Positions 1 through 64,000 of a stretch of DNA of 64,000 nucleotides are shown piece after piece. Position 1 is the stretch's first letter, and the number at the start of each line of letters is the position of its first letter. The translations under genes were made by a program, and so were the position numbers. This DNA is from Sipunculus nudus (Eukaryota > Annelida > Sipuncula > Golfingiida > Sipunculidae): NCBI GenBank assembly GCA_026874595.1, contig CM049308.1, forward strand, positions 44,213,327-44,277,326, written 5' to 3'. The notes beneath the pieces are model-generated. The model was not told the DNA's origin and made no database searches. It worked only from the letters and a program-made list of their open reading frames with translations.

Positions 1-442
1 TGTTATTCTTTTTCCTGTTTTCCTGCCGTTTAATACCCCCATCATTGCCACTTGACAGAATTGTGAGCATTATAAGTCAAAAACTAATGGACAGATTTCT
101 TTCATATTATGCATATACATAGACATGGGTTAGGGGATGATGTATATGAAAATACGGGTCATGACCTTTCCTATGAGAGTGGCCTTGATCTTGAATATTG
201 CCATATATGGTTAAAATCACACAAAATCTTTAATATCTCAATAAGGGATGCATGGATTGGTCCAAAAATCAACTTGACCAAAGATCTTGGATAGTGTTGT
301 AATGTACCAGAAACTGGTAGCACCACCTGTTATTCTTTCTCTTGTTTTCTCGCCCTTTAATACCCCATCATTGCCACTTAACAGTACTGTGAGCATTATA
401 AGTCAAAAACTAATGGACAGATTTCTTTCATATTATGCATAT
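1..442 (+). repeat. Tandem core repeat G, about 1.35 units
   Basis: The text starting at 1 (TGTTATTCTTTTTCCTG) recurs at about 328 with few changes, and both units share the blocks TTTAATACCCC, AGTCAAAAACTAATGG and CATATTATGCATA. The unit is therefore about 327 bp. The boundary holds a decayed palindrome, GGTAGCACCACC, related to the GGTGGCGCCACC motif of families C, D and A-gamma. Pieces of the same unit recur at 51455-51498 and 55395-55520. It looks like the internal array of a larger interspersed element whose start lies left of the window. No coding potential was recognised. Confidence 0.6.
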
Positions 443-709
443 TACCGTAAAATCTCCACTTAAAACCGCAGTTCCGATTAAAACCGCACCCAGACTTCGC
501 CGAAATTCCAGGTGAGACATCGCAAGGGGCTCAAATACTAAGAACCCCCCTTTAAAACCGCACCAACTATCGCTACGGAATGATTTGACAAAAGATACAA
601 TCAAGCTATCATCTAGAAATGAACACGTGTAGGTTGCGACTCGGCCATTCCTGTACACTTTTAATTTCCTTTGGCATTTTATTTAAACACATCATAACAC
701 TTTTTTGCA

Positions 710-889
710 GGGCCACTCAAGCATGAAGTTTGGGAAGACGTATGGGCTGATGAACCTCTGCCTGTTTATACAGATTTTATATTCCGTGTCGTATTCTTGT
801 TTGCTACCGATTTGTCATTATATTTTGAAAAAAAATATTCTGCTGATCCATTTCAAGTCACTGTATATTTTAATTCTAAAAATTTTTGA
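710..889 (+). other. Possible relic exon, low confidence
   Basis: After a pyrimidine tract and AG (701-710, TTTTTTGCAG), one frame stays open for about 59 codons to a TGA at 887-889. It is rich in acidic and aromatic residues (for example HEVWEDVWADEPLPVYTDF). It has no in-frame ATG, so it would be an internal or last exon rather than a complete gene. It sits inside the TIR transposon and could be a remnant of a transposase or captured host sequence. An open frame of this length is not rare by chance in AT-rich DNA, and I do not recognise the product. Confidence 0.12.
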
Positions 890-1079
890 TGAAAATTCCA
901 TTTTCTGGAATTACTCGGAAGATTCAAATCATTTTCATACCGGTTACTTCGGTATTATCGTCACATCGTACGCTGACATCGCTCCATGTCACAATTTGCT
1001 GGCGCATTTGAAAACATCGCTGGTCAACTTAACTAAATATCAAAGTAATTGAAGTTACCTTGTCGAGATATGCATGTAT

Positions 1080-1813
1080 AGGAAACATCACGCTTGATAA
1101 CGAGTGATTTTAAGGTAAAATTAAAGTGGCCAGTCGGGGTAAGCAAGTTTTTTTCCTGAAGAAAGTTTCCGTGTGGGGAGCCATTTTGTCAAGGCAGTGT
1201 TTTCAAGCTGGGACGAAATAGGTGGCTGTTCTGTTTACCACCCACCGCGTACAGCCGTTCAAAATATTCCTAGCAGCACATGGCGACACTCAAACTTGAT
1301 TTTAAAACGATCGTCTGCCATTGTGTGACTCTTTACGATGTCAGCTTTTTATTCATTTTACGTTTTAAACAAATAATCATTGCTAAATAATGCCGCAAAT
1401 GGGTTTAATGTAGGCTTTTATTTCATTTTGCTTGACCATGCCCACATAGGAAACATCACGCTTGATAACGAGTGATTTTAAGGTAAAATTAAAGTGGCCA
1501 GTCGGGGTAAGCAAGTTTTTTTCCTGAAGAAAGTTTCCGTGTGGGGAGCCATTTTGTCAAGGCAGTGTTTTCAAGCTGGGACGAAATAGGTGGCTGTTCT
1601 GTTTACCACCCACCGCGTACAGCCGTTCAAAATATTCCTAGCAGCACATGGCGACACTCAAACTTGATTTTAAAACGATCGTCTGCCATTGTGCGACTCT
1701 TTACGATGTCAGCTTTTTATTCATTTTACGTTTTAAACAAATAATCATTGCTAAATAATGCCGCAAATGGGTTTAATGTAGGCTTTTATTTCATTTTGCT
1801 TGACCATGCCCAA
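1080..1813 (+). repeat. Recent 368-bp tandem duplication
   Basis: Unit 1 starts at 1080 (AGGAAACATCACGCTTG) and unit 2 at 1448. I saw a single clear substitution between them (GTGTGACTC versus GTGCGACTC), so the duplication is young. It lies wholly within the TIR transposon at 443-2179 and roughly doubles its central part. A 67-codon frame exists in the second unit only and is interrupted in the first, which argues against coding. Confidence 0.9.
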
Positions 1814-2179
1814 CGAAGTGGGCCCCTGTGTGTTACAGCAGGATTGTTGTAAACGTATTATTTGGTGACAATTACCAAAATTTTATAACAAGTTATATAT
1901 CACACAAAAACTAATCAGCAATTTTTAATTTATAAATTACAAATAATCGTAAATAAAACTTTTACACACGGCTCCCATGCATGCGAGACTGCTGCTAAGA
2001 ATGGCCTTCGGAAGTTGCAATATTATCACCCACTCGCCGGCCCCAAAACGATGTCTGTCAGGAAGATATTCAGGAAACCCTTCTAGTATAAACCGCACAG
2101 TGCTTTCAGGAAATCAACCTGATTTCAAGATTTTCAATTTCTTGATTAAACCGCGGTTTTAAGTGGAGATTTTACGGTA

Positions 2180-2411
2180 TGCATATACATAGACATGGGT
2201 TAGGGGATGATGTATATTGAAACTGGGGTCATGACCTATTCTATGAGAGTGGTCTGATATTAATTGTTGCTGAAGATGGAGGACCTGTTCTTAAAGGAGG
2301 GGGGGGATTAATTGTCTGGGGATACTATGGCACCAGCAGTGAAAAGAAATATTTAGCTGTTATGCTAAATTTGGTCATATGAATTAGGTGTTGCATGATG
2401 TTGTATACCAT
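2180..2411 (+). repeat. Core repeat G, continued after the transposon
   Basis: The sequence resumes at GCATATACATAGACATGGG exactly where the unit interrupted at 442 left off, compared with the intact text at 110-240. The match fades after about 2255. A G-rich tract (2299-2306) and about 100 bp with no assignable repeat follow, up to the 5' end of the C element. Confidence 0.5.
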
Positions 2412-3916
2412 CATTAGCGAATCTGTGAGCTTATGTGATGGTGCAGCGTTGTCTGTCGTGCATTGTCTGTCGTGCGTCGTCTGTACCTTAACCATAGCTA
2501 TCTCAAAAACGGCAGGAGTTAGCATCACCAAATTTTTTGCAACTAATCAGTCATCCAAAAATCTATATCAGCTTTTGTTTATTTGTTTCTAACTGCATTT
2601 TCTTAGATTTTATAGGGAAAAAGCTAAAAAAGCTTTAAAAATCTTCTTCTCTGAAACTGTCCAGCCAAATTGTCCAATATTTCACAGAAATGATCCCTGG
2701 TACAATCACTCTCAAGTTTGTTTGAATGGTTCCAGTTCGGAGATTTTTGGCCGAGTTACAGGAGGTTGAACTTTGTTAATTGAGCAAAAAAGCATATTAA
2801 AATTTAAATCTCAGAAACGGCTGGAGCTATCATCGCCAAATTTTATGCCAATGTTGGTCACATAGGTCATATCTGAAATTGAGGTATTGGTGGCGCCACC
2901 TGCATCGGCCTTTTTTGTACGGGGTCATCAGTGCCTGTATCACACTGAGGGCTACAAAAAATTTCTTCTCTGAAATGATATATGGCCAAAATGTTTAATA
3001 TCGCACAGAAATGATCCTAGGGTAGTGCTTTCTGAAGTTTGTTCAAATGGTCTCTTTTCAGTGACTTGTGGCTAAGTTATGGGAAGCTGAATTTAGTCAT
3101 ATGCCATGACAGCCCATTTTAGCTCAGTGGCTACAAAGATCTTCTCAAAAACCAGTGGGCCAAATTCTTAAATCTCACACATTAATTATCCTCAGATGTT
3201 GATAATTCAAGTTTTTTCAAATGGTTTTGGTTTAGTGCTTTTTGGCTGAGTTACGGGAAGCTGAACTTAGCCAGTTTGCTGTATCTTCCTATATGAGTTA
3301 TAAACCGGCGAAATGTTTTTCGACTGATGCCACTGAAGCCAGTTTGTTAAATATTTTACAAGAATAATCCCTACAATAACTCTTATAATAATTGTCATTA
3401 ATGGTTCCACATGAATGATTTTTGGCTGAATTATGGAGATTGAATTGAGTCATTTTACCATATATGTTAGCTGTGTGATGCTGTTACATCTAGCCTGGCA
3501 CCAGTTTATCAGCATCTATTACATCATGCCTCTAGACATTGAGATTTCAGGTTATCTATGGAAAATATTGACAAGAATGTTTTTTAAAAGCTTTTAAAAA
3601 TGTAGATTTATGATATTAGATATCATCTGTACACTAACTCATAATTTCTCAGGAATAGCAGGAGCTACCATCCCCAAATTTTATGCAATTATCTGTCACA
3701 AAATAAATGTTGATGGATTCAGCTTATTTTTGCTATCTGTATTTACTTAGATTTTACAGGGAAAAAGCTGAAAAAAACTTTAAAAATCTTATTCTTCTAA
3801 ACGGTCAGAAATTTACAGAAATGATCCCAGAGGCGAGCCCTCTCAAGTTTGTTCAGCTGGTTTGTGTTTGATAAATTTTAGCAGAGATACATAACAGCCC
3901 TTAGCAAAAAACAAGC

Positions 3917-4517
3917 TTGCCGCGCACTGTTGCTGCAAACTTGCTGCAGCTTTGCAGCAACCTTGCAGCAAGGTCACAATTTGCCATGCAAATTAGTTTG
4001 CGGCAACCTTGCTGCAGGCTTGCTGCAACCAATGTTCCCGCAGCCCTTTTCCTGCAGCCTTCTCGCACACTTTCCCGCAGCCTTCTCGCACACTTCCTGC
4101 AGCCTTGCACACTTCCTGCAGCTTCTCGCTCACTTTCCCGCAGCCTTCTCGCACACTTTCCCGCAGCCTTCTCGCACACTTTCCCGCAGCCTTCTCGCAC
4201 ACTTCCTGCAGCCTTGCACACTTTCTGCAGCTTCTCGCACACTTTCCCGCAGCTTTGCAGCAACCTTGCAGCAAGGTCACAATTTGCCATGCAAATTAGT
4301 TTGCGGCAACCTTGCTGCAGGCTTGCTGCAACCAATGTTCCCGCAGCCCTTTTCCTGCAGCCTTCTCGCACACTTTCCCGCAGCCTTCTCGCACACTTTC
4401 CCGCAGCCTTCTTGCACACTTTCCCTCAGCCTTCTCGCACACTTCCTGCAGCCTTGCACACTTTCTGCAGCTTCTCGCACACTTTCCCGCAGCCTTCTCG
4501 CACACTTTCCCGCAGCA
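3917..4517 (+). repeat. 23-bp minisatellite with a 303-bp higher-order repeat
   Basis: The basic unit is close to GCAGCCTTCTCGCACACTTT plus CCC, 23 bp long. A larger block beginning CCTTGCAGCAAGGTCAC occurs at 3961 and again at 4264, giving a 303-bp higher-order period. Because 23 is not a multiple of three and the unit lacks stops, every frame on both strands stays open. That explains the overlapping 170-213 codon frames here without invoking a protein. Confidence 0.9.
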
Positions 4518-4529
4518 GGGGCCAATTAG

Positions 4530-5637
4530 ATAGCAGCCATGATATGTATAAACAATAGCACGTGGGCTCAGTTATTGTGTACAAGCAGACATGCCATGTC
4601 ATTAGTCAGTGACTGTCTCTGCTCCAAATATAAATGCAGGTACTCAACAGAACAAGCTCTCATGAAACTCCATTTAATTTGCACATACAATTAAACCTTA
4701 ATCCATAATGACTTTTAAATATAAACCAAACTTAATCAAGCTTTGTTAGAAATTACACCTTGATGAATATGAATCAGAGTACACACTACACATGCAGTCA
4801 CACGAATCCTGCATGAAGTTGTGTAGCTACATAGCTGAATAAAAGTTCTGGGTGAGTATATTGTCAGGCCAAGGACTGGAAACATGAACCACAAAGTGAC
4901 ATTGGGTTACTTCAATATTGTTAGGAATTTCCCGTTTACTTAGGGTGACATCTATAGACATAAGTCAAACAGAATTTAGCAAATCAACTTAAAATGAAGC
5001 TTAGCCTGAGAATTTTAAAGTTTGTGTGAAGATGAAAACAAAACCTTATTTAAAGTTACTGTTTCATATTCAAATCAATTAAACTCAAAATGCATTGGAG
5101 TTCAATAAATGCATGATATACACGTTAACCACAGAATTTTTTTCATGCTGCCTTTGATATATCTCCCTTCCAGCTTGAAAACATCTTTCAATCCCACCAT
5201 TAATCTTAGACTTAGTTTTTACTTTTCCACAAAATAAAATTTAATACTACACTTTCTGTGTATAAAATTACTTGAGGAAAAATCAATCTTATCAGTGCTC
5301 ATGGGCAGCCCTTTATCAATGCTTGCTGCGGCATCCCTTAGGGTACAAATATGTAGTTCAAACTTACTGGTGGTAGTAACATAACACCCTCTCTTTGTTC
5401 CTCCCATCAACTAATTGTATGTTCTAATTAATCCAATGGATCCTCTGAAGGTGCTGGATCTGTTGAATGTTACTCTTACTTGAGCTATTTGGCACAGATC
5501 TTCATATTTTTAGAAGAGCTAACAAAGCACTGTCTTTTACTAATTTTGCAAAAATGGCTGCCTTTCCCTCCAAAATCAGTTTAGCCTATCACAGCAGGGT
5601 AAGACAGGAAATAGTAAAGCAAATGAAACTGTAAAAG
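4530..5637. other. Interior of the TIR element, nothing recognised
   Basis: About 1.1 kb of AT-rich sequence lies between the two minisatellite blocks. I found no homology to families A-D, no long frame on either strand (the best is 63 codons on the minus strand) and no RNA-like structure. It appears only once in the window. Confidence 0.5.
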
Positions 5638-5890
5638 ACTGCGGCTAGCTGCAACCCTCCTGCAGCCTTCCTGCGCACAGCATCCAGTTAACTCTATGAG
5701 ACTGCGGCTAGCCGCAATCCTCCCGCAGCCTTCCTGCGCACAGCATCCAGTTAACTCTATGAGGCTGCGGCTAGCCGCAACCCTCCCCGGCCTTCCTGCA
5801 CACAGTATTAAAATACTCTATAGGACTGCAGCTAGCCGCAACCCTCCCGCAACCTTCCAGCACACAATTCAGATTTGCTGCACACTTTCC
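5638..5890 (+). repeat. 63-bp minisatellite, about 4 units
   Basis: Units begin near GCGGCTAGC at 5641, 5704 and 5767, with a shorter variant at 5828. Each contains CTGCAGCC or CCGCAGCC and, in the first two, the phrase CCAGTTAACTCTATGAG. A period of 63 bp is 21 codons, so a frame (5696-6055) reads through as a repeated peptide. I treat that as arithmetic rather than coding. The block is the right-hand subterminal array of the TIR element. Confidence 0.85.
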
Positions 5891-6162
5891 TGCAGCCTTT
5901 GCCAGGCAGCGGGAAGCATGCAACTAGCCGCAGCCTTCCTGCACACTCTTCTTGCAGCCTATTTTGGTTTCTGCTGCTTTGCAGCACGGTTGCAGCAAAG
6001 CAGCGGCAAACTTTTCATTTTGCTAAGGGAGGCCAAGATTGTGTATGTTTCTTGAATAGGTTGAGAAACTGCCAACTGTTTCAGATTTGGCAACAGATCT
6101 AGAGTTCATTCAGTGCAGCCAAATATAGGTCAACAGTTCAATCAGTGCAGCCAAGCACAAGG

Positions 6163-6272
6163 CATGTGATCACCTCATGGGTGTCATGTGAGCACCTCAT
6201 GGGCAGCATGTGATCATCTCATGGGTAGCATGTGATCATCTCATGGGTATCATGTAATCACCACATGGGTGT
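6163..6272 (+). repeat. 22-bp minisatellite with TGATCA, 5 units
   Basis: Units start at CATG positions 6163, 6185, 6207, 6229 and 6251. Each resembles CATGTGATCACCTCATGGGT plus two bases. The same array occurs in the homologous place of C copy 2 (28363-28428, three units), so it belongs to family C and varies in copy number. It lies just before the segment of repeated GTTCACTCAGTGCAG phrases that runs to about 6510. Confidence 0.85.
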
Positions 6273-6988
6273 CATGCCCCTCAGGGCTGCATATGGAGCC
6301 AATCTGTGAGCTTATGCAATTGTGTGGCTACTATTTCAGATTTGGCAACAGGCAAAAGGTCAGTCTGGATTTATTTATAGCTTTGGCAGACTGCCAACTG
6401 TGTCAGATTATGCAACAGGTCAGGAATTCACTCAGTGCAGCCAGGTACAGGTCAGAAGTTCACTCAGTCTACCCAGGTGCAGGTCAAGAGTTCACTCAGT
6501 GCAGTAGCCTGAGCCAGTAATTTGTCACAGTACACTCGGGGCAACAGCCTTTCTCACCTAAGCCTGGTCAGCCCCATGCATCAGACTCAAGGTAAGTTTG
6601 ATGTATTGGCCTGTTATTCTGACCTGTCTATGTGTCTTTAATGGCTTTCTCATTCACAAGACAGGTGTCGCCATCTGCAATGACTTTTGCAAAGTGTATG
6701 TGCCTGCTTAATTCTACGGAGGAATTTGATATATCAGCCTGAAATTGGGCATATTTATACATGTCAAATAGCTTTGTTGTATACAAGACTGGTGGTGCCA
6801 CCTACAATAATTTTTGTGTTGTGTGCACCCATGCGAGAATTTCAGCAGTGATGTTTGTGTATTGTTTCTTGTTCAGATGTTTAGTACTTGCATTGTTCAT
6901 ATATATGAAAAGTAGTGGTTCAGCATTGAAGCGTTATACCTGGTGTATATCCATATACCCAGGTTCGCATTAGGCCTGTAGACCTTGT

Positions 6989-7609
6989 TTAAAATTCAGA
7001 ATTATGATCGGTCACATGTGAACTGCTGCGCCCTCATTTTGGTTGACCTCCGACCTTTCCTCTCTGCCCAGCGTCCATTTGTGCGTCTGTTTCCACACAT
7101 AAACCCACATGTCTCGGGAACCGTTTGACCGGTAAGGCTAAAGATTTTGCACAAATGTAGCCCTTGGAAAGCTTGATAACATACACTAAAAATGGTCGCG
7201 CCACCTGCAACCATTTTTGCACAGCCTCCATCTGTTCATCTGACTTAGGATAAAATCACTCATATCTCAGCAGTGGTTTGACTTTTCCACCTGAAATTTT
7301 GCATGTGTATACATTCTGGACAGCTTTCTTGATTTTCTGACAGGTGGCGCCACCTACATTCACTTTTAAGCTGCAGACATCCAAGCTCATATCTCAGGAA
7401 CCGTTTGACCGATTGGGCCAAAATGTTGCATCTGTATAGATCTCACATAGCTCTTCATCATAGGCAAAAGTTTTGGCGCCACGAGCAACCACTTATGCAC
7501 AGCGTCCATCTGTTCATCTGCCTTGGGATAAAATCACTCATATCTCAGAAGTGGTTAGACTTATCCACTTGAAATTTTGCAGGTTTATACATCCTGGACA
7601 GATTCTCGA
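6989..7609 (+). mobile_element. Family D fragment, 5' end lost
   Basis: The text from GGTCACATGTGAACTGCTGCG onward matches the D interior at 11135 and 17905. It includes the blocks GACCTTTCCTCT, GTTTGACCGAT, GGTGGCGCCACCT (7345) and TTGGGATAAAATCACTC. The D 5' hairpin is missing; the fragment abuts the 3' end of C copy 1. It is interrupted at 7610 by A-beta, and only its 3' terminus reappears, at about 9513-9638. Confidence 0.7.
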
Positions 7610-8490
7610 TTTTTAGCTCAGCTGACTTTCAGTCATGCTGGGCTATAGCAATGGGTCTTTGTCCGGCATCCTTCCGTCTGTCTGTCCGGCCGGCCGGCCG
7701 TCCCGCCGGCCGGCCGTCCGTTAGCAGGGCACAAATCTGTACCTTCCATCTGTCATATATGGCTTACCTACCAATAAGGGAAGAAGCCTATTGATGTTGA
7801 GGTCAAAAAGTCAAAGGTCAAGGTCACAATATTTAATTGTTCTAAATGCTTGTGAGCATATTTCAAGTGTAACTGTTCAACCAAAACCTTCAGTCTTTCA
7901 CATATGCCACATCTATGCATCACTCAGTTTGACTCAAACTTCATATTTATGGGTCTTTTTGCTTGAATAAATAACTTATTGATTTCGGGGTCAGCTGGTC
8001 AGCAGGTTAAAAGTTGCAGGTCAAAGTTATTCACCCATTGGTTGCCAAGTAATTACACCAGATTTAAGTGGTCAGTAGTTACCCATCATTTAGAAAGAAT
8101 CCAGTTGATATATGGGCAAAAGGCCAAGGTCATAGGTCAGGGATGTTCACAATTACTTATTTTATAGACCATCTCTATTTTTCTTGTATATATATAACCA
8201 TCCGACTCCAGCTGGTACATCTCCCTGTATGGCTGTAATTGTGAGTGACACTGGTGACATATGACTCCCTTTTGTATCCGCCTATTAAGTGATAAGGCTC
8301 AGTGATAGATACCTCGTTACTTCATAACAAAAACACTGTTGTCAGAATGCTTCAGCCAGGCATTAAGACTATGAGAGTATAGTATTAAGGTTTAGCTACT
8401 GATTTATAAGATGATGGGAACATTTTGCAGTTTATTTTTATGGAATCCTAGCAATAAACTTAGTTTCCTAGATATCAGAATATTTTAATA
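7610..8490 (+). mobile_element. Family A-beta element, 3' truncated
   Basis: It begins TTTTTAGCTCAGCTGACTTT within D text. A GTCY/GGCC-rich tract follows (7665-7722, with repeated CCGGCCGG), then the A-beta blocks AAAGGTCAAGGTCACAATA, GGTTGCCAAGTAATTACACC and CTGGTACATCTCCCTG, seen again near 16000, 31740 and 52800-53240. The match stops at 8490, where an insertion starts with TACCGTAAAATC. The A 3' terminus is absent. Confidence 0.75.
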
Positions 8491-9512
8491 TACCGTAAAA
8501 TCTGTGAAATTTCGAACAAAAAAAAATAATTAAATTTGTGGAAGTCCGAAATTTAACAGTCGATTTCAGCAGTTTTAAAATTATGGTCTTGACAAGTTAA
8601 GATGCCTTGTCGGTAGTGGGCGATAATAGGAGCCTCAAGTATTCACTCGCCGATTTTTCATTCATCCGTGTGAACCATGAAGTTTCATGAATAAAAACAT
8701 TATTTTCTTTACTTGTGTTGTTTATTTTATATTAAATCAGTTTGGAAAAGGAATCTGAAAAGTATATCTGAAGGATTTAATCCTGTCATGAGGCTCAACA
8801 CCCGTACATGCTTGCGTGACATCCGGGGCTTTGCCCGGAGGGAACGTTTTTCAGGTGGCTTACGCATGGAAATCCCCACTAATGGTGCACAAAAAGTTAG
8901 AGGTCTTTAGATCATTTGAAGAGTTAATCGATGCTGATTATCCAATATCGAATATCCAACCTCCGTTAAACTTCATGAACGTCTGCCAGCGCTTTGATGT
9001 ACCGTTTGATCTCGTGTGACTTGTTTGTTGGGTGATACGGAGCCCGGGAACTCGAAACTGAGTCGTTCTGGTGTGACATTTTAAATGTTTTAGTGGAAAT
9101 TAGCATTAATTTTCAAACTGATTAACATTGGCATTACATACACCGTAACGCCGAGCTTGCTTGAAAGAGACAAATTTGAACCTGGCTTACACACGGAAAT
9201 CCCCATTTACGGTGCACGTTAAGCTAGTGGTCTTGAGATCATTTACGGAGTTAATCCTGATTATCCAATTTCCAACCACCGTCAAACTTCATGGATGTCT
9301 GTCAGTTATTCACGGCGTGTCGCTCGCATCCTGGACAATTAAGCAACTCACATTTGAGATATTTTAAGTTTTTTTTATTGTAGCTGAAACAAAAATCTTA
9401 GTTTTCAGTCAAATTACATTCTACATGATGTAGATATAATTCATATTAATTATCAATAGCATGGCAATCACATCGATGGGACCGGTTGGCTTGTTCAAAA
9501 CCAGATAACAGT
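8491..9512. mobile_element. Unclassified insertion starting TACCGTAAAATCTG
   Basis: The sequence breaks out of A-beta at 8491 with TACCGTAAAATCT, the same 13 bases that open the transposon at 443, and then diverges. Inside, a segment at about 8853-8960 is repeated with divergence at about 9181-9280 (blocks GGAAATCCCC, GGTGCAC, GAGTTAATC; offset about 327 bp). Peptides read from the two copies are less alike than the DNA, which argues against coding. No matching right terminus was found, so the element is probably truncated. Confidence 0.4.
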
Positions 9513-9638
9513 GTGCATGCTAATATGCAACACACCTCACTCTATTCCCCTTGCCACTTAATCCATGCCTCACTTCACCCGTCCCACACTGATTTCTGCG
9601 GATACACATAGTCGCTTGTCGACTACCCATATTCTAGT
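9513..9638 (+). mobile_element. Family D 3' terminus (fragment)
   Basis: It contains CTAATATGCAACACACCTCAC, CCACTTAATCCATGCCTCAC, GCGGATACA, the hairpin arms GTAGTCG-like and CGACTAC, and the end ATTCTAG plus T at 9638. All belong to the D 3' end. It is probably the far end of the D piece at 6989-7609. Confidence 0.75.
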
Positions 9639-12600
9639 TTTAAAATGTTCTAGTCTGAAACTTGCAGGTCCGAAATGTCCATTTTGCAATAATAATAATG
9701 ACTAAGGTAGATATGCAGGAATTAAGAGGATCAATATTAACTTTTAAAAATAAACCTCCATTCATACTCCCAAACTTTGCACAGGTTCGCATTAGGCCTG
9801 TAGGCCTTTTTTGTACGGGGTCATCAGTGCCTGTATCACACTGAGGGCTACAAAATACTTCTTCTCTGAAACCGTATGGCCAAAATGTTGAATATCGCAC
9901 AGAAATGATTCTAGGGTAGTGCTTTCTGAAGTTTGTACAAATGGTCTCTGTTCAGTGACTTTTGGCTAAGTTATGGGAAGCTGAATTTAGTCATATGCCA
10001 TACCAGCCTATTTTAGTTCAGTGGCTACAAAGATCTTCTCAAAAACAACTGGGCTAAATTCTTAAATCTCACACATTAATTATCCTTAGATGTTGATAAT
10101 TCAAGTTTGATCAAGTGGTTTTGGTTCACTGGTTTTTGGCTGGGTTACAGGAAGCTGAACTTAGCCAGTTTGCTGTATCTTCCTATATGAGTTATAAACT
10201 TGCGAAACGTTTTTCGACTGTTGCCACTGAAGCCAGTTTGTTAAATATTTTACAAGAATAATCCCTACAATAATTCTTATAATAATTGTTATTAAAGGTT
10301 CCACATGAATGATTTTTGGCTGAATTATGGAGATTGAATTGAGTCATTTTACCATATATGTTAGCTGTGTGATGCTGTTACATTTAGCCTGGCACCAGTT
10401 TATCAGCATCTGTTACATCATGCCACTTTACATTTAGATGTCAGGTTATATTTCGTTAATATTGACAAAGTTTTTTTAAAAGCTTTTAAAAAAATTAGAT
10501 TTCTGATTTAAGTTATTCATCATACCAGGCAATGGGATATTCATGGATATTCAGCTCTATGTGGCTATATAAATACAACTGTACATGGATTATAAATTAT
10601 TGGTACCCCTACTTAACTTAATTCAAGAATTTGCCATCAATGAGAAGCTCTAGGGAAGTTTAATGTATTGGCCTGATATTTTGACCTGTCTATGTGTCTT
10701 TGATGGTATTCTTATTTACAAGATAGGTGGTGCCACCTACATTGTCTTTTGCAGTACAGCGCCTGCTTATTTCTACAGAGGAATTTGATATATCAGCATA
10801 AAATTGGGCATGTTTATACATATCGGGTAGCTTTGTAGTGTACAAGACTGATGGCGCCACCTACAATAATTTTTGCATAGTGAATAGCCCTGCTTATTTC
10901 ACTGGAGGGGTTTGACATATCAGTCTGACATTGGGCATATGTATATATCTCTTCGTTGTATATAAGACTGGTGGTGCCAGCTACAATCATTGTATCCGCC
11001 AAAACAGAGTTTTGCGGATACTATGTTTTCAGTTGGAAGCCGCTGCTGCTGCGACCACCACTGCCGCATAGGTTTCCGGAGAACTCCGTAGTAACCACTG
11101 GGCTGAATTTTTTTAAATTCAGAGTTATGTTCTTGTCACATGTGAACTGCTGCGTCCTCATTTTTAGTTGACCTCTGACCTTTCCTCTCTGCCTAGCTTC
11201 CATTTGTGCGTTTGTTTCCAAACATTAACCCAATTATCTCGGGAACCGTTTGACCGATTAGGCTAAAAATGTACCCCTTGGATAGCTTAATATTATAACA
11301 TACACTAAAAATGGTGGCCCCACCTGCAACCATTTTTGCACAGCGTCCATCTGTTCATCTGCCTTGGGATAAAATCACTCATATCTCTGCATTGGTTGGA
11401 CTTATCCACCTGAAATTTGGCATGTGTATACATCCTGGACAGCTTTCTTGATTTTAAGACAGGTGGCGCCTCCTACATTCACATTAAAGCTGCAGACATC
11501 CAAGCTAATATCTCGGTAACTGTTTGACCAGTTGGGCCAAAATTTTGCATGTGTATAGATCTCCCATAGCTCTTTATCATACGCAAAAAAGGTGGCGCCA
11601 CCTGCAACCATTTTTGCACAGCGTCCATTTGTTTATCTGCCTTGGGATAAAATTATTCATCTCTCTGCAGTTGTTTGACTTATCCACCTGAAATTTTTCA
11701 GGTTTATACATCCTTGACAGCTTTCTTGATTTTATGACAGCTGGCGCCACCTACATTCACATTTACGCCGCATTTTGACCGATTGGGCAAAAGTTTTGCA
11801 TGTTTATAGCTCTAGCATAGCATTTTATCATACGCAAAACCGGTGGCGCTACCTGCAACCATTTTTGCACAGCGTCCGTCTGTTTTTTTGCCTTGGGATA
11901 AAATCACTTATATCTTAGCAGTGGTTTGACATATCTGCCTAAAATTTTGCAGGTTTATACATCTTGGATAGCTTTCTTGATTGTGAGGCAGGTGGCGCCA
12001 CCTACATTTATGTATAAGCTGCAGACATTAAGGCTTATATCTCAGGACTGGTTTGACATATCCCCCTGAAATTTTGCATGTGTATAGATCTCACATAGAA
12101 TTTGATCATACACAAAACTGGTGATGCTACCTGCAACCATTTTTACACAGCGTCCATTTGTTCATCTGCCTTGGGATAAAATTACTCTTGTCTCATCAGT
12201 GGTTTGACTTATCCACCTGAAATTTTGCAGGATTATGCATCCTTGACAGCTTTCTTGATTTTATGACAGGTGGCGCCACCTACATTCACATTTATGCTGC
12301 AGACATCCAAGCTCATATCTCGGGAACCATTTGACCAATTTGGCAAAAGTTTTGCATGTTTGTAGATCTCACATAGCTCTTTATCATACGCAAAACTGGT
12401 GGCACCACCTTCAACCATTTTTGCATGGCGTCCGTCTGTTTGTTTGCCATGGGATAAAATCACCTATATCTTGGCAGTGGTTTCACATATCTGCCTAAAA
12501 TTTTGCAGGTTTATACATTTTGGATAGCTTTCTTGATTTTATGACAGGTGGCACCACCTACATTCACATTTATGCTGTAGACATCCAAGCTCATATCTCG

Positions 12601-13460
12601 GGAAACATTTGACCAATTGGGCCAAAATTTTGCATTTTATAGATCTCACATAGCTCTTTATTATACGCAAAACTGGTGGCTCCACCTGCATTCATTTTTG
12701 CACAGCGTCCGTCTGTTGTTTTGCCGTGGGATAAAATCACTAATATCTTGGCAGTGGTTTGACATATCTGCCTAAAATTTTGCAGGTTTATACATCTTGG
12801 ATAGCTTTCTTGATTTTGTGGCAGGTGGTGCCACCTACATTTATGTATATGCTCCAGACATTCAGGCTTATATCTCAGGACTGTTTGACATATCCCCCTG
12901 AAATATTGCATGTGTATAGATCAGACATATCATTACATCATACACAAAACTGGTGGTGCCACCTGCAACCATTTTTGCACAGCATCCATTTGTTCATGCA
13001 TCTGCCTTGGGATAAAATTACACATATCTTGGCAGTGGTTTGACTTATCCACCTGAAATTTTGCAGGTTTATATATCCTTGACAGCTTTCTTGATTTTAT
13101 GACAGGTGGCACCACCTACATTCAAATTTATGCTGCAGACATCCAGGCTATTATTGAACACACCTCACTCTATTTCCCCTTGCCACTCAATCCATGCCTC
13201 ACTTCACCCGTCCCACTCTGATTTTGGCGGATACAGGTAGTCGCTTGTTGACTACTCGTATTCTAGTTTTTGTGTTGTGTGCACCCATGCCAGAATTTCA
13301 GCAGTGATGTTTGTTTAATTGTTTCTTCATCTAAGTGTTTAGAACTTGCATTGTTCATATACATGTTACACATGTTCTTGAAAAGTAATGGCCCAGCATT
13401 GAAGCATTATACCTGGTGTAATCTCATTGCACAGGTTTGCATTAGGCCTGTAGGCCTTGT
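9639..13460 (+). mobile_element. Family C segments around a nested D
   Basis: 9639-9808 is a C 3' end (GCACAGGTTCGC, AGGCCTGTAGGCC). It runs directly, through a shared GGCCTTTT, into C interior text TTGTACGGGGTCATCAG. C interior continues to 10990, with the block TGGTGCCACCTACA and the phrase GGCCTGATATTTTGACC. A D element then interrupts (10991-13267). C resumes at TTTTGTGTTGTGTGCACCC and ends at GCACAGGTTTGC, AGGCCTGTAGGCCTTG plus T (13460). Confidence 0.65.
10991..13267 (+). mobile_element. Family D element, copy 1, full termini
   Basis: The 5' end TGTATCCGCC forms a hairpin with GCGGATAC. The 3' end has GGCGGATACA, the hairpin arms GTAGTCG and TGACTAC, and ATTCTAG-like CTAG plus T. Between them lie about 15 core units of 130-150 bp, each bounded by GGTGGCGCCACC or a decayed form. 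It sits inside a C element: the flanks ACAATCAT and TTTTGTGTTG are contiguous in the unoccupied C at 29079-29100. No coding frame. Confidence 0.85.
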
Positions 13461-13915
13461 CTTAAATATGTTTAATCATGGAAAGTTTTCAGTGAACTGC
13501 TTGATGGGCTATAACAAGCTGTTATTAGTTAGATTGCTTTATTCACAATTTATGCCAAGGATCTGACCTTTGTTTATTATCTGGTAAACTCCCATGTTGT
13601 CTGGAACAGTGCGTTTGTTGTTAACATATCAATTCAAATGAAGCCGCTTGTTGTAAGACCCTGGCAAATAAGAAGAAGGTTTGATGACATAATGGTGAGG
13701 AGCAGGATCAAGATGTGAGAAGTCTAAAATTAGACTGTAATCAGTTTCAAATACTGTGACAGGTATCATTTTCTGTCCAAAGTTGTTAAAAAATATAAAT
13801 GGAAGGAAAAAATGTATCATTTACACCCTTTTGTCACTTTTTCCATCAAACATTTTGATCGCACAAATTTATTTTGCAGGATGCATTTTTCTCCATGGAA
13901 AATGAATGCTTTTTC

Positions 13916-14566
13916 CAAGACTGAAGTAGTCTATAGTCCGTTCCAGCACCCATGTCCACCTGTTTTTTCGCGTTTATCTCTACATAAGACAAACTTGCAA
14001 ATCAAAATTTGCTCCAATGGCATAAAAAGGCAAAAGCGTATTTTTTGGTACCTTACCTACTCAAAATATAAATATTATTCACTTTAAGGCCTGGTTGACA
14101 TATCTCATATATATCCGTGGTTCATGGCGTCCCTAATAAGTGGCCATTGTTTATCCTCCTTGTATAGAGTAATGTGACGTAACAGTGAAGCGCGTGCACG
14201 TGGAGAATACAAGTCTGGCTGTAAACAGGGGTCGGCAGCTCTTGATTATTGGTCCCATGAATATGGGCGCCTCTTTAGTATGTCACGTCTATTTTGACGT
14301 CATCACTAATCCCTGATATGCCGATTTTACAGATTAGTGGCACAGTGTCGCTATAGAATAGACTTGTTACTCATAAAATGGTTTTAAATTGTTTACAGGA
14401 AAATGACATAAGGTACGCTATTATTTCCATAATAGTTAATTACGCTTTTTCCTCTTTCTGCCCTAAGTTTAAAAAGTTTGGACTTTCTTTTATTATCAAA
14501 AAAAAATAATCACAAAAAAGCAGGTGGACAGGGGTGCTGGAACAGACTATAGTCACTTCAGTCTTG
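13916..14566. mobile_element. Inverted-repeat (MITE-like) element, about 650 bp
   Basis: The left arm from 13916 (CAAGACTGAAGT, CTATAGTCCGTTCCAGCACC, TGTCCACCTG) is matched in reverse complement by the right arm ending at 14566. The arms are about 56 bp with a few mismatches. Inside the outer 12 bp both arms meet at a TATA-centred palindrome (GACTATAGTC), so the element may have entered the middle of a palindromic target with a TA duplication. There is no transposase frame. The interior includes a TGACGTCA palindrome at 14295-14302. Confidence 0.65.
14295..14302. promoter_or_regulatory. CRE-like palindrome TGACGTCA
   Basis: This is a perfect match to the cAMP-response-element consensus bound by CREB/ATF proteins. 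CACGTCT and GACGTAAC variants lie within 130 bp. With no gene nearby to regulate, it may be coincidental. Confidence 0.15.
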
Positions 14567-15519
14567 ATTGAGACAAGGTTAAGATATGACTTTTATTTTA
14601 GGATTATGGGGAAACTTTTAGGTGCTAATTTAGGGGAAATTTCCTGCCACTAATTTCACGCCCTCAAAATCATCAAGTGTGGTAGGGAAAATAACTTGAC
14701 TTCCATAGCTTTTCAGGTGAGAATTGTTCATTCCTTCTGTTTTCTTAAGGAGAGCCCTAAAAATTCCATTGAGGCACTTAATATGAGAGGAGTGCTTATT
14801 ACGTCAAATATGGTTTGTGTATTTGTGGTATATGTGAAAACATTCAGTTATACTTGTCAGGCCATGTATATGAGTACTGATACCTGATCACTATGAGAAC
14901 AGTCACTGTTTAATCTTGGTTTACATGTGTCATATCATTGCTTACACTATGTTGAGGTCAAAGACCAGGGAGATGTAGTGCAGTTAAAACAGTCAAGTTC
15001 CTTATTTGATTGACAGTTTTCTGTAATGTCAATGTCTGATACTGACACAGGTATTGAGCAGGTGACCATCAAGCCAAGTTATTATCTTGGCACTCCAGTA
15101 TTTTCACCATTTAAGATGAGAATTAAAATATAAACTGGTTCATCTTTGAACTCTTGCTTCAGCTAGTTCTGAACTCTACTGGATTGCCATCTTCACTGTA
15201 AAAAATACACATCAATCTTGGTCTGATCTAATTAAGAATATTACCATCATGGATACATTTTGTGTGTCTCCGTGCACAATTTGATGGATAGTTTAATTGG
15301 AGGTTTTACCACATTATGTATTTTCAGAAGACACTTTTGAAGAAACACATGTCACATGGTTTTAGTAGGGCCAGAATAGTCAAGGTCAAGGTGAGTGACT
15401 GCTTTGTGGTTTGTAAGGAATCCATCAACTACACCTGTGGGCTATTAGCCTGCAAACATTTCCATGCTTCATCCATTTCTCATCCATCAAACTTTTGTAC
15501 ATGTTCACATATATAGCCT

Positions 15520-15756
15520 GGTTGGCACACCACAAATTTGGTATTATCCCCTTTGTTTTACATTTTATTTGCATTTGTAGCTTACATCACCAAATTTGAT
15601 GCAAATGTTGGTTATATGACTCACATTTTGGGATTGAGGTATTAGTTGCTCTACCTGTATACCTTTAAGAATCATCTTCTCCAAAGCCATATTGTTTAAT
15701 ATTTCACAGAAATGATCCCAGACAAGAGTTCTCTTGAGTTTGTTTCTGATATGGTG
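15520..15756 (+). mobile_element. Old family C core fragment
   Basis: It contains diverged C phrases: ATCACCAAATTTGATGC, GAGGTATTAG, ATATTTCACAGAAATGATCCC and AGTTTGTTTCTGAT. Both termini are lacking and it is more diverged than the other C copies, so it is probably an older insertion. It is cut by A-beta at 15757. Confidence 0.5.
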
Positions 15757-16391
15757 TTTTAGCACAGCTGACTATTAGTCATCTAAGGTATAGTCATGGC
15801 CCTTTCTCTGTAATCCAGCCGGCTCGCCATTAACAATGCATGTTTGAAACCGTAAGACCTGCGAATCCAAAATTTGACATAAAGTTAGATGTCCCTAAGT
15901 TCTCCTACCAAACCAAAAATTAGATCACTGTAACTTTATCCCTTCTAGAAATTATAGTGTCATATATGGCTTTCCTACCAATAGGAGAAATACCCTATTG
16001 ATGTTGAGTTCAAAAGGTCGGAGGTCACTGTCACAATACTAAATTGTTTTTAATGCTTGGGAACATATTTCAAGCTTAACTGTTCATTCAAAACCTTCAG
16101 TCTTTCACCTATATGCCTCATCTATTCATTACTCAGTTTGATTTAAACTTCATACTTATGGGTCTTTTTGCTTGAAGAAATAACTTATTGATTTTAGGGT
16201 CATTTGGTCAGGAGTTTTAAGGTTGCAGATCAAAGTTATTCACACATTGGTTGCCAAGTGATTACTCCAGTTTTAAGTGGTTAGTAGTTACCCATCACTC
16301 TAGAAAGAATCCAATTGATATGTGGGCAAAAGGCCAAGGTCATAGGTCAAGGATGTTCACAATAAAAACTTACTTTGTAGACCATCTCTAT
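15757..16391 (+). mobile_element. Family A-beta element, copy 2, 3' truncated
   Basis: It starts TTTTAGCACAGCTGACTATTAG, a mutated A terminus, and continues with the A-beta blocks AACCGTAAGACCTG, GTCATATATGGC, CCAATAGG and GGTTGCCAAGTGATTAC up to GACCATCTCTATTTTT. The (GTCY)n tract is almost gone. The copy is clearly older than the A-alpha copies. The 3' end is replaced by the segment at 16392. Confidence 0.65.
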
Positions 16392-16911
16392 TTTTAGCGA
16401 ACCTTGCGCTCTTTACACAGCGCTTTAACTATAGGCATACTTCCTATATGGTAAGCGCTGTTTGTTATGACCTCGTATCCTGAATTGCTATACCAGAGGG
16501 GAGCACTGTATTTTTGTCCAATCTGATGAGACCTTGTGCTGGAAGACAAGGCCAAGCGAGGAATACACGGAGCCAATCATGTTCATTTCATTTTGAGTGA
16601 CAGCTCATCGCCCCGGTAACCGTATGAATAGGCCACAGGCTCAAAGAGAATTGCCGCAGACATGGCTTACTTAGGGCCTTTGGCACATAGGATGCCCGGT
16701 TGGTGAGCTGTTATTCAAACGAAATGTAACAACAAAGGCTGCATGCACACCTAGCTGTGTGGTTTCAGTTCTGCAGACACCAGACCCATGGCTATGCTAA
16801 CACAGTCATACTGTCGTAATTGAATCGGTCGTTTATGCGAAAATGCAGAGGGAGCAATTAAAATTTGAACGTAAACTTATCTTCAAAGACAGGATGCCTG
16901 TCGCGTGTTTG
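16392..16911. other. Unassigned segment with a strong hairpin
   Basis: It begins TTTTTAGCGAACCTTGCGCTC, resembling a C-type start, but continues differently from every other copy. It holds a 45-nt hairpin (16417-16461). The remainder, through GCATGCACACC and TCGTAATTGAATCGG, has no similarity in the window and no frame over 60 codons that I recognise. It could be the 5' part of a further element family or host sequence. Confidence 0.35.
16417..16461. other. 45-nt hairpin
   Basis: The arms ACAGCGCTT (16417-16425) and AAGCGCTGT (16453-16461) are perfectly complementary. Inside them CTATAGG partly pairs with CCTATAT. It lies about 20 bp from a TTTTTAGCGAACC start, the position where families A, B and D carry their 5' hairpins. 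Confidence 0.45.
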
Positions 16912-17138
16912 TTTTTAGCTCAGCTGACTATAAGTCATCTGAGCTATAGTCATGGTCCATTGTCGGTCGTCCGTCCGTCTGTCCGTCCGCCTGTCTGTTA
17001 ATGTGGCACATTTTGAAACCGTAAGACCTAGGAATCCAAAATTCAGCATAATGTTGGGATGTCCCTAAGATCTCCTACCAAGCTGAAAACTGGGTCTTTT
17101 CGACTTCTTTCCTTTGAGTAATTAAGGAAAAACCTCAA
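16912..17138 (+). mobile_element. Family A-alpha, 5' part only
   Basis: It begins TTTTTAGCTCAGCTGAC with the 5' hairpin and the (GTCC/GTCT) tract, and runs as far as GGAAAAACCTCAAT. A second, complete A-alpha 5' end starts there in the same orientation. The rest of this copy is not found after the second one ends at 20759. It may be a partial head-to-tail unit or an insertion followed by a deletion. Confidence 0.75.
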
Positions 17139-17775
17139 TTTTTAGCTCAGCTGACTATAAGTCATCTGAGCTATAGTCGGGGTCCATTGTCCGTCGTCCG
17201 TCCATCTGTCTTGCCGTCCGTCCATCCGTAGATGTGGCACGTTTTGAAACCTTAAGACCTAGGAATCCAAAATTCAGCATAATGTTAGATGTCCCCAAGA
17301 TCTCCTACCAAGCCGAAAACTGGGTCTTTGCGACTTCGTTTCTTTGAGAAATTAAGGAAAAACCTCAATTTTTTTATTAAAATCCTATTTTCACTCTTCA
17401 GGACTGCCTAATATCAAAACCACTCATCTGTTTTTCCTCATATTTACCAGAAATATTCCTCTATATAGTTCCTATGTACATGCCAGAAATTAAGTCTGTA
17501 TAGTATAAATTCTTTAAGTTATGGGCCCAAACATAATGGACTTTGTAAAAAATCAGGAAAAATAATAACTCACTGAACATGAAAAATTTTGAAACTAGAG
17601 CCTCTTTTGTCAAGTATATAGCTATGTTTAATTAAGATTCAATTGTTTACCCAAAATTAGATCTGAATTTTGTAAATTTTTTAAGTTATTAGCATAAAAA
17701 AAAAATCAGTATCTTAAATTTTGCCCAACTTTGACCATGGCACGTTTTTTTCCTGTAAGCACCATTGATTTAATT

Positions 17776-17805
17776 GTATCCGCCAAAACAGAGTTTTGCG
17801 GATAC
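17776..17805 (+). other. 5' terminal hairpin of family D
   Basis: The arms GTATCCGC and GCGGATAC continue as AAAAC/GTTTT around AGA, with one unpaired base. The same GTATCCGCC reappears inverted near the 3' end, so one short word is used for the hairpin and for the subterminal inverted repeat. Confidence 0.85.
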
Positions 17806-19469
17806 TATGTTTTCAGCTGCACGCCGCCGCCGCCGCGGCATAGGTGTCCGGAGAACTCCTCTGTAACCGCTGGGCGGAATTTTACGAAACCTGGGATTAT
17901 GTTCGGGTCACATGTGAACTGCTGCGCCCCGATTTTGTTTTGACCTCTGACCTTTCCTCTGCGCTCTGCGTCCGTTTGTGCGTCTGTTTCCACACATAAA
18001 CCCACATATCTCGGGAACCGTTTGACCGATCAGGAAAATTTTTTTACACAAATGTAGCCCTTGGAGAGCTTTACAACATACACAAAAAATGGTGGCGCCA
18101 CCTGCAACCATGTTAGCACAGTGTCCATCTGTTCATCTGCCTTGGGTTAAAATCACTCATATCTCTGCAGTGACTAGACTAATTCACCTGAAATTCGGCA
18201 TGCGTAAACATCCTGGATAGCTTTTCTGATTTTATGACAGGTGGCGCCACCTACATTCACGTTTACGCTGCAGACATCCAAGCTCATATCTCAGGAACTG
18301 TTTGACCGATCAGGAAAATTTTTTGGCACAAATGTAGCCCTTGGAGAGCTTTATAACATACACAAAAAATAGTGGCGCCACCTGCAACCATGTTTGCACA
18401 GTGTCCATCTGTTGGTCTGCCTTGGGTTAAAATCACTCATATCTGTGCAGTGACTTGACTAATTCACCTGAAATTCGGCATGCGTACACATCCTGGATAG
18501 CTTTTCTGATTTTATGACAGGTGGCGCCACCTACATTCACGTTTACGCTGCGGACATCCAAGCTCATATCTCGGGAACTGTTTGACCGATCAGAAAATTT
18601 TTTTTGCACAAATATAGCCCTTGGAGAGCTTTATAACATACACAAAAAATGGTGGCGCCACCTGCAACCATGTTTGCACAGTGTCCATCTGTTCGTCTGC
18701 CTTAGGTTAAAATCACTCATATCTCTGAAGTGACTAGACTAATTCACCTGAAATTCTGCATGCGTAAACATCCTGGATAGCTTTTCTGATTTTATGACAG
18801 GTGGCGCCACCTACATTCATGTTTACACTGCAGACATCCAAGCTCATATCTCGGGAACTGTTTGACCGATTGGGCCAAAATTTTGCATGTGTATAGATCT
18901 CACATAGCTCTTCATCATACGCAAAACTGGTGGCGCCACCTGCAGCCATTTTTGCACAGCTCCTGTCTGTTTGTCTGCCATGGGATAAAATCACTCATAT
19001 CTCGGCAGTGGTTTGACATATCTGCCTAAAATTTTGCAGGTTTATACATCCCCGACAGCTCTCTTGATTTTATGACAGGTGGCGCCACCTGCATTCTAGT
19101 TTATGCAGCAGACATCCAAGCTCATATCTTGGGAACCGTTTGACCGATTGGGCCAAAGTTTTGCATGTGTATAGTTCTCACATAGCTCTTTATTATATGC
19201 AAAACTGGTGGCGTCACCTGCAACCATTTTTGCTCAGCGTCCATCTGTTTGTCTGCCACGGGCTAAAATCACTCATATACATGTAGTGGTTTGACTTATC
19301 TGCCTTAAATTTTGCATATGTATACAACTTGGACGGCTTTCTGGATTTTGTGGTATGGGGGGCAACCTACATACACAATTTGGCTGCAGACTTCCATGCT
19401 AATATGCAACACTCAATTTTCCCTTGCCACTCAATCCATGCCTCACTTCACCTGTTCCACTCTGATTTA

Positions 19470-19511
19470 GGCGGATACACGTAGTCGCTTGTCGACTACC
19501 CTTATTCTAGT
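19470..19511 (+). other. 3' terminal signal of family D
   Basis: GGCGGATACA is the reverse complement of the 5' end. A hairpin follows, with arms GTAGTCG and CGACTAC and loop CTTGT. After seven bases comes CTAG, then the T-run of the host. CTAG fits the CTRR rule of Helitron ends. Confidence 0.8.
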
Positions 19512-19754
19512 TTTCACAGCATGTAAACAAAAATATTAAGTTTGTCTAATTCTGAAATTTGAAAATAAAAGCTTGAAAATTAAGCTAGTTATTGATTTTT
19601 TTTTCTGTAGTCACTTGCTTTGATTACAGATGCAGGGTCCCACTCCAGGTCACTGGAAGTCAGCTATGCCAGGGTTTCTGATTTGTTACAGTCACTGGGG
19701 GAGATCCCCTGCTGGGACAGGTGTACAGTTATTCTCATATCACCACCCCAATCA

Positions 19755-19768
19755 CCCCCCCCCCCCCC
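19755..19768 (+). repeat. Poly-C tract, C14
   Basis: This homopolymer follows the block GGGAGATCCCCTGCTG in A-alpha. The homologous tracts elsewhere are C14 (41039), C19 (45998), C14 (50268) and C17 (54663), so the tract is a conserved, length-variable part of the element. Confidence 0.85.
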
Positions 19769-21082
19769 AAACCCAACCCACCAAGTGTTATGCAGTAATT
19801 GTTATTGTTTTCACTGTATCTCCTTAATTGTAATGCTGTTTCCTCTCTGATATGCAAAAACTTTCCTTGAAAAAGTAATTCAAGGTGTAATCCAGAAGAT
19901 GCAATGTTGCATTTTTAAAGAAATCAATTTTCTTTTAAATGATTTTATCAAATATAAATGAACCCATCAGTATGCTTAAATTTATAAAATATGAAGCACA
20001 TTATGGATAAATAAAGACACAATTAAAAATTGTGAAATCTAAATCAAGTATTATTTTTAGATATTTTTTGTTGAGCAAATTTAAAAGATATATTTTTGTG
20101 GTAAAAAATAAATAAACATTTGTATGCATGATGTGGTGTTATCTGACAAGATTGAGATTTATGATGATGCAATTTAGAATTATGAATCAACTTTTATATT
20201 CAGATATATTTGGATATATTGGAAATGTATAGAAATATAAACTTAAATTTAAAAAAAAATTGATGTGAATAAAAAAATGAGGATTTAATACAAACATTTG
20301 TTCATTATTTTCCTGCCTCAGCAGAATTTGAGATCAGGCTTTGTTTGCCCTGTTTTATGTTGTTTATTAGTTATATTTCAACTGTATACATTTCATAAAA
20401 AAAATACATATATATTTAATAATATATATTATACAAAAAAATAGATTCAATTGAACAAATGTGCAAACTGCTGAAATATCAACAGTTAATCAAAAAGCCA
20501 ACCAAATGATCATGGTAATAGTACAGACCATTTGTTCACAAACTGCTCACATGCTTCAGTTTCAACATAAGAAACACATGTTGAGGTCACAAAATATTAT
20601 TTGCAACCATTTCTTGCTCATCAATACAAACCAATCATATAAACTAACCATGGCCTTTATTACTTCTTCCTCTTACACCTTATCTCCATTTGTTATTATT
20701 TTAGATTTTTACCTTCAAGGTCAACTTCAGCTGAGCACAGTGACCCATTGGTCCCTTGTTTGGCATCTGGTTGGCTGCTTTTCACATCATACGCACGTTT
20801 TGTTCAGCGGACAATGATCCGCCAACTGGTGGCTAAATATATCATTAATGGTCAAAGCTGACAGCGTGAAAATCAGTCACTTCTTTAGAAGCATAAGATT
20901 TCCGCTGCCTCGGGAGCGTAAGCTAACCTGTGAGCTTATGTGATGGTGTGGCGTCGTCTGTCGTATGTCGTGCGTCGTCTGTACGTTAACCATAGCTATC
21001 TCAAAAATGGCAGGAGCTAGCATCACCAAATTTTTTGTAAATAATCAGTCATCCAAAAAACTATATCAGATTTTGTTTATTT

Positions 21083-21915
21083 TTATGCCCCCGCCACAAA
21101 GTGGCCGGGGCATATAGTTTTACCCATGTCCTTCCTTCCGTCATTCCGAAATGAAACAGTTGTACAGACTTTTTTTTGCAATGCCTGCAGATATTGGCCT
21201 GATTTTTGTCGTGTGGGCAGATAATGACCAGTTACAGATCAAGTTCGCGCTTCGTCCCAGTTGACCTCCTTTTGACCATTTTACGGCTCCTTAACTTAGA
21301 AAATTTCATGAACAATAGAAATTTTCATGACAAATACACATGTACAGACTTTTTTCCCCAATGCCTGCAGATGTTAGCCTGATTTTTGGTGCGTGGGCAG
21401 ATAAAGACCAGTTACAGATTTAGTTCATGTTTTGTCCCAGTTTACCTACTTTTGACCGTTTGACGGTGCCCTAACATAGGAAATAACAGAGAAAATATAA
21501 ATTTTCATGACAAGTGCACATGTATGGACTTTTTTTGCAATGACTGCAGATAGGGCCTGATTTTTGGTGTGTGGGCAGATAATGACTATCTACAGATCAA
21601 GTTCTTGTTTTGTCCCAGTTGACCTACTTTTGACCATTCGACTGCTCCTGAACATAGAAAGTTTCATGAAAAATAGAAATTTTCATAACAAATGCATATG
21701 TACGGACTTTTTTTCCGCAATGCCTGCAGATACCACCCTGATTTTTTATGTGTGGGCAGATAATAACCAGTTACAGATCGAGTTCGCGTTTCGTCCCCGT
21801 TGACCTTCTTTTGACCATACGACACCTCCTGAACTTAAAAATTTTTTCAAAATTTAACAAATGTTTCTAATTTGCCCCAGGCAGGGGCAGTCGTGTCATT
21901 CCGACACATCTAGTT
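21083..21915 (+). mobile_element. Family B element, unit 1 of a head-to-tail trimer
   Basis: The 5' end has the hairpin ATGCCCCCGCCAC/GTGGCCGGGGCAT (21085-21113), then short TTCCGTC repeats, then about four 180-bp core units (CTGCAGATATTGGCCTGATT, GGGCAGATAATGACC, TTCATGACAAAT). The 3' end carries an inverted copy of the 5' word, TGTCATTCCGACA and ATCTAG. It ends exactly where unit 2 begins. A 79-codon frame in the core is shared with unit 2 but not with unit 3 as such. Confidence 0.9.
21085..21113 (+). other. 5' terminal hairpin of family B
   Basis: The arms ATGCCCCCGCCAC and GTGGCCGGGGCAT pair around AAA with a single C-C mismatch. The first eleven bases return inverted as GGCGGGGGCAT near the 3' end of complete copies (23914-23924). 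Confidence 0.85.
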
Positions 21916-22756
21916 TTTATGCCCCCGCCACAAAGTGGCCGGGGCATATAGTTTTACCCATGTCCTTCCTTCCGTCCTTCCGTCATTCCGAAATGAAACA
22001 GTTGTACAGACTTTTTTTTGCAATGCCTGCAGATATTGGCCTGATTTTTGTCGTGTGGGCAGATAATGACCAGTTACAGATCAAGTTCGCGCTTTGTCCC
22101 AGTTGACCTCCTTTTGACCATTTTACGGCTCCTCAACTTAGAAAATTTCATGAACAATAGAAATTTTCATGACAAATACACATGTACAGACTTTTTTCCC
22201 CAATGCCTGCAGATATTAGCCTGATTTTTGGTGCGTGGGCGAATAAAGACCAGTTACAGATTTAGTTCATGTTTTGTCCCAGTTGACCTACTTTTGACCG
22301 TTTGACGGTGCCCTAACATGGGAAATAACAGAGAAAATATAAATTTTCATGACAAGTGCACATGTATGGACTTTTTTTGCAATGACTGCAGATAGGGCCT
22401 GATTTTTGGTGTGTGGGCAGATAATGACTATCTACAGATCAAGTTCTTGTTTTGTCCCAGTTGACCTACTATTGACTATTCGACTGCTCCTGAACATAGA
22501 AAGTTTCATGAAAAATAGAAATTTTCATAACAAATGCATATGTACGGACTTTTTTTCCGCAATGCCTGCAGATACCACCCTGATTTTTTATGTGTGGGCA
22601 GATAATAACCAGTTACAGATCGAGTTCGCGTTTCGTCCCCGTTGACCTTCTTTTGACCATACGACACCTCCTGAACTTAAAAATTTTTTCAAAATTTAAC
22701 AAATGTTTCTAATTTGCCCCAGGCAGGGGCAGTCGTGTCATTCCGACACATCTAGT
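21914..22756 (+). mobile_element. Family B element, unit 2 of a head-to-tail trimer
   Basis: It is nearly identical to unit 1. The main difference is one additional 8-bp step in the TTCCGTCC microsatellite, giving 842 bp against 834 bp, plus scattered substitutions. Both junctions read CATCTAG followed by TTTTTATGCCCCC, with no host DNA between the units. The close identity means unit 1 and unit 2 arose together recently. Confidence 0.9.
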
Positions 22757-23948
22757 TTTTATGCCCCCGCCACAAAGTGGCCGGGGCATATAGTTTTACC
22801 CATGTCCGTCATTCCGTCATTCCGAAATGAAACAGTTGTACGGACTTTTTTTCGCAATGCCTGTAGATATTGGCCTGATTTTTGGTGTGTGGGCAGATAT
22901 AGACCAGTTACAGATCAAGTTCGCATTTCGTCCCGGTTGACCTACTTTTGACGGTTTTACGGCTCCAAAACTTAGAAAATTTCATGAAAAATAGAAATAT
23001 TCATGACATACACATGTACAGACTTTTTTTCGCAATGCCTGCAGATATTGGCCTGAATTTTGGTGTGTGGGCAGATATAGACCAGTTACAGATCGAGTTC
23101 GCGTTTCGTCCTGGTTGACCTACTTTTGACCGTTTTACGGCTCCTGAACATAGAAAATTTCATGAAAAATATGAAATTTCATGACAGATGCACATGTACA
23201 GACTTTTTTCGCAATGCCTGCAGATATTGGCCTAAAGTTTGGTGTGTGGGCAGATATGGACCAGTTACAAATCGAGTTCGCGTTTCGTCACAGTTGACCT
23301 ACTTTTGACCGTTTTACGGCTCCTGAACATAAAAAATTTCATGAAAAATATGAAATTTCATGACAAATACACATGTACAGACTTTTTTTTCGCAATGCCT
23401 GCAGATATTGGCCTAATTTTTGGTGTGTGGGCAGATATAGACCAGTTACAGATCGAGTTCGCGTTTCGTCCCAGTTGACCTACTTTTGACTGTTTTACGG
23501 CTCCTGAACATAGAAAATTTCATGTAAAATATATATTTTCATGACAAATACACTTGTACAGACTTTTCTTCACAATACCTGCAGTTATTGGCCTGATTTT
23601 TGGTGTGTGGGCAGATATAGACCAGTTACAGATCGAGTTTGCGTTTCATCCCGGTTGACCTACTTTTGATTGTTTTACGGATCCTAAACATAGAAAATTT
23701 CATGAAAGACAGAAATTTTTATGGAAAATGCACATGTATGGACTTTATTTCACAATGCCTGCATATACTGCCATGATTTTTGGTGTGTTGCTTGATAATG
23801 ACCGGTTACAGATCAAGTTTGCATTTTGCCCTTGTTTACCTACTTTTGACCATACGACACCTCCTGAACTTAAAAAATTTTCCAAATTTTACCAATGTTT
23901 CTAATTTGCCCAAGGCGGGGGCATTCTTGTCGTTCCGACACATCTAGT
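22756..23948 (+). mobile_element. Family B element, unit 3 of a head-to-tail trimer
   Basis: It is longer (about 1.19 kb) and more diverged than units 1 and 2, with about six core units. GCAGATATTGG or its variants occur at 23041, 23220, 23401, 23581 and 23761, a strict 180-bp period. The 3' end has GGCGGGGGCAT, a TGTCGTTCCGACA hairpin and CATCTAG plus T. The C host then resumes at TTTCTAACTGC; the unoccupied C site is at about 2580 and 59840. Confidence 0.9.
23914..23948 (+). other. 3' terminal signal of family B
   Basis: GGCGGGGGCAT (inverted 5' end) is followed by the hairpin TGTCG-TTC-CGACA (23928-23940), CAT, and CTAG plus T. The layout is the same as in family D. Confidence 0.8.
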
Positions 23949-26063
23949 TTCTAACTGCATTTTCTTAGATTTTATCAGGAAAAAGCTAAAAAAGCTTTAA
24001 AAATCTTCTTCCGCGAAACTGTCCAGCCAGATTGTCCAATATTTCACAGAAATGATCCCTGGAACAATCTTTCTCAAGTTTGATCAAATGGTTCCAGTTC
24101 AGAGATTTTTTGGCTGAGTTACAGGAGGTTGAACTTTGTTAACTGTGCATAAAAGCATATTAAATTATAAATCTCAGAAACAGCTGTAGCTATCATCGCC
24201 AAATTTTATGCCAATGTTGGTCACATAGGTCATATCAGAAATTGAGGTATTGGTGGTGCCACCTGCATCGGCCTTTTGTGTACAGGGTCATCAGTGCCTG
24301 TATCAGACTGAGGGCTACAAAAAACTTCTTCTCTGAAACCAACTGGCCAAAATGTTTAATATCGCACATAAATGATCCTAAGGTAGTGATTTCTGAAGTT
24401 TGTTCAAATGGTCTCTTTTCAGTGACTTTTGCCTAAGTTATGGGAAGCTGAATTTAGTCATATGCCATAACAGCCCATTTTAGCTCAGTGGCTACAAAGA
24501 TCTTCTTCTCAAAAACACTAGGCCAAATTCTTAAATCTCAGACATTATTTATCCTCAGATGTTGATAATTCAAGTTTGTTCAAATGGTTCTGGTTCAGTG
24601 CTTTTTGGCTGAGTTACGGGAAGCTGAACTTAGCCAGTTTGCTGTATCATCCCATATGAGTTATAAACCGGCGAAACGTTTTTCAACTGATGCCACTGAG
24701 CCAGTTTGTTAAATATTTTACAAGAATAATTCCTACAATAATTCTTATAATAATTGTCATTAATGGTTCCACATGAATGATTTTTGGCTGAATTATGGAG
24801 ATTAAATTGAGTCATTTTACCATATATGTTAGCTGTGTGATGTTGTTACATCTAGCCTGGCACCAGTTTATCAGCATCTATTACATCATGCCATTAGACA
24901 TTTAGATTTCAGGTTATCTTTGATTAATATTGACAAGAAAGTTTTTTTAAAAGCTTTTAAAAAATTTATATTTATGATTTAAGTTATTCATCATACAGGC
25001 AATGTTACAATCATGGATATTCAGCTCTCTGTGGCTATATAAAGACAACTGTACTTGGACTATAAATTATTGGTATCCCTACTCAACTTAATTCAAGAAT
25101 TTGCCATCAATGAGATATATCTGTATTTTAATTTTGCATTCAGTATGCATCTGGAATAATTTTACATATATTCCTGAATTCTTTTTATCAAACCTGTGAG
25201 CTAATGCGATGATGTGGCGTCGTCCGGCATCTGTCGTCCGTCGTCTGTACATTAACCCATACTATCTTGAAAACGGCAAGAGTAAGCATCATGAAATTTA
25301 ATGCAAAAAATTAGTCATAAAAAAAACTGTATCAGATTTTGCTTATTTTTTGGCTAACTGCATTTTCTTAGATTTTATTGGGAAAAAGATAAAAAAACTT
25401 TAAAAATCTTCTCCAAATCTGTTCAGCCAAATTGTCCAATATTTCACAGAAATGATTCCTTGAACAATCTTTCTCAAGTTTGTTCAAATGGTTTAAGTAC
25501 GATGATTTTTGGCCGAGTTACAGGAAGTTGAACTTAGTCATCTGTCCAAAAAAGCATAGTTAAATTACAATCTCAGAAGCGGCTGGAGCTATCATCACCA
25601 AGTTTTATGCCAATGTTGGTCACATGAGTCATATCTGAAATTGAGGTATTGGTGGCGCCATCTGCATCGGCCTTTTTTTACGGGGGTCATCAGTGCCTGT
25701 ATCATACTGACAGATACAAAAAACTTCTTCTCTGAAACCATATGGCCAAATTGTTTAATATCGCACAGAAATGATTCTAGGGTAGTGCTTTCTGAAATTT
25801 GTTCAAATGGTCTCAGTTCAGTGACTTTTGGCTGAGTTATGGGAAGCTGAATTTAGTCATATGCCATAACATCCCCTTTTAGCTAAGTGGCTTCAAAGAT
25901 CTTCTTCTCAAAAACCACTGGGCTAAATTCTTAAATCTCACACATTAATTATCCTTAGATGTTGATAATTCCAGTTTGTTCAAATGGTTTTGGTTCAGTG
26001 ATGTTTGGCTGAGTTTAATTTAGCTATTTTGCTGTATTTTCCCATATGAGTTATAAACCTGTA

Positions 26064-26403
26064 AGGCCAAAATATAAAAAAAAGGTATGGTTCTCAGGCA
26101 CTTTTTTTCATAAATCAATGCGGGCGGGCACTTTTTTTATTTTAAATTTTTTGGTATGTTTCGATAAAAATGTCAAATGATAAAGGAAAAGCATGAAAAT
26201 AACAGTTTTATTTTGCTAAATAAGTACAAGCACTACAAAACAAAGGAAATTGTATGGTTTTATCTTCTTGGAAGAAATGTCAGAGCGGCAGCAGCTCAAA
26301 ATTGGAAAGTTTTTATTGAAAATCAAAATAAAAATGTTTGATGCGGGGGTTTAAAATTGATGCGGGCGGTGCCTGAGAACCATACCTTTAATTTTTTTTG
26401 GCC
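26064..26403. mobile_element. MITE with TA target duplication (340 bp)
   Basis: The left arm has GGCCAAAATATAAAAAAAAG and GGTATGGTTCTCAGGCAC. The right arm has GTGCCTGAGAACCATACC and TTTTTTTTGGCC as its reverse complement. TA flanks both sides (26062-26063, 26404-26405). Related C copies at 10195 and 33066 read straight through ATAAACCTGCAAAAC or similar, confirming a clean insertion. Both arms continue with GCGGGCGG-type sequence. A TA duplication fits Tc1/mariner-like or related transposases. There is no coding capacity. Confidence 0.85.
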
Positions 26404-28362
26404 TAAAACGTTTTTGACTGAGGCCACTGAGGCAAATTTGTTTAATATTTTACAAGAATAATCCCCTGAATAATTCTTATAATAATTGTCTTTAATAGTT
26501 CCTAAGAATGAATTTTGGCTGAATTATAAATATTGAATCGAGTCATTTTACCATATATGTAAGCTGTGCCAAGCAGATACATCTAGCCTGGCACCTGTTT
26601 ATCAGCATCCCTTACATCATGCCTCTAGACATTTAGATTTCAGGTTATCAATGGTTCATATTGACAAGAATGTTTTTTAAAAGCTTCTAAAAAATGTAGA
26701 TTTATGATTTTAGATATTCCTCATGCCAGGCAATGTTTACAATCACAGGTTTACAGCTCTCTGTAGGTATATAAAGACGGCTGTACATGGATTATAAATA
26801 ATAGGTATCCATACTCAACTTAATTCAAGATTTTGCCATCAGTGAGATGTATCTGTATTATAATTTTGCATTCAATATGCATCTGTAGTAATTTTTCGCA
26901 AACCTGTGAGCTAATGCAATGGTGTGGGGGCGTCACCCGCTGTACGTTAACCCATACCATTTAAAAAACGACTGGAGCTAGCATCATGAAATTTAATGCC
27001 AAAAATTAGCTATCTGAAAAACTCTGCATTTTCTTAGATTTTATGGAGAAAAAGGTAAAAAACCTTTAAAAATCTTGGCCCCCGAAATGGTAAAGCCAGA
27101 TTGTTCAGTATTTCAGAGAAATAATCTTTTATACCATCTCTCTCAAATTTGTTTGAATGGTTGAAGTTCGGAGATTTTTGGCCTGTTACAGGAAGTTGAA
27201 CTTAGTCATCTGTCAAAAAAAAATACTAAAATGACAGTCTCAGAAGTGGCCAGAGCTATCATCACCAAATTTTATGCCAGTGTTGGTCACATGAGTCACA
27301 TATGAAATTCAGGTATTGGTGGCGCCACCTGCATTGGCCTGTTTTTGTACAGGGGTCATTTGTTGTCTGTACATTAACCTATAATTTCTCAGGAATAGCA
27401 GGAGCTGCCATCCCCAGATTTTATGCAATAATCTGTCACATATCAAATGTTGTGGGATTCAGCTTATTTTTTTGCTATATGCGTTTACTTAGATTTTATA
27501 GGGAAAAAGCAGAAAAACCTTTAAAGTCTTCTTCTTGTATACGGTCCAGCCAAATTGTTCAATATTTTGCAGAAATGATCCCAGAGGCAAGCCCTCTCAA
27601 GTTTGTTCAAATGATTTGCATTTGATGAATTTTAGTGGAGTTACATAAATTTGAACAGTCATTTGGCCAAGTAAGCATACTGACATAGTAATCTCAGAAA
27701 TGACAGAAGCTAGCATTACCAAGTATTGTGCAAATGTTGGTCACATGACTCATATTTGAAGTTGCAGATTTTGTGGTGCCACCTACATTGACCAGTTTTT
27801 TATGGGCAAAAACCTCATAATTTTAGCCGCTTTTAGCTTAAAATGTTTATGATAAAACTGTCAAGTTGAATCGTTCAATTTTTCAAAAGAATTATCCTCG
27901 GACATGTTCTTTCAATCATATCAGAAAAGCTTATGTTGGTCTTATGGCTATATAATGTCTTTCAAACTGAGGACTGCAAAACTGTTCTTTTACAAAATTA
28001 TTGTTTCAATTATTACTTCTGTAACATTGCACAAAAATTATTCTTAGGTGGCCTTTGTTCAAGTTTACTTGAATGATTTTTGGCAGAATTATTGGACCTT
28101 TAACAATGAAAGAACTGCATCTTTTACTATTCTAGATATTTTGATAAAAAGTTTATGAATATGTCAGCTTGAAAAAAAAAAAACATTTTAGCCAAAGTCT
28201 TTCAGTATGTGTTAACTGATTCACCAACACTGCAAGATTGTGTCTGTATCTTTAAATAGGTTGAGAAACTGCCAACTGTTTCAGATTTGGCAACAGATTG
28301 AGAGTTCATTCAGTGCAGCCAGATTTAGGTCAAGAGTTCAATCAGTGCAGACAAGCACAAGG

Positions 28363-28428
28363 CATGTGATCACCTCATGGGTGACATGTGATCACCTCAT
28401 GGGCACCATGTGATCACCTCATTGGTTT
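28363..28428 (+). repeat. 22-bp TGATCA minisatellite, 3 units
   Basis: Units start at 28363, 28385 and 28407. This is the C copy 2 counterpart of the five-unit array at 6163-6272. The two differ only in unit number and minor substitutions. Confidence 0.8.
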
Positions 28429-29233
28429 CATGCCCCTCGGGGCATACCACCTGCATGAGCTTATGCAATGGTGTGGCAACAGGCTAGAGGTCAGTCTCGA
28501 TCTATTAATAGCTTTGGCAGACTGCCAACTGTATCAGATTAGGCAACAGGTCAAGAGTTCACTCAGTGCAGCCAGGTATGGGTCAGGAGTTCACTCAGTG
28601 CAGTAGCTGCATTCTATTTATAGTATTAGCAGACTGCCCACCGCATCAGATTTGGCACCTAAGTTCAGGCTCGATCTATTTATAGCTTTGGCAGACTGCC
28701 AATTGTGTCAGATTATGCAACAGGTCAAGAGCTCACTCAGTCTAGCCAGGTGCATGTCATGAGTTCACTCGGTGCAGTAGCATGAGCCAGCAAATTTGTC
28801 ACAGTTCACTCAGGGCAACTGCCTTTCTCACCTTAGCCTGGTCAGCCCCATGCATCAGACTCAAGGTAATTTTGATGTATTGGCCTGATATTTTGACCTG
28901 TCTATGTGTCTTTGATGGCTTTCGTGTTCACAAGACAGGTGTCGCCACCTACATTGACTTTTGCACAGTGTATGTGCCTGCTTATTTCTACAGAGGAATT
29001 TGATATATCAGCCTGAAATTGGCATATATGTAAATATGGATTTGCTTTGTAGTATACAAGAATTGTGGTGCCAGCTACAATCATTTTTGTGTTGTGTGCA
29101 CCCATGCCAGAATTTCAGCAGTGATGTTTGTTTAACTGTTTCTTATTCAAAATGTTTTTGTACTTGCATTGTTCATATACATGAGAAGTAATGGTCCAGC
29201 ATTGAAGCATTATACCTAGTGTATTTCCCAATG

Positions 29234-29264
29234 CACAGGTTCGCATTAGGCCTGTAGGCCTTGT
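29234..29264 (+). other. 3' terminal signal of family C
   Basis: CACAGGTTCGC is the exact reverse complement of the 5' word GCGAACCTGTG. The palindromic pair AGGCCT-GT-AGGCCT (29248-29261) overlaps the terminal CTTG, after which the T-run follows. Confidence 0.8.
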
Positions 29265-31715
29265 TTATAAAAAGTCAGCTGAAAAGCATTTTGTATTGGG
29301 AAAATAAATTTCAAAGTTATTTTCAGTAGGAACCACTTTTTTGTTCAGATGGCAGCACTTGGTTTACCATTGGCAGATTGCCAGTGCCTTGATGTTGGCC
29401 ATTAGCCAAGATGATGTCAGCTCTATAAATAGTTTTGGCACAGTGCCAGGATTGGAAGAAGTGCAGCCAGGTATAGGTCAAGAGTTCACTCAGTGCAGTA
29501 GCTGCATTCCATTTATAGCTTTGGCAGACTGCTCACTGCGTCATATTTGGCACCAAAGTTCAGCCTGAATCTATTTATAGCCTTTGCAGACTGCAAACTG
29601 TGTCAGATTATGCAACAGGTCAAGAGTTCACTCAGTGCAGCCAGGTACAGGTCAAAAGTTCACTCAGTCTAGCCAGGTGCAGGTCAAGAGTTCACTCAGT
29701 GCAGTAGCTTGAGGCAGCAATTTGTCACAGGTCACTCGGGGGCAACTGCCTTACTCACCTTAGCCTTGTCAGCCCAGTGCATCAAACTCTAGGGACGTTT
29801 GATGAATTGGACTGATATTTTGACCTGTCTATGCGTCTTTGATGGTATTCTCATTTACAAGACAGGTGGTGCCACCTACATTGACTTTTGCAGTGTATGC
29901 GCCTGCATATTTCTACAGAGGAATTTGATACATCAGCCTAAAATAGGGCATTTATATACATATCAGGTAGCTTTGTAGTGTACAAGACTGGAGGTGCCAC
30001 CTACAATAATTTTTGCACAGTGTATGTCCCTGCTTATTTCACAGGAGGGGTTTGACATATCAGTCTGACATTGGGCATATGTATATATCTCTTTGTTGTA
30101 TATAAGACTGGTGGTTCCAGCTACAATCATTGTATCCGCGACGAGTTGCGACGCTGCTGCCATCGCCGCATAGGTTTCCGGAGAACTCCTCTGAACAGAA
30201 TTTTTTAAAATTCGGAATTATGATCGCTAACATGTGAACTGCTGTGCCCTCATTTTTGGTTGACCTCTGACCTTTCCTCTCTGCCAGGTGTCCATTTGTG
30301 TGTCTGTTTCCACATATAAACCAATATATCTCAGGAACCATTTGACTGATAAGGCTAAAGATTTTGCACAAATGTAGCCCTTGGAAAGCTTTATATCATA
30401 CACTAAAAATGGTGTTGCCACCTGCAACCATTTTCGCTCAGCGTCCATCTGTTCATCTGCCTTGGGATAAAAACACTCATATCTCTGCATTGGCTGGACT
30501 TATCCACCTGAAATGTTGCATGTGTATACATCCTGGAGAGCTTTCTTGATTTTATGACAGGTGGCACCACCTACATTCACGTTTAAGCTGCAGACATCCA
30601 AGCTCATATCTTGGGAACCGTTTGACCAGTTGGGCCAAAATTGTGCATGTGTATAGATCTCCCATGGCTCTTTATCATACGCAAAACTGGAGGTGCCACC
30701 TGCAACCATTTTTGCAGTGTCCATCTATTCATCTGCTATTCATCTGCCTTCAGATAAAATCACTCATATCTAGGCAGTGGTTTGACTTATCCACCTGAAA
30801 TTTTGTAGGTTTATACATCCTTGACAGCTTTCTTGATTTTATGACAAGTGGCAGCACCTATATTCAAACTTACGCTGCAGACATCCAAGCTCCTATCTCA
30901 GGAACCCTTTGACCGATTTGGCAAAAATTTTGTACGTTTATAGATCTCACATAGCTCTTAATCATACACAAAATTGGTGGTGCCACCTGCCACCATTTTT
31001 GCACAGCATCCATCTGTTTGTCTGCTCTGGGCTAAAATCATTCATACCTCAGTGATGGTGTGACTTATTTGCCTAAAATTTTGCATGTTTATACATCTTG
31101 GATAGCTTTCTTGATTTTGTGGCTAGTGGTGCCACCTATATTTATGTATACGCTGCAGACATTCTGGCATATCAGGACTTTGCATGTGTATAGATCTCAC
31201 ATAGCTCTCAATCATACACAAAATTGGTGACGCCACCTGTCACCTTTTTTTTTGCACAGCCTTGGGCTAAAATCACTCATATCTCAGTAGTGGTTTGACT
31301 TGTCTGCCTTAAATTTTGCATGTTTATACATCTGGGACAGCTTTCTAGATTTTGTGGTAGGTGGCGCAACCTACATACGCATTTTGGCTGCAGACATCCA
31401 GGCTATAATGCAACACACCTAACTCTATTTCCCCTTGCCACTCAATCCATGCCTCACTTCACCTTTCCCACTCTGATTTTGGCGGATACAAGTAGTTGCT
31501 TGTTGACTACCCATATTCTAGTTTTTGTGTTGTGTGCACCCATGCTTGAATTGCAGCAGTGATGTTTGTTTAATTGTTTCTTGTTCTAGGTGTTTAGTAC
31601 TTGCATTGTTCAAATACATGTTACACATGTTCTTGAAAAGTAATGGTCCAGCATTGAAGCATTATACCTGGTGTAGTCTCATTGCACAGGTTTGCGTTAG
31701 GCCGGTAGGCCTTGT
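29265..31715 (+). mobile_element. Family C element, copy 3, 5' truncated, with nested D
   Basis: It begins abruptly in C interior text (AAAAAGTCAGCTGAAAAGC, shared with 61411) immediately after the 3' end of copy 2. It has the TTCACTCAGTGCAG repeats (29480-29700) and the segment with GCCACCTACATTGAC. A D element is inserted at CTACAATCAT (30131). The 3' end after TTTTGTGTTGTG finishes at CAGGTTTGCG, AGGCCGGTAGGCCTTG. The site of D is the same as in the C at 9639-13460. Confidence 0.75.
30131..31522 (+). mobile_element. Family D element, copy 3, damaged 5' hairpin
   Basis: The first nine bases TGTATCCGC are present, but the rest of the hairpin (to ATGTTTTCAG) is deleted and GACGAGTTGCGACG follows. 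Core units have decayed palindromes such as GGTGGCACCACC and AGGTGCCACC. The 3' end has GGCGGATACA, hairpin arms GTAGTTG/TGACTAC and ATTCTAG plus T. Confidence 0.8.
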
Positions 31716-33509
31716 TCTTTTAATATAACCATTGCACTCCAACTGGTACATCTCACTGTGTGGCTATAACTGTGAGTGACACTTGTAGATATATCAGCCC
31801 ATTGTGTGATAAGAACATGCTTAATGCATAACAAAAACACTATGTTGCTTGAATGCTTTGGCCAGGCATTAAGTTTATGAGAGTATAGTATTAAGGATTT
31901 ATGAAATGATGGGAACATTTGGTAGTTTATTTTATGGAATCATATCAATAAACTTAGTTTCCTAGATATCTGAATATTTTTATACAAATCATCAGATATA
32001 CTAGCAAATGTATATTCTGATATGTAGGTCTGAACCTGGATTTAAGATGGCTTTATCTGATTACAAGACTCTTAGTGATGCTTTCTGAATTTTTATGTCC
32101 CCGCCACAAAGTGGCCGGGGCATATAGTTTTACCCATGTCCGTCATTCTGTCCTTCCGTCATTCCGAAATCAAACAGTTGTACAGACTTTTTTTGCAATG
32201 CCTGCAGAAATTGGCCTGATTTTTAGCGAACCTGTGAGCTTATGCAATGGTGTGGCGTCGTCCGTCATCTGTACGTTAACCCATACTATCTTGAAAACGG
32301 CAAGAGTAAGCATTACAAAATTTTATGCAGAAAATTAGTCAATCTAAAAAACTTTGCCTATTTTTTGGCTAACTGCATTTCTTAGATTTTATAGGGAAAA
32401 AGCTTTAAAACCTTTAAAAATCTTCTTCTCTGAAACTGTTCAGTCAAATTGTCCAATAATTCACAGATGATCCCTGGAACAATCTCTTTCAAGTTTGGTC
32501 GAATGGTTAAGTTTGGTGATTTCTGGCCGAGTTACAAGAAGTCAAACTTAGTCATCTGTCCAAAAAAGCATACTCAAATTACAATCTCAGAAATGGCTGG
32601 AGCTATCATCACCAAATTTTATGCCAATGTTGGTCACATAGGTCATATCTGAAATTGAGGTATTGGTGGCGCCATCTGCATCAGCCTTTTTTGTACGGGG
32701 GTCATCAGTGACCTTATCATACTGGGGGCTACAAAAAACTTCTTCTTTGAAACCATATGGCCAAATTGTTTAATATCGCACAGAAATGATCTTAGGGTAC
32801 TGCTTTCTGAATTTTGTTCAAATGGTCTCAGTTCAGTGACTTATGGCTGAGTTAAGGGAAGCTGAATTTAGTCATATGCCATGACAGCCCATATTAGCTC
32901 AGTGGCCACAAAGATCTTCTTCTCAAAAACCACTGGGCCAAATTCTTAAATCTCACACTTTAATTATCCTTAGATGTTGATAATTCAAGTTTGTTCAAAT
33001 GGTTTTGGTTCAGTGATTTTTGGCCGAGTTATGGGAAGCTTATCTTAGCCATTTTTCTGTATTTTCCTATATGAGTTATAAACCTGCAAAACATTTTTGA
33101 AGGACACAACTGAGGCTAATTTGTTTAATATTTAACAACGACTGGAGCTAGCATCATGAAATTTAATGCAAAAAATTATCCATCTGAAAAACTGCATTTT
33201 CTCATATTTTATAGAGAAAAAGCTAAAAAATTGTTAAAAAACTTCTCCTCCAAAATGGTCAAGCCAAATTATTCAATATTTCACAGAAATAATCTCTTAT
33301 ACCATCTCTCTCAAGTTTGTTCAAATGGTTAAATTTGGGTGAATTTTGGCCAAGTTACAGGAAGTTGAACTTAGTCATCTGTCCAAAAAAGCATACTAAA
33401 ATGACAATCTCAGAAACGGCCGGAGCTATCATGATCAAATTTTATGCCAGTGTAGGTCACATGAGTCATTTATGAAATTCAGGTATTGGTGGCACCACCT
33501 GCCTTGACC

Positions 33510-36138
33510 TTTTTAGCTCAGCTGACTATAAGTCATCTGAGCTATAGTCGTGGTCCATTGTCCGTCGTCCGTCCGTCTGTCCGTCCGTCCGTCCGTCCGT
33601 CCGTCCGTCCGTAGATGTGGCACGTTTTGAAACCGTAAGACCTAGAAATCCAAAATTCAGCATAATGTTAGATGTCCCCAAGATCTCCTACCAAGCGGAA
33701 AACTGGGTCTTTGCGATTTCATTCCTTTGAGAAATTAAGGAAAAACCTCAATTTTTTATTAAAAACCTATTTTCACACTTTAGGACTGCCTAATATCAAA
33801 ACCACTCATCTGTTTTTCCTCATATTTCCTATAAATAATCCTCTATATAATTCCTATGTACATGCCAGAAATTAGGTCTGTATTATTTAATTTAAAAAAG
33901 TTATGGGCCCAAACATAATGCATTTTGTAAATAATCAGGAAAGAAATTTTATCACTTAACACAAAACTTGTTAAAGCTAAGCACTTTTTTTCCAGTAATA
34001 TTACTTTTATTAACCAAAATTAAATTGTATACCCAAAATTAGATCAAAATCTTTTAAATTTTTAAAAATATTAGCAAAAATAAAAAATTGGTACCTTAAA
34101 TTTTGCCCAAATTTGACCATGGCACGTTTTTTTGCTGTAACTGCTGTGGATTTAATTTTCACAGCATGTTTTTGTTACCTTTTCAACTGTTAACACCAAA
34201 AATTTGAAACCAGTTGATCAAAAACTGTAGATTTTATTCAAGTTTTCAAGCTCCATGTCACATATTGCTAGTGTTATGCAGTTTGCTAGAGCTCAGCTCC
34301 CGAGCTTCAGCTCTAAGTTCCTTAAATTTGGCATACAGTTAGATTTCTCCAAAATCCCCTACCATGCCAAGAATTTGGTCACTAGGACTTAATTCCTTCG
34401 AGATATCAATGAAAAACTTCATTTTTCCATTAAAAACCCAATGTTACACTTTAAGACTGCCTAATATCAAAACCACTGATCTGACTTTGATCATATATAA
34501 TATACATACTTTTCTATACATTCACTACGCACATGCCAGAAATGATGTCAGTATTGTGTATTTTTTTTTAAGTTATGGGCCCAAACATAATGCACTTTGT
34601 AAAAAATCAAGAAATATATTTACTCCCTTAACAAGGGCATTGCTGAAGCTAGAGATCTTTTTTGTCAGGAATGTAACATTATTTAATCAAGATTCAATTG
34701 AATACCCAAAATTAGTTCTGAATTTTTCAAATTTTATAAGTTATTAGTATAAATATAAAATTTGTACCTTAAATTTGCCCAACTGTGACCATGGCACGTT
34801 TGTTTCCCGTGAGCACTGTTGATATAATTTTCATATCATGCACTCATAAGGATTTCAGCTTTTTAGTTTAGAAAGCTGAAAGAAATTTGCCAAATATTGT
34901 AGCTTTTATTAATGTTTTTTATGAGACCCTGTCAGACTTTGGCTCTCTCCAGCCCCTCTTGAGTCACCTGTATGTTGACCTTGTTGACCTTTCATCAAAT
35001 TATGCATGCTTGAGGGGAGAATCCAGGCAGCTTATGGCCAGCCACAGTTGATCCAGGTGTTCAACCCAACTCATCTAGTAGTTTTAACCAACAACATAAC
35101 AATAAACAATAAATTAATAAATTTTTATTGGTTTTTAATAACAAATTAAAGAAAAATAGAAAAGGAATTTGTTAGTTTATAATAACAGGAAATTAACTTG
35201 CAGTTACTGATGATATAAGAATCTTGTATCGATGGGTAGAATGTCACATATTCCAAATAACACCATGCAGTCACCTATGGCAGTTTTCAGTTCATTTTTA
35301 ATGATAAAGAAGTAAATCATATTATTCATTACTAATCATTAAGGATTATATGAAGGAAATTAATGATAGACAAAGATGCAGTTGATAATATTAATCTAGA
35401 TTCCTACTGTGTCTAGTGTGTACATTGATGTGAAATTAGTCCAAAATGAATTTTTTACAGTTATTTTTTAATATAAATAAAAGCCATAAAACCAGGTACT
35501 TATGATCATTATTTAAATGTGTGAATTTTGTATATTCTGGATTCTCAACATCATTGTTTGGTGAAAACTGAATAAATACCAGACATGGTCAAATACTTTG
35601 TAATTGTATTTAAATACGAATATGATTATGTACTCCATTATAAAATTTCTTGCATAAAGAATGGGAATTCAGGTAAAAATGAAAGTATATGAATACTCGT
35701 GCAAATACTTTCAAAATGTATTCATGAATGCATTCATGAATATATTCTTTGATATTATTTTAATAATCATATCAGTTATATTTCATTTTAAAAAATCATA
35801 TGATTCTCTTATTATTTTTAATAAAAATTATATTTGGGACAATATTTGTAATTTTTTTAATAAATAGTTAAACTCTTATATTATATGTTCTGCTTATAAG
35901 TTATATGGCCAAGTCAAAATCTGTGTGACAGTAGTACTCCATTTGTTAATAAAATAAATGAAATCAATCCTCTTCCCTGTCTCCAAAGGTACTATCAAAA
36001 TCATACATAAGCTAAACAACAACAACTCATAATACAGCTTATATTTATTACCACACAAAACCAGCATGTGCCTCATTTCTAAATAATATTTTTTTATCAT
36101 ATATAACAGCTGAGCGTCGTGACCCATAGGTCCCTTGT
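33510..36138 (+). mobile_element. Family A-alpha element, copy 3, two-unit core
   Basis: The 5' end with hairpin and a long (TCCG)n tract (33561-33613) is intact. The body block around CAGCATAATGTTAGATGTCC (33658) recurs diverged at about 34331 (CATACAGTTAGATTTCTCC), so this copy has two core units of about 670 bp. The 3' end has CAGCTGAGCGTCGTGACCC and CCCTTG plus T. The host C text continues on both sides (GACC before, TTTTGTACTGGGGTC after). Confidence 0.85.
33561..33613 (+). repeat. (TCCG)n / GTCY microsatellite
   Basis: A run of GTCC and GTCT tetranucleotides lies just inside the A-alpha 5' end. Equivalent tracts are at 16963-16998, 40201-40245, 45141-45193 and 51548-51606 with differing lengths. 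Translated, it gives the repeated SVRP peptide often seen in automatic gene predictions; it is not coding here. Confidence 0.9.
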
Positions 36139-36480
36139 TTTTGTACTGGGGTCATTGGTCATCAGTATATTAACCCATAATTTCTCAGGAATAGCAGGAG
36201 GCACCATCCCCAGATATTATACAATAATCTGTGACATATCAAATGTTGTGGGATTCAGCTTTTTTTTTGTTATCTGCATTTACTTAAATTTTATAGGGAA
36301 AAGGCTGAAAAACTTTTAAAAGTCTTCTTCTTGTTAACAGTCCAGCCAAATATTTTACAGAAATAATCCCAGAGGCAAGCCTTCTTAAGTTTGTTCAAAT
36401 GGTTTGCATTTGATGAATTTTAGTGGAGTTACACAAATTTGAATTTAGTTATGTGGCCGAGTAAGCATACTGACATGGTA

Positions 36481-37074
36481 CCGTATTTATTCCAATTTGG
36501 CGATCCCTCTTATTTCTCGACCCAAAAAAATATTTTGAAAGCATAATTTCTAAAATGACTCTTTAATTTCGCGACTGCCGACGATGTTTTCTGTCGACGA
36601 TGTTAAGGTGTAATGCCTCCGTCTCTCACGGGCACCGCAGTTTGTATCTGACTAGATTCTTATTACACTGAGCATCCACATCAAACTTGTTTGCAGTAAA
36701 ATTTTTGAAGGTACAAAGATGCGTTTTTCGTAATATATAAACATGATAAAGCGTTCAAGTTCCAAATGGGTGTCCGTGACGAAGCAAACTCGTGTACCAT
36801 TCCTGGTACGCACGTGTCTCGTGTGCGATTCACGTGGGATAATTAGCAATAATATTTACCAAGTACGGGGAAGCACGCATGGTGGAACAACTGTAACACA
36901 GTTGGACCGGTCATCTTAGTTAAGTTTAAACGACCCCGGTTAGTTTTTGGATGGGTGACCGCATATACAAAACTGCAAATTCTGCAGGAAGATAATTTTC
37001 AAAATTCCTCTATTGTCTCGACCTCTGAGAAAATTAATTATTTTTAAGTGGTCGCCAAATTAGAATAAATACGG
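36481..37074. mobile_element. MITE with TA target duplication (594 bp)
   Basis: The left end CCGTATTTATTCCAATTTGG and the right end CCAAATTAGAATAAATACGG are inverted copies with one mismatch over about 24 bp. TA flanks both sides (36479-36480, 37075-37076). The homologous C text at 27685-27705 (CATAGTAATCTCAG) is uninterrupted and contains a single TA. The middle includes GTTTAAACGACC and GATGGGTGACC but no frame I recognise. Confidence 0.9.
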
Positions 37075-40000
37075 TAATCTCAGAAATGACAGAACCTAGC
37101 ATTACCAAGTATTGTGCAAATGTTGGTCACATGACTCATATTTGAAGTTGCAGATTTTGTGGTGCCACCTACATTGACCTGTTTTTTATGGGCAAAAACC
37201 TCATAAATTTAACCTCTTTCAGCTTATAATGTTTATGATGAAACTACTTTTTAACGTTTTACGCCTCCTTAATTTAAAAAATTTCATGAAAAATAGAAAT
37301 TTTCATGACAAATACACATGTACAGACTTTTTTTCGCAATGCCTGCAGATATTGGCCTGATTTTTGGTGTGTGGGCAGATATAGACGAGTTACAGATCAA
37401 GTTCGCTTTAAGTCCGGGTTGACCTTCTTTTGACCATTTGACTGCTCATGAACATAGAAAATTTCATGAATAATGAAATTTTATGACAAATACACATGTA
37501 CGGATTTTTTTTCGCAGTGCCTGCAGAAATCACCCTGATTTTTTATGTGTGGGCAGATAATGACAGTTACAGATCAAGTTTGCGTTTCGTCCCTGTTTAC
37601 CAACTTTTGATTGTTTTACGGCTCCTAAACATAGAAAATTTCATGAAAGACAGAAATTTTTATGGAAAATGCACATGTATGGACTTTTTTTCACAATGCC
37701 TGCAGATACTGGCCTGATTTTTGGTGTGTTGCTTGATAATGACCCGTTACAGATCGAGTTTGCATTTTGCCCTTGTTGACCTACTTTTGACCATAGGACA
37801 CCTCCTGAACTTAAAAAAATTTTCAAAATTTAACAAATGTTTCTAATTTGCCCCAGGCGGGGGCATCCGTGTCGTTCCGACACATCTAGTTTCTTTCAGG
37901 TTTTGCAGTTTACCTACCCTTCTGACCCCACTGAAAAGCAAGGTGATAATTAAAAATTATTGCCATTATTGGACTTGCACTTTTTACATTTGCATGTCCA
38001 TAAATCTGATGAGAGCCGACTGCAACCTGATCATGCCTTTGAATTGTTTTGGACATTCATTACTGTAACATTCTTTGGAGCAGTTGCCCTAAGTTTGGTC
38101 TCTGATTGGAGGATGTGTGATATCAAATGTCAGACTTGTCAGAAATCTTGACATTTTGTCTGCCATGTAGCCCCTAACCCTAATCCTTTTATCAGTGCAG
38201 TTTCTATGATTTTTAGCTCAGCTGACTTTCAGTCATGCTTAGCTATAGCGATCACTCTTTGTCCGTCGTCCGTCTGTCCGTTAACCTGGCACAAATCGTA
38301 ACCGCTGGACTTAGAATCTTGTAACTTTACATTCTAAGAGGTCAATGAAAAATCTCCTTGGAAACTAGAAATTAGGTCTCTGTTACCCATATCCATCGAG
38401 CTATTGGGCCCCAAAGTACCCCCCAGAATGGTCAAAATTTTCATACAAAAACTTTAATATCTCATTAACTACATCACTGATGGTCATGATTTTTGGCATA
38501 CATATTTATCATGAGATGTTTCATCAGTTCCTGCAGACTGGTGGCGCCACCTGTATTTTTAGATTTTTTACGAATTTTTTTCTCTATTTTTGAGACCTTT
38601 AAAAATGTGAACAACTGTTAACAGGGCACAAATCGTAAAGACTGGACCTAGAATCTTCATTCTTGACACAGTGAGAGACCTATGAAAAGTCTCCATGGAA
38701 ACCAGAAATTAGGTCTCTGTTACCCAAATCCTTTGAGCTATGGGGCCCCAAAGTACCCCCCAGAATAGTGAAAAATTTCATACAAAAACTTCAATATCTC
38801 ATTAACTACATCACTGATGGTCATGATTTTTGGCATACATATTGATCATGAGATGTTTCATCAGTTTCTGCAGACTGGTGGCGCCACCTGTATTTTTCTA
38901 TTCTTTACGAATTGTTTTCTCTGTTTTTGAGGTCTTTAAAAATGTGGACATCTGTTAACAGGGCACAAATTGTTAAGACTGGACCTAGAATCTTCATTCT
39001 TGACACAGTGAGAGACCTATGAAAAGTCTCCATGGAAACCTGAAATAAGGTCTCTGTTACCCATATCATTTGAGCAGGGGGCTCCCAATTACCCCCCAGA
39101 ATAATGGATAATTTGATTTAAAAAAACTGCAACATCTCAATAACTTCAATACAGATGGTCATGATTTTTGGCATACATATTGATCAAGAGGTGTTCCATC
39201 ATTTCCTGCAGACTGGTGGCGCCACCTGTATCGTTCAATTTTTTACGATTTTTTCCTTTATTTTTGAGACCTTTAAGGATGCTGTCATCTGTTAGCATGG
39301 CACAAATCGTAATGACTGGACCTAGAATCTTCATTCTTGACACACTGAGAGGTCCATGAAAAATATCCTTGGAAACCAGAAATTAGGTCTCTGTTAACCA
39401 TATCCTTCGAGCTATGGGGCCCCAAAGTACCCCCAAGAAAAGTAAAAAAATTCCTGCAGACTGGTGGCGCCACCTGTATTGTTCGATTTTTTACGATTTT
39501 TTTCTCTATTTTTGAGACCTTTAAGGATGCTGTCATCTGGTAACGTGGCACAAATCGTAAAGACTGGACCTAGAATCTTAATTCTTGACACAGTGAGAGG
39601 TCCATGAAAAATCTCCTTGGAAACCAGAAATAAGGTCTCTGTTACTCATATCTTTATCATATTATCCCAGAATAATGGAAAATTTGATTTAAAAAACTGC
39701 AACATCTCAATAACTTCAATACAGATTGTCATGATTTTTGGCATACATATTGATCAAGAGGTGTTCCATCATTTCCTGCAGACTGGTGGCGCCACCTGTA
39801 TCATTCAATTTTTTACGAATTTTTTTCTCTATTTTTGAGACCTTTCAAAATGTGAACATCTGTTAACAAGGCACAAATCGTAAAGACTGGACCAAGAATC
39901 TTAATTCTTGACACACTAAGAGGTCCATGAAAAATATCCTTGGAAACCAGAAACTAGGTCTCTGTTAACCATATCCTTCGAGCTATGGGGCCCTTAAGTA

Positions 40001-40154
40001 CCCCTCCCCCCCGAGTAGTCAAAAATTGCATACAAAAACTTCAATATCTCAATAACTACATCACTGATGGTCATGATTTTTGGCATACATATTGATCATG
40101 AGATGTTCCATCAGTTCCTGCAGACTGGTGGCGCCGCCTATATTGTTTGATTTT

Positions 40155-40185
40155 TAGCTCAGCTGACTATAAGTCATCTGAGCTA
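40155..40185 (+). other. 5' terminal hairpin of family A
   Basis: The arms TAGCTCAGCTGAC and GTCATCTGAGCTA pair around TATAA with one mismatch. AGCTCAGCTG returns inverted as CAGCTGAGC near the 3' end. Confidence 0.85.
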
Positions 40186-42018
40186 TAGTCGTGGTCCATT
40201 GTCCGTCGTCCGTCCGTCTGTCCGTCCGTCCGTCCGTCCGTCCGTAGATGTGGCACATTTTGAAACCGTAAGACCTAGGAATCCGAAATTCAGCATAATG
40301 TTAGATGTCCCTAAGATCTCCTACCAAGCCGAAAACTGGGTCTTTGCGACTTCGTTCCTTTAAGAAATTAAGGAAAAACCTCAATTTTTTATTAAAATCC
40401 TATTTTCACACTTCAGGACTGCCTAATATCAAAACCACTCATCTGTTTTTCCTCATATTTACCATAAATATTCTTCTATATAGTTCCTATGTACATGCCA
40501 GAAATTAAGTCTGTTAAGTATAAATTCTTTAAGTTATGGGCCCAAACATAATGGACTTTGTAAAAAATCAGGAAAAATATTTACTCACTTAACATGAAAA
40601 ATTTGGAAACTAGAGTATATTTTTCCAAGTATATAACTATGTTTAATTAAGATTCAATTGTTTACCCAAAATTAGATCTGAATTTTGTAAATTTTTTAAG
40701 TAATTAGCATAAAAATAAAATCAGTACCTTAAATTTTGCCCAACTTTGACCATGGCACGTTTTTTTCCTGTAAGTACCATTGATTTAATTTTCACAGCAT
40801 GTAAACATAAATATTTAATTTGTTTAAATCTGAAATTTGGAAGTAAAAGCTTGAAAATTAAGCTAGTTATTTTTTTTTCTTGAGGCTCTTTTGTAGTCAT
40901 TTGCTTTGATTACAGATTACAGATGCAGGGTCCCACTCCAGGTCACTGGAAGTCAGCTATGCCAGGGTTTCTGATTTGTTACAGTCACTGGGGGAGATCC
41001 CCTGCTGTGAGAGGTGTACAGTTATTCTCATATCATCACCCCCCCCCCCCCCGGCAAACCCAACCCAGCAAGTGTTATGCAGTTTTGTTATTGTTTTCAC
41101 TGTATCTCCTTAATTGTAATGCTGTTTCCACTCTGATATGCAAAAACTTTCCATGAAAAAGTAATTCAAGGTGTAATCCAGAAGATGCAACATTGTGTAA
41201 TGTAGCATTTTTAAAGAAATCATTTTTCTTTTAAATGATTTTACCTATCATAATGGAACCCATCAGTATGCTTAAATTATGATAAAATATGAAGCACATT
41301 ATGGATAAATAAAGACATAATTAAAAATTGTGAAATCTAAATCAAGTATTTTTTTTAGATATTTATTGTTTTTCAGATTTAAAAGATATATTTTTGTGGT
41401 AAAAAATAAATAAACATTTGTATGCATGATGTGGTGTTATCTGACAAGATTGAGATTTATGATGATGCAATTGAGAATTATGAATCAACTTTTATATTCA
41501 GATATATATGTTATATTGAAAATGTATAGAAATATATAAACTTAAATTAAAAAAAAATTGATGTGATAAAAAAATGAGGATTTATTACAAACATTTGTTC
41601 ATTATTTTCCTGCATCAGCAGAATTTGAGATCAGGCTTTGTTTGCCATGTTTTATGTTGTTAATTAGTTATATTTCAGCTGTATACATTTCATAAAAAAA
41701 ACATATATTTAATAATATATATATACAAAAAAAAGATTCGATTGAACAAATGTGTAAACTACTGAAATGTCAACAGTTAATTGAAAAGCCAACTAATGAT
41801 CATGGTAATTGTACAGAGCATTTGTTCACAAACTGCTCACATGCTTCAGTTTCAACATTAGGAAACACATGGTCAGGTCACAAAATATTATTTGCAACAA
41901 TTTCTTGCTCATCAATACAAACCAATCATATAAACCAACCATGGCCTTTATTACCTCTTCCTCTTACACTTTATCTCAATTTGATATTATTTTAGATTTT
42001 TACCTTCAAGGTTAATGT

Positions 42019-42050
42019 CAGCTGAGCACAGTGACCCATAGGTCCCTTGT
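42019..42050 (+). other. 3' terminal signal of family A
   Basis: CAGCTGAGC (inverted 5' word) is followed by a GACC-CATA-GGTC palindrome and CCTTG plus T. In other copies, for example that ending at 51316, the palindrome is the perfect GACCCATGGGTC. Confidence 0.8.
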
Positions 42051-42640
42051 TTTACGATTTCTTCCTCTATTTTTGAGACCTTTAAGGATGCTGTCATCTG
42101 TTAGTATAGCACAAATCATAACGACTGGACCTAGAATCTTCATTCTCGATACACTGAGAGACCTATGAAAAGTCTCCATGGAAACCAGAAATTAGGTCTC
42201 TGTTACCCATATCCTTCGAGCTAGGGGGCCCCAAATTACCCCCCAGAGAAGTCAAAAATTTCATACAAAAACTTCAATATCTCAATAACTACATCACTGA
42301 TGGTCATGATTTTTGGCATACATATTGATCAAGAGGTGTTCCATCAGTTCCTGCAAACTGGTGGCACAACCTGTATTTGTTCGGGTTTTTTTAGGAATGT
42401 TTTCTCTATTTTTGAGACCTTTAAAGATATGAACATATGTTAACAGGGCACAAATCATAAAAACTGGACCTAGAATCTTCATTCTTGACACACAGGGAGA
42501 CCCATGAAAATTCTCCATGGAAACCTGAAATTAGGTCTCTGTTACCCATATTCTTAAGGCTATATGGCTCCAAAATACCCCCCAGAATAATGGAAAATTT
42601 GATACAAAAAGTGCAGTATCTGAATAACTACAACACTGAT

Positions 42641-44324
42641 GGTCATGATTTTTGGCATACATATTGATCATGAGCTGTTCCATCAGTTTCTGCAGACTGG
42701 ATGCGCCACCTCTATTTTTTTCAAATTTTTACGAATTTTTTTTCTCTTTTTTTTCGAGACCTTTAAAGATGTGGTTATCTGTCAACAGGGTACAAATTGC
42801 AACAACTGGACCTAGAAACTTCATTCTTGTCATGCAAGGAGGCCCATGAAGAGTGCCTGTGGAAACTTGAAATTAGGTCTCTGTTACCCATATCCTTCAA
42901 GCTATAGGACTCTGAAGTATCCCTCAGAATAATGGACTATTTGATACAAAAGCTGAAGTATCTGAACAACTAATACGGAGATCATCATGATTATTTGCAT
43001 GGATATTGACCATTAAGTGTTTTTATTAGTTTCTGCAGACTGGTGGAGCCACCTGTATTTTTGTATCCTCCAAAACGAAGTTTTGCAGATACTATGTTTT
43101 TGACCAGGTTCCTCCGCCGCTGCCACGTTTGTTTCCAGAGAGCTCCTCTGAGAAAAATGGACCAATTTTTCCGAAACTTTCACCAATTATCGAGTCACAT
43201 GTGAACTAGTGCCTAACCAATTTGTGTTGACCTCTAACCTTTCCCCTCTATCCAGCGTCCATTTGTGCGTCTGTTTCCACACATAAACCCTCATATCTCA
43301 GGAACCGATTGACCAATCAGGAAATAAAATTTATACAAATGTAGCCCTTTGATTGCTCTATAACATACACAAAAATGGTGGCGCCACCTGTAACCATGTT
43401 TGCACAGTGTCAATCTGTTTATCTGCCTTGGGTTAAAATCACTCATATCTCTGCAGTGAATTGACTAATTCACCTGAAATTTGGTCATGATTTTTGGCAT
43501 ACATATTGATCATGAGCTGTTCCATCAGTTTCTGCAGACTGGATGCGCCACCTCTATTTTTTTCAAATTTTTACGAATTTTTTTTCTCTTTTTTTTCGAG
43601 ACCTTTAAAGATGTGGTTATCTGTCAACAGGGTACAAATTGCAACAACTGGACCTAGAAACTTCATTCTTGTCATGCAAGGAGGCCCATGAAGAGTGCCT
43701 GTGGAAACTTGAAATTAGGTCTCTGTTACCCATATCCTTCAAGCTATAGGACTCTGAAGTATCCCTCAGAATAATGGACTATTTGATACAAAAGCTGAAG
43801 TATCTGAACAACTAATACGGAGATCATCATGATTATTTGCATGGATATTGACCATTAAGTGTTTTTATTAGTTTCTGCAGACTGGTGGAGCCACCTGTAT
43901 TTTTGTATCCTCCAAAACGAAGTTTTGCAGATACTATGTTTTTGACCAGGTTCCTCCGCCGCTGCCACGTTTGTTTCCAGAGAGCTCCTCTGAGAAAAAT
44001 GGACCAATTTTTCCGAAACTTTCACCAATTATCGAGTCACATGTGAACTAGTGCCTAACCAATTTGTGTTGACCTCTAACCTTTCCCCTCTATCCAGCGT
44101 CCATTTGTGCGTCTGTTTCCACACATAAACCCTCATATCTCAGGAACCGATTGACCAATCAGGAAATAAAATTTATACAAATATAGCCCTTGGATTGCTC
44201 TATAACATACACAAAAATGGTGGCGCCACCTGTAACCATGTTTGCACAGTGTCAATCTGTTTATCTGCCTTGGGTTAAAATCACTCATATCTCTGCAGTG
44301 AATTGACTAATTCACCTGAAATTT
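42641..44324 (+). repeat. 842-bp tandem segmental duplication
   Basis: GGTCATGATTTTTGGCATAC at 42641 recurs at 43483, and the following 842 bp are almost identical. The clearest differences are in the phrase AATGTAGCCCTTTGATTG versus AATATAGCCCTTGGATTG. The unit spans the A-gamma/D junction, so the duplication happened after D inserted. The breakpoint joins GAAATTTGG of D to GGTCATG of A-gamma with two to three bases of homology. Confidence 0.9.
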
Positions 44325-45073
44325 GGCATGCATATACATCCAGGATAGCTTTCTTGATTTTATGACAGATGGCGCCACCTACATTCACGTTCACGCTGAT
44401 CACATCCAAGCTCATATCTCAGGAACCGTTTGACCGATTGGGCCAAAATTTTGCATGTGTATAGATCTCACATAGCTCTTTATCATACGCAAAACTGGTG
44501 GCGCCACCTGCAACCATTTTTACACAGCGTCTGTCTCTTTTCTGCCATGGGATAATGTCACTCATATCTCGGCAGTGGTTTGACATATCTGCCTAAAATT
44601 TTGCAGTTTTATACATCCTGGATAGCTTTCTTGATTTTATGACAGGTGGCGCCACCTACATTCTAGTTTATGCTGCAGACATCCGAGCTCATATCTCGGG
44701 AACAGTTTGAACAATTGGGCCAAAATTTTGCATGTGTATAGATCTCACATAGGTCTTTATCATACACAAAACTGGAGGGGCCACTTTTGCACAGCGTCTG
44801 TCTGTTTGTCTGCCGTCGGCTAAAATCACTCATATGCATGTAGTGGTTTGACTTTTCTGCCTAAAATTTTGCAGATGTATACAACTTGGACAGCTTTCTG
44901 GATTTGTGGTAGGTGGCACAACCTACATACACATTTAGGCTGCAGACATCAATGCTAATATGCAACATACCTCACTCTATTTCCCTTGCCACTCAATCCA
45001 TGCCTCACTTCAACCGTTCCACTCTGATTTTGGCGGATACACGTAGTCACTTGTCGGCTACCCGTATTCTAGT
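43062..45073 (+). mobile_element. Family D element, copy 5 (internally duplicated)
   Basis: The 5' end TGTATCCTCC with hairpin arm GCAGATAC appears twice (43062 and about 43904) because of the 842-bp duplication. The core array has palindromes GGTGGCGCCACC at 43378, 44220, 44499 and 44646. The 3' end GGCGGATACA, GTAGTCA-loop-CGGCTAC, ATTCTAG plus T closes at 45073. T-run lengths on the two sides (5 and 5, against 8 in the empty A-gamma site near 58712) again show two added T residues. Confidence 0.85.
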
Positions 45074-45092
45074 TTTTAAAGTTTACACATTT

Positions 45093-47006
45093 TTAGCTCA
45101 GCTGACTATAAGTCATCTGAGCTATAGTCGTGGTCCATTGTCCGTCGTCCGTCCGTCTGTCCGTCCGTCCGTCCGTCCGTCCGTCCGTCCGTAGATGTGG
45201 CACATTTTGAAACGGTAAGACCTAGGAATCCAAAATTCAGCATAATGTTAGATGTCCCCAAGATCTCCTACCAAGCCGAAAACTGGGTCTTTGCGACTTC
45301 TTTCCTTTGAGAAATTAAGGAAAAACCTCAATTTTTTATTAAAATCCTATTTTCACACTTCAGGACTGCCTAATATCAAAACGACTCATCTGTTTTTCCT
45401 CATATTTACCATAAATATTCTTCTATATAGTTCCTATGTACATGCCAGAAATTAAGTCTGTTAAGTATAAATTCTATAAGTTATGGGCCCAAACATAATG
45501 GACTTTGTAAAAAATCAGGAAAAATATTTACTCACTTAACATGAAAAAATTTTGAAACTAGAGTCTATTTTCCCAAGTATATAACTATGTTTAATTAAGA
45601 TTCAATTGTTTACCCAAAATTAGATCTGAATTTTGTAAATTTTTTAAGTAATTAGCATAAAAATAAAATCAGTACCTTAAATTTTGCCCAACTTTGACCA
45701 TGGCACGTTTTTTTCCTGTAAGTACCATTGATTTAATTTTCACAGCGTGTAAATATAAATATTCAATTTGTTTAAATCTGAAATTTGGAAGTAAAAGCTT
45801 GAAAATTAAGCTAGTTATTGATTTTTTTCATGAGGCTCTATTGTAGTCATTTGCTTTGATTACAGATTACAGATGCAGGGTCCCACTCCAGGTCACTGGA
45901 AGTCAGCTATGCCAGGGTTTCTGATTTGTTATAGTCACTGGGGGAGATCCCCTGCTGTGACAGGTGTACAGTTATTCTCATATCACCACCCCAATCACCC
46001 CCCCCCCCCCCCCCCCGCAAACCCAACCCACCAAGTGTTATGCAGTATTGTTATTGTTTTCACTGTATCTCCTCAATTGTAATGCTGTTTCCACTCTGAT
46101 ATGCAAAAACTTTCCTTGAAAAAGTAATTCAAGGTGTAATCCAGAAGATGCAATGTTGTGTAATGTAGCATTTTTAAAGAAATCATTTTTCTTTTAAATG
46201 ATTTTACCAATCATAATGGAACCCATCAGTATGCTTAAATTATTATAAAATATGAAGCACATTATGGATAAATAAAGACACAATTAAAAATTGTGAAATC
46301 TAAATCAAGTTTTTTTTTTAGATATTTATTGTTTTGCAGATTTAAAAGATATATTTTTGTGGTAAAAAAATAAATAAACATTTGTATGCATGATGTGGTG
46401 TTATCTTACAAGATTGAGATTTATGATGATGCAATTGAGAATTATGAATCAACTTTTATATTCAGATATATATGTTGTATTGAAAATGTATAGAAATATA
46501 AACTTAAATTAAAAAAAAAATTGATGTGATAAAAAAATGAGGATTTATTACAAACATTTGTTCATTATTTGTTCAGAATTTGATATCAGGCTTTGTTTGC
46601 CATGTTTTATGTTGTTAATTAGTTATATTTCAACTGTATACATTTCATAAAAAAAACATATATTTAATAATATATATTATACAAAAAAAAGATTCGATTG
46701 AACAAATGTGTAAACTACTGAATCGTCAACAGTTAATCAAAAAACCAACTAATGATCATGGTAATTGTACAGATCATTTGTTCACAAACTGCTCACATGC
46801 TTCAGTTTCAACATTAGGAAACACATGGTCAGGTCACAAAATATTATTTGCAACAATTTCTTGCTCATCAATACAAACCAATCATATAAACCAACCATGG
46901 CCTTTATTACCTCTTCCTCTTACACTTTATCTCCATTTGATATTATTTTAGATTTTTACCTTCAAGGTTAACGTCAGCTGAGCACAGTGACCCATAGGTC
47001 CCTTGT
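45093..47006 (+). mobile_element. Family A-alpha element, copy 6, young and complete
   Basis: It has the same organisation as the copy at 40154, with a C19 tract at 45998-46016 and a (TCCG)n tract at 45141-45193. It is inserted in A-gamma between GTTTACACA and TTCTCTATTTTTGAG, a site visible unoccupied at about 58730. Similarity to 40154-42050 is high throughout, including the non-functional short frames. Confidence 0.92.
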
Positions 47007-48275
47007 TTCTCTATTTTTGAGATATATAAATACAGACTAAATCTTGGCCTGTTGGTTAATCTGTTTGATGCTTCAGTTGAATGGGTTTATACTACCATTC
47101 TGATGATAAAATTTCCTTTAGCGAATCTCTTCCCATTCAGCTGAGCGTCTTGACCCATGGGTCACTTGTTTAGCTCAGCTGACTATAAGTCATCTGAGCT
47201 ATAGTCGTGGTCCTTTGTCTGTCATCCATCCTTCCGGCCGTCCGTTAACAGGGCACGTTTTGAAACCGTTGGACCCATGAATCCAAAATTTTGCATACAG
47301 TTTGATGTTCCCAAAATCTCCTACCATACCAAATATTGGGTCACTAGGACTTTGTTCCTTCCAAATATAAAGGAAAAACCTCCATTTTCCATAAAAAAGC
47401 CTTTGTTACACTTCCAGGCTGCCTAATATCGAAAAACACTGGTCTGTTTTTGATTATGTTTAGTATTCATATACTTCTATACAATTTTAGCGAACCTGTG
47501 AGCTTGTGCGATGGCGCAGCGTCGTCCGTCAGCCGTCCAGGGCTGGCTTTCCGCCGTTCATGGCTGTAAGTCAGAAACCGTCGGAGCTAGCAGCTCCAAA
47601 TTACATGTAAGAATTAGTCACATGGGAAACTTGGTGCCCTGGAGCTTATTATTAGGTGTCTGCATTAATTTAGATTTGATAGAGAAAAGCTTAAAAAGCT
47701 TTAAAAATCTTCTTCTCTGAAATTGTCAAGCCAAATTGTCCAATATTTTACAGAAATGATTCCTGGAACAATCTCTCTCAAGTTTGTTCGAATGGTTCCA
47801 GTTCAGAGATTTTTGGCTGAGTTACAGGAGGTTGAACTTAGTCATCTGTCCAAAAAAGCACACTTAAATTAAAATCTCAGAAACGACTAGAGCTATAATC
47901 ACCAAATTTTATACCAACATTTGTCACATATGTCATATCTGATTCTGAGGTATTGGTGGCACCACCTACATTGATGTGTTTTTTACAAGGGAAAATGTAA
48001 TTTTAAACTCTTCTAGCTTATATACTGATTTATGATGAAACTGTTAAGCTGATTGGTTTAAACTTTACAAGAATTATTAAATGGTAGGGTTTTGCCAGTT
48101 TTATAAGAATAGATTGGGTAAATACAGTTTTAAAAAAACATTGTAGCCAATTGAAAAAGGCTTTCTGTATTTGAAAACAGATTTAACAACATACTGAGTT
48201 TCAGCAGTTAAGTCAAGAGGTCACTCAGTACAAACAGGTGGGGTCCAGACATCACCATTGCAACTGACCTGGCTC

Positions 48276-48352
48276 GGGGGGGGGGGGGGGGGGGTCTAGA
48301 CAATGTGTCTAGATGTCAAAACACAGCGTCTAGACGTCTAGACACAATGTTA
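48276..48352. repeat. Poly-G19 and TCTAGAC-rich palindromic patch
   Basis: A run of 19 G is followed by repeated TCTAGAC/GTCTAGA words, including CGTCTAGACGTCTAGACAC. It occurs only in this C copy. The G-run could form a quadruplex, and both parts are typical sites of replication slippage or assembly error. Confidence 0.7.
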
Positions 48353-48439
48353 AGATGCAGAATTCCCAGATTATTGGAACCATATCTTTCAACTTTTTGA
48401 ATAATATTGGTTTGCGTTATAAGCGAATTGGGTTTATTA

Positions 48440-49546
48440 TCAGGTCACATGTGAACTGCTGCGCCCTCATTTTTGGTTGACCTCTGACCTTTCCTCACTT
48501 TGATAGCTTTATTACATACACTAAAAATGGTGGCGCCACCTGCAACCGTTTTTGCACAACGTCCATCTGTTCATATGCCTTGGGATGGCGCCATCAACAT
48601 TCACGTTTACTCTGCAGACATCCAAGCTCATATCACGGGAACTGTTTGACCGATTGGGCCAAAGTTTTGCATGTGTATAGATCTCACATAGCTCTTCATC
48701 ATAGGCAAAACTGGTAGTGCCACGTGCAACCATTTATGCACAGCATCCATCTAATCATCTGCCTTGGGATAATATCACTCATATCTCTGCAGTGGTTTGA
48801 CTTATCCACCTGAAATTTTTCAGGTTTATACATCCTGGACAGCTTTCTAGATTTTATGACAGGTGGCACCACCTACATTCACGTTTACTCTGCAGACACC
48901 CAAACTCATATCTTGTTAACTGTTTGACTGATTGGGCCTAGATTTTGCATTTGTATAGATCTCTCATAGCTCTTCATCTTAGGGAGAACTGGTGGTGTCA
49001 CCTGCAACCATTAATGCACAGCACCCACCTGTTCATCTGCCTTGGGATGAAATCACACATATCTCAGCAGTGGTTTGACTAATCCACTTGAAATTTTGCA
49101 GGTTTATACATCCTGGACAGCTTTCTCCATTTTATGACAGGTGGTGCCACCTACATTCACGAACCTGCAGACATCCGAGCTGATATCTCTGGAACCGTTT
49201 GACCGATTTGGCCAAAATTTTGCTTGTGTATAGATCTCACATAGCTCTTTATCATAAGCAAAACTGGTGGCGCCACCTGCAACCACCTATGAACACCTTC
49301 CATCATATCTCAGCAGTGGTTTGACTTATCCACCTGAAATTTTGCAGATTTATACATCCTGGACAATTTTCTCGTTTTATGACAGGTGGCACCACCTACA
49401 TTCACGTTTACACTGCAGACATCCATGCTAATATGCAACACACCTCACTCTATTCCCCTTGCCACTTTATCCATGCCTCTCTTCACCCGTCCCACCCTGA
49501 TTTCTGCGGATATACATAGTCGCTTGTCGACTATCCATTTTCTAGT
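48440..49546 (+). mobile_element. Family D element, copy 7, 5' truncated
   Basis: D text starts at GGTCACATGTGAACTGCTGCG without the hairpin and runs through core units with decayed palindromes (GGTGGCACCACC, GGTGGTGCCACC). The 3' end has TGCGGATATACA, GTCGCTTGTCGACTA and TTCTAG plus T. Confidence 0.75.
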
Positions 49547-51316
49547 TTTATAATGTCCTAGTCTGAATTTGCAGGTCTGAAATGTCCATTTTGCTGAAAT
49601 CATAATGACTAAGGTAGATATGCAGGACTTAAAAGGATCAATATTAAATTTTAAAAATAAACCTCCATTCATACTCCCAAACTTTGCCCAGGTTAGCATT
49701 CGGCCTGTAGGCCTTGTCTTGACATGGTGTATGGAAACTTGAATAAAAGCCAAAAATTAGGTCAGCATTGAATATTGTTTTGAAGTTATAGGTCAAAATA
49801 TAATGCAATTTTTTAAAAATCAGGAAATATATTTACTCACTTACAGTGAGAATTGCTGAAGCTGGAGACTTTTTTCAGGGACGTAACTTTATTAAATCAA
49901 GATTCAATTGTTAACTCAAAATTAGATCTGAATTTGGCAAATTTTTTAAGTTATTAGCATAAATAAAAATCAATACCTTAAATTTTGACCAACTATGGCT
50001 TCGGGGCAGGTTTTTCTCCTGTTAGCACTGTTGATTTAATTTTCACAGCATACATACATAAGGATTTAATCTTTTAAAATCTGAAATTTCAAAGGAATTG
50101 ATTGAAAAGAGAGGCTTTTATTCAAGTTTCCATACACCATGTCTAGTGTGGTTTACATCAGGCCCACCTAGTAGTACAGCCTTCACTTGTATTATGTAAC
50201 CCTCTCCAGGCAGCTTGCCTTGGCTCAGGTTGGCCACTACTAGCAGGCTTCCCCTCTGCCCTGCACTCCCCCCCCCCCCCCAGCTGGTGCATAAACTAGA
50301 TGAATGTTATAATTTTCTGTATTTGATTCATTCTTATTCTAGGCTGTGCTACATTTTAGATTTTGTACTGTACCACCAGGGTTACAATGATTAAAATGCA
50401 CATTTTATTGTGTCCACAAAGTGGTGTATTCCTATATGAAAGTGTGGATGTTCATCAGATAAGTAATTCTTTACTTCAGAAGAGCAAAAACTTCACCAGT
50501 TGTGAAATTGACTATTAATTCCAGTAAAAAATTATAGCTGAGTTAGTAATTAGCACAATGATGATGTTTGTCCCTCATTATACTAACAGTATACTATACT
50601 TTATTTGAAAAGATGGTTTTATTTTATCAGATTTACTGAATCTTTTATTTTGGTGAATAAAATTAAGCATGTACTGAAAGCTCCAATGTACAAAACCTTT
50701 CAATAGTGATTCAAAGAATAATCTTGAAGATGCCATGTTGTGGCATTATTTTCTTTTAAATTCACTTTAAACTTTTGTGATTTAAAAATAATAAAATATA
50801 TGTGAATGCATAATATGACCCGATATGACCTACACTCTGGATAAATAAATAATGATTGCAACTTAGAATTTGGATATTTCAACTTATATTTTCAGAATTT
50901 TGTTATTACAAATTTATAAAACTTGTAAATAAAAAAAATGAATCGGATAAAATCTGTTGATTGAAAAAGTGTCTATGCTAAAAAATAGGCTTAAATATAA
51001 ACTTAAATGCATTATTCCCTTGAAAGTGAAATAAAGGTATTAGTCCATTCTGTCCACTTGCCTGTCCATCTGTAAATTTTTCATATGCATCACAGTATCT
51101 CAAAACATTTACTGTTTTCTTCTTGACAGTCTTGTCAAAGTATTAGTTTTGCAGTCATATAATTAAAACTTTACTATAACCTAGTAGGGGGCCCCTTTCC
51201 TTTTAGCCTTCATATGCTTGTATATATGAAAAACATTAAAATAGAATATTTTGCATATTTTGCATTTGCAAAAATTTCAAAATTCAGCTGAGCGCCGTGA
51301 CCCATGGGTCCCTTGT

Positions 51317-51498
51317 TTTAATGATTGGTTCCTTTAAGAGGACCTTGGTTGTCTGATTTGAGACCTGTCAGAAATCAAATATGGCCAAAAGTTAGCCATC
51401 TTTAAAATTCCATTTGAACATATTATCTCAAGAACTGTTAATGTAAATGAGGTTATGACCTTTCCTGTGAGAGTGGCCTTGACCTTGAATATTCCCAT
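51317..51498 (+). repeat. Core G host sequence, left part
   Basis: It contains GAACTGTTAATGTAAATGAGG and GAGAGTGGCCTTGACCTTGA, which match G units at 170-200. It is interrupted at 51499 by A-alpha and resumes at 55395 with AATTCACACAAAATTTTTAA, as in the unbroken text at 190-240. The first 100 bp also match A-beta text at 53915-54010 (ATTATCTCAAGAACTGTTAA), linking G to the A-beta interior. Confidence 0.6.
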
Positions 51499-54400
51499 TT
51501 TTAGCTCAGCTGACTATAAGTCATCTGAGCTGTAGTCTTGGTCCATTGTCCGTCTGTTTGTCTGTCCGTCCGTCATGCCGTCCGTCCGCCCAGATGTCCG
51601 TCCGTAAGACTGGCACGTTTCCACACCATTGGACCTATGAATCTGAAATTCGGCATACAGTTAGATGTCCCCAAAATCTCCTACTATGCCGAAAATTGGG
51701 TCAATAGGACTTTGTTCCTTCGAGATATTAAGGAAAAACCTCAATTTTATATTAGAAATCTTTTTTCACACTTCAGGACTGCCTAATATCAAAACCACTC
51801 ATCCGTTTTTCCTCATATTTACCATAAACATTCCTCTATATAGTTCCTATATACATGCCAGAAATAAGGTCTGTATTAATTTAAAAAAGTTATGGGCTCA
51901 AACATATTACATTTTGTAAAAAATCAGAAAAGATATTTGATCGCCTAACACAAAACATGTTACAGCTAAGGACTTTTTTCCAGTAATATAACTTTAATTA
52001 ATCAAAATTAAATTGTATACACAAAATTAGATCAAAATCTTTTAAATTTTTAGCTCAGCTGACTTTCAGTCATGCTGGGCTATAGCGATTGGTCTTTGTC
52101 CGTCGTCCTTCCGTCTGTCCGTCCGGCCGGCCATCTGTCCGTTAGCAGGGCACAAATCGTAACCGTAGGGGCTAGGGCCATGAACCCTATGCAGTCTTAG
52201 AGGTTCTAAAAAGATCTCCTTGCAAACCTGAAATTAGGTCACTGCGACCTATATTCTCGAAGTTATGGGGTGTGTTTGCACCCCCAAGAAATAATTCTTT
52301 TAGCCAAAATTTTCATCCCAAACCTTCCATCTTTCACATACAGCTCACCTACCAACAGGGGAAGGACCATAATTATTTTGAGTTCACAAGGTCAAAGGTC
52401 AAGGTCACAGAACCAACTTCTTTGAAAAGCCTGTGGATGCATTTTTAGCCAAACCTTTCATCCCAATTCTTTGATCTTTCACATACAGCTTACCTACTAA
52501 GTGGGAGAAGAATCCTATAGATGTTGAGGTCACAAGGTCAAAGGTCAGGGTCACAGGATCCACTTCTTTGAAAAGGTTGTGGACACATTTCAAGCTAGAC
52601 CTTTCATTCCAAACCTTTCAGCACTGATATTGCTTCCCTGCCAACAGGGGAAAAGACCTGTTGATTTTGAGGTCAAAGGTCAAGTTCACAGCACCCTCTT
52701 CTTGCGTGGAGTCATTTTCAGGCAAACTTTTCAATCTATTCTTTCCATCTGTCATATATGGCTTACCTACCAATAGGGGAAGAAGCCTATTGAAGTTGAG
52801 TTCAAAAGGTCAAAGGTCAAGGTCACAATATTGTTCTAAATGCTTGTGAACATATTTCGAGTGAAACTGTTCAACCCAAACCTTCAGTCTTTCTCATATG
52901 CCACATCTATGCATCACTCAATGTGATTCAAACTTCATATTTATGGGTCTTTTTGCATGAAGAAATAACTAATTGATTTTGAGGTCAGCTGGTCAGGAGG
53001 TTAAAGGTTGCAGGTCTAAGTTATACACTCATTGGTTGCCAAGCAATTACACCCGGCCAGATGTAATTCGTTAGTAGTTACCCATCATTTAGAAAGAATC
53101 CAGTTGATATGTGGCCAAAAGGCCAAGGTCATAGGTCAGGTCAACTTATTTTGTAGACCATCTCTATTTTTCTTGTATATATAAGCTTGCACTCCAGGTG
53201 GTACATCTCACCGTGTGGCTGTAATTATGAGTGACACTGGTGACATATGACTCCCTTTTGTATCAGGCTATTAAGTGATAAGGCTGAGTGATAAGTACCT
53301 CGTTACTGCATAACAAAACACTGTTGTTGGAATACTTCAGCCAGGAATTAACACTATGAGAGTATAGTATTAAGGTTTAGCTACTGATTTATAAGATGAT
53401 GGGAACATTTTGCAGTTTATTTTATGGAATCATAGCAATAAACTTAGTTTCCTAGATATCTGAATATTTTTATATAAATTACCACATATAAAAGCAAGTG
53501 TTTGTTCTCATAATATGTGGATGTGTACTTGATTTAGGATGGCTTTATTTTATTACAAGACTCTTAGTCATACTTTCTGCATTTCTTTTCTTTCAGGTTT
53601 TGCAGTTTACCAACCCTGCTGACCCCATTGAAAAGCAGAGTGATAATAAAAAATATTGGACCTACACTTTTACATTTGCATATCTGTAAATCCGATATGA
53701 GCGCCTGAACATGCCTTTTGAATTGTTTTGGACATTCATTACTGTAACATCATTTGGAGAATTTGCCCCAAGTTTGGTCTCTTATTGGAGGATGTGTGAT
53801 ATCAAATGTCAGACTTGTCAGAAATCCATTATGTCTGCCAGTTAGCCACCTTAGAAATCCTTTTTTCAGTGCAGTTTCAGTAATTTTTCTTCAATTTTTG
53901 GTCCGATTTAGAGAATGGTTGTTGTCTGATTTCAGACCTGTCAGAAGTCCAAAATGGCCACCAGGCAACCATCTTTAAATTCCTTTTGATCATATTATCT
54001 CAAGAACTGTTAAAGTGAAGGCAGTTGGACGTATATTAATGTAATCTTGCAAAGAATTGGGTAAAATATTTCTTAATAAATATTATCATCATATATGAAA
54101 ATGCAGTACAGTTGGCTTATATTGAATAAAAATTCATACAGAAGCACCTGTTTCTCAATAATTCATGCATGGATTTCCTTGATTTTTGCTATATATTTTG
54201 ATCTTATATTTGCCCTTTGTGGTGTTCCTTTTGAGACTGACAGGTATCAAGTAAGCTATGGGAATAGTTCTGGATACCTTAACAATCATACATTTTCCTC
54301 AGACCATCAATTCACTGTGTTTTAACCAGACATAGGTGATATATATTTCTGTTGTCGTAGAAAATTTCAACAAATTGGCAAATTGGTTCTTCAAAATTTG

Positions 54401-55394
54401 ACTGGAAGTTGTGAATCTCAGCCCATGATGTCGCAGGTCATGCTTGGCAGCTGAGCGTCATGACCCATGGGTCACTTGTTTAAAATATTAGCAAGAATAA
54501 AAATTGGTACCTTAAATTTTGCCCAACTTTGGCCACGGCACGTTTTTTTCCAGTAAGTACTGTGGATTTAATTTTCACAGCATGTGCACATTAGGATTTA
54601 ATCTGTTAAAATCTGAAATTTGCAGTTAATATCATACCACAGGGAGCCTTTTCCTCTGGCAACCCCCCCCCCCCCCCCCATTCTGTTGACAGACCTGTAC
54701 TATGAACTAGATGAATCTTAAAATTAACATTTTTTTCAGCAATGAGCAGTAACAACAGAGACCCCTCCCCCACCCACCCCTTCAATACACAGGACTTATA
54801 AACAAGATGAGTTCTATAATTTTAATGTTAAATAAATTCTTTTTGATAAGACTTCGACAATTTTGATTGTTTTAAAGAAAAAAAATTGCAGGAATTTAAT
54901 CCTAATATTCAAATGTGATAAAATATTAGGATCTAATGTAAGTGCTTACTGACAAGATTTAAGATATAAGATATAAATACTTTGTAGCATTTCATTCATA
55001 TTTCTTAAAGTTGGCGGGGCCTAGGTGTGAATAACACTGTTATCTTAGTATTAAAATTAGAAATATTGGTCAAACTTTGTAGGAATAAATTTTTTATCTC
55101 ATATGGCTATATATTTAACTTTTGAAAACGTAATTACCTTCACACATTATTTGTTTATGAAATGTTACTTTTATATAACACTTACCGTAGGCCTATTTGT
55201 TCCCTTGGTGCATCACTAAATGGTTTAGCTCATGTCCATTATTCTATCATTTACAGAGTTTCATTTTAGCAGGGCCATTTTCTCATAGCTTTTCTAATGA
55301 TAATATACAAGAAAAGCCAAAAATATAAAAATATTTTGCAGTTACTAATATTTTCCAAAATTCAGCTGTGCGATGTGACCCATGGGTCCCTTGT
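51499..55394 (+). mobile_element. Family A-alpha element, copy 8, with nested A-beta
   Basis: The 5' end is TTTTTAGCTCAGCTGAC with a GTCY tract to 51606. The body runs to 52047 and resumes at 54480 (AAAATATTAGCAAGAATAAAA), exactly continuous with the intact copy at 34050. A C17 tract (54663) and a diverged 3' part lead to CAGCTGTGCGATGTGACCC and CCCTTG plus T. It lies inside G core text. Confidence 0.85.
52048..54479 (+). mobile_element. Family A-beta element, copy 3, complete
   Basis: It runs from TTTTTAGCTCAGCTGACTTTCAG, through a GTCC/GGCC tract, several units with AAGGTCAAAGGTCAAGGTCAC (about 52385, 52540, 52670, 52810) and the blocks CTGGTGACATATGACTCCC and GGTTTTGCAGTTTACC, to CAGCTGAGCGTCATGACCC and CACTTG plus T. 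It is 2.43 kb long and the only complete A-beta in the window, so it defines the subfamily. The insertion site is a T-run in A-alpha. Confidence 0.88.
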
Positions 55395-55520
55395 TGGTGA
55401 AATTCACACAAAATTTTTAATATCTCAGTAAGAGATACATGGAATGATCCAAGAATCAAATTGACCGAAGATCTTGGATAGCTTTGTCTTTTGCAGAAGA
55501 CAGTATGGCCCCTTTTGAAC
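55395..55520 (+). repeat. Core G host sequence, right part
   Basis: AATTCACACAAAATTTTTAA and CCGAAGATCTTGGATAG continue the G unit interrupted at 51498. It gives way to B core text at about 55521. Confidence 0.6.
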
Positions 55521-55898
55521 ATCCAATATTTCATGAAAAATTGGAATTTTCATGATTAATGCACATGTATAGACTTTTTTTAGCAATGCTTTCAGAAATT
55601 AGCCTGATTTTTGGTGTGTGGACAGATTATGACTAGTTACAGATTGAGTTTCTTTTTTTGTCGGCTTGACCTGCATTTGACCATATGACAGCTCCTTAAC
55701 AAAGAAAATTCATGAAAAATAGAAATTTTCATGACAAATGCACATGTACAGTGGGTTTTTTTTTGCAATGCTTGCAGATATTGGCCTAATTTTTGGTGTG
55801 TGGGCGCATAATGATCACTAACAGATCAAGTTTGTGTTTTGTCCCAGTTGACCTTCTTTTGACCATACGACGGCTCCTGCACATTGAAAATTTCATGG
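55521..55898 (+). mobile_element. Family B core fragment, about two units
   Basis: Two 180-bp core units, with TTTCATGAAAAATTGGAATT, GCACATGTATAGAC and TTTTTGGTGTGTGGACAGA, without either B terminus. It is more diverged than the trimer at 21083. It is cut at 55899 by a sequence opening TACCATAAATTTTCGC. Confidence 0.65.
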
Positions 55899-56155
55899 TA
55901 CCATAAATTTTCGCATACATAGAGATATTTGCTCTTAAAAAAATAATCCAGGAATGGAGGGGTCGCCTTATGTTGGGGTCTAAGCCTGACAGTTAAAATT
56001 TTACCCCGACTTTGTCGAACTGTGGACCTGAATGTCTAGTTGTCGCAGATAGGACTTGCCTAATCGCTTATCAGATGTTCATTTCCGGGGATATTGGGTA
56101 CATATTTGGCCCTTTCAGTCATTAAATACTGTGGAAATAGATTTCCATACTATTT
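55899..56155. other. Unassigned; possible TIR element start
   Basis: It opens TACCATAAATTTTCGCATAC, reminiscent of the TACCGTA ends at 443, 8491 and 36479, followed by GGAGGGGTCGCC. No matching right end was found. It is interrupted by A-gamma at 56156. Confidence 0.3.
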
Positions 56156-58898
56156 TTTAGCTCAGCTAAGTCATCTGAGATATAGCGATCACTCTTTTCC
56201 GTCGTCTGTCCAGCCATCCGGCCGTCTGTCCGTTAACAAGGCACAAATCGTAACCGCTGGACCTGGAATCTTCTTACTTTACATCCAGAGAGGCCGTCCA
56301 TGAAAAATCTCCTTGGAAACCTGGAATTAGATCTCTGTTACCCATATCCTTCGAGCTAGGGGGCCCCAAAGTAACCCCCAGAATAGTGAAAAATTTCATA
56401 CAAAAACTTCAATATCTCATTAACTACATACTGATGGTCATGATTTTTGGCATACGTATTGATCTTGAGATGTTCCATCAGTTTCTGCAGACTGGTGGCG
56501 CCATCTGTATTTTTTTATTTTTTACGAATATTTTTCTCTATTTTTGAGACCTTTAAAAATGTGGACATCTATTAACAGGGCACAAATAGTAAAGACTGGA
56601 CCTAGAATCTTCATTCTTGACATTCTGAGAGACCTATGAAAAGTCTCCATGGAAACCAGAAATTAGGCCTTTGTTACCCATATCCTTGGAGCTATGGGGC
56701 CCCAAAGTACCCCCCAGAATAGTGAAAAATTTCATACAAAAACTTCAATATCTGATTAACTACATCACTGATAGTCATGATTTTTGGCATACATATTGAT
56801 CATGAGATGTTCCATCAGTTTCTGCAGACTGGTGGCGCCACCTGTATTTTTTTTTTTTTTTACGAATTTTTTTCTCTATTTTTGAGACCTTTAAAAATGT
56901 GAACATCTGTCAACAGGGCACAAATCGTGAAGAATGGACCTAGAATCTTCATTCTTGACATTCTGAGAGACCTATAAAAAGTCTCCGTGGAAACCAGAAA
57001 TTAGGTCTCTGTTACCCATATCCTTCAAGGTATGGGGCCCAAAAGTACCCCCCAGAATAGTGAAAAATTTCATACAAAAACTTCAATATCTGATTAACTA
57101 CATCACTGATAGTCATGATTTTTGGCATACGTATTGATCATGAGATGTTTCATCAGTTTCTGCAGACTGGTGGCGCCACCTGTATTTTTTTATTTTTTAC
57201 GAATTGTTTTCTCTATTTTTGAGACCTTTAAAAATGTGAACATCTGTTAACAGGGCACAAATCGTAAAGACTGGACCTAGAATCTTCATTCTTGAAATTC
57301 TGAGAGACCTATGAAAAGTCTCCATGGAAACCAGAAATTAGGTCTCTGTTACCCAAATCCTTCGAGCTAGGGGGCCCCAAAGTACCCCCCAGAATAGTGA
57401 AAAATTTCATACAAAAACTTCAATATCTGATTAACTACATCACTGATAGTCATGATTTTTGGCATACGTATTGATCATGAGATGTTTCATCAGTTTCTGC
57501 AGACTGGTGGCGCCACCTGTATTTTTTTATTTTTTACGAATTGTTTTCTCTATTTTTGAGACCTTTAAAAATGTGAACATCTGTTAACAGGGCACAAATC
57601 GTAAAGACTGGACCTAGAATCTTCATTCTTGAAATTCTGAGAGACCTATGAAAAGTCTCCATGGAAACCAGAAATTAGGTCTCTGTTACCCAAATCCTTC
57701 GAGCTAGGGGGCCCCAAAGTACCCCCCAGAATAGTAAAAAATTTCATAAAAGAACTTCAATATCTGATTAACTACATCACTGATGGTCATGAATTTTGGC
57801 ATACATATTGATCATGAGATGTTTCATCAGTTTCTGCAGACTGGTGGCGCCATCTGTATTTTTTTATTTTTTACGAATATTTTTCTCTATTTTTGAGACC
57901 TTTAAAAATGTGGACATCTATTAACAGGGCACAAATCGTAAAGACTGGACCTAGAATCTTCATTCTTGACATTCTGAGAGACCTATGAAAAGTCTCCATG
58001 GAAACCTGAAATTAGGTCTCTGTTACCAATATCCTTTGAGCTATGGCACTCCAAAGTACAGCTCAGAATAATGGAAAATTTGATACAAAAGCTAAAGTAT
58101 CTGAACAATTGATGCGGAGATCACCATACATATTTGTATGGATATTGATCATTAGGTGTTTCACCAGTTTCTGCAGCCTGGTGGCACCACAAGTATTAAA
58201 TTTGTTCGGGCTTTTTTTCGAATTTTTTTTATCTATTTTTGAGACCTTTAAAGATATGAACATCTGTTAACATGGCACAAATCATAACAACTGGACCTAG
58301 AACCTTCATTCTTTACACACAGGGAGACCCATAAAATCCATGGAAACCTGAAATTAGGTCTCTGTTACCCATATCCATTAAGCTGTATGGCTCCAAAATA
58401 CCCCCCAGAATAATGAAAAATTTGATACAAAAACTCCAGTATCTCAATAACTACAACACTGATGCTCATGATTTTTGGCATACATATTGATCATGACATG
58501 TTCCATCAGTTTCAGCAGACTGGGTGTGCCACCTCTATTTTTTTCAAATTTTTACGAATTATTTTCTCGAAGTATCCCTCAGAATAATGGAAAATTTGAT
58601 ACAAAGCTGAAGTATCTGAACAACTTATCCAGAGACCACCATGCTTCTTTGCATGGATATTGACCATTAAGTGTTTTTATTAGTTTCTGCAGACTGGTGG
58701 AGCCATGTGTATTTTTTTTAAAGTTTACAAACTTTTTCTCTATTTTTGAGATATATTAATACAGACACAATCTCAGTCTGTTGGTTAATCTGTTTGATGC
58801 TTCAGTTGAATGGTTGTATACTACCATTCAGATGATAAAATTTCCTTTTGCAGATCTCTTCCCAGTCAGCTGAGCGTCATGACTCATGGGTCACTTGT
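56156..58898 (+). mobile_element. Family A-gamma element, copy 2, complete
   Basis: The 5' end is TTTTTTAGCTCAGCTAAGTC (hairpin partly lost). The core array has GGTGGCGCC at 56494, 56831, 57169, 57506, 57843 and 58180, an almost constant 337-bp period. The 3' text is TTTGAGATATATTAATACAG, and the terminus CAGCTGAGCGTCATGACTC, CACTTG plus T. Units between 57169 and 57843 share the private change CTTGAAATTCTG and are nearly identical, so they amplified most recently. It is the unbroken reference for A-gamma. Confidence 0.9.
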
Positions 58899-59676
58899 TT
58901 TTTTTTAAGTTCAGCCATTTACGCTGTCCTTTTACTTTGGTAATGCGGTATATCAAAATTCATGCGATAAACCTGGATGCTGACAACCAGCACGTGACCC
59001 CGTGTCTAGTTATAATTAACGAGCTTCATTCATGGGTGATTGAGCATGGGTGCTAGAGGCACGAGTATTGCGTAATTAATTCGGGTTTTTCAATGGCATT
59101 GACCTCTGTGTATTTGACATCAAAGTCTGTATAAGAAATGCTCGGCAACAACATTTGATGATTGCACAAGCAAGCAAAGAGCAAATGACTGCGGGCCGCT
59201 ATTTGTGAATGTGAACAGGTGACAATAGGCGGGCGAACTCGGTTGAACTTCAAAGCTATTTTCCCATTGACACAGGTCATGGGTCTTCAGAGCGCAATGG
59301 TCTTATAACTGTTTCTTCTGACAATTAAAATGCTGACAGTTAGCTTGGAATTGTATGCCATGATGATCGCCATGACCCGCATATGACTGTGGTTGCCCAA
59401 ACAGGTCAGACAAGATAAGTGTTCTATTCAGCCAGCGATCGTATCGAGTAGCTGATAAATCCGCAATCTGTTAAGCACTGGGATTTAAATGACAAAACTA
59501 TGAACATATATCATATTTTCATTCACAGGTTATCAATTTTAAACATTAACTAAGATTATTTTATTAGATCCACTGTCAGATAAGCAGAAACAGCAAACTT
59601 GAGCTTGATCGTTGATTCTATTTTCCATTTTTCTTCACGCAAATAGCGTCACCTGACAGGAATATTGTTGACTATT
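58899..59676. other. Unassigned sequence, no gene recognised
   Basis: About 780 bp with normal complexity and no similarity to the families here. The longest frame is 75 codons on the minus strand (59053-59280), with no domain I recognise. It probably continues the host sequence interrupted by A-gamma at 56156. It is one of the few stretches that could be single-copy. Confidence 0.4.
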
Positions 59677-60834
59677 TTTAGTCAACCTGTGAGCTTATGC
59701 GATGGTGCGGCATCCTGTGTCGTGCATCGTACGTCGTCTTTACGTTAACCATAGCTATCTCAAAAATGGCAGGAGCTAGCATCACCAAATTTTTTGCAAA
59801 TAATCAGTCATTCAAAAACTATATGGGGTTTTGTTTATTTTTTCCTAACTGCATTTTCTTAGATTTTATAGGGAAAAAGCTTAAAAAGCTTTAAAAATCT
59901 TCTTCTCAGAAACGGTCCAGCCAATATTTCACAGAAATGATCCCTGGAACAATCTTTCTCAAGTTTATTCAAATGGTTCCAGTTCGGAGATTTTTGTCTG
60001 AGTTACAGGAGGTTGAACTTTGTTAACTGTGCAAAAAAGCATATTAAAATTTAAATCTCAGAAACGGCTGGAGCTATCATCACCAAATTTTATGCCAATG
60101 TTGGTCACATAGGTCATATTTGAAATTGAGGTATTGGTGGGGCCACCTGCATTGGCCTTTTTTGTACGGGTCATCAGTGCCTGTATCACACTGAGGGCTA
60201 CAAAAAACTTCTTCTCTGAAACCATATGGCCAAAATGTTTAATATTGCACAGAAATGATCCTCGGGTAGTGCTTTCTGAAGTTTGTTCAAATGGTCTCTT
60301 TTCAGTGATTTGGCTAAGTTATGGGAAGCTGAATTTAGTCATATGCCATAACAGCCCATTCTAGCTCAGTGGCTACAAAGATCCTCTTCTCAAAAACCAC
60401 TGGGCCAAATTCTTAAATCTTACACATTAATTATCCTCAGATGTTGATAATTCAAGTTTGTTCAAATGGTTCTGGTTCAGTGCTTTTTGGCTGAGTTACG
60501 GGAAGCTGAACTTAGCAAGTTTGCTGTATCTTCCCATATGAGTTATAAACCTAGGAAACGTTTTTCGACTGATGCCACTGAAGCAAGTTTGTTTAATATT
60601 TTACAAGAATAATCCCTACATTAATTCTTATAATAATTGTCATTAATTGTTCCACATGAATGATTTTTGGCTGAATTATGGAGATTGAATTGAGTCATTT
60701 TACCATATATGTTAGCTGTGTTATGCTGTTACATCTAGCCTGGCACCATTTTATCAGCATCTATTACATCATGCCACTAGACATTTAGATTTCAGGTAAT
60801 CTTTGGTTAATATTGACAAGAAAGTTTTTATGCC

Positions 60835-61285
60835 CCTGCCACAAAGTGGCCGGGGTATATAGTTTTACCCATGTCTGTCCTTACGTCCTTTTGTCCTTCC
60901 GAAATCAAACAGTTGTACAGACATTTTTTCGCAAAGCCTGCAGATATTGGCCTGATTTTTGTCGTGTGGGCAGATAATGACCAGTTACCAATCAAGTTCG
61001 CGTTTCATCCCAGTTGACCTACTTTTGACAGTTTTATGGCTCCTAAACATAGAAAATTTCATGAAAAATAGAAATTTTCATGACAAATACACATTTACAG
61101 AATTTTTTCACAATGCCTGCAGATATTGGCCTGAATTTTGGTGTGTGGGCAGATAATGACCAGTTAAAGGTTAAGTTCAAATTTTTTCCCAGTTGACCTA
61201 CTTTTGACCATTTTACAGCCCCTGAACATAGAAATTTCATGAAAAATATGAATTTTCATGACAATACACATGTACAGACTTTTTT
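60835..61285 (+). mobile_element. Family B element, copy 6, 3' truncated
   Basis: The 5' hairpin (ATGCCCCTGCCAC/GTGGCCGGGGTAT), TTACGTCC-like repeats and about two 180-bp core units are present. It ends at ACAGACTTTTTT, where C text (ATTATTGGTATCCCTACGC) resumes. In copy 2 this C text lies about 120 bp beyond the insertion point, so the loss of the B 3' end also removed C sequence. Confidence 0.8.
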
Positions 61286-62236
61286 ATTATTGGTATCCCT
61301 ACGCAACTTAATTTAAGAATTTGCCATCAATGAGAGATATCTGTATTTTAATTTTGCATCAATATGCATCTGTAATAATTTTATATATATTCCTGATTTC
61401 TTTTTTTATAAAAAGTCAGCTGAAAAGCATTTTGTATTGGGAAAATAAACTTTAAAGTTATTTCAAGTAGGGACCACTTTTGTGTTCAGATGGCAGCACT
61501 TGGTTTACCATTGGCAGATTGCCAGTGCCTTGATGTTGGCCATTAGCCAAGATGATGTCAGCTCTATAAATAGTTTTGGCACATTGCCAGGATTGGAAGA
61601 ATTGCAGCCAGGTATAGGTCAAGAGTTCACTCAGTGCAGTAGCTGCATTCTATTTATAGCTTTGGCAGACTGCTCACTGCATCATATTTGGCACCAAAGT
61701 TCAGCCTGAATCTATTTATAGCTTTGGCAGACTGCAAACTGTGTCAGATTATGCAACAGGTAAAGAGTTCACTCAGTGCAGCCAGGTACAGATCAAAAGT
61801 TAACTCAGTCTAGCCAGGTGCAGGTCAAGAGTTCACTCAGTGCAGTAGCTTGAGGCAGCAATCTGTCACAGGTCACTCAGGGGCAACTGGCTTACTCACC
61901 TAAGCCTTGTCAGCCCAGTGCATCAAACTCTGGGGAAGTTTGATGTATGGGACTGATATTTCTACAAGACAGGTGGTGCCACCTACATTGACTTTTGCAG
62001 TGTATGCGCCTGCTTATTACTACAGAGGAATTTGTTACATCAGCCTAAAATAGGGCATGTATATACATATCGGGTAGCTTTGTAGTGTACAAGACTGGTG
62101 GCGCCACCTACAATAATTTTTGCACAGTGTATGTCCCTGCTTATTTCACAGGAGGGGTTTGACATATCAGTCTGACATTGGGCATATTTATATATCTCTT
62201 CGTTGTATATAAGACTGGTGGTGCCAGCTACAATCA

Positions 62237-63340
62237 GCCTAAACAGGGTTTTGCGTATACTATGTTTTCAGTTGGACGCCAACGCTGCAGTCATCGCCGC
62301 ATAGGTTTCTGGAGAACTCCTCCATAACCACTGGGCAGAATGTTTTAAAATTTGGAAATATGGTCGGTCACAGGTGAACTGCTGCCCCCTCAGTTTTGGT
62401 TGACCTCTGAGCTTTCCTCTCTGCCCAGCATCCATTTGTGTGTCTGTTCCCACACATAAACCCACATATCTCAGGAACCGTTTGACCGATTGGGCCAAAA
62501 TGTTGCATGTGTATAGATCTCACAAAGCTCTTCATCATAAGCAAAACTGGTGGTGCCACCTGCAACCATTTATGCACAGCGTCCATTTTGCAGGTTTATA
62601 CATCCTGGCAGCTTTCTCGATTTTATGACAGGTGGCACCACCTATATTCACATTTACTCTGCAGACATCCAAGCTCAAATCTTGGAAACCGTTTGACCGA
62701 TTTGGCAAAAATTTTGCATGTGTATAGATCTCACATAGCTCTTCACCATAGGCAAAAATGTGGCGCCACCTGCAACCATGTATGCACAGCGTCCATCTGT
62801 TTATCTGCCTTGGGATAAAATCACTCATATCTCAGCAGTGGTTTGACTTATCCACCTGAAATTTTGCAGGTTTATACATCCTGGACAGCTCTCTTGAATT
62901 TATGACAGGTGGCGCCACCTACATTCAGGTTTACTCTGCAGACATCCAAGCTCATATCTCGGGAACCATTTGACCAATTGAGCCAAAGTTTTGCATGTGT
63001 ATAGATATCACATGGCTCTTCATCATAGGCAAAACGGTTGGCGCCACCATCAACCACTTAGGCACAGCATCCATCTGTTTATCCGCCTTGGGATAAAATC
63101 ACTCATATCTCAGCAATGGTTTGACTTATCCACATGAAATTTTGTAGATTTATACATCCTAGACAATTTTCTCGTTTTTATGACAGGTGGCATCACCTAC
63201 ATTCACGTTTATGCTGCAGACATCAATGCTAATATGCAACACACCTCACTCTATTCCCCTTGCCACTTAATTCATGCCTCACTTCATCCGTCCCACTCTG
63301 CAGATACACATAGTCCCGTGTCGACTACCCATATTCTAGT
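62237..63340 (+). mobile_element. Family D element, copy 6, 5' end damaged
   Basis: It joins C at CTACAATCA and begins GCCTAAACAGGGTTTTGCG, so the first bases of the 5' hairpin are deleted. Core units have GGTGGCGCCACC at about 62098 in the flanking C and in D near 62908. The 3' end has CAGATACACATAG, GTGTCGACTAC and ATTCTAG plus T. The left flank is that of C copies with D at the first site; the right flank is that of the second sub-type. Confidence 0.75.
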
Positions 63341-63441
63341 TTTGAAATGTCCTAGTCTGAAACTTGCAGGTCCAAAACGTCCATTTTGCTGAAATCATAA
63401 TAACTAAGGTAGATATGCAGGACTTAGAGGATCAATATTAA

Positions 63442-63735
63442 ACTGTATCTCCTTAAGCTGTGTTTCCAAAAAGCCAACTAATGATCATGGTAATAGTCCA
63501 GATCATTTGTTCACAAACTGCTCACATGCTTCAGTTTCAACATTAGGAAATACATGGTCAGGTCACAAAATATTATTTGCAACAATTTCTTGCTCATCAA
63601 TGCAAACCAATCATATAAACCAACCATGGCCTTTATTACCTCTTCCTCTTACACTTTATCTCCATATGATATTATTTTAGATTTTTACCTTCAAGGTCAA
63701 CTTCAGCTGAGCACAGTGACTCATGGGTCCCTTGT
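63442..63735 (+). mobile_element. Family A-alpha 3' end
   Basis: It contains CAACTAATGATCATGGTAAT, CACATGCTTCAGTTTCAAC and CCAACCATGGCCTTTATTAC, closing with CAGCTGAGC, GACTCATGGGTC and CCTTG plus T. All match 41770-42050. Confidence 0.85.
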
Positions 63736-63963
63736 TAATATGTTAATTCCTCTATATATTAACTATGTACATACGAGAAATTAGTTTAATATATTTTTTT
63801 TTCAATTCTTGAAGTAATTGGCCCAAATATAATGCACTTTGTAAAAATTCAGGAAATATATTTACTCCCTTATCTTGAGAATTTCTGAAGCTAGAGACTT
63901 TCTTTCAGGTATATAACTAAACTTAGTCAAGATTCAATTGTATACACAAAATTAGTTCTGAAT
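63736..63963 (+). mobile_element. Family A-alpha interior fragment
   Basis: It contains CTATGTACATACGAGAAATT, TGGCCCAAATATAATGCAC and AAAATTAGTTCTGAATTTTT, which match 34520-34730. It is interrupted at the T-run by a new A 5' end. Confidence 0.7.
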
Positions 63964-64000
63964 TTTTAGCTCAGCTGACTATAAGTCATCTGAGCTATAG
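63964..64000 (+). mobile_element. Family A element, 5' end, cut by the window edge
   Basis: TTTTTAGCTCAGCTGACTAT and the hairpin partner GTCATCTGAGCTATAG are present. The element continues beyond 64000. Confidence 0.85.

Follow-up and report, generated by a model that had tools for sequence, protein, structure and literature searches.

In the genome of Sipunculus nudus, copies of four families of transposable elements (A, B, C and D) tend to share a single orientation across domains that range from tens of kb to more than 1 Mb, as seen on contig C1 (0-22.9 Mb) and around the window, the whole 64,000-nt stretch of DNA analysed here (GCA_026874595.1, CM049308.1 positions 44,213,327-44,277,326, forward strand). 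The evidence supports the four families as HINEs, i.e. non-autonomous passengers of Helentron rolling-circle transposons, which parts of two earlier accounts already record in oysters (PMC7492417) and in insects such as flies (PMC4067079). The shared orientation belongs to an explanation towards which, taken as a whole, we lean: that HINEs A-D insert into T-runs without target duplication, on a strand set regionally, probably by the replication fork.

Terminal structure and arrangement of the four families

The first-pass annotation had given each family a 5' word and an inverted counterpart of it near the 3' end, and all eight words are present in the window. Exact 5'/3' counts on the plus strand are 11/9 for A (using a 9-base 3' word), 3/2 for B, 2/2 for C and 3/4 for D. 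A Markov-1 control of 30 random 64-kb sequences, which covered the 5' words and their full inverses but not the 9-base A word, gave 0.00-0.03 of each. Tolerant patterns found 13 A, 5 B, 8 C and 5 D 5' ends and 10 A, 4 B, 6 C and 7 D 3' ends on the plus strand; the minus strand yielded solely ten weak A 5' matches (2-3 mismatches), the A 5' word being nearly palindromic. Across the genome, exact 3' ends number 1847 for B, 3875 for C and 2793 for one A subtype, and D 3' ends with at most one mismatch 6687, the reversed-pattern control giving 0 in every case. Rfam and tRNA scans of the 64-kb window returned no matches.

The 5' hairpins claimed for A, B and D do fold as DNA, at 30-31 nt, in the one copy folded per family (A, -10.6 kcal/mol, z -5.6; B, -13.1 kcal/mol, z -5.1; D, -10.9 kcal/mol, z -6.0), and the folded copy of the C 5' end has no hairpin (z +1.0). 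A 3' palindrome and a CTTG/T or CTAG/T terminus (the slash marking the boundary) are likewise present in all four families, the palindromes folding weakly (z -0.1 to -2.0, one copy per end). The elements also contain tandem-repeat arrays of 278, 337 and 180 bp, as in the core of HINEs, and family A has GTCC runs corresponding to the GTCC-type microsatellite. The Cg_HINE families of the Pacific oyster and the Pearl elements of bivalves are similarly built in the portions of the oyster paper that describe them (PMC7492417), with a 5' subTIR next to an inverted repeat, a microsatellite, a tandem-repeat core, a 3' subTIR with a palindrome, and a T-rich target without duplication; eleven elements, some unrelated in sequence, are given there for one genome. 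Insect DINE-1/HINE elements and Helentrons resemble the present families in their subTIRs, 5' inverted repeat, 3' stem-loop and TT insertion, as set out in part of the insect study (PMC4067079). The Helentron/HINE reading first proposed for this DNA is backed by the anatomy, by a T-run target without duplication at the single empty site observed, and by Rep-helicase genes followed by A- or B-type 3' ends.

All elements mapped lie on the plus strand, and the four families also occur to the left of 16912, where the first description began. C[D] composites occupy 9597..13459, with D 3' ends at 9597 and 13226 and C 3' ends 183 and 204 bp later, at 9780 and 13430; the same arrangement recurs with D/C 3' ends at 31481/31685 and 49505/49687. 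Because a D 3' end precedes a C 3' end by 182-204 bp at these four places, C and D are there partly one composite. A family A element at 17139..20758 (5' T-run and word at 17144, 3' CTTG at about 20758), with a second A 5' end beside it at 16912-16917, is interrupted by a nested D element (17773..19510). A copies show the empty site of this insertion, GATTTAA/TTTT, near 40782 and 45730, and by this one empty site D entered a T-run with no target duplication beyond the Ts. An A insertion inside a 337-bp repeat array resembles it, the target sites of other insertions having been judged by their flanks only.

Three family B elements ending in CTAG/T follow head to tail at 21080..23947 (5' words at 21085, 21919 and 22761). 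A probable C element (26894..29263; 5' word near 26898, 3' CTTG/T at 29263) and a probable B element (32090..37889; 5' word at 32095, 3' word at 37856) were each paired by order only; inside the latter, in the same orientation, lie a 5' end of C (32226) and, at 33512-36137, an A element. The region 38210..45072 has a 5' end of A type with tandem repeats of 337 bp and is interrupted by an A element at 40151-42049. Two 5' ends of D lie in it at 43060 and 43902, reflecting an 842-bp duplication, and one D 3' end occupies 45032-45072. The full-length A element that follows (45090..47005) is 95.6% identical to the one at 40151-42049. At 47138..47184 the CTTG/TTT of an A 3' end gives way at once to an A 5' end in a direct head-to-tail junction, two A 5' ends (51503, 52052) precede two A 3' ends (54448, 55363) in one orientation at 51500..55394, and a further A-type element with 337-bp repeats lies at 56156..58897 (3' word at 58867).

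Autonomous Helentron partners

A search of this genome for autonomous Helentrons with matching ends gave matches to the 3' ends of A and B, and no partner for C or D was found among the 28 Rep loci examined, out of 143 PF14214 matches. An A-type 3' end lies downstream and in sense at 14 of the 28 loci (one of them, L027, partial), at 4.4-5.5 kb from the Rep match in 13 and at 6.3 kb in the other (L018). A B-type 3' end lies downstream of a single locus (L022), preceded by sequence related to the 180-bp repeat of B, with no B 5' end found between it and the Rep. In three A-type loci that are 96-98% identical (L005, L008 and L016), homology ends just past CTTG and one or two Ts. L005 encodes a Rep (PF14214) and a PIF1 helicase (PF05970), both exceeding the cut-off, with a C-terminal endonuclease match (PF03372) that is weak (20.6 of 24.5 bits) and a PF23343 (REP_ORF2-G2P) match that also falls below it; in its close relative L006 an endonuclease (PF14529) exceeds the cut-off. 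An A-like word, AGCTCACCTG, in L132 and L131 was considered as an autonomous 5' end and rejected, as homology continues beyond it.

A Rep-helicase-endonuclease partner is also what part of the insect study reports for Helentrons (PMC4067079). The HINEs described there are deletion derivatives 84-99.9% identical to their partners, whereas the matches seen here concern the 3' part only; for Cg_HINE, a matching autonomous Helentron is not described in the relevant parts of the oyster paper (PMC7492417). As a component of the explanation given above, and with the same slight inclination, the 3' ends suggest one cognate Helentron that moves A and another that moves B, and C and D would also have partners.

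Orientation domains and their possible causes

The entire window (1..64000) forms a single-orientation domain: compared with itself, it has direct repeats over 51,741 of its 64,000 bases and inverted repeats over 332 (1780 direct against 7 inverted HSPs). The one-way orientation of all elements is absent from the first-pass annotation. From -130 to +140 kb the flanks agree, all 16 informative pieces out of 19 being plus like the window, and among 20 pieces on 9 contigs taken 5 kb from A matches, all 12 informative ones are on the strand of the match.

The comparison on C1 used 310 perfect 3' ends drawn from all four families. Members of different families agree in orientation in 10/10 pairs at 1-3 kb, 28/32 at 3-10 kb, 36/40 (90%) at 10-20 kb and 109/133 (82%) at 20-50 kb, then in 144/203 at 50-100 kb, 230/336 (68%) at 100-200 kb and 386/665 at 200-400 kb, reaching about 50% (1067/2218) at 0.8-1.6 Mb. 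Within 50 kb, agreement with the other families is 0.82-0.87 for every family, higher than in any of 400 circular shifts, and coherence within families is about equal to that between them. Between 0.09 and 1.08 Mb an unbroken run of 36 ends, with all four families represented, is minus throughout. A small control of SINE-like copies on C1 agrees with the nearest HINE in 9/16 cases within 50 kb and 13/29 within 100 kb; an earlier SINE-like control with fewer copies had given the same answer.

Other data are less uniform. Two pieces 24 kb apart at 20.0 Mb of C1 have opposite orientations, and some such flips could be assembly inversions. A list of D ends alone, weaker than the four-family data, has 62/99 adjacent pairs alike (9/12 within 20 kb). 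Adjacent autonomous PF14214 copies, few in number (130 of the 143 matches typed, 13 split fragments omitted), share a strand in 8/11 pairs below 50 kb, 2/4 at 50-100 kb and 2/6 at 100-200 kb. Apart from the element's own end, repeats of the kinds present in the window lie in sense at 7 of the 28 Rep loci and antisense at 5 (L009 and L010 having both). For Cg_HINE, both integration orientations are reported, a difference from the present case, and the insertion-site section of that paper (PMC7492417) makes no mention of orientation domains.

Clusters could also stay one-way if new HINEs, needing a T-run on their own strand, landed in the same orientation in old ones that are T-rich on that strand. 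The T-run target of D in A, the direct A-A and B-B tandem junctions and the net T excess of the plus strand all fit such self-reinforcing nesting, which we nevertheless judge unlikely: the 869 T-runs of at least 4 in the window, against 617 A-runs, would lead us to expect about 58% plus where 100% is seen, and unrelated families on C1 still agree at 50-200 kb, farther than single nests extend. T-run polarity was on these counts rejected as the sole cause of the one orientation. Another possibility is insertion coupled to transcription, the exposed strand of long transcription units setting the orientation. That model too predicts strand-specific domains independent of family, and we give it the same low standing as nesting: several modelled domains extend over 0.5-1.6 Mb and hold many elements apiece, ordinary genes being shorter, and the longest stop-to-stop frame in the 64-kb window has at most 217 codons.

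Segmental duplication, recombination or assembly effects, which would yield same-orientation stretches with no insertion bias, seem more doubtful still. A local duplication of 845 bp (42640 and 43482) is 99.8% identical, contig-orientation errors may exist in scaffolds, and the block 12036-13460, matching 30325-31715, passes over a D end and continues into a C end, in keeping with the C[D] composite. The remaining window blocks of at least 700 bp are 73-96% identical, identities on which recent segmental duplication was rejected as the main cause in the window, and blocks compared by eye otherwise respect element borders. In addition, the SINE-like copies on C1 lack coherence, and purging of inverted repeats cannot link unrelated families, whose mutual coherence is about that seen within families. 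Least probable of all is the original idea of one transposase moving all four families by reading structure and not sequence, for although A-D share an end layout and orientation domains, A- and B-type ends sit behind very divergent Reps (the tree contains 3 of the 14 A-type loci, and a long branch makes its exact placing of the B-type row unsure) and the folded C copy lacks a 5' hairpin.

Replication forks and the insertion strand

To our knowledge, target choice and entry by Helitrons and Helentrons are unsettled. If the replication fork sets the strand, as we favour, Rep would join the strand of the transposon to T-rich DNA left single-stranded at the fork on one parental strand, probably, by analogy with IS608/IS200-IS605, the lagging-strand template, and element orientation would record the direction of germline forks. 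The enzyme of IS608 is of the HUH type. Part of the literature on IS608 states that the lagging-strand template is its target, and that in its family the orientations mirror the direction of replication (PMC5371812). That family is bacterial and moves by single-strand peel and paste, whereas the present elements belong to eukaryotic Helentrons, for which we infer the link to replication.

The only sign test of this proposal lent it no support: at chromosome ends, where minus was predicted on the left and plus on the right, 2 of 5 informative pieces (of 20) fit; the left end of C1, from which the test originated, has the predicted strand. The sharp-up, slow-down orientation profile that the model leads one to expect was non-significant (null fraction 0.05-0.16). 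Non-repeat DNA, oriented by local elements, has a slight T excess over A (0.02-0.05) and at least as much C as G (0.00 to -0.10); mammalian data would not lead one to expect this C skew of a leading-like strand. Single-strand insertion at forks also has against it the double-stranded circle intermediates of Helraiser, as described in part of that work (PMC5876387).

Orientation domains common to unrelated families point to a regional choice of the insertion strand, one not made by local sequence alone. Should fork direction be the cause, eukaryotic rolling-circle transposition would be tied to replication, as it is in bacteria. More tentatively, and with confidence falling a little short of even, we suggest that animal Helentron-type transposons enter one parental fork strand only, so that the strands of thousands of HINE copies may amount to a fossil map of germline replication direction at about 100-kb resolution; if so, HINE-rich animal assemblies would provide maps of germline fork direction, usable in any HINE-rich genome.

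Anatomy and abundance of the four families

The Helentron-type layout proposed in the first-pass annotation is recognizable in all four families: A, B, C and D, despite their unrelated interiors, have the anatomy of HINEs (non-autonomous Helentron passengers) as documented in insects (PMC4067079) and in the Pacific oyster, from which 11 HINE elements, some with unrelated sequence, have been described (PMC7492417). The window occupies C3:44213327-44277326, and all eight terminal words are present in it, far above chance. With tolerant patterns, its + strand carries 13 5' and 10 3' ends of family A, 5 and 4 of B, 8 and 6 of C, and 5 and 7 of D; the - strand carries ten weak matches, all to the nearly palindromic A word, and otherwise no ends. 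When one copy of each family was folded, the 5' hairpin claimed for A, B and D was recovered as a strong fold of 30-31 nt in these three, C being without it, and the claimed 3' palindromes were present but weak. The terminal motif is CTTG|T in A and C and CTAG|T in B and D, as previously described.

Across the source genome (1.43 Gb in 153 contigs), the D 3' end has 6687 matches with at most one mismatch, and exact matches number 1847 for B, 3875 for C and 2793 for one A subtype. Reversed patterns gave zero matches in each of these searches, and the 3'-end matches are nearly balanced between strands. The four families belong to a known kind; HINEs, unrelated HINE families and Helitron nesting are already known. 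One such nest is a D element (17773-19510) inserted within an A element, uninterrupted copies of which display the empty site GATTTAA|TTTT; the target at this site is a T-run, with no duplication besides Ts.

The interiors contain tandem arrays with units of 278 bp in D, 337 bp in an A subtype and 180 bp in B, and GTCC runs are found in A. The palindrome GGTGGCGCCACC(TG) is common to the D and 337-bp units, the remaining sequence being different, and is also carried by a third repeat family (L053/L080), where one copy has a mismatch; GGTGGCGCCACC occurs in 29 exact copies in the window. It is possibly a common protein site or replication feature. At four places (9597/9780, 13226/13430, 31481/31685 and 49505/49687) a D 3' end is followed 182-204 bp on by a C 3' end, and this pair seems to be a composite that spread as a single unit. 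The A 5' ends at 16912 and 17139, separated by 227 bp, recall the double 5' termini of Fusarium Helitrons, there attributed to self-insertion (PMC5148889). Two minisatellites, at 4048-4516 (23-bp unit, overlapping the window's only frames of at least 150 codons) and 5636-5866 (63-bp unit), both contain CCGCAGCCTTC.

Autonomous partners

The PF14214 (Helitron_like_N) profile has at least 143 genome matches (150 of 195 candidates scored), and 28 of these Rep loci were examined; for 8 of them a 10-kb piece was taken, and for 20 a 3-kb piece covering 4.2-7.2 kb past the match. Of the autonomous Helentrons expected to carry the same ends, candidates with a matching 3' end were found for A and, at a single locus, for B; no C or D 3' end lies downstream of the Rep match among the 28 loci. 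A-type 3' ends, downstream and sense, occur at 14 loci (L004, L005, L008, L011-L014, L016, L018, L020, L021, L026, L027 (partial) and L028), 4.4-5.5 kb past the Rep match in 13 of them and 6.3 kb past it in L018; L009, where the antisense A end is stronger than the weak sense one, was left out of this count. The A-type 3' boundary is fixed by L005, L008 and L016 (96-98% identity over aligned parts), as their homology ends directly past CTTG and one or two Ts. Upstream, L005/L008 homology continues past the limit of the DNA examined, which stops short of the 5' ends. Both loci share an internal D 5' end, identical in position and orientation. The L005 protein, 2298 aa long, contains Helitron_like_N and PIF1 domains; its C-terminal endonuclease match is below the cut-off. 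An N-terminal Herpes_teg_N-like domain (PF04843) scores above cut-off in the Helentron proteins of L005 (E 1.8e-11) and L006 (E 1.4e-7).

The B-type 3' end belongs to L022, a locus with broken reading frames, and the sequence upstream of this end is related to the 180-bp unit of B (score 73, against at most 42 in 300 shuffles). The interval from the Rep match to this 3' end yielded no B 5' end, which makes a nested B element unlikely, and neither did the 3.5 kb upstream of the Rep match. In a tree of nine Rep proteins, the A-end loci L004, L005 and L008 cluster with L006, at which no A-D end was seen, and L022 joins L001, L002, L003 and L007 on a long branch, a kind of join that the program warns is possibly false; two rows fill less than half of the columns, and the L007 sequence has 15 stops, read as X. 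Judged from these sequences, the partner Reps of A and B are very divergent, the placement of L022 being unsure.

Regional choice of insertion strand

Comparison of the window with itself yields 1780 direct HSPs over 51,741 bases versus 7 inverted HSPs over 332 bases. In the flanks from -130 to +140 kb, 16 of 19 pieces have matches, on the plus strand only in all 16. Beyond this range, four pieces match on minus (-200, -400, -1400 and +1400 kb, the -1400 kb piece with an additional 46 bases on plus) and four on plus (-318, -350, +400 and +900 kb, the -318 kb piece with an additional 44 bases on minus), the remaining outer pieces having no matches. Among pieces 5 kb from 20 genome A matches, all 12 informative ones, on 9 contigs, share the strand of the A match, two of them on short matches (L083, 41 bases; L072, 140 bases) and some possibly belonging to a single nest. 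Counting against uniform agreement are the surroundings of the 28 Rep loci, where other window-type repeats (each element's own end omitted) are in sense at 7 (L009, L010, L015, L016, L021, L022, L026) and antisense at 5 (L009, L010, L017, L018, L020), and one of five control sites, C1:20.0 Mb, where pieces 24 kb apart disagree; at C7:48.4 Mb two pieces agree, a site on C5 has one informative piece, and two sites have none.

Two other tandem repeats were found. A 129-bp satellite, perhaps centromeric, occurs on two chromosomes (L057-L060, C9:50.00-50.04 Mb; L038 and L096, C3:43.57-43.61 Mb), with 98% matches between units in L057; on C3 its distance from the window is about 0.6 Mb, with several PF14214 matches close by. 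Pieces 150 kb from the right ends of C7 (L125) and C9 (L127) share a tandem sequence that may be subtelomeric (88% over 801 bp).

Insertion strand is chosen regionally, with the same choice for unrelated families, as shown by 310 ends (A 69, B 43, C 98, D 100) at 0-22.9 Mb of contig C1, taken from the first 100 perfect 3' ends per family among the matches listed. Cross-family strand agreement is 2/3 below 1 kb, 10/10 at 1-3 kb, 28/32 at 3-10 kb, 36/40 at 10-20 kb, 109/133 at 20-50 kb, 144/203 at 50-100 kb, 230/336 at 100-200 kb, 386/665 at 200-400 kb, 732/1313 at 400-800 kb, 1067/2218 at 0.8-1.6 Mb and 2311/4340 at 1.6-3.2 Mb. The mean of 300 shuffles is 0.51-0.53, and every shuffle falls below the observed agreement in all bins from 1 to 800 kb. 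The initial 36 ends (0.09-1.08 Mb), from all four families, are minus in 36/36; dropping the first 1.1 Mb still leaves 23/27 pairs in agreement at 1-10 kb, 26/30 at 10-20 kb, 85/109 at 20-50 kb and 175/277 at 100-200 kb. For distances up to 50 kb, the agreement of any one family with the remaining three is 0.82-0.87, exceeding all 400 circular shifts; pairs from a single family agree less often than this in A (18/25) and D (21/30) and more often in B (9/9) and C (27/29). Strand runs number 80 versus about 155 expected. A two-state model fitted by grid search has domains averaging about 200 kb, with about 8% exceptions, its 52 segments agreeing with 294/310 ends (log-likelihood -164 vs -215).

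No such agreement with HINEs was seen for a SINE-like family whose A and B boxes are tRNA-like (source L019:2583-2900; 3313 genome matches with at most one mismatch), copies of which are at times dimeric, about 270 bp apart. Of 100 places listed (86 once dimers were merged), a SINE-like copy agrees with its nearest HINE in 3/4 cases within 20 kb, 9/16 within 50, 13/29 within 100 and 21/44 within 200 kb. All SINE-like/HINE pairs within 100 kb agree in 15/45, below one half, and SINE-SINE pairs in 4/10. This control is thin, because the HINE lists beyond 24 Mb contain A and B only. A smaller SINE-like list gives 10/26 within 100 kb versus 329/421 HINE cross-family pairs (Fisher p 3e-5, the pairs being non-independent).

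Candidate causes

A strand-exposing process whose domains reach hundreds of kilobases would set the insertion strand, and replication forks would be a fitting candidate. IS608 inserts at the lagging-strand template, and the members of its family are oriented in a way that mirrors the direction of replication (PMC5371812); this precedent is bacterial, whereas for eukaryotic Helentrons the tie to forks is one that we infer. The strand prediction that the replication model makes for chromosome ends is unsupported (2/5 informative pieces fit, among 20 sampled), base skew and profile shape are of no help to it, and the double-stranded circles reported for Helraiser (PMC5876387) count against it. 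Transcription may instead be the process that exposes the strand.

Other explanations are insufficient. The polarity of T-runs as the full cause would have to act through 869 T-runs versus 617 A-runs (runs of at least 4, in the window); purging of inverted repeats falls short because two elements of different families do not form an inverted repeat; within the window, recent segmental duplication is likewise insufficient.

A limited literature search that included PMC5148889 found neither orientation domains described for Helitrons or Helentrons nor a link to fork direction reported in eukaryotes. What is new about these elements, themselves of a familiar kind, is the regional choice of strand.
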